From Nautilus pompilius (taxonomy: Eukaryota; Mollusca; Cephalopoda; Nautilida; Nautilidae): 64,000 bases of DNA. The notes below the pieces were generated by a model that saw nothing but the letters and a program-made list of their open reading frames with translations, ran no database searches and had not been told where the DNA came from. The position numbers and the translations under genes were made by a program. Where the stretch lies: positions 124,001 to 188,000 of the forward strand of contig JACATO010001735.1 in assembly GCA_018389105.1 (NCBI GenBank). The letters run 5' to 3'. Below are positions 1-64,000 of the stretch, one piece after another (position 1 is the stretch's first letter; each line of letters begins with the position of its first letter).

Positions 1-1780
1 TACATAATGTACACTCGGAACATTATACCTCTAGTACGTTACCAAAACAAACCAAACATGGCTGTTACCAATTCTAAAGGGTTAATTAGTCATCATTTAT
101 CGTTGAAAATTACACCCGTCAGGTCTTTCACGTCCTTTAGTTTTATATATCCCTGTATATATATTTATATGTACATATTTTTTTTTTCCTTTTTGGCTAA
201 ATCATGTACACCTGTTTTGACGAAATTTCTCGCTCCGTAGTATTTATCTTTCACCTGTCACCTGCATATAATTACGGTAACAACAAGTGACCTGAAAATA
301 CCCTTCCTGCGGGATCTCTGTGAGGTCGAGTCCTCCGCTGACCATTAGGCCAAACCTAGCGTCTGGATTACAGCCTTTGTTAACGTAATATCTTCACTTA
401 CAATCAACAAAAATCAATTATCCATGTCCATGTCCTGCACCACTGATCCAGTCTTCCCTTTTAGGTCTGTCTACCTGTACTAGGGATGTTCAATGAAGCA
501 CGGCTAGATGAGCATCACCCTAATGATATCCAGCCCCTTACTCCTCCCTTGTTTCATTTCAACATCCCTAATAGCTTCAAAATTTCCGTAAGGCAGGTCT
601 ACCTCACCTTCTGTTAGTAGTTTGGGAGCAGATTTCGATTTTTTCCGATGTGTATAATCCTAATCATATTAAAGGAATTGAGAGATTCCGATATATAGAG
701 AATATCTTCCTGCAAGCATTTATCAGTCTGGGGGATTCTATTCTCAATCTTTTTCTTGTTTTCAACTACAGGAGCTGAACAAGATCTTTTACAATTGCAT
801 GAATTCTATCATTACACCAAGTGCTTAAACATGCTGTTTTTATAAAAACGGTACCGTGTCAGTGTCTTTTAATAATGTCCTCATAAACCAGCTTTTATCA
901 TCTTGATCAACGTTGATATGTCCCTTTTTCATCTTTAACTCTGATGGCTGCATGTTTCTAAGATGCTGGCAATTGGATTCCAGAGAAATGACTACAGTGT
1001 AATCCTGATAAGAAGAAAATAGAGGAAACCAGGTAAATAATTTCTTGTTAGCATGTTTTATTGTTAACTAATGTCTATGTGCTACCAAACTATACCACCA
1101 TATTCAAGGAAGAACGACTGTGTTATAGGATCAACACAGCAGCAAAAGAAAGACAGGGAGAAATGTAACGAGAGCAATCATCATTTGTGAGTTACAGCCT
1201 TTAGTCTCAGCTGTACAGTATTGAGTCCATGACACACAACACATTGGGTTGGTACATATTCCCCCTGTTAGTCTATCTGGCTCTGCAGCTGTGATTTGCT
1301 TTTGTGTTTACTTTGTAGACACGTAACATATTCTTTGCCTTACACCAGTCTCTAAGCACATTTCTTTTTGAGATCGCATGTCCTGTGTGTGGCCATATTA
1401 TCACCATTTTTTTTCAGCTAACTTAACAACTTCCAGCTTAAGTGTAGGATGCAGTCTTGAAATACTCTACACTGTTCCGGTGGTTGGGTCTGGAAGATCT
1501 GTACTAGTAATTTTGTATATTTTCACAAAAAAGATGACTAATTGATCTCATTATTTAACAGTATGTTAAATGTTGTATAGATGGCCATAGAGAAACATTT
1601 AAAATGTATAAAACAGATATTTATTGATAAAGTTCAATTAAAAAATGAACAAAGTAATCAGTATAACAAATGCTCTATATTATTTAGTTGTTTGTATTTT
1701 TCCTAATCTCTTATTGCTTTTGACCAGTTAGGTCTTTTTCACAAAAATAAGTCATCTTCACTGCAGTAAGTCGGCTCACA
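1..1780. other. AT-rich non-coding DNA
   Basis: No coding region, RNA gene or repeat of known family was recognised here. The sequence is AT-rich with short T runs and a TATA-type simple stretch near 155-190. It reads like intron or intergenic DNA. A donor-like GTAAAT follows CAG near 1,032, but no open exon could be attached to it. Confidence 0.5.
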
Positions 1781-1837
1781 CATTGTGGCTGTGCTCCTCG
1801 CACACTTCATGGAGCTTTTGCGGTCTTTCTTCAAAAG

Positions 1838-3413
1838 TCAGAATTCAAGTCTCTTCTTTGGTGGACCTTGCTTCTGGACATATGGCTGGTGTTCTTCCAT
1901 TGCTACACCACGCTTCTCCATTGAGGTAACAACAGCTTTAGGAGGTTTAGACTGTCTTCCAAACAACTTCTCATGTGTGTTGTGACAAGTTCCGTCACAA
2001 GCTCTTTTAGAAATAAGCGTCACTTGTGCCGGGCCTTCTCCATAATCTCGGTCTGCTGTGATCTGTATAGAGAGTGGTGGGCATTCAGGCTGGCCACAGC
2101 AACAACATCGTACCACAATACCGTAGGTCACCTTCTCGATTGTCACTTACAGGAATGAGTACAAACCATCTGGTCCATCATGTTGACACCACTTTTTGTC
2201 TCATGGTAGTACTTGATAATTTCTGTTTTTTTTCTCTTCTTGCTCTGATCATCTACTGTCTTGTCGTGGTGCATTGTGCTCAGCAAAATGATCGCCTTAT
2301 CTTTCTTGGGCCCATAACTCACCATGGTGGTGCTGTTGTCTTGAAACCAAAATTAGAACTATGAAATTCTCGGAACTTGGAAGCCTTCATCAAAGCAGGT
2401 GTCTGGCTTGTTTTGGCAGAGCGTCTCCACAAGTGCCAGTCCTTTCTCAAGTAGTGCTTCAGTTAGGGGCATGCTTGTGAAAAAATTACCTGTTGTTATC
2501 TTGTGGCTTGTATTCGCCAATTGACGGCACGATGCTTGATCCAGGATTCCTCTGGACTTCTTCAGCAGACTGTTTTCCAGTGTAGACCATCCCGTCATTG
2601 CCATACTGAGTGAACTGGCATCAATTGTTCACCTACTGTCACACAATGACTGGGAACAAACCTCTTTCAGCAGTTAGCAACAAAAAGATCTTATACACAT
2701 CTGATAGTTTCATGAGGTCCATTTTCAGACGAAATTCTCTTGTCGTCAAACCTCAGGAAAGCGAATGTCTTCAAATATTGCAACAGACATTGTGAGTCTG
2801 TACACCAGGTTTTAAAATTGGGTCTCCGAACAGCTCCCAAGTGGAAATGTCCCAGTTTTTCTCACATCTTACCAAAAGAGAAAGGCCCACAAAAGCCAGA
2901 AGCTCATTTCTAGACATACCTTTGCATTCTTTCTCCTTACTGGCTGCTGCTCTTCATCCTTCAAGATTTAAACAATTTCAAATTTCTCAATCATGTTGTT
3001 ATAGACAAAAAGATCCCGAGAATCTTAGGTGACAGTTGTTTCTGGTGCAGGCCCCAGAGAGTTCCTTATGTTGTGGCTTGGCGAGTTTCCTTGACTGGGA
3101 GGTTTTTCGATCCATTATGAGCCATTGCAGCTGAGTCTAATTGTCCTTTGGGGATTGTCTTCAGGTTCCTATTCAGAAGACCACTCTCCTCACTAATACA
3201 AGATTCTTGCATAAACCGAACACCTGGAGCTGACAGAGTTGGTGAATCTTCTTTCCTCCAATGTTCAACATCTACTTCAGGTTCATAGTGTGGATCATCA
3301 GTCTCAGAATATTCTGGCTCCTTATCCACATTCAGAATCTCTTCAGTTGCTAACTCTGCCACCATCTCTACAGTTAGCTTAGTCAAACTGCATTTTGCCA
3401 TATTGGAAACCTG
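1838..3413 (-). mobile_element. Degenerate piggyBac-type DNA transposon, transposase remnant
   Basis: Read on the minus strand, this stretch holds pieces of a piggyBac (PGBD-type, IS4-like DDE) transposase in the right order but in several frames. The N-terminal piece starts at an ATG at 3401 and is acidic, as is usual for this family. Next comes a segment with MSRNELLAFVGLSLLV and FRLKMDLMKLS, matching the 'L.AF.G...L' region. A YTGKQ motif near 2,580 is followed, in another frame, by NFFTSMPLTEALLEKGLALV at about 2,420-2,490. This corresponds to the family's 'DNFFTS.PLAE.LL.KG' catalytic block, with the usual aspartate replaced by glycine (TTGNFF). The segment at 2143-2325 has LLSTMHHDK and KSGVNMMDQM, matching the third block. 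A Cys-containing tail runs to 1838. A splice-acceptor-like TTTTCCAG precedes the ATG on the minus strand. Frame changes and stops show it is inactive. Terminal inverted repeats and TTAA ends were not identified. Confidence 0.85.
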
Positions 3414-6400
3414 GAAAATATATGCATTGTGATACCATATTCATAACACATCCCTACTTTCTACATTTGAGTATCATTTCAATACAGATTTATAAGTACT
3501 AAAAAACTAGTTGCAGAGGTTCAGACCGACAAATCGACGACTGGCGGAATGAATCAGGTGACAACTGCTCAACTGCTGCTCCAAATCACCTAAATTATTC
3601 ATATGAAATGAAAGCTGCTCGTTTCCAATATAAAATTATCTGCATTTCACCTATATTACGTGTATCTATGTAAGTATTGTATCAATGATTCAATTAATAA
3701 TTTACGTTTTTATTTGTCCTGAGTTTAAAAATAAGAGAAGAAGTTACAGCGTCTCATTCGTCGTTATTTAAAAACTTAGATTGAATTAGTTTTCAATATA
3801 ATGACACCTAAATATCGACTTTTGTTCACCTGTTTGTGAATACCTGTATTTTGATTTGCACTCATGCAATTGTGAATGTCGATGTTGTATACGTATTGAT
3901 CGTGTGAATTATAATAATTTATTATTATTACTATATTCCTTGTAAATTGAAGGAAAAAAGAATTTTTGATTGTGATGATTGAAAATTTATTACATATCAT
4001 TTCAGTAATCTTCCTAGAAACTGGATAGGAATTTACCTGATCATTAGGCCACGGCTATGACCGGGCTGTTGCCTAATAGCCCGATGAATCCTTTATATTT
4101 TGGGGATTGTCCACAACATCGCATTCAAAATAGAATATATCATGTACTAAGAGGAATATTAAACATTTAAATGCTTAAAAATCAATGAAAAATCTGCATA
4201 AAATTTAGAAATTTTTAATTTATTAATGTAGTCCATTGTATTTTTGTATTTATGTATTTGCATTCTATTCCATATACTTTTCCTGTTTGGAAAGAGCGTG
4301 AATAGTTCAGCCCCTCCAATAATGAAGGGAGCCTCCTCAAGTCCTAAGCTCTGGCTACGGGCCTGCTTTAGGGTCGTGATCAATGTCTACTATATTGGTT
4401 GATTTAGACAAGGAAATGAGAATTGGTAACTCTATTATTTTTTTCTCCCAGGTGACGAACAATCCAAGATACCTTGGCTTTAAATGTTCTGCTAGATTGA
4501 GTTATATGGTCTCCTCCACGAAGAACTGCATGGAGTCCAGCTTATAATAGGTATTGTAAGTCTACCATTCTTAATGAAAGACAGGAGAACTTGGCTGCTT
4601 TCTTAGTCCTTCGAATTTAGGGAGTAAGAGGGGACTTTCATTAAGCAAAAGGAGCCTGTACATCAATGGACTGCATCCACATGTTCGGCTAAAAAATATT
4701 CACTCGAGATTTTCTTCAAAGCAAATTTTCACAAAACGTTTTGAATCAGGTGTCTGTTTTACGTTGGATATGATTGCGTATTAATTCCTGCATATGTGAC
4801 ATCACAGTGAAACTACTCCACCAGGTGTCATCAGCTGTCACATAGGAATCCTGGGCTCTCATCTTAACAGGTATGAACAAGTAATGACATACAGGCTCGA
4901 CACCTTAATTACCTACCTGATGGCCCTAAGTAAATAAAAAAGCCAGCTGAACATAAAAACACACAAACATACAGGTGTTTGATTTGCTGCAGGTGTGAAA
5001 TGTTTAAAGATCAAATGAACTAATCGTCTATGGTAAAATTTTGGATTTTATTCTCATTTTAAATTGCAACTCCAGTTTCTGTCTATCCTGTTTGGTAGGG
5101 AGGGGTATATACTAGACACCTGGTCACTCGCTGATGGAACCTTGTAGTAGGGATGAAGTCCCCTATCAAACTGAGTGGAGATTTATCAGAGGTTTTAACG
5201 ATGAGAATTATGCGAGCTGTACAAAATCCTCTCCTCGCTAAATTTGCCTTGTACTATACAATGTTTTCCTGGAGAAAAGTCATCTATGACCCGCAAGGTT
5301 CCTAAGATATAATCAGAAACCAGTTTGTCGAGAGATATCTGTGGGCTCCATATAAGTTTCAGCTGAGCTTACAGTTACCATGGCAATAATGCAAATAAAA
5401 CACCGTGAACCTGAATTTATTAGGTTGAATATAAGATTGGTCATAGTTTTCTTCTGCTGATTTGTCCTGGCAGATTTGACTGCTCGCTTTTCTCAAGGTC
5501 AAGATGGAATCTGCCTGCAGGTGGCGCTGGGACTGTGACTAATTTTGAATCTGAAATGGCAGCCTAAGATATCCACCAACTATCACCTTGTTGAATATTC
5601 TATGGCAGCTTCTGGCTGGGCAAAAGGAAACGGACCAAACCAGATATTTCCTGTCAACGTATCTATAAAACTTGAGACTGTAAATTCTTTGCATATTTTA
5701 TTTGATTTAATTATTATTTAATTAGTATCGTTATCTGACAGGTAAACTTATGGACATGGTACAACTGTTAATTACTTATTTATTTATTTTAGTATTTTCA
5801 TAGCAAACTGAAGAAAATTTGTTTGAAAATAAACTTGTATATGTTGATTTTAATTTACTAATTTTATTCTTAAACATTAGTTGACTGAACTACGTAGAAT
5901 GTAACAACACATCAGCAGAACTGGTTATAAATAAACAGAATAGAAAAGTTAAATATCTACTTATTCTAAATTTAATGCATTCTATTATTTGGCATTTAAA
6001 AAGCGACCTGGCGAAATTCGAGCCCGAACAGCTAAAAAACTGAAACATCAATCAGCATTTACAATTTACAACTCAGGTTTTCCTTAATAATATTGTAATA
6101 ATTTCTGACAAAGAGCGGGCACCTGACTTTGGTCGTCTATCGTATTAGAGAAATTGAGTCGAATATTATCAGCAAATTTGCTAATCGAGGAATCGAGTAT
6201 TGGCCGAATATTTTCCCAATCATTAACTCAACCTTTGAATGGACGGATAGCGGAGAAGGTGAATGGAATTAAATGGATTTGTACAGAAAAACGATTATTG
6301 TGAATCTACAGGTATGCTTCATTAGACTTTAAATAAACATTTTATAAAAGGGAGATGATCAATGGTTCTGCTGTCATCGCAGAAGCAGAAGAAATGTACA

Positions 6401-6738
6401 GAGAAAATGATTTGTCTTTTGTAAGTCGATCAGTTAACAACTCGGATACTTTGTAATTTCTATTTCGTTGAGCTGCAGATGAAATAGAATGAATCTTTGA
6501 AAAGAGAAAATATAATGTACAGATTTTCGTATAAATACCACTGAGAAAAGTTATTACTACAATATATTATACTGGTTTGACAGTCTGATTTATCAAGATA
6601 TTTAAGCCCTATCTGATTGATTTATTGCTTATCGAATTTTTCAACTTCGCTCTACATTAATAGATTGCGGCCGACTGTCAGAACACGTGCTTTATAGTAC
6701 ACTGACGGCTGTGAACGGAACCACGTGGGGGTGTGGCC
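3414..6738. other. AT-rich non-coding DNA with minor repeats
   Basis: No gene was recognised. A short imperfect hairpin lies at 4043-4077. The stretch at about 4,300-4,375 (GGCTACGGGCCTGC next to a CCCCTCC run) resembles the terminal part of a dispersed repeat, but no family could be assigned. A single RFX X-box-like site, GTTACCATGGCAAT, lies at 5374-5387. The rest is AT-rich with poly-purine and A/T tracts. Confidence 0.45.
4043..4077. repeat. Imperfect hairpin
   Basis: The left arm ATTAGGCCACGGCT and the right arm GGCTGTTGCCTAAT pair at 11 of 14 positions around a 7-base loop. It may be part of a MITE end or a chance hairpin. No function is assigned. Confidence 0.35.
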
Positions 6739-6840
6739 ACCGACACCTGTGACAAGGGACATAACTACGTGTCAGGAACCAACAAGTCCTTTTGTACCAA
6801 GAAAGGACATTGGTCTGGTCCAGATATATCTTGTGGATGT
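6739..6840 (+). pseudogene. Sushi/CCP domain exon fragment
   Basis: In one frame the translation contains CDKGHNYVSGTNKSFC followed by GHWSGPDISC. This is the second half of a sushi (complement control protein) module: Cys, Gly, 'SG', Cys, then G-x-W-S-G and the last Cys. Sushi modules are about 60-residue disulphide-bonded extracellular domains of adhesion and complement-like proteins. The residues expected just upstream (a VNGTTWGC-like string) appear at 6699-6733 in a different frame, and the working frame meets a stop upstream. No clean splice donor follows. It is most likely a decayed or isolated domain exon. A real exon with an unseen boundary remains possible. Confidence 0.5.
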
Positions 6841-9237
6841 TTGTTGTTCTCTGTTATAAATTTGAAAAGTTGTCACACCTGTCTCATTTATTCATCTTAG
6901 ACATTTTATTGTTTTCAGGTGAGTCTTGGGTCGGCTGTCGTCAGAAGGGTGGACGTTGGGTGTGGATGGATGGTACGGAGGTGGACAGGACCAACAGGTG
7001 GCCCTTGGGATGACTGTTGTTACCAACATCGATCTAGGTTCTCGGGTTATCCCTGTCGTTATCCCCGATATTTTATTGGTGAACTGCTACAGGAGTCCGC
7101 CTCGTTCAGGATGATAAATGTCCCCTTGATCGCCCCTTAATTACCCTGACTCCACAACGGCCTGGAAAATGGGAAGAAACAATAATGAGATAATAACTGG
7201 TTTTTCGTCGTCTTCCCTGTTGTTCTCTTTAGATTTCTCTTGTTGTTATCGTCACGATGACGTCATAACGTAGTCATCACCCCTCGAGGAGACAATGGAA
7301 GAAGGGCTGGGGTTCATCAGCACGTGCCTATAACAAGGGTGCAGTAACACAATTCAGGTTTTCAGTGGAATGTTAGACAATATTTCACTTTCCAAATCAG
7401 CCCCTTTTTCATAAATATCTTAAATTTTATCGACATATGGCCCCTTAACGCTCCCTTCCTCTCTTCACTAATGCGGTAGTTAGGAGAAGATCCCTGTTGC
7501 TGTCTCTGTGATGCAGTTACCATAGTAGCTTAGAACACTCCCCGGAGAAGGATGACGAGTTGGCTCATTACATCAGCGTCCTTACGGATGCTCACGTGAA
7601 GTAATACTGCGATCACGGAGCCTAATTGACCCTGGCAGGTGCGCAGATTTCCCTGTGCCTCCGTGAACTTCAAATTAGATCGTCACGTGTTCAGTCATCT
7701 CGCAGCTCCACCACTTATGAGACCTCGCCAATGTCATCGATATTTGAAAATACGGTATCGAACTGATCATTTTGTGGGAAATCTACTTTTGACTCTTATG
7801 TAACATATTTCGTGTTGTCTGGTTTTTGGAAACATTTATGGGAGAGAGAAATTTTATTTTTGTTACATTAATCGAAGATCAGTGTTACCCATAATGATTA
7901 GCGAACAATTGTCCTAGATAAAAGGGTCTTTGGGCATTCAGCCAATTTTCAAACAAAATGTTCTTGATGAAATTCTTTTCGCACTAACAGAACGATTACA
8001 TATTGAATACAAGGTCTTTTATTGGCGATTCCACAGTCATGTGTACACATATAGCTAAGATTAGCTGATAGTCTTAGCAGACGTTGACATGTGCATTTCG
8101 GGTGGCGAGCAGTCAGATGGAAGTCTGAGGACCGAGAACCATCATCTCAACCAGTCGGTGCTGAATCATTTCGATTACGCTAGCAATGGCCAAAGAAGTG
8201 GCTGACAAAACAGCTGGAGGACCTCAGCGATGAGTGTACGTCTTCCGTTAGGAAGCCAACGGTAACTTAAGCCCTGGATCATTTGATCGCTTTTGAATAG
8301 AAAAGAACGAAGAACTAGACATTAAAGAATCAGTAAAAACCTGAAGCTTTCCGGGGTTTTCCCTCCAAGTTGTGTGCCAGTTCTTTCATTAGCATTGTCA
8401 GTTCCTTCAGGATCTTTTGTTATTTGTCAGATCATTACGGTCTTCCAGCGATGTTTCAGGCTTCCCGATCTCTGACAGTATGACCAGCCCAGCCCAGCCT
8501 TCCTCTTTTGTCTTTACAGACCCTAACATTGCCAAACCCTGGAAATGTATCAGCAGAATAACTCCACCAAGACTGCTCCGTTATCCTCATCCAGATAGCC
8601 TCCCTCTATATCACAGTTTGCCCCTGAATGGGTTTATCAATACAAACATTAAAAGTTTTTCAAAATTAAATAAAAAATCACAGGTTTATTATCTTTAGAA
8701 TTTAACTAAATTTTTTTCTTTCTTTACTATTGACTTTATACAGTAACTGAAAACCTGAATAGGTGCAGTAAACGTTGAGGTGATAAATGAGTGAGATGTC
8801 GCTATGTTCATGGTGACTTTTCCTAAAGGGGCAGATGTTTACATTCATTGATGGAAGTATTCTTTAAAAAACCCTATATGTGATGTAGCATTTGTTGAGG
8901 ATGAAATAATTTGATATTTCTATTTACATATGGCAGACACAAAGGTCAACACTGAAGGAGTGAGATAAATAAACAATTATTTTATCATTTGTAATTAAAA
9001 TTCCATAATCAAACAAGATTCTACGAAGACCCGTTTCCTATTTAGTTCTCTAAGATGTTTATTCAGAGTTGTTACTTTTTGGGAGGATGAAGGGAGGATT
9101 TCCAAGAGGTGAAGTATCTCTGGCTTTCAATGTTTCATTGATAGGAAGTATTTTCCATTCCAAAGAGTGGCTCTTTTTGTTATTTTTCTCGTAAACTGCA
9201 GGCTCAAAAGACACGTGTGTTGTACGACTGGCTTTTT
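6841..9237. other. Non-coding DNA, nothing recognised
   Basis: Mixed-composition DNA without a recognisable coding region or repeat family. It includes one isolated perfect CRE palindrome (TGACGTCA) near 7258 and several CACGTG hexamers (around 7322, 7592 and 7684). Short open frames are present but show no domain. Confidence 0.45.
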
Positions 9238-9239
9238 AG

Positions 9240-9440
9240 AAAGATAATCTGGAATTGCATAGATGCGGGCTGGAGGAGGAGAACAGAGAAATGGAGCCAG
9301 AGTTTCGGAACAAGCTGCAGGACATCATCAAAAAGGCTGAGAATGCAGTGGATGACAAAAACAAGTTATTACTCTTTCGAAAGAAAATAAGGAGCAAACT
9401 GACATGTAAAGGGATTTATGAGGGAAAATGCTGGGACTAA
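9240..9440 (+). CDS. Candidate terminal coding exon of an unrecognised gene
   Basis: A pyrimidine-rich acceptor ending GGCTTTTTAG at 9230-9239 is followed directly by an open frame of 66 codons ending in TAA at 9438-9440. The in-frame TAG formed at the acceptor means this frame can only be used from the splice junction. The peptide is charged and probably helical: it starts KDNLELHRCG, continues through RNKLQDIIKKAENAV and ends KGIYEGKCWD. Codon choice (GAG, AAG, CTG, GAC) looks more protein-like than the surrounding DNA. A canonical AATAAA lies 74 bases after the stop. Together these suggest the last exon of a plus-strand host gene whose earlier exons were not found. An alternative acceptor near 9200 opens another frame, so the frame choice is not certain. 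The family is not recognised. Confidence 0.5.
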   Translation, partial: KDNLELHRCGLEEENREMEPEFRNKLQDIIKKAENAVDDKNKLLLFRKKIRSKLTCKGIYEGKCWD

Positions 9441-9513
9441 TTTATGTATGCATTTTTTTAATGTGTGACGGTAAGAGCCGCCCTCAATAGTTTTCTCAAA
9501 GAGACAATCCTGC

Positions 9514-9519
9514 AATAAA
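9514..9519 (+). terminator. Poly(A) signal AATAAA
   Basis: A canonical hexamer on the plus strand, 74 bases after the stop codon at 9440. Spacing fits a short 3' UTR with cleavage near 9,535. Confidence 0.45.
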
Positions 9520-9895
9520 GAGCAACTTTAAACTTTGACATAATTCTCTTGTCCTGTCTTAACAGTTGCAAGTATAATTATGTAGCACCCAGCAGCAGCA
9601 GCAATTCTAGCCAGGCTTATTGACAACCATATTTAATTGTTTGTAACCTTTGCTTATTAATACAAGTTTAAAAGAAATAGATTTACACACAAGACTATGT
9701 TATCCACCAGGTGACATTATCGAAAAATAACATCAATCCAGTAACAAAGATAACATTTACCCATCATTTATTTAGTAAAAGATAGCTTAAAACAAAATCA
9801 TTTAGCTGGAAATACACATTTAGTAAACAGATTAGTAAAGTAATGAACATGAGAAAACAATCCTTTGACTAAAAGAACACACTGGTCAATTCTGA

Positions 9896-11162
9896 GGTGA
9901 AGATGGAGTGCTGTCAAGGTCATCAGTAAGTTCCACAGGTCTGGTGGAGATGCTCTGTGCTAGAATAGTCTTCAAAAATTGCATTAAAGTTGATTGCTTA
10001 ATTTTCTTGTTTTGTCATGTCCAGCAAATCTCTTGATGAGAATCAGTCAGAGATATCACATCATCATCGTTCGAGTCTTCAAAGTCAACAGATTTTCCAA
10101 GTTGAACAACTTGCACAACAATTGAAGAGAGACTTTCAAAACCCATAAAACTGCATACACATTCCTTCCATAAGCATTCCCATTCACTATTCGTGTTTGT
10201 GTTCATGATTCCACTCCACGCACTCTCTTGATGCTATTCATTGCATGGAGAATATTGCATTGTCACCAGAAGTTGTGACCTGATGGCTTTTCAGGTCCAT
10301 CAGTAGCATTTAGGAGTTACAATGTTGTCTTCTTCATATACCACATCTTGAAACTGGCTATAACTCCCTGATTCATGGACTGGATTAGAGTTGTGATGTT
10401 GGGTGGCAAAAAATCACTTTTACGTTAGGGTGTAGATCAGTGAGGTGCGCAGAGTGCCCCGGTATATTGTTGAGGATAAGTAGTGCCTTAAATGCTGAGT
10501 TTTTCTCCTGAAAGTATTGCTTAACCTCAACACAGAAACAGTTCAGAATCAGTCCTCTGTGATGCCTTTTTGTTCTCCTACCGATGAACTGGTAGGGTCT
10601 TCTTGCCTTTCAAGGCCCAGGATTTCTGGGAATGGTACGCAGTAAGATTGTTAACCTATCTTTAGGGAATTTAAAACCAGGGGCTGTTTTTTTCTTTTGA
10701 TGTGTATGTTCTCTTTGGCATCCTTTTCCATAATAAACCTGTTTCGCCACCATTAATCACTTGGTATGGCAAGTGCCCCCTTCCTTCCACAATAGATTTG
10801 AATTCATCAGGAAACTGCTTAGCAGATGCATAGTCCTCACTGGCAGATTTACCTGTAGATTTTATGTTGTGCAGGTTTTGCCATTTTCAGACATTATCGA
10901 ACCAACCTTTGCTTGCCAAGAATGTCTCAGCTGAGGTTCCACCTTGTAGCTTGTTGCAGGCTTGAGCACTTTTGCGTAGACAATTGTAGAACTTAAGACT
11001 GTCTTCTTCTGGTTTTGTTCCTCTACCCATATGGCCAACATTTTCTCCACAGATGGATTCCTCGCCTCTGATGTTATTTTGTTGATGATGATGCTGATTT
11101 GTAAACAGAATCCTTTATCTTTGTAGCATTGCTCTTGATTGTACCTATTGTTGAATCATCTA
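9896..11162 (-). mobile_element. Degenerate Tigger/pogo-type DNA transposon, transposase remnant
   Basis: On the minus strand, blocks of a Tigger (pogo group, DDE/DDD of Tc1/mariner superfamily) transposase occur in order. DDSTIGTIKSNATKIKDSV lies near 11,110-11,160 (helix-turn-helix DNA-binding part). VEKMLAIWVEEQNQKK lies near 11,000-11,050 (CENP-B-type DNA-binding domain). LILNNIPGHSAH lies near 10,445-10,480, and LIQSMNQGVIASFKMWYMKK near 10,330-10,395. A C-terminal block has WECLWKECVCSFMGFES (10,015-10,206), and the end is DSTPSSPQN at 9896. In active relatives the second and third catalytic aspartates sit in 'LLLDNAPGH' and 'PMDQGVI'. Both are asparagine here (LNN and MNQG). Stops and frame changes separate the blocks. 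The copy is dead. Inverted terminal repeats were not found. Confidence 0.85.
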
Positions 11163-12250
11163 GGTTGGGCATGTGATCAATCTGTGTAGGGGACCCATTA
11201 CCACACTTAAGCAATCATGGTTTCTCCAGTTCAGTTTCTGATATTCAGCGGTTTTTTCTGTTTCTTCATGAGGGGCTTGTCCGGTGAACTTAGACAGTGC
11301 TTTTACGATGTCATAATTTGATGATTCACACCTACAAAAGAAAGTGGAGTGCGTGTGTGAGCGAGCGTCACTGCAACAGCTGAGTGAGTGGTGGTTGGTG
11401 TATATAAAGCAAGTGACCAAGTGATTTGTAACGACCAACAGTCTCCAACCTCCAATGAATTGTTTCCTCGTTTCAACACTAAATATATGTTCAGCTGTCT
11501 GAAACATGTCTATGTACACTTATTCTCATAAGTATTCATTTACTTGTTTCTCATTCATATCACTCACTCAGTACAAATTATGGGTATTCATACAAACTAG
11601 TGATGGACTCACTCTTGTCTGTCAACAGTCACATTGTTGCCAGATGCAAGAGCATATAAAGGTATTAGTGACTATAAAAATACAAATAATTTTAGTTATA
11701 TCTTTATCTCTTACATATTAAATATTGTTGATGAATATTCATTATTATGCATGAAGGTTAAAGATATCCATCATACAGAACAGTTTGTTTTTCTGCTGTA
11801 CAGAACGGTTGGAGAAATAGACAGCCAGTGTCTGTCGCCATTAAACTCAGCTGGTAGGAAGAGGAATCTGTGCATCATCAACCATTCTGTACAAAAGAAA
11901 TTATTTGGCATAAAAAAGATTAGTGTAGCTTCAAATTTGTGCATATCAAGGACAAGTAAATTAAGGAAATACTATGTAAAATGCTTTATGTTTTATTTGC
12001 TTTTAGACCCAAGTCAAAACCCTAAAACTGGATGCAGACTCGGAAAATATCTTTGATGGACATCTGAAGGAGCTGTGTGCCAGCACAGTATAAACACTCC
12101 AAAAGTATGCATACTTTGACACCCTAGCTCATGCTACTAATGATGCCGTTTTTGGATCCAATCCCAGCCTAAATACGAGCAATTAATGTAGTCAAGAAAA
12201 TTTTAAAGAGAAAAATATTTTGCTAAACCAATCGATTTATTCAGCCGGAA
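11163..12250. other. AT-rich non-coding DNA
   Basis: The longest open frame here (plus, 11,634-12,056, 140 codons) shows no recognisable domain and has AT-biased composition, so it is not called. The stretch up to about 11,520 may be the 5' non-coding part of the Tigger copy, but no terminal repeat was seen. Confidence 0.4.
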
Positions 12251-12262
12251 GAACGGTTTGAA

Positions 12263-12375
12263 TGGCCGAACTGTTAAGGCGGACAGTCTACTACATCGAC
12301 AAAACCGAAACCAACGGGATATCGAACTTCAATCCCTCAGTCTCGGAAGTCTAGTAGATTAACCACTCGGCTACC
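12263..12375 (-). repeat. tRNA-like module, probable SINE relic, with a second A box on the opposite strand
   Basis: On the minus strand, TAGCCGAGTGGTTAA (12,359-12,373) is a near-perfect Pol III A box of Leu/Ser tRNA type. About 35 bases on lies GAAGTTCGATATCC, a B box with one extra base. On the plus strand TGGCCGAACTGTTAAGGC (12,263-12,280) also matches an A box. The two point towards each other over a shared middle. It could be two SINE heads in inverted orientation or one tRNA-derived dimer. It is not an intact tRNA gene, because no closed acceptor stem was found. Confidence 0.5.
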
Positions 12376-12399
12376 GGCAGTGCAATGTGTACAGTGAGA

Positions 12400-14056
12400 A
12401 CTAGGTACTCTTTCTTGGAACAGTTAAATATATTACATCTTACAAGATATTTCTTTCAAGTGATACGGTCCAGAAATATTCTTGCATTTTTCTTATTCTC
12501 TGTTTTGGTTTATACACTAACTCTAACACCCTAATTAATTATTTATTTCAATTTATGTTTATTAGATTTTTAATATCCATTAATATACCCCTTTTCTTAG
12601 GCTAAAATTTAATGAAAATACTAATCTTTTTGTTGAACTACTGGCAAAATAACATTTCGATGTTTTACATCTCATGCCTCGTCGAGGGAATGGTCATGGC
12701 CAATAAAATTGATTGGTGCCCTTTAATTTAATTTACATTTTACATTCGATGTCGTTGGTAGCAGTTCCCTTTTAAGAATCAGGTTTCCAATGAGGCGGAA
12801 GGTGTTCTGACGACTTGAGCCGGACGCGAGACATCCGAACGTAATACTGCGATATTCAGATAATGCAAAGAGCGATCAGTAAATTCGAGGCGGGGAAAAA
12901 AAAATCTAATCTCACCAGCTAGAGAATTTTTTAAAGAAAAGGTTTCTTATTTACGTATAAGTAACTTCAAACAAACAAAAACATTTGACGAGCGGAAGCT
13001 AAGCACTAACATCTGAGCTAATCACCCCCCCCCCCCCACACACACACACACGCGTTTAATAGAATTCGAATGGCCTTTAAAGAACTTACTTTACAGTGCC
13101 CGCCGATTAATCTACCGGGACCCGGGTTCACCAACGGGCGGTCGTCGGCTCTCGATATCTACGCGAGGAAACTGGAACTACAAGGTTCTGGGTCATCTTC
13201 GAGCACAGCCTCCGCATGAGAAAAAGACATAGCACGTAGGTAGCGCCGTCTTCTCTCCAAAAGAGACGACTGCTTCAGACTGTTTTGTCAAAACGTAGCA
13301 TAACATTTTGAGTTCTAATAAGTAATTCAGCTAAACATTAAATTTCTAGCGTGTAGATAAACCAGTGGAAAATGAACTAAATACAAGCTATTACAAGTTT
13401 GTTTACCATAGTGCCATCTCCATCGATCAAGTTAAATCCAAACTATGACGTATCGATGACGTAATAAACTGAGAACGAGGCCAGAGCTGCATGTTGCAGA
13501 CTTAAGGTTTCCTTATTTTGCACGGTGGAAAGTCTGAAATTATTGGTTTTCCATTCTTCCCATTTTTTTACAACTTAAAACTCCATCCCTGCCGGAGTGA
13601 AAGTTCCCCCATGAAACTGTCAATGTAGAAGGTAAGTTTTCTTATAATGCACTACGCGTTCGCCATCTTGGGAAGAAAAGGGCGAAAGAGAGCTCCGGCG
13701 GGCGATTGCTTTTCTGGGGAGAAACTGCTACGATCGGAGATTCTGGATCCGCATATCGGCAGGGAAATCTGGGTGTTCTGGTTCATTCGGTGCTCGGATG
13801 TGGCCAGCTATTAGGCTGTCTGCCCAAAATTACCTTTTTTCACCGTGGCCAACTCCGCGACCTTCAAAGAGACCGAGGTACTTAAACCAGTTCGGGAATG
13901 GGTTTCGTGAGCCACCCCACCCCTTCGGTGTACGTCCATAGCCATAGTACGAAACTACTATGCGTCGTGAAGGCACGAGTACGTAGCATTTTTTTTTTTT
14001 AAATAAAATTTTTGGTGGCCATCCGGGAAAGGATATCAATGCACTGTGAACTGTCG
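12400..14056. other. Non-coding DNA at the AT-rich to CpG-rich transition
   Basis: CpG density rises across this stretch. A C-run and (CA)n lie at 13,027-13,052. A consensus splice donor (AAG then GTAAGT) occurs at 13,632, downstream of sequence without an open frame, so it could end a non-coding first exon. No coding region was recognised. Confidence 0.4.
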
Positions 14057-14413
14057 CAACAACAACAACAACAACAGCCGGCCCGGTGGGGCAGGTGGTA
14101 GCGGGTTAGCTCCGTAAGGGGACCGTTGCTCCTGTACCGGGTTCGATCCCAGGCTGGGGTCGGAGGAGAGTTGTCGCTGATGATCGCCATAGCGTGAAAC
14201 AGCTATACGACGTCTCCTTGGCGTCCGACGTGAGAGAGACCTCCCGGGTCCTTGGGGCCCCCGGTGTCGGGGGACCGGGCCGTTTGTCGGCTCGACGAAC
14301 ATCTCTCAGTTACGAGGAGGACTCGACAGAGAACAGGCCACTTGTCTTTACGGGATGCGATGCCATTGCAAGAACCTCGTTCGGAAGTCCAACTCGCTCA
14401 ACAACAACAACAA
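14057..14413 (+). repeat. tRNA-derived SINE, copy 1, flanked on both sides by (CAA)n
   Basis: The body runs about 14,077-14,398. It begins GCCGGCCCGGTGGGGCAGG and has an A box (GGTAGCGGGTTAGCTCC) and a perfect B box (GGGTTCGATCCC near 14,141), so the head derives from a tRNA and is Pol III-transcribable. The tail ends in TCCAACTCGCTCA followed by (CAA)5. Six CAA units also precede the body. A second copy at 55,982 confirms it as a family. This copy has an extra stretch of about 50 bases near 14,330-14,380 that the other lacks. Open frames on the reverse strand (GPVPRHRGPQGPGRS and similar) are by-products of the repeat and not genes. It contains CTGATGA...GTGAAAC with a CGC/GCG stem between, but this is not a complete hammerhead ribozyme. 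Confidence 0.85.
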
Positions 14414-16250
14414 AAAGTTTCAAAAACTAACAACTAAACATTAAATGCATTCTCTTCGTAAGGGGACATAATTTACTCCATAACCTTGTAGTAGCTCACC
14501 TCTATCACTTCTCGCACCTCCGTACCAGTCGGCGTGTCCGCCGGTTCCCCTTCCCCATTTCCCTAGATAAACATGAATTCTAGTAGGGAACTCCCCGGTG
14601 CCTCTGGCGAAGGTTCTCTTGATTGGCCCCCCCCCTCCTGGGCCACTGCTCGAGAGCTCGCCAACCACAACCCGGGTAATTCTTTGCTTTCCTGCGAGAT
14701 ATCCTCAAGACCTCCAAAGTCAGGCAGCGGTCGGTGAAGAAAGAAGTACAATTCCGATAATTCCCTCTCCCTCCCATCAACCCGGACCTGGGAAATGCTT
14801 TCGTGGCTGCGTGGAAAGTTCCGCGACGTTCGTACGTCAGCACTTTCCCCACCTCCTCTCACTTCAGAAGAAGAAGAAAAAGGGGGAAAAAAAAGAGACT
14901 GCGGTTTCCATAGTAGCGATATGGAGATATTTAATTATTTCCTTTATGTCACCTGATAGTTCGCGATTATAAACTACAGCCAAGAAAGCGAGTCACTTAC
15001 ACTGGCTCCGAAACTGCGCAGTTCGCTAAAGAATTCACCATTTTTGCACTTTCAGCATCTCAAATGTTCGTTCCAAACACTTGGAATAGTCAGCCATAAA
15101 CTTGTCTTTCGGTGGTGGTTACCTTCTGATATTCGCTCGGCTAAGTAGATTCTTCGAGTTTATTATATCATACTTTTACATTTGCATCATCGGATGTAAA
15201 ACCCCAGCGAGATCTCAATTCTCTTTTATTCTGGGTGAGAGTGAAGGGGTTAACAGTAGTGCGTGTTAGTAGCACATTCAGACCGTCTCTCTGTCTGCTG
15301 TTGGCCCTCACTTATTTGTCTTGTTTTTCTCCGCAGTTTGGTAAGTTTTTTTTTTCCTTTTAGTACGGTCTGGTTTCATGGGCCGACCAACCGCGGTTAG
15401 CTGTTATACAGTACCCCGCCGAATAATTTGGCCACCTGTTATTACTACAATGTGCTGTGACAAAAGTCGTCAAAGTACAGTAGTGGCTTGCAGTGATTCA
15501 TGTTGACGATCCAAACGTTACAGCGCAGGTCTCGAAACTAATGGGGGTCTCAGGTACGGTAAATAGCATTTTCGTTAACAAATGTTCAGCAGCTTTGTTT
15601 CCCATTTTACACCATTAGTCAGACCTTTTAGCTGTACTTAAGGAGCCCGCAATGTGACAAGGGTACGGATATCTTTGTAAAGGTTTAAAGGAAACTTTCT
15701 ACGATGTTTATCAGAATACGTAATCTTGGCTAAGAAGGAATAATTCAGGGGTTTTCGTGATAACACAATTAAAAAAAAAAAACAAACATTTAGGGGTTCT
15801 TAAGGTTACGGACATGTTTCAATACTAGTGGTAAGTTACCTGTCACTAAGGGTTATGGGTAGAAAATGCACGGAAAACGTCGACGCCCAGTAATCTGGAA
15901 CTAATTCTTTTACTATCCGTGTAGTACCTCGCTGGATGCTTTTCCAAAATAGATGATGGAAAGTAGAAAGCATGAATACGTAAGATGCTGTCTTTGGATG
16001 GAGGGGTGGGAGAGGCTTTATGTAAAGTTCTACCTCTCTGACTGACCTACCTTTTAAAAATGGACTTCTACCTTTGTTTTTATGTATAGTGTATAGGAGT
16101 GTCGGTGGGGTACAATCCACGATCAGATAGCGGGGTTTGGTAAATTCTTCTGTAAAAGAGCACCTGAAGTTTTAAAAAAAAACTCTAAATTTACTTGGGC
16201 AAAACAAGGACTATACCATTCCGCATCACGTGGTTAAATAAAGAGGTTAA
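14414..16250. other. Non-coding DNA, nothing recognised
   Basis: CpG-containing sequence without a recognised gene. An acceptor-like CTTGTTTTTCTCCGCAG near 15,337 is followed after only 4 bases by a perfect donor GTAAGT, so these may be alternative sites of different exons. Open frames at 14,441-14,970 are GC-rich and have no domain. Confidence 0.4.
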
Positions 16251-16258
16251 TTATTGAC

Positions 16259-16730
16259 CATATCACCCCACATTATAGTTTTAGAATAAAGTTACCTGCT
16301 GAAGACGGATGCACTGGGCCAGAGTCCGCATAGCAACGGTGCAACGCATCCCATTTTTATGAAATGAGTGATCGAAGAAGAAAAGAAAGAAAGAATAAAG
16401 TTACTAGGGCTTAATGCTGACCATATTACCCGATATCAACCATAGTGTTAGAATAAAGTTTAAAGTTACTCGGGTGTAATACTGACCATATTACCCCACA
16501 TCACGTGATTCAAAAAAAAATCTACATTATTTTGGTGCGACACCTCTGGACGGGGAAAGGGGGCTTTCGGGTGTAATACTGACCATATTACCCGATATCA
16601 ACCATAGTGTTAGAATAAAGTTTAAAGTTACTCGGGTGTAATACTGACCATATTACCCCACATCACGTGATTTTAAAAAAATCTACATTATTTTGGTGCG
16701 ACACCTCTGGACGGGGAAAAGGGGCTTTGA
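16259..16730. repeat. Tandem duplication, 162-bp unit with internal repeats
   Basis: Two nearly identical 162-bp units lie at about 16,409-16,570 and 16,571-16,730. Each contains two TGACCATATTACCC motifs 65 bases apart, one linked to a CCCACATCACGTGATT segment, and ends in TGGTGCGACACCTCTGGACG. A weaker related piece (GACCATATCACCCCACATTA) lies at about 16,257. The high identity of the two units suggests recent duplication. No coding role is visible. Confidence 0.8.
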
Positions 16731-19640
16731 ACATCTTTCATAAGTTTTAGACCTTAATTTTTTCTACTAAAACAACACAAAACAACCAACAAGAAAAATT
16801 TTTTTTAAAAAAAGTATATAACCTGACAATTTGTTTACTTCTTCTCACATGTAAAAATGAAAGCTTCCGGCCGTGAGGTCTTTCATAGGACACTGGGCAT
16901 TCGTTAAGAAATGCGACGGCTCAACCTCCTCCTCGACTGTCCATCTTCCCTGATGACCCAGCCCAGCCGCCGGTGACTGATGAGGAGGACCCAATGAAGA
17001 AAACGCCAGGACCGACTAAAATTCGTGGCCGTCAGAGTGACTCACCGCCGTCGCTTGGCCAGGGATGAAGACATCGTCTCAGTTTTTCTGGACCGTTTTC
17101 GATAGCCTACTTTTCATCTGAGAGCACTGATACCGCATACTAACAGGAACCCGCTCTAACTTGGCGTAACGAAATAGCGCACGCGTTGATGCCTCTTCTC
17201 TGAACAACTTGCCAAGAGTCTGAAAAACCATCACCCTGACGGTGCTGCCGACCTGTAGACGTCTCTCACGGTGGCGGAGACTTCGTTGACTGTTCGTGTA
17301 AGGCCTGCAGACGCCGGCTGGTCGCCGAAGCTCATCCGGCAAGTGATCGATAGGGAGTCGGAACGTTTCGCACAGGTCGAGGTATCCCAAGGTCTGTCCA
17401 TGTGACGGGCGGTGGATGATACATCCCACAAACGCTTCAGCTGCGTGTAACGGTTATGGGCCCCCCCCCTGACCACAAATTCGGTCAGTCTTCGATCTTG
17501 GTTTCGCCCCTGGCGCTTTTGTTTTTCTCTCCTCACCCACCCCGCCCCTCCCCGAAGCAAGCATGTCCCCTTTAACTGAAGCTCGTGAGCGCCCAGAGGA
17601 CTACGCCTTTTCCTTCAGCCAAGCCCGGGACGACCTGTGCACCACCTGCCCTGTATCGCGAGATGCACGCATCTATACAGGAATTCATCTGTCGGAGACA
17701 GATGCAGCAAACCCCGCAGCCGACGACGTCAGCAATATATTTACCCTCGTCGTTGACTATCCGAGGAGCGCGATTTCCAAAACTGGGACCCGAGAATGAA
17801 ATCGTCTGGAAGAAAAGGAATTCAAACTTCTCAGCTTTATAATCCTTCGATTCGGTTGCAAAGCAAAAGCGCAATTTCTGCATTCCTTCTATTGTGCCTT
17901 ATTTCTCAAATTTTGCTGTTTTGGACTTTGTACGCAGCTGCCTGATTGGGGGGAGGAGGAGGAGGGAGTTGGAACTATCAGAAGATGTGGAGCGAGTGGG
18001 TTAGATTGTTGTGCTGATACACATTTGGCAAATTTTCAATAATACTGTTGGGGGGGTAGAAAGAGAGCTGCGAGATGTCAAGATATTCCGCTAACATTTC
18101 CCACCAAATGCAGGAGTGCACTCCATCCCGTTATAGTGCGGTACTCCGCAGATCAAAACTGTATCTTCACTACACACACACACACACAGCCACTGGGATC
18201 CAGAATTGTGGACCTACATCAAAAAAAACGATTTTTCTTTGGTTTTTTTAAAATAATTCTTTCAGAATGTTACGACCGCGCTCGGTTTGCTAATTGCCTT
18301 GGAACTTAAACTTGCCTTAAAGAAGACCGATAATCTGTCACTAGCGAGACTTCAATTTAAAAAAAAAAAAAAGATCTTCTGTATAAACTACAGGTCCAAG
18401 ACAATTTAAGCCTTTGGTGCTTCTCAGAGAGGCACAGACCGAACATCGCCGTAGCTCTCCTGTCGAGGAGACCACAAAACTCTTTGTGTGGCCGGTATCC
18501 GCCGTGTGACGACGCCCTGACTGCCATGATCGGCCGAGCAAATGAATCATTCTTACCTGATATTTAAAAAAAACAGACTACCTTCGCATGACGCCGAGTA
18601 TGAAGTATAGTAGATGTCGGGTAAAATACCGCTTGGTGGTTTGTTTTCTTTCGTTCTCCGAACCTGACCTGGGAATGGTTAAAATCGGCCATATTTAAGT
18701 CGAACGGCTGGGCCTGATCACGTGGTCGCATCCTGGCGATCTACTCGGCCAAAGCGGCTACTTACTACCCGCATCTTCATCAGTAAGCAAGGGTAGATTC
18801 CGTGTGGAGATGGGGAATCGTCTCGCAGTTAATGACTACGAGAGTGAGGGGGAAAAAAGGGTTAAAAATGGGGAAATCAATTGTCAAATGAATACTTTTG
18901 GGGTTTTTTGTTCGTATCCCAACCCTGAGATATTAGTTACTGTTGTCGTTTCTCTCCCCCTCCCAATTAAAAACTACTTATCACGGTTCACATTTTCTTC
19001 TGTTCTTACGTTGAAACCTGACGTTTTAGGGGTGTTGATGGGGTGGGGGGGCTCCCGCTGAGAGGTGGGGGGTCATTGTGTGTGTGTGTGTGGGGGGGGG
19101 AGCCTGTTTGTTTCTTCTGTCGGCGGACAGGAGGCGCTGGGACCCCCGCTCCAGAGATTAATTAAATCGTGACGGCAAAGAAGCACCTTTTTCTAATTCC
19201 GCGCAAGTCTCGCGATTTTGTCGGATGTGGGGGGGGGGGGGAAACAACAACAACAAAAAAACCGTCATTTGTTTCGACATCGGGAAATATTTACCGGAAA
19301 AAGATAATGATAATAGATATCACCTTTCTATCGCGCTGGGATATAAGCTCCTTTATAGTACACGACACCTGTACGTTTCAACTGACACCGTCAAGAGAAG
19401 CAATGCGACTGAGGCCCGGAGGAAGCGCATCCAGCCCTTCACTTCCCTATCTCCCATAGATACAGCAAGAGGGAGATCTAAACTTTCGATTATCCCTCTC
19501 GCTCCGTTCACGCCTCAGAGAGTCTATTTATTCCCGGGCGACGGCTCCATTTGTAATTCAAATACCTCGCAGTCATGACAGCTAACAGCAGGGAATTCCT
19601 GCGGTTTTCCTCCTCAAATATCCATCCATCGCTGTTTACT
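16731..19640. other. CpG-rich non-coding DNA
   Basis: No gene family was recognised. Open frames of about 80-116 codons at 17,079-17,883 overlap on both strands in GC-rich DNA and show no domain. A (CA)n lies near 18,173-18,188 and a GT run near 19,077-19,091. Long G runs occur near 19,040-19,240. Confidence 0.4.
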
Positions 19641-19643
19641 TAC

Positions 19644-19646
<3 letters not shown>

Positions 19647-19681
<35 letters not shown>
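19647..19681. repeat. (ATT)n microsatellite
   Basis: About twelve consecutive ATT/TTA units. Similar ATT arrays lie at 39.7, 47.9 and 58.2 kb. Confidence 0.9.
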
Positions 19682-19683
<2 letters not shown>

Positions 19684-19689
19684 AATTAA

Positions 19690-20980
19690 TTCGTCGTCAT
19701 ATAAGAATGTTCTACTTAGCACAGAACTAAACTAGAGCTTGTTGCCCGACCCACTCCAGCCGAGGTTAGGGGTAAGTTCTGCCTTCATTTTCAACCGTTA
19801 TTCGCTCCCTGACCCGCGAGCGTCCGCTACTCGAGTCCAACTCGGAGCCTAACCGATCGCGCGGAGTCTGGTGGACTGACGGGCGAAAAAGGGATGGGGG
19901 GATGGAGGAGGAGGAGGAGGAGGAGGTGAGGGGGGTTCGCCCCCTCCCCGTTTCCATTAATATAAGTTGCGGTATGCCAGACATGCGTGCCGAGTCAGTA
20001 TTTACAGAAACGAGCCAATGAATGCAGCGTCTGGTTCGATTGAAGCGAAAAGAGAGAAAGGGTGAGAGGTTGGCTGTGTGTCGGGGGGGAGGGGGTGGAA
20101 TTGTCGATCGGGGGGGGGAGGAGGAGGAGGCTTAGGGGGGGCGTGTCCTCGCGCGAGCGAACAAAGCAGAAAGGATATTTTTCCTGGAACGAAAATACGG
20201 CGTTACACTGTCGTGACTGGTTGGTGGTGGTGGGGGGGGGGAGGGAGAAGGAAGGAAGAGAGAGAGAGAGAGGGGGGGGCTGGTGGGTGTGTTAACGGAC
20301 GGACGGACGGACGGAGAACACGACCCCCACCCTCGCGCGCGCTGACCTCGATGTGTTTATTTCACAAAGGAGACCCTCGTGGAATGTGTGCGCGCGCCCT
20401 GTCTCGGATTTCAAGGTTTGTAAACTTTATTTGTTGTTCTTCGCTCTGTCATTCATTTTATTTAAATTAGCGGAGTCTTCCGCTCACCCCCCCCCACCTC
20501 ATCCCCGGTGCGGCCAGGAAAAAAAAAAGGGGGGGAGGGGTAGGGTTCGATCGTAGGGGCGGCGCCGAGTCGAGACGGGGACAGTATCGGGTATTTAAAA
20601 CAACAGCAATTAGGGAAATCGATTTGTTCCAGCGAAGCCGGGGGTCGGGGGGGGGGGGTGAACCAGTTTGGAAACAGCTCGGTAAATTGTCTTCTTCCGA
20701 TGAAAACCACTTCCTGCGGGGCTGGAGATGGTTGGGGGGGGTCTCTTTGAAAGAAGAACCCCGCGCGCGTGTTAGTGAGTAAGGTCACGCGGTATGTGTC
20801 GCGGACGTGACAGCAGCTCTCCTTCCCTCGTCCCGGAGATCACACGAACCCCATAACTCCGGCGGGGCGGGGGGGGAGGGGGAAGGGGATGACCCCGGTA
20901 TCTACCGGACCGACATTCCCCCGAATCCCCGCAGACCGCGCGCGCGCGGTGCCGTCTCGCGGAAAAACGCTGTCCCAATT

Positions 20981-21013
<33 letters not shown>

Positions 21014-22740
21014 TCTGTGTGTGTTCCCATTGACTTAAAACCTCCTTCCGCCGAGATCTCTGTAAATACGTTCAGCTGCGCCTGCGAGAGGTCAGAGGTT
21101 ACGATGTGGACAATGCGGAGAATTTCTGTCCTCCTCCTCCTCCTCCTCCCCACACCCCCTCCCCCCCTCTCTTCTCTCTCTCTCCTCTCTCCCCCTCTCC
21201 CTCCCCTCCGCGGTTTGACAGTTGGTAGGAGAGACCGCCGAGCGGAGTTCAGTCACCGCTGGGAAAACTCAGTAAATGGGAGACGACGAGCGGGCGGAGT
21301 GAATGCTGCTGTACGTAGTCCTCCGAGGTAAGCTGACGGTTTGATTTCGCTTCACCGACATGTTAGGGTTACGGGAGCAGGGAGACGAACCCCCGATGCT
21401 TTTGTTTTCTTGTTGTTGTTGTTTTTTTTTTTTTACATTATCAGACAGTCTTTACGTCTTGTCTGCCCACCCCCCCCGGTCTTTGCGCCCTCAGAAGGTA
21501 TTTTGTTGTTGTTGTTGTGCGTGTTTATGTGGTCCAGACTCCACGTATATATGTATGGATGACCCATTTTCTCACGTCCACTTGTCCTATCCATTACATT
21601 CCCCAAACCACCCCGACTGCTGCAAGTGTAACCAGAATATCAAGCATCTCTCTCTCTCTCTCTCTCTCTAAGCAACAGGTTGCTTTTTTGTTCTCTCTCT
21701 CTCTCTCTCCCCTTCTCATCGTCTCCCTCCTCCATCTTTAACTCGATTAACTTGTCACGTGACGCTATCCCTGCCGCTACGTGATTTCCTTCAGATCGAC
21801 GACTAAAAATCAAAACTAACTCGAAATGAAAAAAAAAAACAACAAAACAAACAAAGACCCGTTTCGATGCTGGAAGCTACTTTTTGGCGAAGCCATAAAT
21901 TATTGCGCTTCTCGCTACATTTTGAATAGTGTATTTAGATACCGCTTTATGATGAAGGAAATGCAACTCTGATTGTCTTAGATTCTGGCTAGCTATTAAA
22001 AAAAAAGTTGATGATTATTGTACAGCGCTGTTTGTAAATTAGTTTTTTATATATATATATATATTCACTTTATTTGCAATTACCTTCAACTTTTCGTTTA
22101 TTTAAAAAGACGTCCCATAAAATTAGATTTATGAAAAGTGTTTTTTTTTACTCTTCGACTGATGATAAAAAGGGAAAATATCTCGTTCATCGATCAATTA
22201 ATCCTTCACCATTTTATTCTGTATATGTTTACAACGTAGTGCTTGATCTTTATTGCTTTACAGAAAAGGTACAAGTCTGTAGAGCACGAAGATGTTTATT
22301 TTATCGTTGATAATCGAGTTATTATTACTGTTCGATTTCTTTTCTTGTCGTTTCTAAATCGCCATGATAAAAGTTGAGTAACGTTAGTCTGGTTATCTCC
22401 CTTACTTTGTTGTTGTTTGTTGACGGATTATAAAGCATAGACGGGAGATAAGTAGCGAATATAGCGATTACTAGTTTAAGTTTCATTTCAATATCCGTTA
22501 GAAAGGAAGGAAGCGAGCAAGGGGTTTTAAAGATAATAATAATACAGTGTATATTATTAAAGGTGAAATAATGTAGCAGGCGAAAGTACCGAATGCTTTC
22601 TTAATAAGAGTAATAATAATGATAGTTCTGTGTATATATTTGGTTTAGTGGAAGATCCTGTGGTTACACACACACACACAAAACAAACGATTTAATTAGA
22701 AACAGTTGTTTATCATTTTCCAAACCCGCATCTTTACTGG
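19690..22740. other. GC- and CpG-rich, purine/pyrimidine-skewed non-coding DNA
   Basis: This block has many G or C runs, GGA/CCT triplet repeats (19,903-19,927 and 21,132-21,150), (GTT)n at 20,983-21,011 and CT runs at 21,645-21,710. Several open frames up to 174 codons exist, but their products are low-complexity and are not called. A good splice donor, GAG then GTAAGC, lies at 21,328 after a CpG-rich stretch with no clear frame. It could end a non-coding first exon. Confidence 0.4.
20983..21011. repeat. (GTT)n microsatellite
   Basis: About nine GTT units, equivalent to (CAA)n on the minus strand. CAA/GTT runs recur through the window and match the SINE tail motif, but no SINE body adjoins this one. 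Confidence 0.85.
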
Positions 22741-22749
22741 GCTTGAGGA

Positions 22750-22857
22750 GTCTCTCTCTCTCTCTCTGTGTGTACTCACGTCAACGTCTCTCTGTGTAAT
22801 GACGTAGTCGCTCTCTCCTTATGACGCCATCTCTCTCTCTCTCTCTCTCTCTCTTCA

Positions 22858-22891
<34 letters not shown>

Positions 22892-23071
22892 GTAAATGAC
22901 GTCATCTCTCTCTCTCTCTGTACTCCACGTCACGTCTCTCGTGTAATGACGTATCCTCTCTTCCTCCTTATGAACGCATCTCTCTCTCTCTCTCTCTCTA
23001 CTCTCTCTCTACTCACGTCAACGTCTCTCTGTGTAATGACGTAGTGTCTCTCTCCTTATGACGCCATCTCT

Positions 23072-23105
<34 letters not shown>

Positions 23106-23327
23106 GTCTCTCATCTCATCTCTCTCTCTCTCGTACTCACGTCACGTCTCTCTGTGTAATGACGTAGTGTCTCTCCTCTCCTTATGACGCCATCTCTCTC
23201 TCTCTCTCTCCTTTATGACGACGCATCTCTCTCTCTCTCTCTCTTTCTCTACTCTCTCTCTCTCGTCTCTGTACTCACGTCAACGTCTCTGGTGTAATGA
23301 CGTAGTGTCTCTCTCCTTATGACGCCA

Positions 23328-23375
<48 letters not shown>

Positions 23376-23394
23376 ATCTCTCTCACACGCTCTC

Positions 23395-23429
<35 letters not shown>

Positions 23430-23450
23430 CTGTCTGTCTGTCTGTCAGAG
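22750..23450. repeat. CRE-core minisatellite array 1, higher-order CT-rich repeat
   Basis: A long CT array is punctuated about five times by a composite unit. Each unit has a CACGTCA(A)CGTCTCT element, then TCTCTGTGTAATGACGTAGT, then CTTATGACGCCATCTCT, with CT tracts between. Units recur roughly every 110-140 bp (near 22,775, 22,900, 23,010, 23,130 and 23,270). One clean ATGACGTCAT lies near 22,898. The sequence TCTCTCTGTGTAATGACGT is shared with array 2 at 36 kb. The array ends in CA repeats and (TGTC)n at 23,405-23,445. Confidence 0.85.
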
Positions 23451-24330
23451 AGTTGAAAATGTTGTGTAAAATTATTCTAGTTTGTTTTTTGTTTTTTTGT
23501 TTTTTAAATCCATTTAGTGTAAGAGTTGGGTTTAAAGCCTGAAATGGGACAGAGCTAATCCTTGGTGTAGAGTTGGGTTTAAGACATGGTTAATTCTAGA
23601 TAGGATCAGGACTGGAGTTAGTCTCAGTATCGAGAATTGAGTACACAGTTCTAATCTAAATAAACGATGGTTATAACCAAGAGGCGCAGTTTTAAAACTG
23701 TTGGTGGGAAATGCTCTGACTTCATCATATACGAGTCGATTTCGCCGCTTCTCTGGAAGAGAAAATTCATGGAAAACCGAATTCGAATCAAATTATGTAT
23801 ATATATATATATATATAATTTTTTTTAATTTAAAAGAAAAGAAAAATAAAACTTGATTGGAATTTTTCTTGGAAAAAAAAATACCGATTTTATAATTAAA
23901 CTGGTTTTGAGTCTCGTCACCCGTGATGCTGATGTCGTACCGTGTTTTATATGTATGTAAAGTAAGCACGTACAGATCAAAATATCCGGGTGGGGGAGTG
24001 CGTGAGATACCCTGGGAACATCACTTACTAAATGATCAATGAATGGAGATCGGAGTTAGGCTTTTCCCATGGGAGTGTGAACGGGTAGTTGGGAGGGAGA
24101 GAGAAAATCACCAAGTAAACAGTCATCGTTTTAATTGAATATAGAATACGAGGCAGCGCGACTTATTACACGAAGAAGTTGTCGGGGTGTATGGATGCAC
24201 GAAGTGATGGAGAACGGGAAAGGGAGGGTGGGTGGGGCAGGAAATAATGTGTAAGTAAACTTTAAGAAAACCCGACTAAATTAACGAATATTAAAAGGAA
24301 TGGTTTTAGTTACAGACGGTGTTTCTCTCT
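23451..24330. other. Non-coding DNA with TA microsatellite
   Basis: No gene was recognised. A (TA)n stretch lies at 23,797-23,817 and T/A runs surround it. Confidence 0.4.
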
Positions 24331-24339
24331 GCCCCCCCC

Positions 24340-24434
24340 CCGGGGCCCGGGGCCGGCCAGCAGCAGCTTCGTAATTTCTGTCGCGTCTCTCGATGGTTCG
24401 AATCCCAGTCGTGTCGAAAGCCGGTTTTTTTTTT
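24340..24434 (+). repeat. tRNA-like relic with perfect B box and T-run
   Basis: GGTTCGAATCCC at 24,395-24,406 is an exact Pol III B box. About 20 bases later an uninterrupted run of eleven T residues follows, which would act as a Pol III terminator. The upstream half does not give a convincing A box or cloverleaf. A decayed tRNA or tRNA-derived SINE fragment is the best reading. Confidence 0.4.
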
Positions 24435-26990
24435 TGCTCATCGGGACCGAAAAACAGGACGACGGACGGGGGAGACTTACAACTAAATGCGACAGTGTAG
24501 AAGGTGACTGGAAGACCGCCTACCTGGATCGCGCGCGGCGGTTACCCGGGGAGGGGGTAGTTCTCTGTTTGTTTCTGTCTGATCGCGGCAAACGTGGGCC
24601 CGGCCCCTACTTCGAGGAATGGGAGCCAACAGCCGTTAGACAGAACAGCCAGTCATCTATTTTTCAACTTGTTAAAAAAAATTACCAAGTTAACTTTTTC
24701 TTCTGATTCTTATTCTACCCGCATCTCACCCCGACGTCGTGCAGAAACACACGTGACCTTTTAAACAGATTTTTTTTCTTAATTGACTTATACTTGCCGA
24801 AGACGACCCCAGCCGTCCGGCATTACCCGAAACGATCTTATCTTAGCCCCAGGCGAGGATTCCGTGTTATTGGTCTCGCACGACCGAGACACGTACGCTG
24901 TCGTTGGTATTTTTACTCAAAATTTGTGAACGGTCGAATCCCGGTCTTTCCGACAGAACGTAGATTTGAACTGCAAGAAGATGAGTAGTATAAATGTCAT
25001 CATCATCATCTCTCATATCCATAAATACTAAAACAAACCTTTTAATTTAAAGCGAACTTGAATATACGTTTAAGGAACAGAGAATATTTCGAATTTGAAA
25101 TAATTTTTTTTCAAAAATGGTGATAATCCAGGAGTTCATGTAAAGTTCTGTTGCTTCTTTCTCTAGAGTTGGGAGAAGTCAGTAAATTATCATGATTTGG
25201 TGCGCATAATAATAATAATAAAATTATAAGAAAATAGTAAATAAGTATATATACATATAAAGAATTAAATGTCAACACTAATAAAGCAAAGAAAACAATT
25301 ATATTAACTTTATTATTTTATGAAATTAATTTCTGTCATCAGTCCGCCACTTTTAATTCTTGCAACCAAGAAGGGGAGGTAACATCACACTTTAAAGTAA
25401 AAATTACCGTTATAAATATAAATGTAATATTGGGTTATCTCCCCTTCAAAAATCTATCGTTGGGATGTTGTTAAACTGCTACATGAACAAACTTGTTTGT
25501 CTGCTACATGTATTCAGAAGACTGCGAACGTTTTTTTCGATATATTTCCATTTTGGGGAAAACTACGCCACTTCCAAATTGATTAGAAGTTTCTAACGGC
25601 AAACCTACGAGTACCAATGTAATTTAATTGATTATAAGGTAGTCAAAGGGGCAGCAATCTTACGACTTATGTGGTCCCTCTCTGCTCATAACATGGGCAT
25701 CTTGTACATTTAATGACCCACACAAGACCTTCCCAAACAGCCCATCTTCTAATATTTATTTAATTTGTGACAACTCAGATCACACACGATATTGTATTAT
25801 TATGTAATCTATAATCGGCGTCAGGGTTGTTATGACAAAGGCTAATACCCTTGGCAGCGTCAAATCTCTTTGCCATTCACAAGACCGTGTATGCAATTGA
25901 TTCACATCGGCTGATGAAACCGAATTAATGCTATTTACTTTACCGTATAACTTAGTATCACCTGGAAATGTTAAGACATTTTGAGGTCAATGTCGGTATC
26001 ATTTAGGTATAACAAAAGGGCCAAGTAAAGAACCTTGCGGCACCCCACTGGTAACAGTCCTGAACTCGGGAGAAAAATTCTCTCGATCGTCTCGCACTGC
26101 TGTTTACCTTGCGAGTAGTTCTCTCTCGAGGGCAAGAAGTTCTTCGCGATTTGCCGTTGAACGTTTACGCGGGATCGTATTCGAAGGCTTAGGAAAATCC
26201 GAATAAATAACATTACTCTTGTATACTTATTTATACTACTTGCAACTTCTGTCCCCCCCCCCGAGAAACCCCAGCTGGGCTGTGAAGCGAGAACGACCAA
26301 TCTGAAATATCGAGTCTTCAACATACTAAACTCCACTGAGTTTCCTACAGTTCTGACGTTATCGCTGATTGGTCTACAACCCTGACTCTGACGTAACCGG
26401 CGAGGACAATTACTTTTGAACACAATGTCGCGGCCAGAGTAACCGCCAGAATACCGGCGGAATTTCACCAGGCGTTGATCGTTTTTACCTGTCTCAGAAT
26501 CGCCTTTCAAACCGATTTAGAAATCGACGCCTCGCCCGCTATCTGCGGCCAAACGATTTACTAATCTCGGTTTTTACTTCTAATTATTCAAATTTCAATA
26601 AGGGAATCGAATGTTAATTTCGACGCGAGTTGCTCCCTCATCATCATTATTGTTATTATTATTTTAAATATTATTCGAGTTCGCGATTACCTCACCGACA
26701 AAGAGTCGATTTTCAAACTCCCAGCCTTCAGCGGAGTTGTTTTTGTTGTTGTTGTTTTTCTGAACTCCGAATGACAAATCGCTCAGAGTCGGTGCGAATT
26801 GCATTTGTGTCTAGACAAAAGTGCATCCTGCAGCTAAGGTCTCTGCCCGTCTCTGATTGGTCGGAAATCGTCTAATCGCGGAGCAGGAGTCAGGTGCCCG
26901 TTATTTGCATATGAAATATATATATACACACACACAGAGAGAGAAAAGCCAGAATCGGGTTGCGTCGTACGATTTCTTCAAATAATTGAC
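24435..26990. other. Non-coding DNA, nothing recognised
   Basis: Mixed AT- and GC-rich sequence. The longest open frame (minus, 25,971-26,510, 179 codons) shows no domain and has no splice or start support, so it is not called. An octamer ATTTGCAT lies at 26,903-26,910, next to a TA-rich stretch and CA/GA microsatellites. Confidence 0.4.
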
Positions 26991-27079
26991 GCGCATCAAA
27001 GAAGAGAGAGAGAGAGAGAGAGAGCCCGTTTATAAACCCGAAGCCTGGTCCGGGTGATTCCACTGTAACTCGCAGAGCG

Positions 27080-27213
27080 GGAACCGAGACGCTTAAAATC
27101 CGCGAGGCGTGGAAGCGGGGGACAGAGCCGATAATTGCGAGAGAGTCGCCTCCCCACCGCCGCCCTATGCCGGTCTCTCAAGCGCACCTGCTCTACCACC
27201 GAGCTGTGCTCCG
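27080..27213 (-). repeat. tRNA-like relic
   Basis: On the minus strand GGAGCACAGCTCGGTGGTAGAGCAGG (27,188-27,213, first 20 bases most informative) matches a tRNA 5' half with an A box. A degenerate B box (GGAGGCGACTC) follows at the right distance. The 3' half does not close an acceptor stem. It is a tRNA pseudogene or SINE head. Confidence 0.45.
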
Positions 27214-30200
27214 AAAGATGTCGCTTCGACCGTTTTTGAAAATTTAATTATGGAGATTATCGAAATGGATATTGTATAAAGATGTCCCGTCGTTCTTTAC
27301 TGTTGAGCGTGTAGGGCGAATATTTGCTGGTGTATGTACCCCGTTTGAAGGGCATGAAGAAGAGGTTCTGTTGTTTTAAGTAGAACAAAAGCAATCTCAG
27401 GTTTTAGGGTTACGTCGTCGTCGTTGAGACAACAGCAACAACGTCAATCCATATTTAAAGATGCACCGTCACTGTCTGTGAACTATGTATGCTTAAGATG
27501 CGTTCTGCTTTCCCTGAATAACGTTTATTCTGACCCCCCCACCTACCGCGCGAACCTTATTTAGCCAAATGTTTAATTTAAATTAGTTGCTGCTACTAGG
27601 AACCGCGGAGCCATCGCGGCTTGTGCGAGGTACCCAGAAAGAAAATGTCTGCCTATCAGTTTGGCTAGCAAAAGCAAAAACTGGCTTTGCATTGAACGAC
27701 CGCTGGTGATTTATTCCATTTCGGTTTACGGTTTAATCGCGAAAGTTCCGTATGCCAACCCCATACCGCTACTTTTTCCCATTTCCTAGTGTTGTCCCCT
27801 AACTGTGGATACTCGCCGAATATATCCGTTACTGCGTACAGGCTTAAAACTCTCAATTTCTTTGAAAATCGTTCCTTCAGCGCTGACAACCAAACTACGC
27901 AAAAATTTAATATCTTTCATCCTCGGCATACCGTAGACCCCTTAAAGGTCTGTCAACAATATCTTTCCTTTAATTTGCACTTCACTAATTCCCGGCAGTA
28001 TTTCGAACTCGCGCGATATTTGTTGGCATCACTCGGTGGCTGTCGGTAGTGTACCGGAAAAGTTCGGTCGGACAGGGTTACGCATTATGTCCGCCGCCGT
28101 TAGACCGGTCGGTAAAGTAAAGAAATTCGTCAAAGAATGCAGACGGGAATTTAGAACGTTTTTTTTTCTTCTTCTTCGCTTCTTTAATGGAAGAAAACGT
28201 GTTATCTATCATTTGTGTAGTCAATCAGCTCTGCCCCCGACCTTGTGTTGCGGGATTTGTTGTCTCTAATCAAAGCCGAGAGATCGGAATGCTCCCCGCT
28301 GGGAGATCTTCAGCGAAGGGGTCGTAACCCGAGTCGCTTTGCCGACGATTACGCCGCGAATATAATTCGCGGGAGGGGGGTTCGGGTGGGAAGCAGAACA
28401 GCTGGAATTCGCGGAGTCCTTCCTCGACTATCGGTCGTATGTTCTACACCGCCGGAGAGCACCGAAAATGAAAGGCGGCCGCCGATGCCCGGTCTCGTGA
28501 GGCGACAGGTTCGCTGTTACCTTTATCTCCCGACTTGGCCCCTCCGCTAAGGAATTTCCCTTGCAAATTCTTGGTAGAAGACGAAACCTTGAAGTAGCAC
28601 CCAGGCGCCTTCAGTTAAGAATTAACCAGATAACTAACTAATTAATTAAGTCTGCCACGCCGTAATTTATAGTTAAAACCCTAAACAGGGTCGGAGTTTC
28701 ATCTCTGTGGACCGAGATGCCGTCGGTAACCGTAGCTGATTACATCACCGCCAACCCCTCTGATATTTGTCTGACCTGTGGTCATAACGTTAATTGGCGA
28801 ATGATTCTTCCGTTCGATGATCGATGAACGAGTGGCCAGCACCAAAACCAATTGTCTCGCGAACGCGGAGATTTTACAATTAAGGGACGAGATTGGAACC
28901 CGGAAGGTAGAACTGGAGAGTTGAGAGAGAGCCCGCGCCCGAAGGTGTCGTCAGTCAGGGTTGGTTGGTCATGGATGCCGGAGCCACGGAGGAGATAGAT
29001 TAAGGCGAAATATACTCGGATGCGACCGAGACGACTGGGAATAATAACCGTGTAGCTTCCGTGATATTTTTTTTTTTTTTTTTTTTGCAAAGGGCGATAA
29101 CCGATTTTGGAATTTACAAAAAAAAAAAAAAAAACATACTTTTCCGTGTTTCTTTACGACCCGAAGACATCTCATACGTGGCTTTAATTTCTGGTTTAAC
29201 TCTCCGTTTTGACCCGAAAGTCTCGCGAGCTGCTCCCGTCCGGGCAACGGGGGAAAGAATATTTTTCACGTACGTATAACCAACCAGCGGCTTCTAAGAT
29301 GGATCTCTGCCAAGCGCGGATAAATTCTTTTCTGGTTTTATGTTGTTGTTGTTGTTTCCGTTCTTTTCTTTCCCTTTATTTATTTATTTATTTATTTATT
29401 TTGTCTGTGTTAAATACCAGACTTGCAAACGTCGTTTTCGTCCCTCCTCCGTCGCGGAGGCTGGCGGATGGATGGACGGTTGTCCGATGAAGTTGGGGCG
29501 GACGGGGGGGGGTGAGAGCTCGACGACGATACTATAACTGCGCAGCACTTTCTCGGCTGTTGGCGGCGGCCCCTCTCTCCATCTCCATCTCTCTCTCCAT
29601 CTCCATCTCTCTCTCTCTCCTTCAGCCCTGGCAGGGTGATAAAGATTATATTCCACAGCGACGACTCCGCCCGTCTCGCTACGCCACCGGCCCAGAGGGG
29701 AGGGAGCTGATGTCGGGTAAACAAGCCACGGCTGCTGAAGCTAGGCGGACGCTTCGGACAGGGGGTGGACAGGAAAAAAAAAATCGCACACACACACACA
29801 CACACGAATATATGTGTATAAGGTACATTGGCTGCGGGGCTTCCCGTGAACGTGGGATCCGTGTTGGCGGCGAGATCCCACGGAATAAAAGGTCAGGGGG
29901 CCCCACATTCTCAGCATGGCTCGGTGGAAATTCATCAGCAGACCACTGCTAGTTGTCAGATAGAGAAAAATCCCCCATTTTTTTTACCCCCCCCTCTCTA
30001 ATTCTTCTACTCGCTTTATTGCGGCCCGAGCTGCCGATGTAGGAATTATTTTATTACCAGAAATAATATATCGCGTGCGGACGAGACTCGTTGATAATCC
30101 GTTTTCAGAAAGTTGGGGGGACAACAACAAACAAACGAAACTTCTGGAAGTCGCCAGCCAGACCTGCCTCGGCGATCACTCGTTTGTGCGTCCCCTTATC

Positions 30201-31100
30201 GGCACACGTCGCCGAGTATTTCGTCGGGGTGAAAAGCCCCGCCTCCCGCGAGCTGATGACGACAGCAACCCGGCCCGGGGGGGGGTTGGGGAAGGGGAAG
30301 GGGCGCCCCGCCCCATGGGTTGTTTCGAATCTCAGTCGAGGGACTTTTGGTTGTCAGTGACATCTCAGTAATCGAGGCGGAGGGGGACTCCCCTTTATAG
30401 AAACCCCACTTCGTCTTTATCTGGGGGGGGGGGGTTTGATCGGCCCCGGCCTAACGAAACTCGGCGGGTGGGTGGGTGCCAGCTCGGTGTGAAAGTATTG
30501 CTCCCTAGAAAGTGTCTCGCCAATGAGAGTTAATAAGCGGAGTGGAATTTGTTCGCAGCTGTCCATGTCGAGCAGATCCTGACTAAGAACCGTTGAGCGA
30601 TTAATACAACACGATCGAGTTACCAATCAACTGGGATCTCACCATCTTTTTTAAAAAATGTTTTGTTTTTGTTTGCCTCCCTCCTCGAAAAGCTGTTCGG
30701 ACTGCAGTGGCGGAGTATTTAATCAGTCCACCAGCCTCCCCAAACGGTCTAACCGCGGCATTCATTATTCCAACATACCCCTCTCCCTCCCAGGTGCCCA
30801 GGTAAGTGGCGTTTCAACTCTCCCATATTTATATACGTGGAAATCGGTCTGAATAGTCGGGTCTCTCTTGATAAATTCAAACAACGAACCGTCTTGTATC
30901 CGATGCCGCTTTCCGGGCATCCCAAGCTGGCCACGGGTTCGGGTGTCACCCCCCCCCTCCACTTCCTAGCTTTCCTGTCCCGGCTAGTGTTCCGGAGATA
31001 GGGGACACAGCAACCAACCAACTTATACGACTTCTGTTGGTGAACTCTATACAAATTTATCCCCTGGTGGTGAATTGTTGCATTTGATTTTCGAGGACAA
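27214..31100. other. CpG-rich non-coding DNA
   Basis: No gene family was recognised. The block has G or C runs, a T20 and A17 pair (29,067-29,134), (TTTA)n at 29,378-29,401, CT/ATCTC repeats at 29,576-29,622, (CA)n at 29,787-29,805 and many CpGs. A short plus frame from 28,087 (MSAAVRPVGKVKKFVKECRR) runs into a T-rich stretch and has no recognised relative. Confidence 0.4.
29067..29134. repeat. T20 and A17 runs as an inverted pair
   Basis: Twenty T residues and seventeen A residues are separated by 31 bases. They could fold into a hairpin, or mark two retroposon tails in opposite orientation. No repeat body was recognised beside them. Confidence 0.6.
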
Positions 31101-31590
31101 TAAAAGAGGGAGAGAGAGAAGAGATGGAGAGAAAGAGAAAGACAGATGGAGAGAGAGGAGGAGGGAGGGAGAGGAAAAGAAAGACAGATAGAGGGAGGGA
31201 GAGGAAAAGAAAGACAGATGGAGGGAGAGAGAGAGATGGAGGGAGAGAGAGATGGAGGGAGAGAGAGAAAAGAAAGACAGATGGAGGGAGGGAGAGAGAT
31301 GGAGGGAGAGAGAGAAAAGAAAGACAGATAGAGGGAGGGAGAGAGATGGAGGGAGAGAGAGAAAAGAAAGACAGATGGAGGAGGAGGGAGAGAGAGAGAG
31401 AGAAAAGAAAGACAGATAGAGGGAGGGAGAGAGAGATGGAGGGAGAGAGAAAAGAAAGACAGATGGAGGGAGAGAGAGAGAGAGAGAGAGAGAAAAGAAA
31501 GACAGATGAGAGAGAGAGAGATGGAGGGAGGGAGAGAGAGAGAGAGAGAGAGAAAAGAAAGACAGATAGAGGGAGGGAGAGAGAGAGATA
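31101..31590. repeat. GA-rich minisatellite with GAAAGACAGA motif
   Basis: About twelve irregular units of roughly 30-55 bp contain AAAAGAAAGACAGAT(A/G)GAGGG followed by GAGAGAGATGGAGGG blocks. Both strands stay open for hundreds of bases: the minus frame repeats SLPPSICLSF and the plus frame repeats ERKRKTDG. These are consequences of the stop-poor repeat and not genes. Confidence 0.9.
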
Positions 31591-31599
31591 TTTGGCTAT

Positions 31600-32940
31600 T
31601 TACGAAACTTTTAAAATTCGAATTACACATAAATTAAGGCTGGAATATAAGCGAACTCCCGACCACACAATTAGTTGATGCTAACAATAAGTTTCCATTT
31701 GATAGATACAGGTTCGATACCAGGTATTTAGTTGTCAGGGCGGGTATAAGCCAAATATAAGTTATAACTTCTGCACATAAACGAAGGATAGTTTTGAATT
31801 TGCCGACTTGGTGAAGATGAGGGAAGCTCCATCTTTACTCTACAAGCGAAGGCGGCCCTGTTCCCTGGTACTGACCGAGATGGACCCCACCCGGCGCTCC
31901 GCCCTCGTCCCTCTTAAAGCGCGATGTCCGGACGGATGTTAATTAACAGGGGGGAACCTTTCACATTTGTTACACGGTGTCGCTGTTAAGGCTCCAGAGA
32001 CGTTTTCCCATAGAGCCAGCAGCAGACCGGAATCGTAGGCGCGCACCGGTAATACCAGTAGGCTTCCTGTCGAGCCAACCGCAACCCCGACTAACTGTAA
32101 TTGTCCATTAGCGGCGGGAGGATCTCGGTAAAAATTCGGTCAGCCGCCACCCCTCCCGCTCTATGGCGGACGCCGCCCCTGTTAGACCGCTTTCCCCAGC
32201 TCGGGCCGAGAGTAGCCGCGCCGCGCCGCGCAGTAAGGCGACGGCGGATTGGCTGCGAACTGTCGCCGAACATAAATAGCTTTATGAATGGGTGGGTGGG
32301 TGTATGCGAGAGTCGGTTCCCGTTATCCAAGCGTGAAGCAAATATTTGTATTTATTTTCTTTTCTTTTCTTGTGTAAACGCACCAGGAACGGCGAGAATG
32401 CGCACCCACTTTGACCCCCCCCCCGGTCTGATGCACAAGTTGGTATTGTTTAGGTTGACGTAACCCGGGGACAGGTGTAAATCGAGCACCCCGCTATTCC
32501 GTTGAGGAGGTAGGTTCCCCCGTCACGAGGTCCACATCGACCTGGAGACAGGAAGGGAAACCTTACCACACGTTAAATCGGCGATAATATCGGTCTCTGC
32601 GGGTCTTCTCTGGTGGCTTCCCCCCGCCCGCAAACGTGACCAGGGGTGTGATGCAGTGGGTTTGGAGCAAGGGAAGTCTCCGGATTGCGGGCTGATGAGA
32701 TCTAGGCGCACGGACGGGAGCGGGCGGCGATACTCGAGGGTTCCCTGACCCCGGACGTTTCCTGTTTCGTGGGCGTCGACGGTGAGTGGTCCGTCATGCG
32801 AGTGGATGGGTTCTCTCCCCCTCCCTACCTCCACTGAAGGCCGTCATGGTTGCTTTTTACGGGGGCGGTTGACTGGGGGGCCCCATGAGAAAGACGTCGA
32901 GATCTCCGGAACTCTGCCGCTGACCCCCGTCCAGCCCCTT
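31600..32940. other. CpG-rich non-coding DNA with possible promoter elements
   Basis: A tRNA-like B box (GGTTCGATACC) lies near 31,711. An inverted CCAAT box (ATTGG, 32,248-32,252) stands about 20 bases before CATAAATAGC (32,271-32,280), a TATA-like element, in a CpG-rich setting. No coding region could be attached to it. Confidence 0.35.
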
Positions 32941-32953
32941 GCCGCGAACGGTC

Positions 32954-32962
32954 TATATAAAA
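32954..32962 (+). promoter_or_regulatory. TATA box candidate
   Basis: TATATAAAA lies in an otherwise GC-rich stretch and predicts a start site near 32,985. A short open frame with a good start context (AAG before ATG) begins at 33,022. Confidence 0.4.
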
Positions 32963-33021
32963 AGAAAAACGACCTGTGGGACCCGCCCGGACGGTCCAGT
33001 GTCTACACAATCACGACGAAG

Positions 33022-33105
33022 ATGTGTAAATCCACGCCGTGCATGGGTCCACTTGATTGCGGCGACCGAATCAACAGGGGCAGGTCGCGCTGTATGTTTA
33101 AGTAA
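33022..33105 (+). CDS. Short Cys-containing ORF downstream of a TATA box
   Basis: A 27-codon frame from ATG at 33,022 to TAA at 33,103-33,105 encodes a small basic peptide with four cysteines. It starts MCKSTPCMGP and ends RSRCMFK. The start has A at -3. A donor-like GTATGT at 33,092 inside the frame would also allow it to be a first exon continuing elsewhere (phase 1). No family is recognised. The Cys spacing does not match metallothioneins that I know. The TATA box 60 bases upstream is the main reason to list it. Chance cannot be excluded. Confidence 0.25.
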   Translation: MCKSTPCMGPLDCGDRINRGRSRCMFK

Positions 33106-33380
33106 TAATTACGTCTGAGCGAAAGAGACAGGTGGAGGGAGCGAGGTAGAACTTGAAAGGAAGGGGGGAAGGGGGGGTCTGAAAAGGGGCTCCTGCGTCA
33201 ATGAGTTGGGAAATATTTCCGATCATAAATAACCAAAATCCAGTTACCCTATAGCGTCGAAAAGGGTTAGAGGTGTGGCGGGGTGGGCGCCGTACGGTAG
33301 ATGAACGGACCCATTAAGACCGATCTGTATCTCTGAGAACAGGCCTGATGTTATCAGCAGCCTTACTTACTGTTATACAC
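33106..33380. other. Non-coding DNA
   Basis: GC-rich sequence with G runs. No feature was recognised. Confidence 0.4.
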
Positions 33381-33384
33381 ACAC

Positions 33385-33460
33385 GATACTTTAGATGTGG
33401 GAGGCAGGCGTCATGCCAGGGAGGTCGGCCAAACCGGGCGGCAGTCCGTCCGTTAGTCTA
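33385..33460 (-). repeat. SINE-body fragment carrying the CCTCCCACATCT motif
   Basis: The plus strand reads TTAGATGTGGGAGGCAGGCG, then a CAGGGAGGTCGGCCAAAC stretch. This resembles the body of the minus-strand SINE at 38.6 kb (TTAGATGTGGAAGG, CAGGGAGAGGTGCGCCAAAC). It is probably a short, old fragment of the same family. Confidence 0.4.
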
Positions 33461-34850
33461 CTTAATCCCACTCCCGCGAAGGAATTAACTCGTTTGTTTA
33501 TTTAATAACCCCGACGCCAAATTACCGCCCAGACCGGGGCTCATCCATATCCAGGATCTGAGCTGCCGTTTCCATTCACGGGTAACGCGATCAAATCGGT
33601 GTTTTCTGTTAGTTCTGAGGCCGCCGACGGGAGGAAGAACTACGAGAGATATGGCGCCTGCCCGTATCCGGCGCACTCGATGCTAAGGCTTTATTTTCGT
33701 GCCACCACCACCACCCATTTCTGTAATGTTCGAGGGGCTGGCTATTCCCTAAAAGACTTTCTTTTTCTTTAAATTCTGGAAAAAAAGTTTGATAAGAAGA
33801 TTTTTAAAAAATTGTCGAAAGCGGCCGCTCTATCCTTCGGTCGGCGGAACCAGGATTCGTCTCCCGGGACGTCGATCGGATCCGACCGACCGCCGGTAAG
33901 GGATGGATGTCTTCTCCTGTCAGAAGTGCTCGGTTTATTTATTGTACTATTCGTTTACTTATTTAAATAGCTGCTTTCGCTCATCGCCAGCGACGTATGC
34001 TCCTACGTTCAGGGGTGTGGCTCTTTTCTGTTCCCGATACCCGCAAACAGAAGAACGGTCAATAGAATTCTGGAACTAATAGGGGTTTCATGCGATGCTC
34101 CCACTTCGCGGTCCCCAGTTCGGATATCGGCTGACTAATCCAGGTACTATAATAACGACCCTGGCGGAGAATCTTACAGGGATGAGCTCCTGACCAGCGC
34201 CTCTTCCCTGCGTGCGCGTGCGCTGCAGGGGCTATGGGGGAGACATTTCCCTAAAACTTACCTTTACCAGAATCTCGGAAGTAATCCCCATAATTCCTGT
34301 GCTGCGTTCGGCGACAGCGAAATATAAAGGAATCGTCTCCAGACAGGTGGGTGACTGGAGGCATCCTTCCACACACGACACCCCATGTCTTCAGTTTACC
34401 AGGGGTGTTTGTGTTTTGTAGGGAGCGTTTTCACGGATCTATTGGAAAAGTAGCTCACACTGGAAAGCGTTATTCCAATCGATACTGCAAAATGTGCATT
34501 TATTGGAATTTACTGCTTTATTATCTATATTTACGTCTACGCACCGCACCCCTCCAAATTGGCTACAGAAAGGATATTTAGTAGAGAGATGGCGCGCCGG
34601 CCTGGTGCGGATGGGAGGTCGGCGATCCCGAGTCGCCTTTCTAGGGCCACTCAGCGCGCGTGGGTAGGTTACTTCCGGGCGCACTCCGGTCTTCTCGCAC
34701 AGCTAAGTGGAGGAATTGTGTTAGGGATTTTCTGGGTGCGCACGGCAGAGGTTCTGCGGGCGACCTCCGACTGACTCGCATCCCGACCTGCTGGGGGAAG
34801 AGCCCCCAACCATAACCACGTAACTACTCTCGCCCGCCCACCACTACCAG

Positions 34851-34886
<36 letters not shown>

Positions 34887-35920
34887 CGCCGCCGTGAGAT
34901 GTCCTCCAGAATCTCTTAGGTCGAGACGGGGGGTTCGAAATTTAAAATAAAAGCACTACTTAGGCTCTATAAATATGAACACAATGCTTAATTGGTTTTA
35001 TTAAGTTCAAAATACATTTTTTACTTCACACACACTCACTCACACTCACACAAACACTCACACACACCACTCACGCTCACACAGAGCGAGAAGCCAGTAG
35101 TTTCTTCAGGCGACAATGACTTTTGACTGTCACTGTAATCCCGCGACTGTATTCGCGCAGAGTGAAAACAACAGCCAGGCTGCGGAGAGAGTCTTTCTGC
35201 ATATAAGTATTTAAAGGGCCGAGATGAAGATCCGTTTCTGTTTTTTTCCTGACAGATTAAATTGCAGAGTAACCGAGGTGGGGGGGGTCGTTCTGACCGT
35301 ACGCATCTGTGTGTTGATTCCGTTATTCCAGACTCACGACGAACTAGAACTCCGACTAACACTCGCACCTGAAGCTGCTCTGTCTCTAGCCTTCACCCTG
35401 GTCAGCTGTTTCTCTCTCCGAGCCGTTTACCCCTCCAGCAGTTTTGCCGGGAAGCGCCGTGCAAAATGAAGCAGCGGAGCAGCAGAGATGCTGAATAACT
35501 ACCCCAACAGGTTGTTGTTGATGCTGGCTGTAGTAAACGCGACCTGAGGGGTCTCTCTCTTGAATATCGGCCATTATTATCCATCGCGATGAACTAACGG
35601 AGTTTAAGACGGACGGCTTTTAGCGCCGTCCACAGACGGGTGACAGCTTCTCGCTGTCGTTACGGATGTACACCGCTGGGTCGCGAGCACAGCTGCTCGC
35701 CAGCCGCCATTATCAGCCAGCTCTTGGAAATTCCCGGAAACATCCGCGCCTTAAAAAGATGTGTTTATCACTTCTAATACTTAGGAGAGAGATCCCCTTC
35801 ACCGGTCAAGCACGGCTCCCGGACATCCCGGCTCTGCGAAGACGGGTCCAGATACAGTTGAAACGTCGTCGTGTAGAATTCCACTTCCGACTGACTCCTG
35901 AAGGCGAAACAGCTGAAAAC
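33461..35920. other. CpG-rich non-coding DNA with CT and CA repeats
   Basis: No gene was recognised. A CT run lies at 34,854-34,882 and CACACT repeats at 35,028-35,075. Open frames are short and lack domains. Confidence 0.4.
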
Positions 35921-35927
35921 TCTGTAA

Positions 35928-36249
35928 TGACGTCATATCCCTCTCTATGTAACGACGTCATATCTCTCTCTATAATGACGTCATATCTATCTGTAATGAC
36001 GTCATATCTCTCTGTAATGACGTCATATCTATCTGTAATGACGTCATATTTCTCTCTGTGTAATGACGTCAGATCTCTCTCTGTGTAATGACGTCATACC
36101 TCTCTCTGTGTAATGACGTCATATCCCCCTCTGTGTAATGACGTCATATCCCCCTCTGTGTAATGACGTCATACCTCTCTCTGTGTAATGACGTCATATC
36201 CCTCTCTGTGTAATGACGTCATATCCCCCCCTCTCTCTCTCTCTCTCTC
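35928..36249. repeat. CRE-core minisatellite array 2 (13 units)
   Basis: Thirteen units of about 20-25 bp follow the form CTCTGTGTAATGACGTCATA. Twelve carry a perfect TGACGTCA palindrome and one, near 35,953, has CGACGTCA. Later units have a regular 25-bp period. The array ends in a CT run (36,232-36,249). TGACGTCA is the full CREB/ATF site. Regulatory use is inference. The reverse complement matches the core of arrays 3 and 4. Confidence 0.9.
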
Positions 36250-37975
36250 CAAAAAGCCGGGCTTTTTTCTTGCAGAAGCAGGAATTGGAACACCAAGTGT
36301 TACGGCCTAGGCAGCGCTCTCTGGCGGCTAACAGCGGCACTATTACGCTTGTTTTCGGTCTCCAGTGCCAGGTACCGGTGCACACGACCATGACAGCGGT
36401 GGTCGGAATCTGTGGCTCGGAGTTTCTTCAAGTACTTCACCCGAAGTTTAAGGAGTGACTCGTGGTCGGGAATGTTTCACACACACCGCGGGACTTCGCA
36501 CCGAATCCAGCCAAGGCGCCAGCAAAGCTCTCTCTCTCTCTCTTACACTAGAACAGCAACAACAGCCTAGTATAATAACATGCGGTTTTTACAGAGTTTG
36601 GGAGTGTCGTTGTATAAGTTCTTTTTTACGGTCCTGGTGGGATCGGAATAACCAAACAAGTCGTTCTGCTTCTTTCTTCCTCTGTACGCCGGATTATGTA
36701 TAGAAAGCAGACAGGAAGCCGCGAGCCCTACTTCATCGGGTTCTCGTTTTGTTTTTGTTTTTTTTAGAAATTCCCCCGATACCGCGCGAGTCTTCTCAAG
36801 CCCTTGGCTGCTCCTCTGTGTGCCGAGTCCCGTCTGGGCACCACTCGGTGTCTGCTGGGTGCGCCCACCTGAAACACCGCCGGTCACGCACTCGCTCAGA
36901 GCTGGGGTCGCCACCACTGTTCGGCGTTCTCGTTTGCGTGGATGCGGTTCCTTCCGCATCACTGCGCTGCTGTCGTCCCCACTCTGTTATTGTTGTTGTT
37001 GCTTTGTTTCGTATGAACTCTGTCCCCCTCCTCGTGTTTCGTGCTATGGCGAAGGAGTGGGGGAGAGAAGGAAATGGTACAATCTGTCTCCTCGTATCCG
37101 CTGAAAACGTTGCACCCGGAGACTACAACTTAATTAAGCCATTCTACGGCCATCATAGTAAACTATCCGTCTTATTCGCCGAGACCCTGTCCCCCGTCCT
37201 CTACCTACCTTTTCTTTCTTTCTTCTATTCATTGGTGCACGAACGGTCCAACACCTATCAACCAAAAAAAAAAAAAAACAAACAAAACACTTGGCATTTC
37301 AAAGGATCTAATGACTTACCTGCGCTACAATTCCAGGTATCCTTCAATAGCCGTCTGGGAGATCTTTGACCCCGCAAGATGCCCTCCCCACCGCGCAAGT
37401 GAACAGATATCTGGCGGAATGTTTCCAGGCAACAAAAACAAAAGGATTTGGCGGCGGTGCGAGTTCTCTTGGCGTACGGCTGAGGACGAGTTCCCCGTTT
37501 TTACCATCTTGAGATGGAGTCATTAAAATTCTTGTTCCTGGTGCAATGAAAATCTCTCTCTCTTTGGAAAAAAAAAAGCCCTCAATTTTACTCCCCTGAC
37601 TGACGTTTTGTTTGTTTCTGCGCCCTGTAAATGTCAGAACGATGGTTTATTATGTTGAAAATGGATGTTCACCTTTGTAACGCAAAATGACCACCTGTTA
37701 AATTGTTCTAAACAGAACGTAACAGTTTAAGGCAACACCGACCGTGTGTGGCCCTGTCAAACCCACTACTGCCCTCTACTAAGAAGGGCTGATAACTCTC
37801 GATTCTTAAAGTAAATAAATAAATGTTGGAAATCCGTGTTCGAAACTCTGCCATGGATTCACGTTAACGTGTCCTGTCTGATTTTCGAGGTGTATCGAAT
37901 GTTTCAAACGTAAATGATCCGGCCGCATTGGTATGTATTTATTTATAAGTAAATAGCTGACGCATTTTTCCTGAT
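36250..37975. other. Non-coding DNA, nothing recognised
   Basis: An open frame of 206 codons (plus, 36,749-37,369) has no domain, begins in a T run and passes through a 15-A homopolymer, so it is not called. Simple repeats are short. Confidence 0.4.
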
Positions 37976-37981
37976 CTTGAT

Positions 37982-38170
37982 GAAAAGGCGGCGGATAGGT
38001 GGATAGCCTTGGGTTCGATTCCCGTCGTGATCTCTTGCTCTTCTGTAGGTGGGGTGAGGATTTCTACCACGGGGAAGGGACTTTCATTTTGCTTGGCCAC
38101 CTCCTCTTGCACCTGGCTGTAGCAACCGGTCCTTCGCCCTGAACTGACCAATTCGGTCTCGTGCAAAATG
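37982..38170 (+). repeat. tRNA-derived SINE-like fragment
   Basis: GGGTTCGATTCCC at 38,010-38,022 is an exact B box preceded by a GGATAGGTGGATAGCC stretch that could be a worn A box. The spacing between them is shorter than in a tRNA. The following 150 bases may be the body. No matching second copy was found in the window. Confidence 0.4.
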
Positions 38171-38399
38171 GCGACTGTTTTTCTTTTATGCGCTGACCAC
38201 TGTCACCGGAAGGGATCGGCAGCGCATGTAGTACAACTCAAACAATGCATTTGAGTGGTAGGTGATTGTTTAATTTCCGTATTAATTATTACTGTTTCAT
38301 TCATTCACTTTAATGTACCTTATACAGCCTCTTCAGCTCTTAATCAGCCATGGCTTTCATTCCTATAGACGGGAATAACTGGCTAGGAACGATAACCCC

Positions 38400-38758
38400 A
38401 GTCGATTGGGAGAACTCCCGTTAAGCGGCGCGATTGAACCTTGTATAAGCTTAGTTGCTGTTGTCGCATGTCCCCTGTTGCACCCGACCATTAGCGTAGG
38501 CCGGGTGGGCAGAAGGGATGCGCGTGAAACCGGAAACTAAGGTCGGCACGTGCTCCGACTTCTGCCGACCTAGCCAAAGTCCCTACTAGCAATCTTTATT
38601 TTTAGATGTGGAAGGAAACCTGGAGAATCCGGATAAAATCTAAGCAGCCTGCAGATGGGGGGGGCAGGGAGAGGTGCGCCAAACTGAGCCGGTTCCGGCG
38701 GGGGGGGGATTCAAACCCAGACCGTTAACCACTAGACTACTGCGGAGCCCAGGTTTAG
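38400..38758 (-). repeat. tRNA-derived SINE, old copy (CCCACATCT family)
   Basis: On the minus strand the head reads GCAGTAGTCTAGTGGTTAAC (A box, near 38,735-38,754), then GGGTTTGAATCCC (B box). The body contains GGTTTCCTTCCACATCT (38,604-38,620) and TTGCTAGTAGGGACTTTGGC, which aligns with CGCTAGTAAGGGGTTTCTCTG of the copy at 57.2 kb. Head, body and motif order identify it as a SINE. The distal end is not fixed. Confidence 0.6.
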
Positions 38759-38759
38759 T

Positions 38760-39680
38760 GTTTCATAAAAGCTATTTAACCTGGCCCTATAAGTAAGAGT
38801 TGGGGGCTACCATCTCTGTCTGTTGCTTTCAGACACACAAAATCACAAGTAGAGCAGTTGGAAATCAGTGACATCGGGTATTGAAGATAATATTTTAATA
38901 TACCCTAATTAGTCTGAATTATTAATCAGTTTATAGAGAAGCCTCACCCGAGGAGTCCTCTTGCCTATGACTCCGGCAAGACGGATCAGGCTGCCGGAAT
39001 TCATCGTCACAGTCGCTCTCACTCTGTTTTAAATGGGGTTTGGGATTTGCCTTGAAACGGCTCACACGCGCACACAAAATCTGGTACGAAACCCCTGAGT
39101 AGTAAGAATAAGGGTACTTTGAAGCAGTACGTCTAGTCCTTTCTCGTTGTTACTAGTCGTTATGTATTTCCCCGTTTGCGCATGTGCACCCACCCAGCCT
39201 TCAAAGCTGTACTCGCGTCGATCCGCTGGGGGCTCTGTTCTCTTTAACATGTGCCCCACGTGTTTCACATTACGAGCGCGCTGACTGTATAGGCAGCAAC
39301 GTTTTCTACACGGGTACTAGACTGGAGCCTCTAGGCTTTGTTGGCCGGGTGGTATAAGGGAGGTAAGTTAAAAACCGGCGTGGCACACGAAGGGTTAAAT
39401 AAAACAAAAGTAAATAAACAGCGCAACTTAGCAGGGAAGAAAAAAAAATAAAGAGAAACAGCAAAACAGTTTTGAAATGGTCGCATCTCAGCTGATGCAT
39501 CCAAAACCAAGATGTTCATTTTCGAGCTTTTGTCACGCATTTTTATCGAGGTATTTCTTTGTTTGCTTCAGTGAAGTTACTTTACTGATAAGTCCACCAT
39601 TACGGCCGCGCGCGCCTGTTGTGTGTAATAATATAACATTCGACTCGCATAAGAATTTATTTGGAACTGATGTTTGGCTA
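38760..39680. other. Non-coding DNA
   Basis: No coding region or repeat family was recognised. Confidence 0.4.
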
Positions 39681-39686
39681 AGGACA

Positions 39687-39771
<85 letters not shown>
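39687..39771. repeat. (ATT)n microsatellite
   Basis: About 28 ATT units with one interruption. It lies just before a short A/T-rich stretch. Confidence 0.95.
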
Positions 39772-40636
39772 CATCATTTTTTAGAGTAATTGATTACTTT
39801 TTAAAAAAAAAATCTTCATTTTTATTCTTGCTCTCAAATTGAAAACGCAGCGTCACGTGTTATTCCAAACCAATCAGATGCGCCAGTCTCCGTTTCTGCG
39901 GTTCTACAGGGGAAAAAAAAAAACACAAACAAAAAAAAAAACTAGGTCGAGTTCCGGATTCCAACGTAGATGATAATGTAAAAAGGGCGCTCCACCTTAA
40001 TGAACAAGTCCTCCACACCTTCGAGCAAAAATTCTTCCCTGGCTTACCTACTACTTCTCCCCCCCCCTCGAGCTTTATGAATCATTTCTAACGTGACTGG
40101 GAAGAAGAAAACAAATGTTTCAGAAAGAAAGACCCCGTAGGACTTTGTACTTATAATGTAATTCATTCTAAACACGTGATACCGCTCACCCAGACTTAGG
40201 TTTGCTCCGCATAAACTTCTTCTCTAAGACCTGTCCGGCTTCTGAGGTAAACTCGAAATTTATGATATCATAGGTCACCCACTTCTTTCTCTCCTTCCTC
40301 TCTTTCTTTCTTTCTTTTTTTTTTTTTTTTAAATTTCGCATTCCTGAACGTTGAACAATATGTATGTGGAAAGGTGGGCATTATTTACCTTCTAGTGTAA
40401 TATAGCTCGCCCTAAAATTCTACCAGGTAAAATGTCCCGGCGGTGCACAGCGACAATGTCGTCTCATATGATAATGTATATTAATTCAGGAACTCATGTG
40501 ACTTCAGACATTAATATTATACGGCTGTGGTTTGGCTTATCTTTTCTCCGTTTTCCCCTTTTCAAATATTTCATGTCCAAAAGCAAAAGGAGGGAGGGAG
40601 AGAGAGGTATTTTTATAACTAAATTCCTCCGATGGT
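39772..40636. other. Non-coding DNA
   Basis: A and T homopolymers and a CTTT run (40,295-40,320) are present. No gene was recognised. Confidence 0.4.
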
Positions 40637-41104
40637 AACCGGTTACATCTTACGACCGTTCTTATTAATGCTCTAAGCGACATCTACAACGGCCATTTGG
40701 TTTTTAACCGGTTACATCTTACGACCGTTCTTGTTAATGCTCTAAGCGACATCTACAACGGCCATTTGGTTTTTAACCGGTTACATCTTACGACCGTTCT
40801 TGTTAATGCTCTAAGCGACATCTACAACGGCCATTTGGTTTCTAACCGGTTACATCTTACGACCGTTCTTGTTAATGCTCTAAGCGACATCTACAACGGC
40901 CATTTGGTTTTTAACCGGTTACATCTTACGACCGTTCTTGTTAATGCTCTAAGCGACATCTACAACGGCCATTTGGTTTCTAACCGGTTACATCTTACGA
41001 CCGTTCTTGTTAATGCTCTAAGCGACATCTACAACGGCCATTTGGTTTCTAACCGGTTACATCTTACGACCGTTCTTGCTAATGCTCTAAGTGACATCTA
41101 CAAA
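40637..41104. repeat. 69-bp minisatellite, about 6.7 units
   Basis: Units start at 40,641, 40,710, 40,779, 40,848, 40,917, 40,986 and 41,055. The last is truncated after about 50 bases. Units are nearly identical (AACCGGTTACATCTTACGAC...). A T/C variant at the junction (TTTTTAACC or TTTCTAACC) alternates among copies. Because 69 is a multiple of three, one frame stays open through all units and spells a 23-residue repeat containing NRLHLTTVLVNALSDIYNGH. A long open frame is expected from such a repeat, so coding is not claimed. Confidence 0.95.
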
Positions 41105-41309
41105 CTTTCAAGTTTCATTTGCTTTCGGTAGAAGTCTTCTTAAAAGGACACTGACGTGCACAGTTTAACGTTTGCCACTGCTGTTCGTGATCCGTTTTCA
41201 GTGCTTGGAATTATTGTTAAAGGGATATAGATATTTATGTTTTTTTCTTTAGCTTATTTTAAAACATTGATGCCGTTACCCTGTTTTCGTCCACTTCATT
41301 ATACAAGGC

Positions 41310-42571
41310 GTTCGGCGGTTAGATCGTTGTCGATGTCGTTGTTGTCGTTTCCCGAACAACAGCTATGGCACGATGTAGCATAGAGTCCACAAGTGGCTTG
41401 GAAATGCTCCGAGGGACATTTACTGTACTCTCTCAATCAGTCATTGGTGCCACACCCAGTGTGCCGGCCGAGGCAGCTGCCAGAAAGCGTGGTGGCGTTC
41501 CTCGAACCATGCGCTGGGTGGGGGGGGGCGTTGTCGTCTTGCAAATAGCCACCCCACCAGCGTGCAGGTGAAGAAGCATCGCCAGATCCACAATTGGAAA
41601 TGAATGCTGAGGTGAGCTCTGGCATCCATTCTACCTTCTAAAGGAGCCTCCCCCCGGGGGGAAGGAACCTCAGCGTATGCCAGAAAAACACGCCGTAAGC
41701 CCTGGCTTCGCCGCTAGAGGTCTCCCCAGCTGAGACCGCACGCAAGGAAATTTGACAAACCCTAACCCTCGGAACAGCCTACCGATGAAACTGTCTTGGT
41801 CGCTGTGGCACCTGCCAGCCATGCACCCACTCCCGAGCCTCTTTCGAACGCTGATGGTTTTGCTGTTCACTAGACCTACTGCGAATGCGCCTGTCCGAGT
41901 CATATATAGAGCTGCAGGACCGTCGTTATGTCGAAAGACGAATTCTCGCTTAAAGGGAAGTCTTCCTTAGGGAATGGCGCGATGGATGAAAGACCTGCCT
42001 CTACCCGCCAGCAGTCGATGTATCTTTGACGATTTTATGCAGATTTCCAGCACTCTTGGCTGACATGCAGCCCCACACGCCTCGCTGTAGCTGTTATACA
42101 CTGTCTCTGTTGTTACCCTGCTCTCCAGTCTACCTTTGAATTGCCGTTGGTTATTGCCAAATAGTTTAAAAAAAAACAATAACAACAACAAACAAACCTC
42201 GACTCATCCCTAAGGAGTACCTTCCGGGTTTGGTCCTTCGCACTAATGTGTATCTTACTGCTCTTGGAGAAACGTTAACACCCGCACTGGCAGCCAGAGG
42301 TCATTCGAAAGAATTGTACTGGCTTTTCATCTGTCACAGAGAAAACGCACCCCGATGCACCTAACGCCCACTTTTGGAGAGTTTTTCGCTTTCTCTTACC
42401 GCCCGCGTCTACTGTCAGCAGTACCATTTTCACGTATCCTTCTCATCAGATTCTTGCTCGCGTTCTCCTCCCGAAACATGAAGTCTGAAGCCCGCCGCGT
42501 GCAGTAGCCTTCACTAGCCAAGACTCGATTTCGATACACTTGTCACGTGATATTCCTTTTCTTTGAGCCAT
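41310..42571 (-). mobile_element. Degenerate Tc1-like DNA transposon with a probable internal insertion
   Basis: Minus strand. It starts with ATG at 42,571 and MAQRKGISRDKCIE (DNA-binding start). RDESRF near 42,205 holds the first catalytic Asp. GVWGCMSAKSAGNLHKI lies near 42,040-42,090. LEGRMDARAHL lies near 41,615-41,645, LQDDNAPPH near 41,530-41,555 (second Asp), and VPRSISKPLVDSML near 41,375-41,420, matching the family's 'IPQ..I..LV.SM'. Blocks are in several frames. The distance between the two Asp motifs is about 660 bases, far more than the roughly 280 usual in Tc1 elements, so about 350 bases near 41,640-41,990 may be inserted. No inverted terminal repeats were found. The copy is inactive. 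Confidence 0.8.
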
Positions 42572-43560
42572 AATATTCACCACACTACAATGATATCGCT
42601 TCTTATACCTTTATAGTCCTGCAGGTGGGGCACTTTCTGGTTGCTCGCATGACGACCAATCACAGTGCACTCTATCACCACGTGACTGTACCATGGAGCA
42701 TTTTCATTCTTACACATGGGATATTATTCTGTCAAGTGTTATGCGCATTTTCTATCAGGTTTTCCTTTCGTTTCTATAATTATTTCCAATAACTATGTGT
42801 AAAAACTACCCATCAAACCAAAGGAACCAGTGACATCTATTTAAAGGGAAAAGTAGAGGTTTATTTAAGAATGATCAGATCAAGGTCCGAGGATGATACC
42901 CAAGTTTGATGGGGCCCGCTATGGCTCCGAAGAAAAGGATAATACACACAACGGCCTGATAAAACCCGACAGCTACTACGATTTAGTTACTTCCAATTGT
43001 TTTTTCAAACCGTTCACCGAGAAACAAACCTGTAATTCAACCAAAGCCCGTTTTAGGGCGGTTGGGTGCCATTTACGACAAGACGGTCATCATCGCAACG
43101 CCGATTTGAGATGAACGCGGTTACAGTTACTGGAACTTCGCTGTAAGCGTCGGTGACGTCGGGTCGTAGAGGCGCTGTGTGCGCGACAAATAGGGACGAG
43201 AGAAAACCTCCCGTATTGCATCCGGTGCGGACGCAGCACGGTCGGTTTCCTGCAGAAACGTACTTTCCAAACAAGGTACTGAAAGGTTCTTCACTGACAG
43301 TGAACTAAAAGCTTAACTTTTGAAAGAGAAGGAAAGGATAGCTTTCTTTATTCGCGAAATCCTATCGGTTGCTTTTCTTAAATTCCACTCTGAACGAATC
43401 GCTCCGCCATTAAAACGGATCTGTCCAGCAACTGGTGTCGCTCTGTTTAATCCATTCCGCGCACCTTGTGGCTTAACGATCTTTGACACGCGGATTGCGC
43501 CGCGCGAAGATGGTCGGTTGGCATAGGTTCTTAGCCACAGGCAGCCGGTTATTAAATGCG
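42572..43560. other. Non-coding DNA
   Basis: No coding region was recognised. Part of 42,572-42,720 may be the 5' end of the Tc1-like copy. Confidence 0.4.
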
Positions 43561-43562
43561 AT

Positions 43563-43722
43563 TGGAGAGAGAGAGATGACGTCAGTACAGAGAGGAGAGA
43601 GAGAGAGATGACGTCAGTACAGAGAAAAGAGAGAGAGATGACGTCAGTACAGAGAGGAGAGAGAGAGATGACGTCAGTACAGAGAGGAGAGAGAGAGAGA
43701 TGACGTCAGTACAGAGAGAAAG
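43563..43722. repeat. CRE-core minisatellite array 3 (5 units)
   Basis: Five units of about 27-33 bp have the form GAGAGATGACGTCAGTACAGAGAG. All five carry a perfect TGACGTCA palindrome followed by GTACAGAG. Orientation is GA on the plus strand, opposite to array 2. Confidence 0.9.
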
Positions 43723-45715
43723 TGAGATTTGTGATTCCTTACGAAAGCCAAGTGAATCAAAGGTTTGTCTGCGATTAAGTACGAATTTAAGTTGATGGCA
43801 GCGGCGCGGTTCTTGACTAAATAAATGTCGGATGAACAAGGCTGCAGAATCTTCAATCTTTTGGCCCCCTCCTCAAAGACGGGTAAAAAATGGTCAAAGT
43901 ACCTTTTAGTTATCCCCGGCCCCGAGCCGACTTCAAATCGTTATGTGGTTTGAGTGTGTGGAAAGGGGAAGAATTTTTCTGGTCTATCTACAGCTACTGA
44001 TACTAGAGGGCCATAAATTCAAATTAAGCGAGATCGCAGCACAGCTAGATTTTAGAAAATATGAGCGGAATAGATTACTGGTAAGTGCGACTAATAATGA
44101 TGTTATCAATCAATCTAGGAGCGTTTTGACGGCCAGGGAAACCATACATAACCTACGATGAGATGACTTCCTGCCTCTTCGTAAATACCGTTATATATAA
44201 TGCTAGCCGCATACAAACCACAATGTTTCCTGCCTTTCATAACCTCATCAGCGTTCATCCTTCTAGTTCTTTGTAAATGGTAAAGCGACGTAATGCAGTA
44301 TAAATCTCAACTTTATTTATGCGCTTCCCTAGTTTTGTTCGCATCTTGACCACGTGTGTTCAGATAGACACAGGATGAGTAAAATTACTAGATCTATTTA
44401 GTCTGTGACCGGGGTTTGAAGAATGTATCGTGTGGACGGCAATGAATTCTCTCTGTTATCTGTAATTGAAAATACTAAGGGTCACAATTATCAATCGACT
44501 AATTTTTCAGCTGAACTTAATATTAGGGACAAAAACAAATGTAAGCAGGCTTAAATGAAATAAATTGTCGGTAATGCTGTAAAATGTTTTCAAAGTTCCG
44601 TTCTTAAGCATTTCTTCTCGCCAGCCAAGGAACGAGCCCTTTTATAAGCCATGTCTTTCCGCCGCCTTGTGATAACTGGAGTAATTGAGAAACTTCACGA
44701 AATCGGGTGATGGTGGGTTGGCGGGGGGGGGGGAGGTTATAAAATCAAAACGAGGCCTCCAGAATGGGAATTTTCATGCGTAGACGACGTGTAATCAGGG
44801 GACTGAACCCGTAACTGCTACAGCTGCCGCCTAGTGACGGGTGAAGCAGGCGCTGTAGGCTTTTTTTGGACCGGAGAATTCTGATTACGCGATCTTTTGG
44901 ATAATTAGTTAACCGTCGGAAATGATGAAGCCCACGAATTCCGAATAGAAAGGCGAGTCCGAAGTAAAGCGAAAATGCGCGCGAGGAGACTGGAGATCGA
45001 GCAGTGTGGCAGGCTGTTACTTGATGACAGTGAGGGGCTTCTTAGTTTGCCCGAGAGTTATGGCCCTGAAGGCTGTCGGCCACGTCATCGTCGTCGTAAC
45101 CAATCACTTTCGTTCTTTTCAGAGGCGGTTGAGTACAGCGACAGATGCTAGTAAAGTATAGTTTCCCCCCCAAGCGGTCTCGCCTTCAGCGAGCCAGGGA
45201 ACTACTGATACGTCACGCACCGTTGGCCATGCGATGTAAGAGATGATACATAGCTGCGGTATATCTGTGTAACTTTACCTCTGGATTTACGTGTTTGTTT
45301 TTTTTTTTTTAAATGATAAGTATTAAAAATTTGTTTTTCTTGTGTTTTAAACAGAATCCTTCCTGTTTCTGCCACATAATATTATATATTTTTAAACCAC
45401 GACAAGTGGAACGTGTGGGATGAGAGAGTATTTGCAATAATATCCACACTGCTTCAACGTTCAGCTAAAACCGTTTTCCGACACGCATCAGCTGAGATGC
45501 GACCACTCACTCAATACCCCTTGTTGGGCGGCCGGATCTATACTCATACGTAACTTTATCCAGAATTAAAACAATAACTATTTCTTTCTCTCTTGAGTTG
45601 AGCGAAAATTGTTAGAATTATGGTCGTACTGGTTTCATTCTATATGTATACTACTGTGGATGGAGTAATATCGAGAATTCTAATAATAATAAAGTAGGAT
45701 CCTTTTCAGTTTTTC
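43723..45715. other. Non-coding DNA
   Basis: No gene was recognised. A B-box-like GGGTTCAGTCCCCTG on the minus strand near 44,796-44,810 may be another tRNA-derived relic, but an A box is not convincing. Confidence 0.35.
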
Positions 45716-45724
45716 TCTCACTAA

Positions 45725-45788
45725 AACAGAGAGAGAGATGGAGATGGAGAGAGAGAGAGCGAGAGAGATGGAGATGGAGAGAGATGGA

Positions 45789-45843
<55 letters not shown>

Positions 45844-45970
45844 TGGAGAGAGAGAGAGCGAGAGAGAGAGATGGAGAGAGAGCGAGAGAGAGATGGAGAT
45901 GGAGAGAGAGCGAGAGAGATGGAGAGAGAGAGAGCGAGAGAGATGGAGATGGAGAGAGCGAGAGAGATGA
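45725..45970. repeat. GA-rich minisatellite (GAGATGGAGATGGA)
   Basis: Irregular GAGAGAGA tracts are interspersed with GATGGAGATGG and GAGCGAGA. Open frames on both strands are low-complexity and not genes. Confidence 0.9.
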
Positions 45971-47374
45971 GGCGGCTGCTGCTGCTGCAAGATATTTCCA
46001 TAGAGTTGGAATAGATTTTTGTCGATGCTCTGTCGGATCTCGAATAGTGTATTTCTTTTTCTTCGCCGAGGAGGTAATTAATGGATGTTACTGCGGTGAT
46101 TCGCTGAAGCCGATAGCCCCATCGCAGCGGAAGGCGACGTCGAAAGTCTTACTTCCTGTCGTGCCCCCCCCCCCCACGTTCGCAGACTTTGTAATCCTTC
46201 AAAAATTCTACCCAGGGACCGCCCGGTTATAACAGCCAAAAAATGTCCCGCGCCTCTCTTTCGTTTCCTTTCGCTTCGATTAAAGCCGAAAGGCGATCGG
46301 TGGTTACCCGTGTGTCTCACGGGTTCCTTGTGAACTGGGGCACGCGGAAGTCGCCTAATATCTGCGGAATTTTCTGGTAACATATTTGCTGGAGAGAAAC
46401 AAACAAACGACATGGAAGGAGGAGAAGAGAAGAATCTGTCCAAAACCGCCGGAGTAGACACTATAAGTATCCTATCGCTTGGGTTAAATGCGAAAATATT
46501 GTATCCCACCAACTGATAACATTCGTGCGGTTACTGTTTCTTCTTTTTCACTTTCCCACTTATGCTCCTGTTAATTATTACACGGACCGATAGATTCCCC
46601 CCCCCCGAGTTGTGTCGGTGGGAATTTTAGCCCCATCGTATTCCACAGATAACTTTTCTGCAGGACTACTGCATTAATCTAAAATGTATTTCTCTCTAAA
46701 AGGCGATCTGATGCGGACAAAGTGCCGAAGATCTGAAAAGATGCGGAAGATTAATTGATGACATTTGCTTATTTTGCGATGTTGCTCGGCTCTCTGTTAA
46801 ATGCCATGAAAAAAAACAACAACAACACAAGACGACGAAAACGAAGAAGATGTCTTTGAGACACGATTGGTGCTGGTTAAGCATCTTCGGTATTTCGCAG
46901 TGAAATTGTCACTGAAGTTCGATCACGATGCTTGGTGCCAGTATCATCTCGCTTTTAGTGACCACGAAGGCAACTCTGGCAGTGTTTAACCTATGTGAAG
47001 GCGTACATAAGCCGCTCAACTGACTTAAAACACAGCGTCATTCCTGAAGGATAGCAAATTCCGAGTGGATAATTTAGCCCTACACACCAGTCAGAACCAA
47101 ACAGAAATCGCCTCATTATGTATATCTATTAGCCTGCGAGTGAGTTGTCGTCTCGGATTTCTCACTTCCTCTTAGCAGTGGGAGATCTAGCAAAGAAAAT
47201 TCTCATGATCAGTTCCCATATCGTCTGGTCTTGTCTTGACACCATTACAACTTGTTCAATCGGCACAAGGCTATGGCTTTTGGCTCTCGTTGCGTGCGCA
47301 CCCGACGGGACATTTCCGGCTTCTATGAACGCACACATATATAAATACATATATCTGGTACAAGAAATTGTCTT

Positions 47375-47411
<37 letters not shown>

Positions 47412-47914
47412 TTTTTAAACAGTTTCTCGTACCAGGCCGTTCCAACTTTTGATATCTGCTTACATAATACAAATATACCAGGCAATTGTACTCGGTGACG
47501 GAAAAACTTACTTTAATTGTCTTATGCTGCAAGAACTCACATATGGATATCTTTCGAGGTTAGCGGGTGACTGGCAGAGACCAATTCCGAGAGAAAAGGG
47601 GAGAGACTCATTGGATGACATATATTTTAAAAAAGAAGGCGACGAGGGATTGCATTTGTAATTCAGCTGGAGAAACGGCTCGTGTACATTATGACACATT
47701 TGTCGTCACTCCCAAACACTGAACATTCCAAGTACGTGACAAAGAAAGAAATAATGGAATTAAGTAAATTACGTATATTTTTCATATATTAGTTTTATAG
47801 AAGCAATTTGTTGTTTTACGAACAACTTCATATTTGATGATTTAATTAAAATCCCATAAAGGAAGTTCATTTAATTTACTCTTCCGAAGTAAGGATAGGA
47901 TTCTTTCATCATCA

Positions 47915-47956
<42 letters not shown>

Positions 47957-48540
47957 TATTATTATTATTATTATTAAAGGTCATCAATCACACGGACCGC
48001 GTGCTCCCGAAGAAATTCTTTCTCTAGACTGCTGTTTATTTTTCAAATTGTAGCATCTCATGATCTATCAAGAGACGGGACGAGGGTAAATATGTTGATG
48101 CTGCGCAAAGATGTTTCAGACCGGCCGGCGGATGGACTGTGTCCGTGTCGTTTCAGCAAAGAATCATGGGAGGGCGGAAGGAAACTGAGGCGTGACCGCG
48201 GCTTCTGTAATCGGCTCCTCGTCACCGTCAAGACAGTTTCCATCCATCTCTGGTATCGGCCGGGTCTGGGATGGCATCGTTCTGTCCCGGGTTACATGGA
48301 ACCCGTCATGGAGCTTTCGTGAACGGTCCAGATCTCAGGAATAGTAAAAGCGAGACCGGACGTAATCTGTTTTCCAACGTGAGGGGGGGAGTCGTGGCCG
48401 GTCTCCTCCCCAACTCTGATATGGGGGAGGGGGTTTAGACGAGCAGGTGGTCGGCGGCACCTCGAATTATTTAAACACGTACTGCTTAGACATTAAGAAG
48501 CTACCCATTTATCCGAAAGTTAGTTATGTTTGGCGCATGC
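45971..48540. other. Non-coding DNA with microsatellites
   Basis: No gene was recognised. A (GT)n lies at 47,380-47,409 and an (ATT)n of about 70 bases at 47,908-47,976. A 117-codon frame at 47,145-47,498 passes through the GT array and is not called. Confidence 0.4.
47908..47976. repeat. (ATT)n microsatellite
   Basis: About 22 ATT units with one interruption. Confidence 0.95.
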
Positions 48541-48552
48541 GGAGGGAATTTT

Positions 48553-49161
48553 CACGTGACAGACATATATTCTAATATATGTGGAGATTTTAGAAACTAG
48601 GGTGGAGGGACGGGAAGGACCCAATACTGCCAGGGAAAGGGATTGGGGTCGGGGTACTAATTTCCGTCACGTGAGGAAACGATCGGATCTTCAGCACGGA
48701 AAGCAATAACAGGATTGCTAAATCCTGGGGCCCGGGTTCTGGTTTCTCGAGACCGTAGATCGATCGCCAAATTGCAGTAAAGGCCACGCGACGAGAGCTG
48801 TTTTCCGTGTCGTTTCCGGTGAGGGTGCACCACCCGGGACCCAACCCCCGAACCCCTGCCGGGGCCAGAGATGCAGCACCGCACAACAGTCGTAGCCGAA
48901 GTGGTTCCGCGAGGCGAACCCGGCGGAGCTGCTGTCCTCACGTCCGGTACCAGCCGGCCGTTCTTCATTCCCGCCCCGACTTCGGACCGCAAAGGGCTTC
49001 CTGGCTGGGGGATTTCCACTCTTGGCCAATTGCATACTATCCGGGCTCCCAAGAAAACGCCAGCTCATTCGCGATATGTCCGACCCGTCCTCTCGTCCGG
49101 GAAGTGCTCCTCCGGCTTCCATTGTGAACACGTGACAGCCGCCGGACGGTCGGTCCACGTG
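48553..49161. promoter_or_regulatory. CpG-rich region with four CACGTG E-boxes
   Basis: Perfect CACGTG palindromes lie at 48,553, 48,668, 49,129 and 49,156, each in a TCACGTGA, CACGTGAC or similar context. The last two are 27 bases apart. The surrounding 48.3-49.5 kb is GC- and CpG-rich. Such sites bind bHLH-ZIP factors (USF, MITF/TFE) and are typical of promoters. No downstream coding exon was identified. A 262-codon minus-strand frame across 48,718-49,506 is probably a by-product of high GC. Confidence 0.4.
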
Positions 49162-49575
49162 ACGCGGTCGATTTAAACGATAAGCGCGCGAACCATTTCG
49201 GATGGGAGGATCTCTCTCTCTCTCTGGTGCCGAGGACGATTGATTTCCCGCCGGCGGCCGGTTGTCCACCGCGTCCCCGTCGGAAGAATATACGGGTTTT
49301 CGACTGGGCTTTCCGCAGGTAAACAGGTGTTTGTCTCTTTTACCTGTGCTGGCTGGCCACCGAGGCTTCCTCCCAGCGACGCCCCGGCTGTCACTGGTCG
49401 CAGGGAGGTTAGGGTGGGGAGACTCGATGACCGCACAACCCCCCCGGAAATTTCGAATTTTTGGTGAGTTCCGTCCAATAAACCCTTTGGCGACAATTAA
49501 AACCAATAAGGTTTAATTAATGATAGCAGTAAGTTTACTGGGGCCATTCCGTGGCCGTAAGGCGAATGCCAAAGT

Positions 49576-49775
49576 TCAGTTGATGGAAGATGTCTTCCTT
49601 CCTAAGTGTATAGGATGTTCCAAGCAGAAGATTTTCCCTGGGGCTTCTGTAGTAGTGTACATTTCTTTCTGATCTGTTAGCAGAGAAGTCTTCAGCTTCT
49701 TCACCTTGATGATGATGATGATATCTTGTCTATTCACTATGTCTGTATGTACTCGCATGTCCCACAGGTAACTGT
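49576..49775 (-). mobile_element. LINE C-terminal-like remnant
   Basis: The minus-strand frame reads YLWDMRVHTDIVNRQDIIII and then KVKKLKTSLLTD. This resembles the segment after the reverse transcriptase in many non-LTR elements ('WD..V.TD......RPDIVV.DK..K..LLID'). Only this block was recognised. The adjoining 49,780-50,050 may belong to the same copy. No intact reverse transcriptase was seen. Confidence 0.4.
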
Positions 49776-50815
49776 CACTTCAGTGTTTCCCAGCACTGTG
49801 ATCTCACAATTTCCATGTGACTGATATATATGGCAGTCTCAGCAAATCTATCAGCAGGTATACATACCAAGGCTGCGTCTTGTCTGTGTGTACATTCACT
49901 CCATCCCGAAATGAGATTTTGAGGCCTTTTATTTCTTCACATTCATTGCACATTCTTAGTCTGTGTCATTTCTTAATCTTGTTCTGGCACGTTATGGTGC
50001 TCTGGTCTTGCACTTCTGTTAACAACCCTTCTGTTTCTCCGCTATATTATTAATAATAATAATATCACAAATTAATATCAGAATTACACTGGAGTTCCAC
50101 AAACAACATGTATCTATTCTGGAGGTAAAGTTGACTCAATCCTGCCTACTTGCAGTTGAAACCGATTTCAAGAATTCCATACAGGGAGCAATGGACACTT
50201 TACTTTATTTCACTGCACCCTGAATATTTAATTTCTATCACGATTTAAGATGAGTATTATAATCAATAATTTCTTTTTTCTTTTTTTTTTTTAATAGGAA
50301 AGAAAATTGAAATTTAAAGTGGATATGCTATACTGTGCAAAAACCCTGATTTCTAGTGAGTAGTGATGCAGAAGGACAGAGGAAAAAATCAGATGGGGAA
50401 CAGACATTTCGTCTTTTGATGAATCATTGATTGGTAAGTTCTGTTTTATTGATACTTCTCAATTAATAAATCCATTCAGCTCTGAAGGAGTAATGAAAAA
50501 ATATTATATTAAAAGTGTTTCTTGAGATGTCTTCAGGTCTGTGCACCTTTTTTTAAACATTGTATTCTGGAATGAGACTTAGGGAAAAATACACCTGAGG
50601 CTGTATGGTCAAAGAGGAGCACTGGAAGAAGACAGCACCAGAAACAATGCTTCAGGAATTACAATCCTCTTTGCTCCATCACTGTGTTAACGGTAAAAAA
50701 ATTCCTTTTGCAACCTTTGTGATACTGAGGCTGGCATCTTTATGGCTACGATTCAGAAACATGAATAGATGGCCATAGGCATAGGGTTAGATATAGAAAA
50801 TCAAGGCAGAAGTTG
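49776..50815. other. AT-rich non-coding DNA
   Basis: A possible small exon lies at 50,356-50,432, with acceptor TTTCTAG before and donor GTAAGT after. Its only long frame (SSDAEGQRKKSDGEQ) stops just before the donor, so it is not called as coding. Nothing else was recognised. Confidence 0.4.
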
Positions 50816-51182
50816 TTTTTTTTTTTATAGCTTATTTACGTTTAGCTGCCTGTATTGCATAGAAAGTGAATATTTTCCACAGTATGGAGAACACTGGTCT
50901 CTCGGACTGGTTGGCATCTGCCAGAGGAAGCGCCTCGCGTGATCTCATCAAGCAGAGGATAACAGGGTGCAGAGAGGTTAGTCCAATACCTGCTGCAGAG
51001 AGTCCATATGAGAACTTTCTTTCGTATTTCAGATGTGGGAGGAAACCCATAGGGCAGGCTGGTGAAGAAGAGCAAGAAGGAATCATGCTGGAAAGGTATG
51101 CCGAGTCAACCTAGCCTCAACTGGGATTCAAACGCAGACCCTCAGTCTTACTGGTCTACCAGCACATTACCCTCTTAGGCAG
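50816..51182 (-). repeat. tRNA-derived SINE, old copy (CCCACATCT family)
   Basis: On the minus strand the head reads TGCTGGTAGACCAGTAAGAC (A-box area) followed by GCGTTTGAATCCCAG (B box). The body carries GGGTTTCCTCCCACATCT (51,031-51,048). The element ends in a TATAAAAAAAAAAC tail at about 50,816. Its head and motif match the copies at 38.6 and 57.2 kb. Confidence 0.6.
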
Positions 51183-52005
51183 GTTGGTAGCAATATCTAG
51201 TTAAGCTTGAAAAGAAAAATTCCCATTATTTTTCATGTTTCCTCCTCTCTTGGTTTCTAATGGAATATAAAGGATTCTGAAATATGGTTATCTATACAGT
51301 TAGTATTTTTTTTGCTAATATATATTGTGTTGATGGTTATCGTTTGAATTTATTTTCTTTTGTGTTTAACTGAAAATTCTTTGGGTCTGTGAAACTAAAA
51401 AGGAAGCAGGAATATCGTTATTCCATTTACTTGTTTTGCTTTAACCCTCCACATACATGCCAGATTTTACCTTCTACTACCCCAGCCTTAGTTAGTATTT
51501 GCATTGAACTTACTGGCTATGTCATCTTAGTCAACGCATTCATAATGCAAAACATAGAATACTAGGATTTGTTGTTACGCGAGGGCATACTAATGAGGAA
51601 AGTCACAGCCCCTACAGCTCAGCCTTTGCTGAGTAATGCAGACTTGCAGGGTAGAAAGGGTACAAATGCAGCCCAGGTAGAATGCAGAGGGTTAATTACA
51701 GTAGCAGAGAGAATGTCCTCAATAACAACTTCACTGATTTGTTTTGTCAGCTAAGTTGTAAACAAAATATTTTTCTAAGATTAAACATAATTATTATAAA
51801 ATGTAGCCACATTTCTTTTTAAAAAAATGTATAGTAAACTCAAAAAATTTACTGGGACACAATACATTTGTCATATTTTGAAAATTTACAGCATTCACAG
51901 ACAAAATCAGCCTAGGGAATGATATCTTATTGATGTCTACCAATATCCTAAAGAATCATGAATACAAAGAAGCAACATTCTGGGTGCTGCTAATGGCTAC
52001 ACTCC
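51183..52005. other. AT-rich non-coding DNA
   Basis: No coding region or repeat family was recognised. Confidence 0.4.
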
Positions 52006-52009
52006 CACT

Positions 52010-52450
52010 TTTATTAAAATGCCACCCTTTGATTTAATAACTATTTTGCATACTCTGGGCATATGATTCAAAAGTTTTAGTAAATAAATTTTTTTTGTGT
52101 GACTGGCAACTAACATAGACACTAACCCTCGCTACCCAAAAAAGAGCTCAAACTTCTGATTCATCAGACCACAAGACTTGTCACTGTTGTGGAATCTGCT
52201 GAACACCTCTCTCTGGCCATATTGCATTTTCTTGATGGAGTGGTTTCCAGACTGCTACACAGTCTTTGATACCAGAAACTTTCAGGCAACACCTGAATGT
52301 TAACTTGTACACCACAGATCTGGTCAAAGAGCCGGGTTTTGAGACATCAGTTGTGGAGAGATGCAATCCTGATAAACTTGTTCTGGCAATAGTTGTTGCT
52401 CTTTTGCAGCCACACCTCTTTCTGTTGAAATACTGCTAGTCTGAATCCTT
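52010..52450 (-). mobile_element. Tc1-like transposase fragment
   Basis: On the minus strand a short open stretch is followed by SLWSDES-like sequence (VLWSDESEV near 52,145-52,180). This is the first catalytic Asp block of Tc1 transposases. Upstream, NKFIRIASLHNRC (near 52,340-52,390) fits the linker after the DNA-binding domain. The plus-strand text CTTCTGATTCATCAGACCAC is the familiar reverse complement of this block. The N-terminal and C-terminal parts are missing or decayed. Array 4 begins about 15 bases beyond the fragment. Confidence 0.6.
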
Positions 52451-52464
52451 TTCTTCGAAATTAG

Positions 52465-53947
52465 GGAGAGGGAGAGAGAAATGGCATTACAGAGGGAGGG
52501 AGGGATGGAGAGATGACATCATTACAGAGGGAGGGCGGGAGGGAGGGAGAGATGACATCATTACAGAGGGAGGGATGGAGGGAGAGATGACATCATTACA
52601 GAGGGATGGAGAGATGACATCATTACAGAAGGAGGGAGAGATGACATCATTACAGAGGGAGGGAGGGTGACATCATTACAGAGGGAGGGAGAGAGAGATG
52701 ACATCATTACAGAGGGAGGGAGAGAGAGATGACATCATTACAGAGGGAGGGAGGGAGGGAGAGATGACATCATTAGAGATGACGTCATTACAGAGGGAGG
52801 GCGGGGAGAGATGACATCATTACAGAGGGAGGGAGAGAGAGATGACATCATTACAGGAGGGGGGCGAGAGAGAGATGACATCATTACAGGAGGGAGGGAG
52901 AGAGAGATGACATCATTACAGGAGGGAGGGAGAGAGAGATGACATCATTACAGAGGGAGGGAGGGCGGGCAGAGGACATCATTACAGCGGGAGGGAGGGA
53001 GAGATGACATCATTACAGAGGGAGGGAGGGAGAGATGACATCATTACAGAGGGCGGGAAAGATGACATCATTCCAGAGGGAGAGAGAGATGACCATCTTA
53101 CAGAGGGAGAGAGAGATGACATTATTACAGGAGGGAGGGAGAGAGAGATGACATCATTACAGGAGGGAGGGAGAGAGAGATGACATCATTACAGGAGGGA
53201 GGGAGAGAGAGATGGACATCATTAAGGAGGGCGGGAGAGATGACATCATTACAGAGGGAGGGAGAGATGACATCATTACAGAGGGAGGGAGAGATGACAT
53301 CATTACAGAGGGAGGGAGAGTTGACATTATACAGGAGGGAGGGAGAGAGAGATGACATCATTACAGGAGGGAGGGAGAGAGAGAGATGACATCATTACAG
53401 GAGGGAGGGAGAGAGAGAGATGACATCATTGCAGGAGGGAGGGAGAGAGAGAGAGGGAGCGAGAGAGATGACATCATTACAGGAGGAGGGAGCGGAGAGA
53501 GATGACACTCATTACAGGAGGGAGGGAGAGAGAGAGAGATGACATCATTACAGTAGGGGGGAGGGAGAGAGATGACATCATTACAGGAGGGGTGAGGGAG
53601 AGAGATGACATCATTACAGGAGGGGGGAGGGAGAGAGATGCCATCATTACAGGAGGGAGGGCGGGGAGAGAGATGACATCATTACAGGAGGGGGAGGGAG
53701 GAGAGCGAGAGATGACATCATTACAGGAGGGAGGGAGGGAGAGAGATGACATCATTACAGGAGGGAGGGAGGGAGAGAGATGACATCATTACAGGAGGGA
53801 GGGAGGGAGAGAGATGACATCATTACAGGAGGGAGGGAGGGAGAGAGATGACATCATTACAGGAGGGAGGGAGAGAGAGAGATGACATCATTACAGGAGA
53901 GATGACATCATTAGAGATGACATCATTACAGGAGGGAGGGAGAGAGA
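52465..53947. repeat. CRE-like minisatellite array 4 (about 47 units)
   Basis: About 47 units of roughly 20-45 bp follow the form GAGAGATGACATCATTACAG(A)GGAGGGAG. The core is TGACATCAT nearly throughout. One unit near 52,785 has TGACGTCAT. Units in the first half tend to read TTACAGAGGGAGG and those in the second half TTACAGGAGGGAGG, so at least two subtypes were amplified in blocks. Long open frames (MTSLQEGG- and SPSLCNDVI-type repeats) arise from the repeat and are not genes. Confidence 0.95.
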
Positions 53948-53949
53948 AT

Positions 53950-54885
53950 GTGTGTGTGTGTTAGCAATTGATTCATTTTTATGCAAAGTTTATTAAAATT
54001 TGAAGGACATGATACTGAAAGCTACAATTTAATTACCTACTTTTTTATAGAAAAACTAACCCTGATCTTAATATAATGATATTTTCTGATTTAGCAATGC
54101 CAATTGGCTTTTGTGTTTTGCCAGATCTACTAGCATTTATTAAACGGCAGCATGTGCAGTTGAATAATTTCTCAAGAAATTAGAAATTTGGTTTTTAAAA
54201 TTAAATCTGGTTCGCATCACTAACAACAATATAAATAGTGATTGAAGCAGTTCTTGAAATTGGGCAGAGTCTATCATTCTGGCGGTGTTGTTTGCTGCAT
54301 GAAGTAATGGGTAAATCACACAAGCCACCTTGTGTTTACGTGAACGTTTATCTAATGTTGTAAAATTATAGGCTTGTGCAAAATGTCCAACACCAAGTGC
54401 ATGCATGTAGACAGAATAATTAACTAAAGAATAATCACTCAATTATTTTAAAAAAATTCATTCTTGTGCTGCAGTTGGCTATAAATTAAATTAATGGTTT
54501 TTAGCAATCACTGTGGAAAATTAATTTTAAGTCTCTACACACAATATATACATATACAGTATCAGTGAATCACAGGTTTAATTTACCTGAATTTTTTTCT
54601 GTTTTTGCATTCCTGTGCCAACTGTCAACAATGACAGATACCAGGTAGGTGCTTGTAATGACTAGATTCCTTCATGGTGAGTCAATAGACTCTGGCACAA
54701 AGAAACATTTCCACAAGAAAGTGGTGAGGTGTGTTCTCACCTGGCCCTGGAGGTTTGCTGTGGGGCTTTGGTGAGGAAGGAAAGGGATTCTGACAGGCAG
54801 GGGGTTTTGGCTGCCCCCCTTTGTGGATTATTACAATAAAAATTCCATCACAAGAAAGCAGACTAGATTTTTAAAAAAAATAGAC
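53950..54885. other. AT-rich non-coding DNA
   Basis: No gene was recognised. A 100-codon minus frame at 54,140-54,442 has no known domain. Confidence 0.4.
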
Positions 54886-54937
54886 ATTGTGTGTGCGTGT
54901 GTGTGTGTGTGCGTGTGTGTGTGTGTGTGTGTGTGGA
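54886..54937. repeat. (GT)n microsatellite
   Basis: About 25 GT units with two GC interruptions. Confidence 0.95.
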
Positions 54938-55967
54938 GGCTATCTAGTTCAGCAGGTGGGTTACATACAACAGGTCAGGACCGTAAAACTTAGTGAATGA
55001 CAGAGGAATGCATTGTCACAGTCTTGGCCTTGCTGATCATTGAAGTAGAAAAGAATGTATAAAATACAGAAACCAACCACTTTGTTGATGGGGGCATGAG
55101 GCCTGACTAAGATCAAAGGTGAGCAAAGAATAACATGTGCACATCTAATTATTGCTGGTGCTGTCAGGTAAATTAAGGTAAATGTTTTATGTGTCATACA
55201 TATATAATAATATATTTAAAGTAAAAAAAAAAAAAAGTGTAGAAATATCAATTTGTTTGTATTAACCAGTTTTAGATTACAGGTAAATGGGTTGTCTTCA
55301 CCATGCCAGGAATCTTTACCAGGTGAACATTCTGCAGACCAAATGATCCCTGGATAATGCAGTGTAGGAGGAATATAACAAAGCTCAATTGTTAAATACC
55401 ACTATTCAGACATACAAATAATTATTCCTTAGCATTTTCAGTTTACTATACATTTTTACTCTTGTCACTTTCTGATAAAAAAAAAAATCTTTTTCTAACA
55501 GCAACTAGAATCGGTTAGCAAAGCTACGTTAGCGCCGAACCATTTTTGCTTAGTGTCTTCCTGGAGGTTTCGGAAGCTGCTGCCCATTCAGCAGAAGTCG
55601 TGGCGGCGCGGGGGGCTGCTGCTGTCGAATGCCCAGCTCACCCCAGGTTCCGTCAGGGTTCAGTCGATCACATTCTTTCTGTTCTGTCAAAAAAAAAATC
55701 TGTTTTAAAACCGTGCAGTGAGTTAGTGCGCATCATCGACTGGTGAGCGGTGGCCATTGTTTGCCCTGGCCCCTCTTCCTGTTCCTGCAATCACGGAATT
55801 CTGTAACGCTTGTTTATGCATTTGTCGGGTCGGGTGTACCGTGAGTGCGGAGACCACAATTTCCGGTAATACCTGTACACCCACCCCCCCCATACCTTTG
55901 TTTGTTTCTAATTAGTTTCCTGGATCTCGCTGTAGGACCAAGAACCTGAGAAAGAAACCAAGGCTTT
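54938..55967. other. Non-coding DNA
   Basis: A locally CpG-rich patch at about 55,510-55,860 has a 66-codon frame without a recognised domain. The patch may be a small CpG island or promoter, but no TSS element was seen. Confidence 0.35.
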
Positions 55968-56272
55968 CAACAACAACAACAGCCGGCCCGGTGGGGCAGG
56001 TGGTAGCGGGTTAGCTCCGTAAGGGGACCGTTGCTCCTGTACCGGGTTCGATCCCAGGTTGGGGTCGGAGGAGACTTGTCGCTGATGATCACCATAGCGT
56101 GAAACAGCTGTACGGCATTTCTTGGTGTCCGACGTGAGAGAGACCTCCCGGGTCCTTGGGGCCCACGGTGTCGGGGGACCGGGCCACTTGTCGGCTCGAC
56201 GAACATCTCTCAGTTACGAGGAGGACTCGGCATTTAGACGTCCAACTCGTTTAACAACAACAACAACAACAA
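55968..56272 (+). repeat. tRNA-derived SINE, copy 2, flanked on both sides by (CAA)n
   Basis: The body at 55,982-56,251 matches copy 1 (14.08 kb) closely over the head and middle. A box and B box (GGGTTCGATCCC) are intact. It is preceded by (CAA)4-5 and followed by (CAA)6. Relative to copy 1 it lacks about 50 bases near the 3' end. Several differences are CpG in copy 1 but CpA or TpG here, for example GATCGCC against GATCACC and TTGGCGTCC against TTGGTGTCC. Confidence 0.85.
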
Positions 56273-56571
56273 TTACATTAAATCCATCTTTTAAAAAAAA
56301 TGTATGTTATCACCTGAACCAAGCAAAGAGGATGCAAAAAAGAAAAACTGGTTGAATCTGTTGTTCAGTATTCACGGTAGTACTGGGACAATCAAAAGCT
56401 CCTCCTTATGCTGGTTTGGCTAACGCGCGATTTTGCGGAGACGCGACTGAGGCTTGGCAGATCTTTCCCTTTCGTTACCAGCGACGTGTTACCCACTTGG
56501 TTGGTTTTCTCGTTTGGTACTTTGTGAGGCTGCCTGATTTCCCTGGCCTTCCTCAACCCCCAACGACCTAC

Positions 56572-56736
56572 CTGGTCAATCGTGTAGTCTTTCCCTTTTG
56601 CCTTCACCGCGTAAATTGTTGAATTTAATATCTTACTCAACCTTTGAATGACCGACCTTGCTTTGTCTGCTCTTTTCACGGTGTCTCCTCCTCCTCCTCC
56701 ATCCTGCTTCCTTGCGGTCCAGGACGGTTTAGACAT
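56572..56736 (-). CDS. Candidate first coding exon, unrecognised protein
   Basis: On the minus strand, ATG at 56,736 opens 55 codons that end exactly before a good donor (CAG then GTAGGT, at 56,571-56,566), giving a phase-0 exon. The peptide begins MSKPSWTARKQD, has five glycines, then a basic helical-looking stretch KARSVIQRLSKILNSTIY, and ends AKGKDYTIDQ. The frame stays open past the donor to 56,392, so a single-exon reading of 118 codons is also possible. The start context is weak. No downstream exon was located and the family is not recognised. SINE copy 2 lies about 320 bases further on and would sit in the first intron. Confidence 0.35.
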
Positions 56737-57009
56737 TAGGCAAAACAATTCCTGCTACTTGTGTAGTATCCCAAAAAAAGTGCTTTACAAACTCAAAGCA
56801 GGTGTGAGTGGAGAACCTTAATACAAAATAAGTAGATGCAACCTTTTTTGGCAAAATGGGCTCTATGCTTCTTTCAGTTACAATAAAAGGGGGAAATTTT
56901 CTGTATAAGTTAGTGGTACATTGAGCAGTTTTGCTAGATGATTGATAAATAGTTGTTTAAAAGATTTGAGGTGGGGCAGGAATTAAAAAAATTGCTTAGA
57001 CCTTTCCTC

Positions 57010-57370
57010 GTCGTTTAATCATGTTGTTAGGGTCGGTCGGTACCCACCACTCCCCTTGTACAGAGAGAAATGACCAAGTGTGATTCCCAGCTGGTTATGA
57101 TTGGTTCATTTTGGTTACCTCCCCAGCATGGTTTCTTCTTACTCTTCAGCCAGCCAGCCATGTAGGTAACCCTTGCGCGCTCCAGTTTCCTCCCACATCT
57201 AGTAACGAACAGCGCTAGTAAGGGGTTTCTCTGCCGAAGTCAGCAGACGTGCTCTGGTGGACAGTTGTGGGCGCCACGCTTCCTACTACTAGAGCCCTGT
57301 GTCCACGCCAAGCCGGTTATCTCTGTCGTTGAGACCGACCGATGTGTGATAACCGGCTCAGACGCTTAAG
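57010..57370 (+). repeat. SINE-like fragment (CCCACATCT family)
   Basis: The plus strand carries CCAGTTTCCTCCCACATCT (57,182-57,200), then CGCTAGTAAGGGGTTTCTCTG and AAGTCAGCAGACGTGC. These align with the body of the copy at 38.6 kb. The tRNA head is not clear, so this copy is 5'-worn or truncated. The end near 57,370 is approximate. Confidence 0.5.
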
Positions 57371-57888
57371 AAAACCAATCTTCATGCATTTTGCAAGTGT
57401 TCTTTTTAAATAAAGGAACCAGTGACCTTCATGTCTGCAAGCTGCAGGTTTGTTCTCCTCGCTGCCAAACAAATTTTAGAAATTTATTTTGAAATGAGCA
57501 TGAAGTCTAGCGCCACGTATTCGTAGTGGGACAAACAATAACATGTACATTTAGATTTTGTTGTGGATGGTTGTTTCTTTTTGTGATCGCTAATATTTTT
57601 AAAATAACAATCCTGTGCTTATCCTCCCCTTACTCACCTCTGTCCTTGGCTCTTAATCAGATTTTCTGTACAAAGGCTTGGGATCTCATCAGTTTGGTTT
57701 CTTTCCCTATGCTGCCATTTTATTATACGGTATTGTAGAGATTTCAACTCCAAGTAACGCATTAAAAATGTTGTGAATCAGATTTTTTTGACTGCTCAAG
57801 TCCCATTTGATACTTAAAGGGGACACGTGAAATTGTATGTCACCCATCGCCACAGGAGGCTTGGAAACAAGTTTACTACTTCTGGTTG

Positions 57889-57903
57889 GTAACCATTGGC
57901 AAC
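57889..57903. promoter_or_regulatory. RFX X-box-like site
   Basis: GTAACCATTGGCAAC has two RFX half-sites, GTAACC and GGCAAC, with a 3-base spacer. Confidence 0.35.
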
Positions 57904-58012
57904 CAGACAGCTTTTGGTTCCTCTCAAATGCAAAAAGTGCAGCAGCAGTCTGAAAGAGATGTAAGCATTCCCGCTTTTGTTGCAAAACTAACTCTGTGGG
58001 TTAAGGTGTGTG

Positions 58013-58027
58013 GTGACCATTGGCAAC
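58013..58027. promoter_or_regulatory. RFX X-box-like site
   Basis: GTGACCATTGGCAAC is almost identical to the site 124 bases upstream and in the same orientation. Confidence 0.35.
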
Positions 58028-58171
58028 AGGATAGCTGTTGATGTATATCAGAAGAGAAAATTCAGCCTCAATCTGTTTCTTAGAACATGAGGTAAAAATT
58101 TTCTTTTATTATAGGATCAACTCGTGTAACCTCTGGCACAAATGTTAATTATTAGTGTACTTTTTATTCTG

Positions 58172-58172
58172 C

Positions 58173-58210
<38 letters not shown>

Positions 58211-58221
58211 ATTATTATTAT
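58172..58221. repeat. (ATT)n microsatellite
   Basis: About 16 ATT units with one AATTATT interruption. Confidence 0.95.
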
Positions 58222-59267
58222 ATAAAGAGAATAATGCTAGAAAGATCATGCAGAATTTTAAAAAAATGCTGGGTACTTCTCCCACACATTAAAAACCTAA
58301 CCTTTATTTTTTTTTTTTCTATTCCTACCTGTTAACTGATACTATCAACTCCCCCACCAAAAAATCTGAACCAGCATTCCTTAGGGGAAAAGCATCACTT
58401 TGGAATTTGACAATTTTACCCCTATTGGATTGCATGTTGTGGGGTGGGGGGCAGCTTCATCCCTTCAAAAATTCACCACCCATGAAATTCCTACTTTTAC
58501 TGGTTTGACTTCATTCATCCTGGGCCAGTCCTCGTTGTTGGCACTTTGCAAACTTAGAGTGAAATCTGTGGCAGGCAGTTTCCACATCAAGTACAAATAC
58601 AAATAGATAGATAAATTCAGAATTTTAAAAAATAAAAAAAATGTATTTTTTTTTTACTTATGACAAGAGAGAGAGAGAGAGACGCGATAACAAAATGAAA
58701 TCAAGCTTCTCCAGGTAAGTCTCATCTATTTATTTAAAATGATGTTGGGAGAGGATGGCTTTATTGTTTAAAAGACTAACTGTTTCAGGATGGCATCATT
58801 TCCTGAAAGAAATATGCTGAAAATGTATTTGTGTTCTTGGTAGGAGTTTGGCTTTCGAATTCTTTGGAAATGTGTTGATTTAGAAGAAGAAGAAGAAAAC
58901 ACCACATTGTGTTCTGGGGACGTTTAAGTGAAACAGGAAGGAGGTGGGGGAGGGGACACGTTTACGGTGATGCTATTTTAGACTGGTTTTCTCTCAGTGT
59001 CTCTAGTAGAATGCCTTTCATCTACAATTTCCCCGCATAAGAGAAATAACTCAAGCCTCCCCTCGCTAAATAATTTGTCAAAATTAAATTAAATGACAAT
59101 TTCTGGAAAGCGGCTTCCCACACTTTCGTACGTGGATTATGAGTTGTCTCCCTTGTGTTTGCAGTAATTCCCTCAGAATCTGATTTTTAGAGTGCTCACG
59201 AAAGGAGATTATTCGTGCATTAAATCCCTGAAGAATTGCAGATTATTTTAATAGGCCCAATTTGATA
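58222..59267. other. AT-rich non-coding DNA
   Basis: No gene was recognised. T runs, a GA run (58,667-58,681) and a GAA run (58,884-58,898) are present. Confidence 0.4.
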
Positions 59268-59360
59268 TACAGGTGCATCTCAGATAATTAGAATATCGTG
59301 GAAGAGTTCAATATTTTTTGTCAGTTATTTCAGAAAGTGAAAATCGTGTACTGTATACGG
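59268..59360 (+). mobile_element. Terminal sequence of a Tc1/mariner-type element
   Basis: TACAGGTGCATCTCAGATAA, followed by TTAGAATATCGTGGAAGAGT, matches from memory the terminal inverted repeat of a Tc1/mariner group common in fishes and other animals (CAGGTGCATCTCAATAAATTAGAATATCGTGG type). It begins at a TA dinucleotide, the target of this superfamily. Further similarity (TTATTTCAGAAAGTGAAA) extends to about 59,350. No matching inverted end was seen downstream, so this is a one-ended fragment or a decayed copy. Confidence 0.65.
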
Positions 59361-61455
59361 CAGTGGTGGTTATATCTCTACTGTTAATGAATTGGTTTCC
59401 GGGTGAGAATTGGTAATAACAGATTGTCAAAAGTACACAAGAAATTAAGTGGATATTTTTTTATGGCAGCACCTTTGGACACCTGAGTGCAATCTTCATT
59501 TGTTTTTGTTGTTTATTTTTAAAAAAAAAAAACTTTAAAAACATGAATAGAAAAAGTAGACAGAATCCATGTTAATACTGCACAACTATACGTGGTCGAG
59601 CACTGTAGCACTGCAACTTTTCATACCTAAATTTGGAGAAAGAACAGTTCTTAATGGGTTTATTTGTTATTTGTATTGTTTTCCTTTGTAAAGTTGTTAC
59701 CTAGGTATCTGTGATTAACTGAGAGCAGTGCTCCAATCTTTGGAGGAAAGAATTTCCAACCTTATTAAGCAGTTTAGGGTGAATATACAGTAGAGTGGCT
59801 GACGCAACGCAGATGAAGGCGGGGTGAAGAGACAGACAGACAGGAGATGATTTTCTGTTCACACTTCAATGTATGATATAAGCACTGTATGCACTGGTGG
59901 GAAAAGGATGAACGTGATTACTCCTGTCTCATTTCTGGTATGCACTGATTGTTTCCTGTAGCTAATCCAGTAAACTAGATGACCTTTTACCAGGTAAACA
60001 TATGAGAACTAGATATAATTATGTTTACACTGTTGCTTAGCATTGCTGCCATGCTATCTCATAATTGTGCAACATTTTTACAGTATCCATTCAGGATGAA
60101 ACCTGGTGAAATATTTCATCATCTTTCACTACTTTCAGAATGAAATCATGAAGAAAAAATTTTAAAAAATAAACTTATTAAAGCCATTTTATCAATGGTG
60201 TCTTATGCGCAATTACGACTCTCAAGATGTTATTCATGGTTGTCTTGACAAAAGCTGTGGGGTCACCCATACAAGGTTGGAACATATTGAAAGTTAAATT
60301 TACTGACATCCCTAAACTAATCGTTTGGCTATCTTTTATAAATTTGAGGTCATAACGCATGTCATGTGATCTGCTAGTGAGATATGAACTGTGTGAGTGT
60401 CCTGCAAAACTATTCAGCAACAATCGTTGAAATACTGAAGAGACTTTGTGATTTACTGGGAATTTGAAAGTTGGAGATGTTGGCATCTGTTTTGTTCCTT
60501 ACTACAGCGGGGACACGGACTGGCAGTGAGCCATCAGTATCCGGTCAGGAATAGGTTCTGGGCAGATAGACCTCTCACTGGCAGGAGACGATGCTGCTGT
60601 ATGGATCACAAGAACACCAGACAAGACAGCATTGTTCTACACCTTGTTAGCCTACCTCCTACATATTGTTCGTGATTTTGAAATAGTCTTAACCAAAGTT
60701 AAAATTGAATTTTGGGTAAATAGATGACAGTTTTCAGGAAAAATGGAACTAGTTTACTGAAAATTTTGGTTGGCTGATCTGATTCTCAAGAAATTGCATC
60801 TAATAAAGCTTTTTTTTTTTTTTTTTTTTTGCAACTTGCGATGTGTTTACACGTCTCATGGTGTAAAGGCGATGCAATCTTAGGCAGAGAGATGCTGTGA
60901 CACCATTGGCTGATGTAGGTCATGTGACAAACAGGGGAAGATTATCATATTATCCAATATTTTATTTATATTAAAAATAAAAAAAAAATTGGACATTTTA
61001 TTTCAAAAGATTATATATATATATTATGCTATGTTTGCATGCACATACAAAGTAGATATAGGTTATGTTATTGAGATTTCATGTAATATCAGAATGAATA
61101 TAGTTTATCATATTTATTAAGGTACTGTATATCATCTTTAATATTTGTAATGTTTTGTTTTCAATAATACCAAATTTGAAATTATTTATATAGTGAAATG
61201 ATTTTAATTCCAAAAATTTAAAGGAAATGTACTTAACTGTCTGGCAAAATGCTACTGCTTATTAGCTGAAAATATTCATTGACCAAAATGGTGCTTACCA
61301 ATTGTTTTTTGGCGAAGAGAGAGTGCGTGTGCAGGTGTGACTTCTCACCATTGCTTAACTGGTCAACAAAACTATTATAAAAAAAGATTGTTCTTAGTTT
61401 TTATTAATAATTAAACCTAACTAATATCATCATCAGGTCAGGGGAGACCAAGCTG
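59361..61455. other. AT-rich non-coding DNA
   Basis: No gene was recognised. A T22 run lies at 60,811-60,832 and a TA stretch near 61,013-61,026. A 102-codon minus frame at 60,178-60,486 has no known domain. Confidence 0.4.
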
Positions 61456-61461
61456 GCTTTG

Positions 61462-61842
61462 TTAATTGAGCTCTCGGTCATGCGGTATGACAGTAAATGA
61501 AAGGAAAAGGGCAAAGCATGAGAAATAATGACGGGAAGTGATTCTTCCTCCCAACTCCCCGGTTTGGTTGGTGGTGAGGAATGGAAGGGGTTGCTGTGCT
61601 AGAAACCCTTGGTTTTTCCATCTAGACAGTGCAAAACAGCATTGGAATGCCTGAGAAAAAAGTGGTAAAGGGGCATCAAGGCAGCCACGACTTCGAAAGT
61701 TCCTGCATGAAGAGGGGGCGTATCGTCTAGCTAAGCTGGCCATGGGGGGGGGGCTGATGGCTGGCCCCCTGCTATCCCAGAAGGTACTGCGAACGATGGG
61801 CAGAAACCTACCTGAAGGACAACAGCCGAGGGGGTCCATCAC
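61462..61842 (-). other. Open frame of 126 codons, unrecognised
   Basis: This is the only sizeable complex open frame in the last 5 kb. The predicted product contains SLARRYAPSSCRNFRSRGCL and NQTGELGGRITSRHYFSCF and ends in IPHDRELN. The GC content of this stretch is higher than its surroundings, which suggests an inserted repeat rather than a host exon. No family was recognised and no splice sites support it. Confidence 0.25.
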
Positions 61843-64000
61843 AAGCGCTCTGTGTGTGTGTGTGTGTTTGAGTGTCTGCTCATATTTTCAACCTTGCTTA
61901 GTAGTTTCTAGAAGCGATCATTAACAAAATCCCTTTTGAAACCGTAAAAGAAAACAAGTATGTCTTCAGTAAACGTATTTCACTCGAACAAGTGTTTTTT
62001 CTTCGCATACTTTATCATCGTTATTAACACTCGCAAGCCGGACAAACGCAGGTGTGTATGCACCAGCGAATGAATTCAGGTAAACCATCAGCTTTAACCA
62101 GATCCAAAGAAAGTATGCAGATCACACGTCTCTCTGCCGTCGTATATTCCTTTTAAAGCTGAACTCACCTACCCAAGTTTTTTTTTCCTTCTTTAAAATG
62201 ATTTTACATTTGTTATAACTCCATTTCAAAGACGTTAGCCATCGGTTTGCTAGTCTGCTGGATTTTGGAGAGCATTACTCTTATCTTTTTAGTCATCAAA
62301 TCAGGTAAAAGTGACAAAATCCGTGAGCTTTCATTCTACACCCCCCAAAAAATGATGCTGTATTTACCGGCAACAGACTCTGGAATCTTTACCAGAATTC
62401 TCTCTTTGAAGAAGTTTGTTTGTTTTGATAAAAAAGTAGTGAAATACCACCTTGTGATGGATGAAAGCTCTTCTCAACATTCTCTTTACTGAGTGCCATT
62501 TTAGATTATGTTTAACAGATATTTATGCAACATTTAATGTCATGTAAGCACAGGGCGAGCATAATAATTTATAAGGTTTCTGTCTTACCTACTTCCATTG
62601 TGCATGTGTGTGTGTGTATATATTTTAATCATATTGCTACTGATTAACTTTTGTTATTTTGCCTTGTGAAGAAGTTCAGATTATTAAGAGTGGACCCTAG
62701 TTTTTTTTTTTTTTTTTTTTAAAAATTGCAGTTTAATCTTGATTCAAAGGAGGAGGGGTGGTTGTTGTTGTTTTTCCAGTTAAATTTTGCTAATTATCTC
62801 CCTTGAGATTCTATGTAACATGGCTGTTTTTAAAAATGCTAAATCCTGAAGGAATCACTTGAAAGTTGGAAAAAAAAAAGCTTCTCAAATGTATGTATGT
62901 TGAGACTGATTTTGAGGTTTTTACAATTTTTTTTCACTTAAAGTAAAACCATTCAACCTCATTTATTTTATGTCCTCTTTCGTTTGTCCCTGAAATCTTT
63001 TTTTTTTTTAATTTAATAAAGAAAGTCGAAGTTCCCATATGATTCTCTGCAGTTCATCCAAGATAAATCTTTGATAAAGACTTCCTTTAAATGATTTGTA
63101 CTATTTATATTTTTAGTCAACACATTGCATTAGTTGGTTTCTTGTTTAATGGGCATTCTTGAGTAATTTTTTTCTTCATTAAGTTAATTAAATTTAGTTA
63201 TCCTAACTAATTTGATAGCCCAGGCTTGCAGTCTGGTTGGGTTACTTGGGCATTTTTTCTTTGAACCAGGATGTTGGAATTGTATTAATCATATTTGAAT
63301 TTCTCATGTGACTTCACTAAGATAATAATTTTTATTTACATAGGTAAGCACCTATCCACTTTCTCTTAACCCTCAAATACTGAAGATGGGGTTTCACATA
63401 CAGAGTCTGTAGCTTGGGATTAAAACAGTGCAGTTCACCAGTTCTCATTTTCGACCACTCTCCCCTCTTCACCAACAGTTTCAATTACACATGTACTCTG
63501 ATCTTCCTGTAGACCTACAGCTGACAAGGGTTTTTCTAAAACTAGGATAGAGCTGAAAAATATCTATATAAATTACCTACACTGAACCAGCTTACAGATC
63601 TCTGGTCAACATTACTTTTCTGCTTTTAACCTTAAACCTGACTCTGGTATATTCTATATATATATATTTTTTAAATTCTTAATGATTATGCATTAGAATA
63701 CTTCACTTTAAAAAAAAGAACTTTCTAAGTCAGAGTAACCAGAGATTCTCTGTCTCGCATGCATGCTTTATATCTTTTAAATAGTTAACTCTATAAATGT
63801 TTATTATGAGAATTTGTAGAGTCATGGGTGGAGATTAAAATATTTTCAATTAAAACTTTGTAGCCTATAACTTTAGTTTGCCACATAAATAAATAACTTT
63901 TTCCATCTCTTTTATGCTGGACACCTACAAATCATTCTAGGCATGAGTTACATACCTCAGATAAATGTTTTGTTACTATTTTATACCAGATGTATTTAAT
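61843..64000. other. AT-rich non-coding DNA
   Basis: No coding region was recognised. T and A runs, a (GT)n at 61,852-61,867 and another near 62,606-62,618, and a TTG run near 62,761-62,772 are present. Composition fits intron. Confidence 0.45.

What the first reader, a model, noticed from the sequence alone, without database searches (positions are those of the whole stretch)
22750..53947. Four dispersed arrays built on one CRE/ATF-palindrome minisatellite
Arrays at 22.75-23.45, 35.93-36.25, 43.56-43.72 and 52.47-53.95 kb share a core of (G)TAATGACGTCAT set in GA/CT tracts. They occur in both orientations with different unit lengths and subtypes. TCTCTCTGTGTAATGACGT is common to arrays 1 and 2. 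The reverse complement of the array 2 unit (ATGACGTCATTACACAGAGA) overlaps the array 3 and 4 units (ATGACRTCAKTACAGAGRG). TGACGTCA is the full-consensus CREB/ATF site and GA repeats bind GAGA-type factors, so each array could be a dense bZIP landing platform, decoy or nucleosome-free element. Four arrays in 31 kb are hard to explain as unrelated microsatellites. Common descent is inferred from the shared flanks. Regulatory function is inference only.
Basis: partly seen in the sequence, partly recalled or inferred. Interest (0 to 1): 0.75.

Follow-up and report, generated by a model that had tools for sequence, protein, structure and literature searches.

The report
Genome-wide scattered CRE-core minisatellite family
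The four repeat arrays belong to one family of short tandem repeats scattered over this large genome, with no transposon seen carrying it where we looked, and its core happens to be a well-known protein-binding and recombination-hotspot word.

Summary
In detail: four arrays share the 12-bp core TGACGTCA[G/T]TAC (or a decayed form) between GA spacers, far beyond chance. The window's own 727.6-Mb genome holds the 16-mer GAGATGACGTCATTAC 2,627 times; the reversed word occurs 0 times. So the window shows members of a large dispersed minisatellite family. Three word controls: the core of a neighbouring GA minisatellite is nearly private (15 matches, 7 in its own array); the symmetric CRE without the TAC tail occurs at one place; the CRE followed directly by GA occurs 185 times. 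Flanks of 29 sampled arrays are unrelated, and 18 flanks of nine arrays matched only themselves genome-wide, so no transposon carrier was seen. The non-palindromic tail is at least as conserved as the CRE: common descent, no sign of selection for bZIP binding. Best account: a 12-bp seed copied between GA tracts by recombination, then expanded locally. The 12-mer also lies in the inverted repeats of a transposon-like family, a possible seed. It contains the yeast M26/CRE meiotic-hotspot word, an untested link. Regulatory function is unshown; the organism was not identified.

The parts
22751..23408 (-). Array 1: CT/GA tract with degenerate cores (CACTACGTCATTACAC, ATGGCGTCATAAG, CGTTGACGTGAG); one full TGACGTCA
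35921..36248 (-). Array 2: about 13 units of mostly 21-25 bp, core ATATGACGTCATTACACAGAGAG on the minus strand, 12 full TGACGTCA
43565..43719 (+). Array 3: 5 units of 30-32 bp, core TGACGTCAGTAC
52463..53947 (+). Array 4: about 43 units of mostly 27-34 bp, core TGACATCATTAC (CpG-less form); one unit at 52780 keeps TGACGTCA
7257..7269 (+). Single ATGACGTCATAAC outside the arrays (may be chance)

Best explanation
The arrays are members of one dispersed minisatellite family. SHOWN: a 12-bp asymmetric core, TGACGTCA[G/T]TAC, lies in GA tracts at very many places of this genome, in 1 to more than 40 tandem copies per place, on both strands, with unrelated flanks and, for the nine arrays tested, in single-copy surroundings. 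INFERRED: a single core unit enters a pre-existing GA (CT) microsatellite by recombination-type copying (ectopic gene conversion, or template switching during break repair) from another core-bearing GA tract, using GA homology on both sides. The unit then multiplies locally by slippage or unequal exchange, which gives locus-specific spacers and subtypes. The first seed may have come from the inverted repeat of a transposon-like family that carries the same 12-mer. Whether the CRE/M26 character of the core helps it spread (for example by attracting meiotic breaks) is open.
For: Genome counts: GAGATGACGTCATTAC 1154+1473, reversed control 0+0; GAGATGACGTCATTACAG 797+1063, control 0+0; GAGATGACATCATTACAG 197+181, control 0+0. 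Specificity: the core word of the GA minisatellite at 31.1-31.6 kb of the same window has 15 matches, 7 in its own array, reversed control 9. Unit anatomy: 584 islands in 30 arrays (26 in 20 targeted stretches plus 4 in the window); the commonest long islands are TGACGTCAGTAC (39 copies, 12 arrays) and TGACGTCATTAC (39 copies, 13 arrays). Flanks: 58 flanks of 200 bp give 2 weak pairs, shuffled controls 0-2; 18 flanks of 90 bp from 9 arrays hit only their own places genome-wide at E <= 1e-5. No excess of target-site duplication: mean longest direct repeat at the edges 5.9 against 5.4 in re-paired controls, n = 29. One- and two-unit states inside GA tracts (L014 3724; L017 3951) look like seeds. 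GA tracts without cores are denser in the CpG-rich compartment where most sampled arrays lie: 43 in 185 kb against 4 in 98 kb of CpG-poor DNA, while CA tracts are not (22 against 12). Units differ less within arrays (1.31 of 12 positions) than between (1.87). Candidate seed: the inverted repeat with GAGATGACGTCATTACTGACTTTAAT.
Against: No copying event was seen directly: no empty or pre-insertion site was found. An insertion into GA tracts by an element that targets GA/TC microsatellites would leave the same anatomy, its target duplication hidden in the GA. The transposon-like match was found through a search for the same 16-mer, and its end word is exact in few places (0 mismatches in 3 of 82 matches at up to 3 mismatches, reversed control 31). 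The sampled arrays are not random: 20 stretches were chosen through an exact CpG-containing word. Twelve arbitrary stretches (80 kb) held no array, only five single weak core matches; only about 10 kb of them was CpG-rich, and on their own they do not repeat the GA-tract bias (0 in 10 kb CpG-rich, 3 in 62 kb CpG-poor).
Confidence: 0.5

Rival explanations
1. Mobile-element delivery. A transposon or retrotransposon with a preference for GA/TC microsatellites (recalled, from no call: Kibi-type LINEs target TC repeats), or a Helentron-like element as in oysters, deposits very short copies, leaving only the 12-bp piece in the tract.
For: The same 12-mer sits at the inner end of the inverted repeats of a dispersed transposon-like family (41 matches from 40 of 107 candidates scored). 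In Crassostrea, dispersed satellite-like arrays are carried by non-autonomous Helentrons (PMC7492417, abstract and first part of Results). Lepidopteran RTE elements spread microsatellites (PMC2887409, abstract).
Against: No conserved left or right flank; hairpins (7-bp stem, 3-8 loop, within 80 bp) next to 0 of 29 right flanks and 1 of 29 left flanks; no excess of target duplication. By eye, no longer element body beside the core in 13 of the 14 places printed; the fourteenth, L010, is the transposon-like element itself.
Confidence: 0.25
2. Recombination-hotspot drive. ATGACGTCAT is the M26/CRE word that attracts meiotic recombination in two yeasts through ATF/CREB proteins; arrays would be break hotspots whose repair copies the core into other GA tracts and expands it.
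For: The M26 word tested in budding yeast is ATGACGTCAT (PMC3534124, passages), and ATGACGT bound by Atf1-Pcr1 makes the ade6-M26 hotspot of fission yeast (PMC2677671, passages). On either strand, 214 of 390 unit matches keep ATGACGT. Poly-purine tracts have been linked to hotspots (PMC1543642, title and start of abstract in a search listing).
Against: No recombination data; M26 activity is known here only from yeasts. The non-CRE tail is as conserved as the CRE, and array 4 has expanded with TGACATCA. Break-initiating alleles are usually lost, not gained, by repair (established knowledge, recalled).
Confidence: 0.12
3. Selected bZIP (CREB/ATF) binding platforms or decoys.
For: Full-consensus CRE in arrays 2 and 3 and in 200 of 390 unit matches. 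The CRE positions are more conserved than the GA spacer positions next to the core (mean mismatch about 6.5% against about 15%). 28 of 30 arrays lie in CpG-rich DNA, though most were ascertained with a CpG-containing word.
Against: Mean mismatch about 6.5% over the eight CRE positions against about 3.3% over the TACA tail. The symmetric CRE between GA and CT occurs at one place. The CRE is degenerate in array 1 and CpG-less in array 4. No gene context was found (10 of 10 frames scanned without a Pfam match, out of 670 frames of 45 aa or more).
Confidence: 0.08
4. Independent chance origin of similar words in GA tracts.
For: None beyond the presence of many GA tracts.
Against: 2,627 against 0 reversed; the nearly private control minisatellite; CRE-in-GA words without the tail are far rarer.
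Confidence: 0.01

Closest known systems
Cg_HINE Helentrons of Crassostrea gigas (PMC7492417; abstract and first part of Results read)
   Same: Short tandem arrays of related repeats dispersed over an invertebrate genome
   Different: There the monomers are mostly 140-180 bp and flank consensus sequences with Helentron substructures could be derived for the arrays; here the unit is about 20-35 bp and the sampled flanks are unrelated
Microsatellite families from RTE retrotransposons in Lepidoptera (PMC2887409; abstract read)
   Same: Simple repeats spread to many places
   Different: There one flank is the 3' part of the retrotransposon; here neither flank is shared in the sample
M26/CRE meiotic hotspot of fission yeast, also active in budding yeast (PMC3534124, PMC2677671; passages read)
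   Same: Core word ATGACGTCAT / ATGACGT
   Different: M26 is a single functional site; no recombination activity is known for these arrays
Classical hypervariable minisatellites (recalled, from no call)
   Same: Short core, purine-rich spacer, local expansion
   Different: Those share weak core similarity among loci; here a precise 12-mer recurs at very many unlinked GA tracts

Membership tests
Dispersed minisatellite family | Same unit in tandem at many unlinked places | tested here: met
Dispersed minisatellite family | Unit shared beyond simple-sequence composition | tested here: met
   12-bp asymmetric core; reversed words 0; nearly private control core
Helentron/HINE-borne tandem repeats | Conserved flanking modules next to the arrays | tested here: not met
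   58 flanks of 29 arrays compared; 18 flanks of 9 arrays matched only themselves genome-wide
Helentron/HINE-borne tandem repeats | Hairpin next to the array on the 3' side | tested here: not met
   0 of 29 right flanks, 1 of 29 left flanks
TIR transposon or retrotransposon insertion | Target-site duplication at the edges | tested here: inconclusive
   No excess over re-paired controls, n = 29; one hidden inside the GA could not be seen
CREB/ATF regulatory element | CRE positions more constrained than the rest of the repeated core | tested here: not met
   CRE about 6.5% mismatch, TACA tail about 3.3%, GA spacer positions about 15%
CREB/ATF regulatory element | Protein binding or effect on a gene | not testable with these tools
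   no ChIP, ATAC or expression data
M26/CRE meiotic hotspot | ATGACGT word present | tested here: met
   214 of 390 unit matches on either strand; word from PMC2677671 and PMC3534124
M26/CRE meiotic hotspot | Raised meiotic breaks or recombination | not testable with these tools
   no recombination map

The most novel reading that the evidence does not exclude
A 12-bp seed, possibly born at the end of a transposon's inverted repeat, has become a naked selfish sequence. It needs no transposon body and moves between GA microsatellites by break repair, helped by its own CRE/M26 word, which marks each new array as a break hotspot.
Probability: 0.08. Interest if true: 0.85.

Novelty: new variant of a known kind. 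Interest (0 to 1): 0.5.

Why it matters
The dispersed tandem-repeat families described in the papers I saw were carried by transposons. A family with a precise 12-bp core in unique DNA and no carrier in sight would be a clean natural case for studying how very short repeats travel, and its CRE/M26 core gives a direct test of whether a transcription-factor hotspot word drives repeat spread. It also warns that counts of CRE sites in such a genome are inflated by one repeat family.

Tried and rejected
Helentron/HINE carrier: rejected for the sampled arrays. Target-site duplications: none in excess. Selection on the CRE within the core: not seen. Chance: rejected. Gene context: 10 chosen reading frames scanned against Pfam, 0 with a match at E <= 0.01; the other 660 frames of 45 aa or more were not scanned. 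No Rfam match at gathering score and no tRNA. A link between CpG-poor surroundings and CpG-less cores looked attractive in the window: arrays 1-3 (28 of 28 detected units keep the CpG) lie in DNA with CpG o/e near 1, and array 4 (42 of 43 without it) in DNA near 0.2. It did not hold across the 30 sampled arrays (Spearman 0.01, p = 0.94; sample ascertained with a CpG word); the array in L023 keeps the CpG in 11 of 16 units in CpG-poor DNA. Of 4 distinct places found with the CpG-less word, 3 were CpG-rich. It is kept only as a remark on the window. Literature: seven searches. By title and start of abstract, none of the papers listed describes this repeat; some searches listed only the best 20 of 22, 20 of 176 and 12 of 943 papers. 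One search looked for six core words anywhere in the full text and found 2 papers, on T-cell differentiation and on colorectal cancer. The 21-mer GAGATGACGTCAKTACAGAGA has 0 exact matches in genome contigs and in viral contigs, which hold prokaryote and viral sequence. Organism not identified; a search for a mollusc-type haemocyanin domain did not complete.
Full report
What is there. The window holds four arrays at 22751-23408, 35921-36248, 43565-43719 and 52463-53947. Read in one sense, they share a core TGACGTCA[G/T]TAC, or a decayed form of it, set in GA spacers; arrays 1 and 2 are on the minus strand, 3 and 4 on the plus strand. TGACGTCA occurs 20 times against 0.80 expected, and ATGACRTCATTAC with up to two mismatches 81 times against 2.72. 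The full CRE is regular only in arrays 2 and 3; array 1 is degenerate, and array 4 has TGACATCA or another CpG-less form in 42 of 43 detected units. Two other GA arrays of the window, 31105-31588 and 45728-45969, carry other words.

How far it reaches. The window is C1657:124001-188000 of an assembly of 727,640,739 bases in 2,558 contigs. GAGATGACGTCATTAC occurs 1,154 + 1,473 times, and 0 + 0 times read backwards. About 0.3 would be expected from length alone (my arithmetic). The 18-mer ending in ACAG occurs 797 + 1,063 times, and its CpG-less form 197 + 181 times, both with 0 reversed. The first 100 places listed fall into about 32 clusters (counted by hand; one of them is the transposon-like L010), which would scale to roughly 840 clusters. 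This is probably a low figure, because only one of the four arrays in the window (array 4, at 52776-52791) contains the exact word. Arrays are not everywhere: 12 arbitrary stretches (80 kb) held none, only five single weak core matches.

Is it the CRE or the lineage? Four comparisons. The core word of the GA minisatellite at 31.1-31.6 kb has 15 matches, 7 in its own array, with 9 for the reversed word: being an island in a GA array does not by itself make a word dispersed. The symmetric CRE with GA on one side and CT on the other occurs at one place (such a word does not fit inside one GA tract, so it is the weaker control). The CRE followed directly by GA occurs 76 + 109 times, 14-fold fewer than with the TTAC tail, and many of the listed places are themselves clustered, so they may be variants of the same family. 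In 390 unit matches from 29 arrays, mean mismatch is about 6.5% over the eight CRE positions, about 3.3% over TACA and about 15% over the other GA positions (my averages from its table; detection allowed 4 mismatches in 20). What spread is one 12-bp asymmetric lineage, not CRE sites as such.

Anatomy of a place. I fetched 20 stretches around exact matches (not random, and not all the clusters listed) and, with the window, recognised 30 arrays of three or more units. Splitting at purine runs, without using the core letters, gave 584 islands; TGACGTCAGTAC (39 copies, 12 arrays), TGACGTCATTAC (39, 13) and TGACATCATTAC (34, 2) lead the long ones. Units differ at 1.31 of 12 positions within arrays and 1.87 between. 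Single and double units inside GA tracts exist (L014, L017). Edges are GA on both sides in most of the 29 arrays printed. There is no clear excess of direct repeats at the edges (5.9 against 5.4, n = 29). Flanks are not shared (2 weak pairs among 58 flanks, 0-2 in shuffles). Eighteen 90-bp flanks from nine arrays found only themselves in the whole genome at E <= 1e-5 (the tool scores only its best candidates, and I sent 9 of the 12 arrays prepared).

Surroundings. The genome is a mosaic of CpG-poor and CpG-rich stretches. In the window, CpG o/e is 0.78-1.28 in the 2-kb bins from 12 to 50 kb, and 0.17-0.70 at both ends except one bin of 0.90. Among 12 arbitrary stretches 9 had o/e at or below 0.32, one 0.59, two 0.90 and 1.07. 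Core-free GA tracts are denser in the CpG-rich part (43 in 185 kb against 4 in 98 kb), CA tracts are not (22 against 12). This count leans on the window and the targeted stretches; the arbitrary stretches alone gave 0 in 10 kb CpG-rich and 3 in 62 kb CpG-poor. 28 of 30 arrays are in CpG-rich bins, but most were found through a word that contains CpG. Arrays 1-3 keep the CpG in CpG-rich DNA and array 4 has lost it in CpG-poor DNA; this neat pattern did not hold across the 30 arrays (Spearman 0.01, p = 0.94), and 3 of 4 places found by the CpG-less word are CpG-rich.

A possible seed. One targeted place, L010, is not an array. The word lies in each of two inverted copies of a repeat of about 209 bp, about 1.8 kb apart (86% alike). 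A genome search with one copy gave 41 matches from 40 scored of 107 candidates, several in facing pairs about 0.15 to 2.5 kb apart: probably a family of DNA transposons with terminal inverted repeats (inference; no transposase or target duplication was looked for). Its inner end is TGAYGTCATTACTGACTTTAAT: 82 places with up to 3 mismatches, 31 for the reversed word; 3 places exact, 15 with one mismatch, 13 of these 15 being the CpG-to-TpG change. The family thus carries the core 12-mer, usually in decayed form. This was found through the same word, so coincidence is not excluded, but it is the only candidate source seen.

How it most likely works. Shown: one lineage, many places, GA on both sides, unrelated flanks, local amplification. 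Inferred: copying of a core between GA tracts during repair, with local expansion. Rivals are delivery by a microsatellite-targeting element (GA would hide its target duplication), hotspot drive through the M26/CRE word (ATGACGTCAT is the M26 word tested in PMC3534124, passages), and selected bZIP platforms, which gain no support here.

Known relatives. Dispersed tandem repeats in oyster are carried by Helentrons with conserved flanks (PMC7492417, abstract and first part of Results), and lepidopteran microsatellite families by RTE elements (PMC2887409, abstract). The present family differs in lacking any shared flank in the sample. Seven full-text searches listed no paper that, by title and start of abstract, describes it (three of the lists were cut).

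Noticed in passing
L010:3417-3625 and 5435-5645 (C2:713416-715644): A transposon-like family with ~209-bp inverted repeats; its inner end TGAYGTCATTACTGACTTTAAT contains the minisatellite's 12-mer, mostly as the CpG-decayed TGATGTCATTAC.
   Followed up: partly
window 12000-50000 against 1-12000 and 50000-64000: Sharp change of CpG o/e from 0.17-0.70 (one bin 0.90) to 0.78-1.28, with higher GC in most of the CpG-rich part; a similar contrast appears between other stretches of the genome.
   Followed up: partly
window 31105-31588: GA minisatellite with word AGAAAAGAAAGACAGA, private to this place apart from 8 scattered matches genome-wide.
   Followed up: yes
window 45728-45969: GA array with AGAGATGGAGAG units and no CRE core.
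   Followed up: no
window 40636-41103: Nearly identical 69-bp tandem repeat (6.8 copies, 98% matches) inside a stop-free stretch of 170 aa (40619-41131).
   Followed up: no
window 14063-14325 and 55968-56229: Two 95%-identical copies of a 263-bp repeat.
   Followed up: no
window 16412-16728: Two tandem 162-bp copies, 96% matches.
   Followed up: no
window 36251-36267: Perfect hairpin AAAAAGCC-G-GGCTTTTT directly beside array 2; none of the other 57 array flanks examined has a hairpin of 7-bp stem within 80 bp.
   Followed up: no
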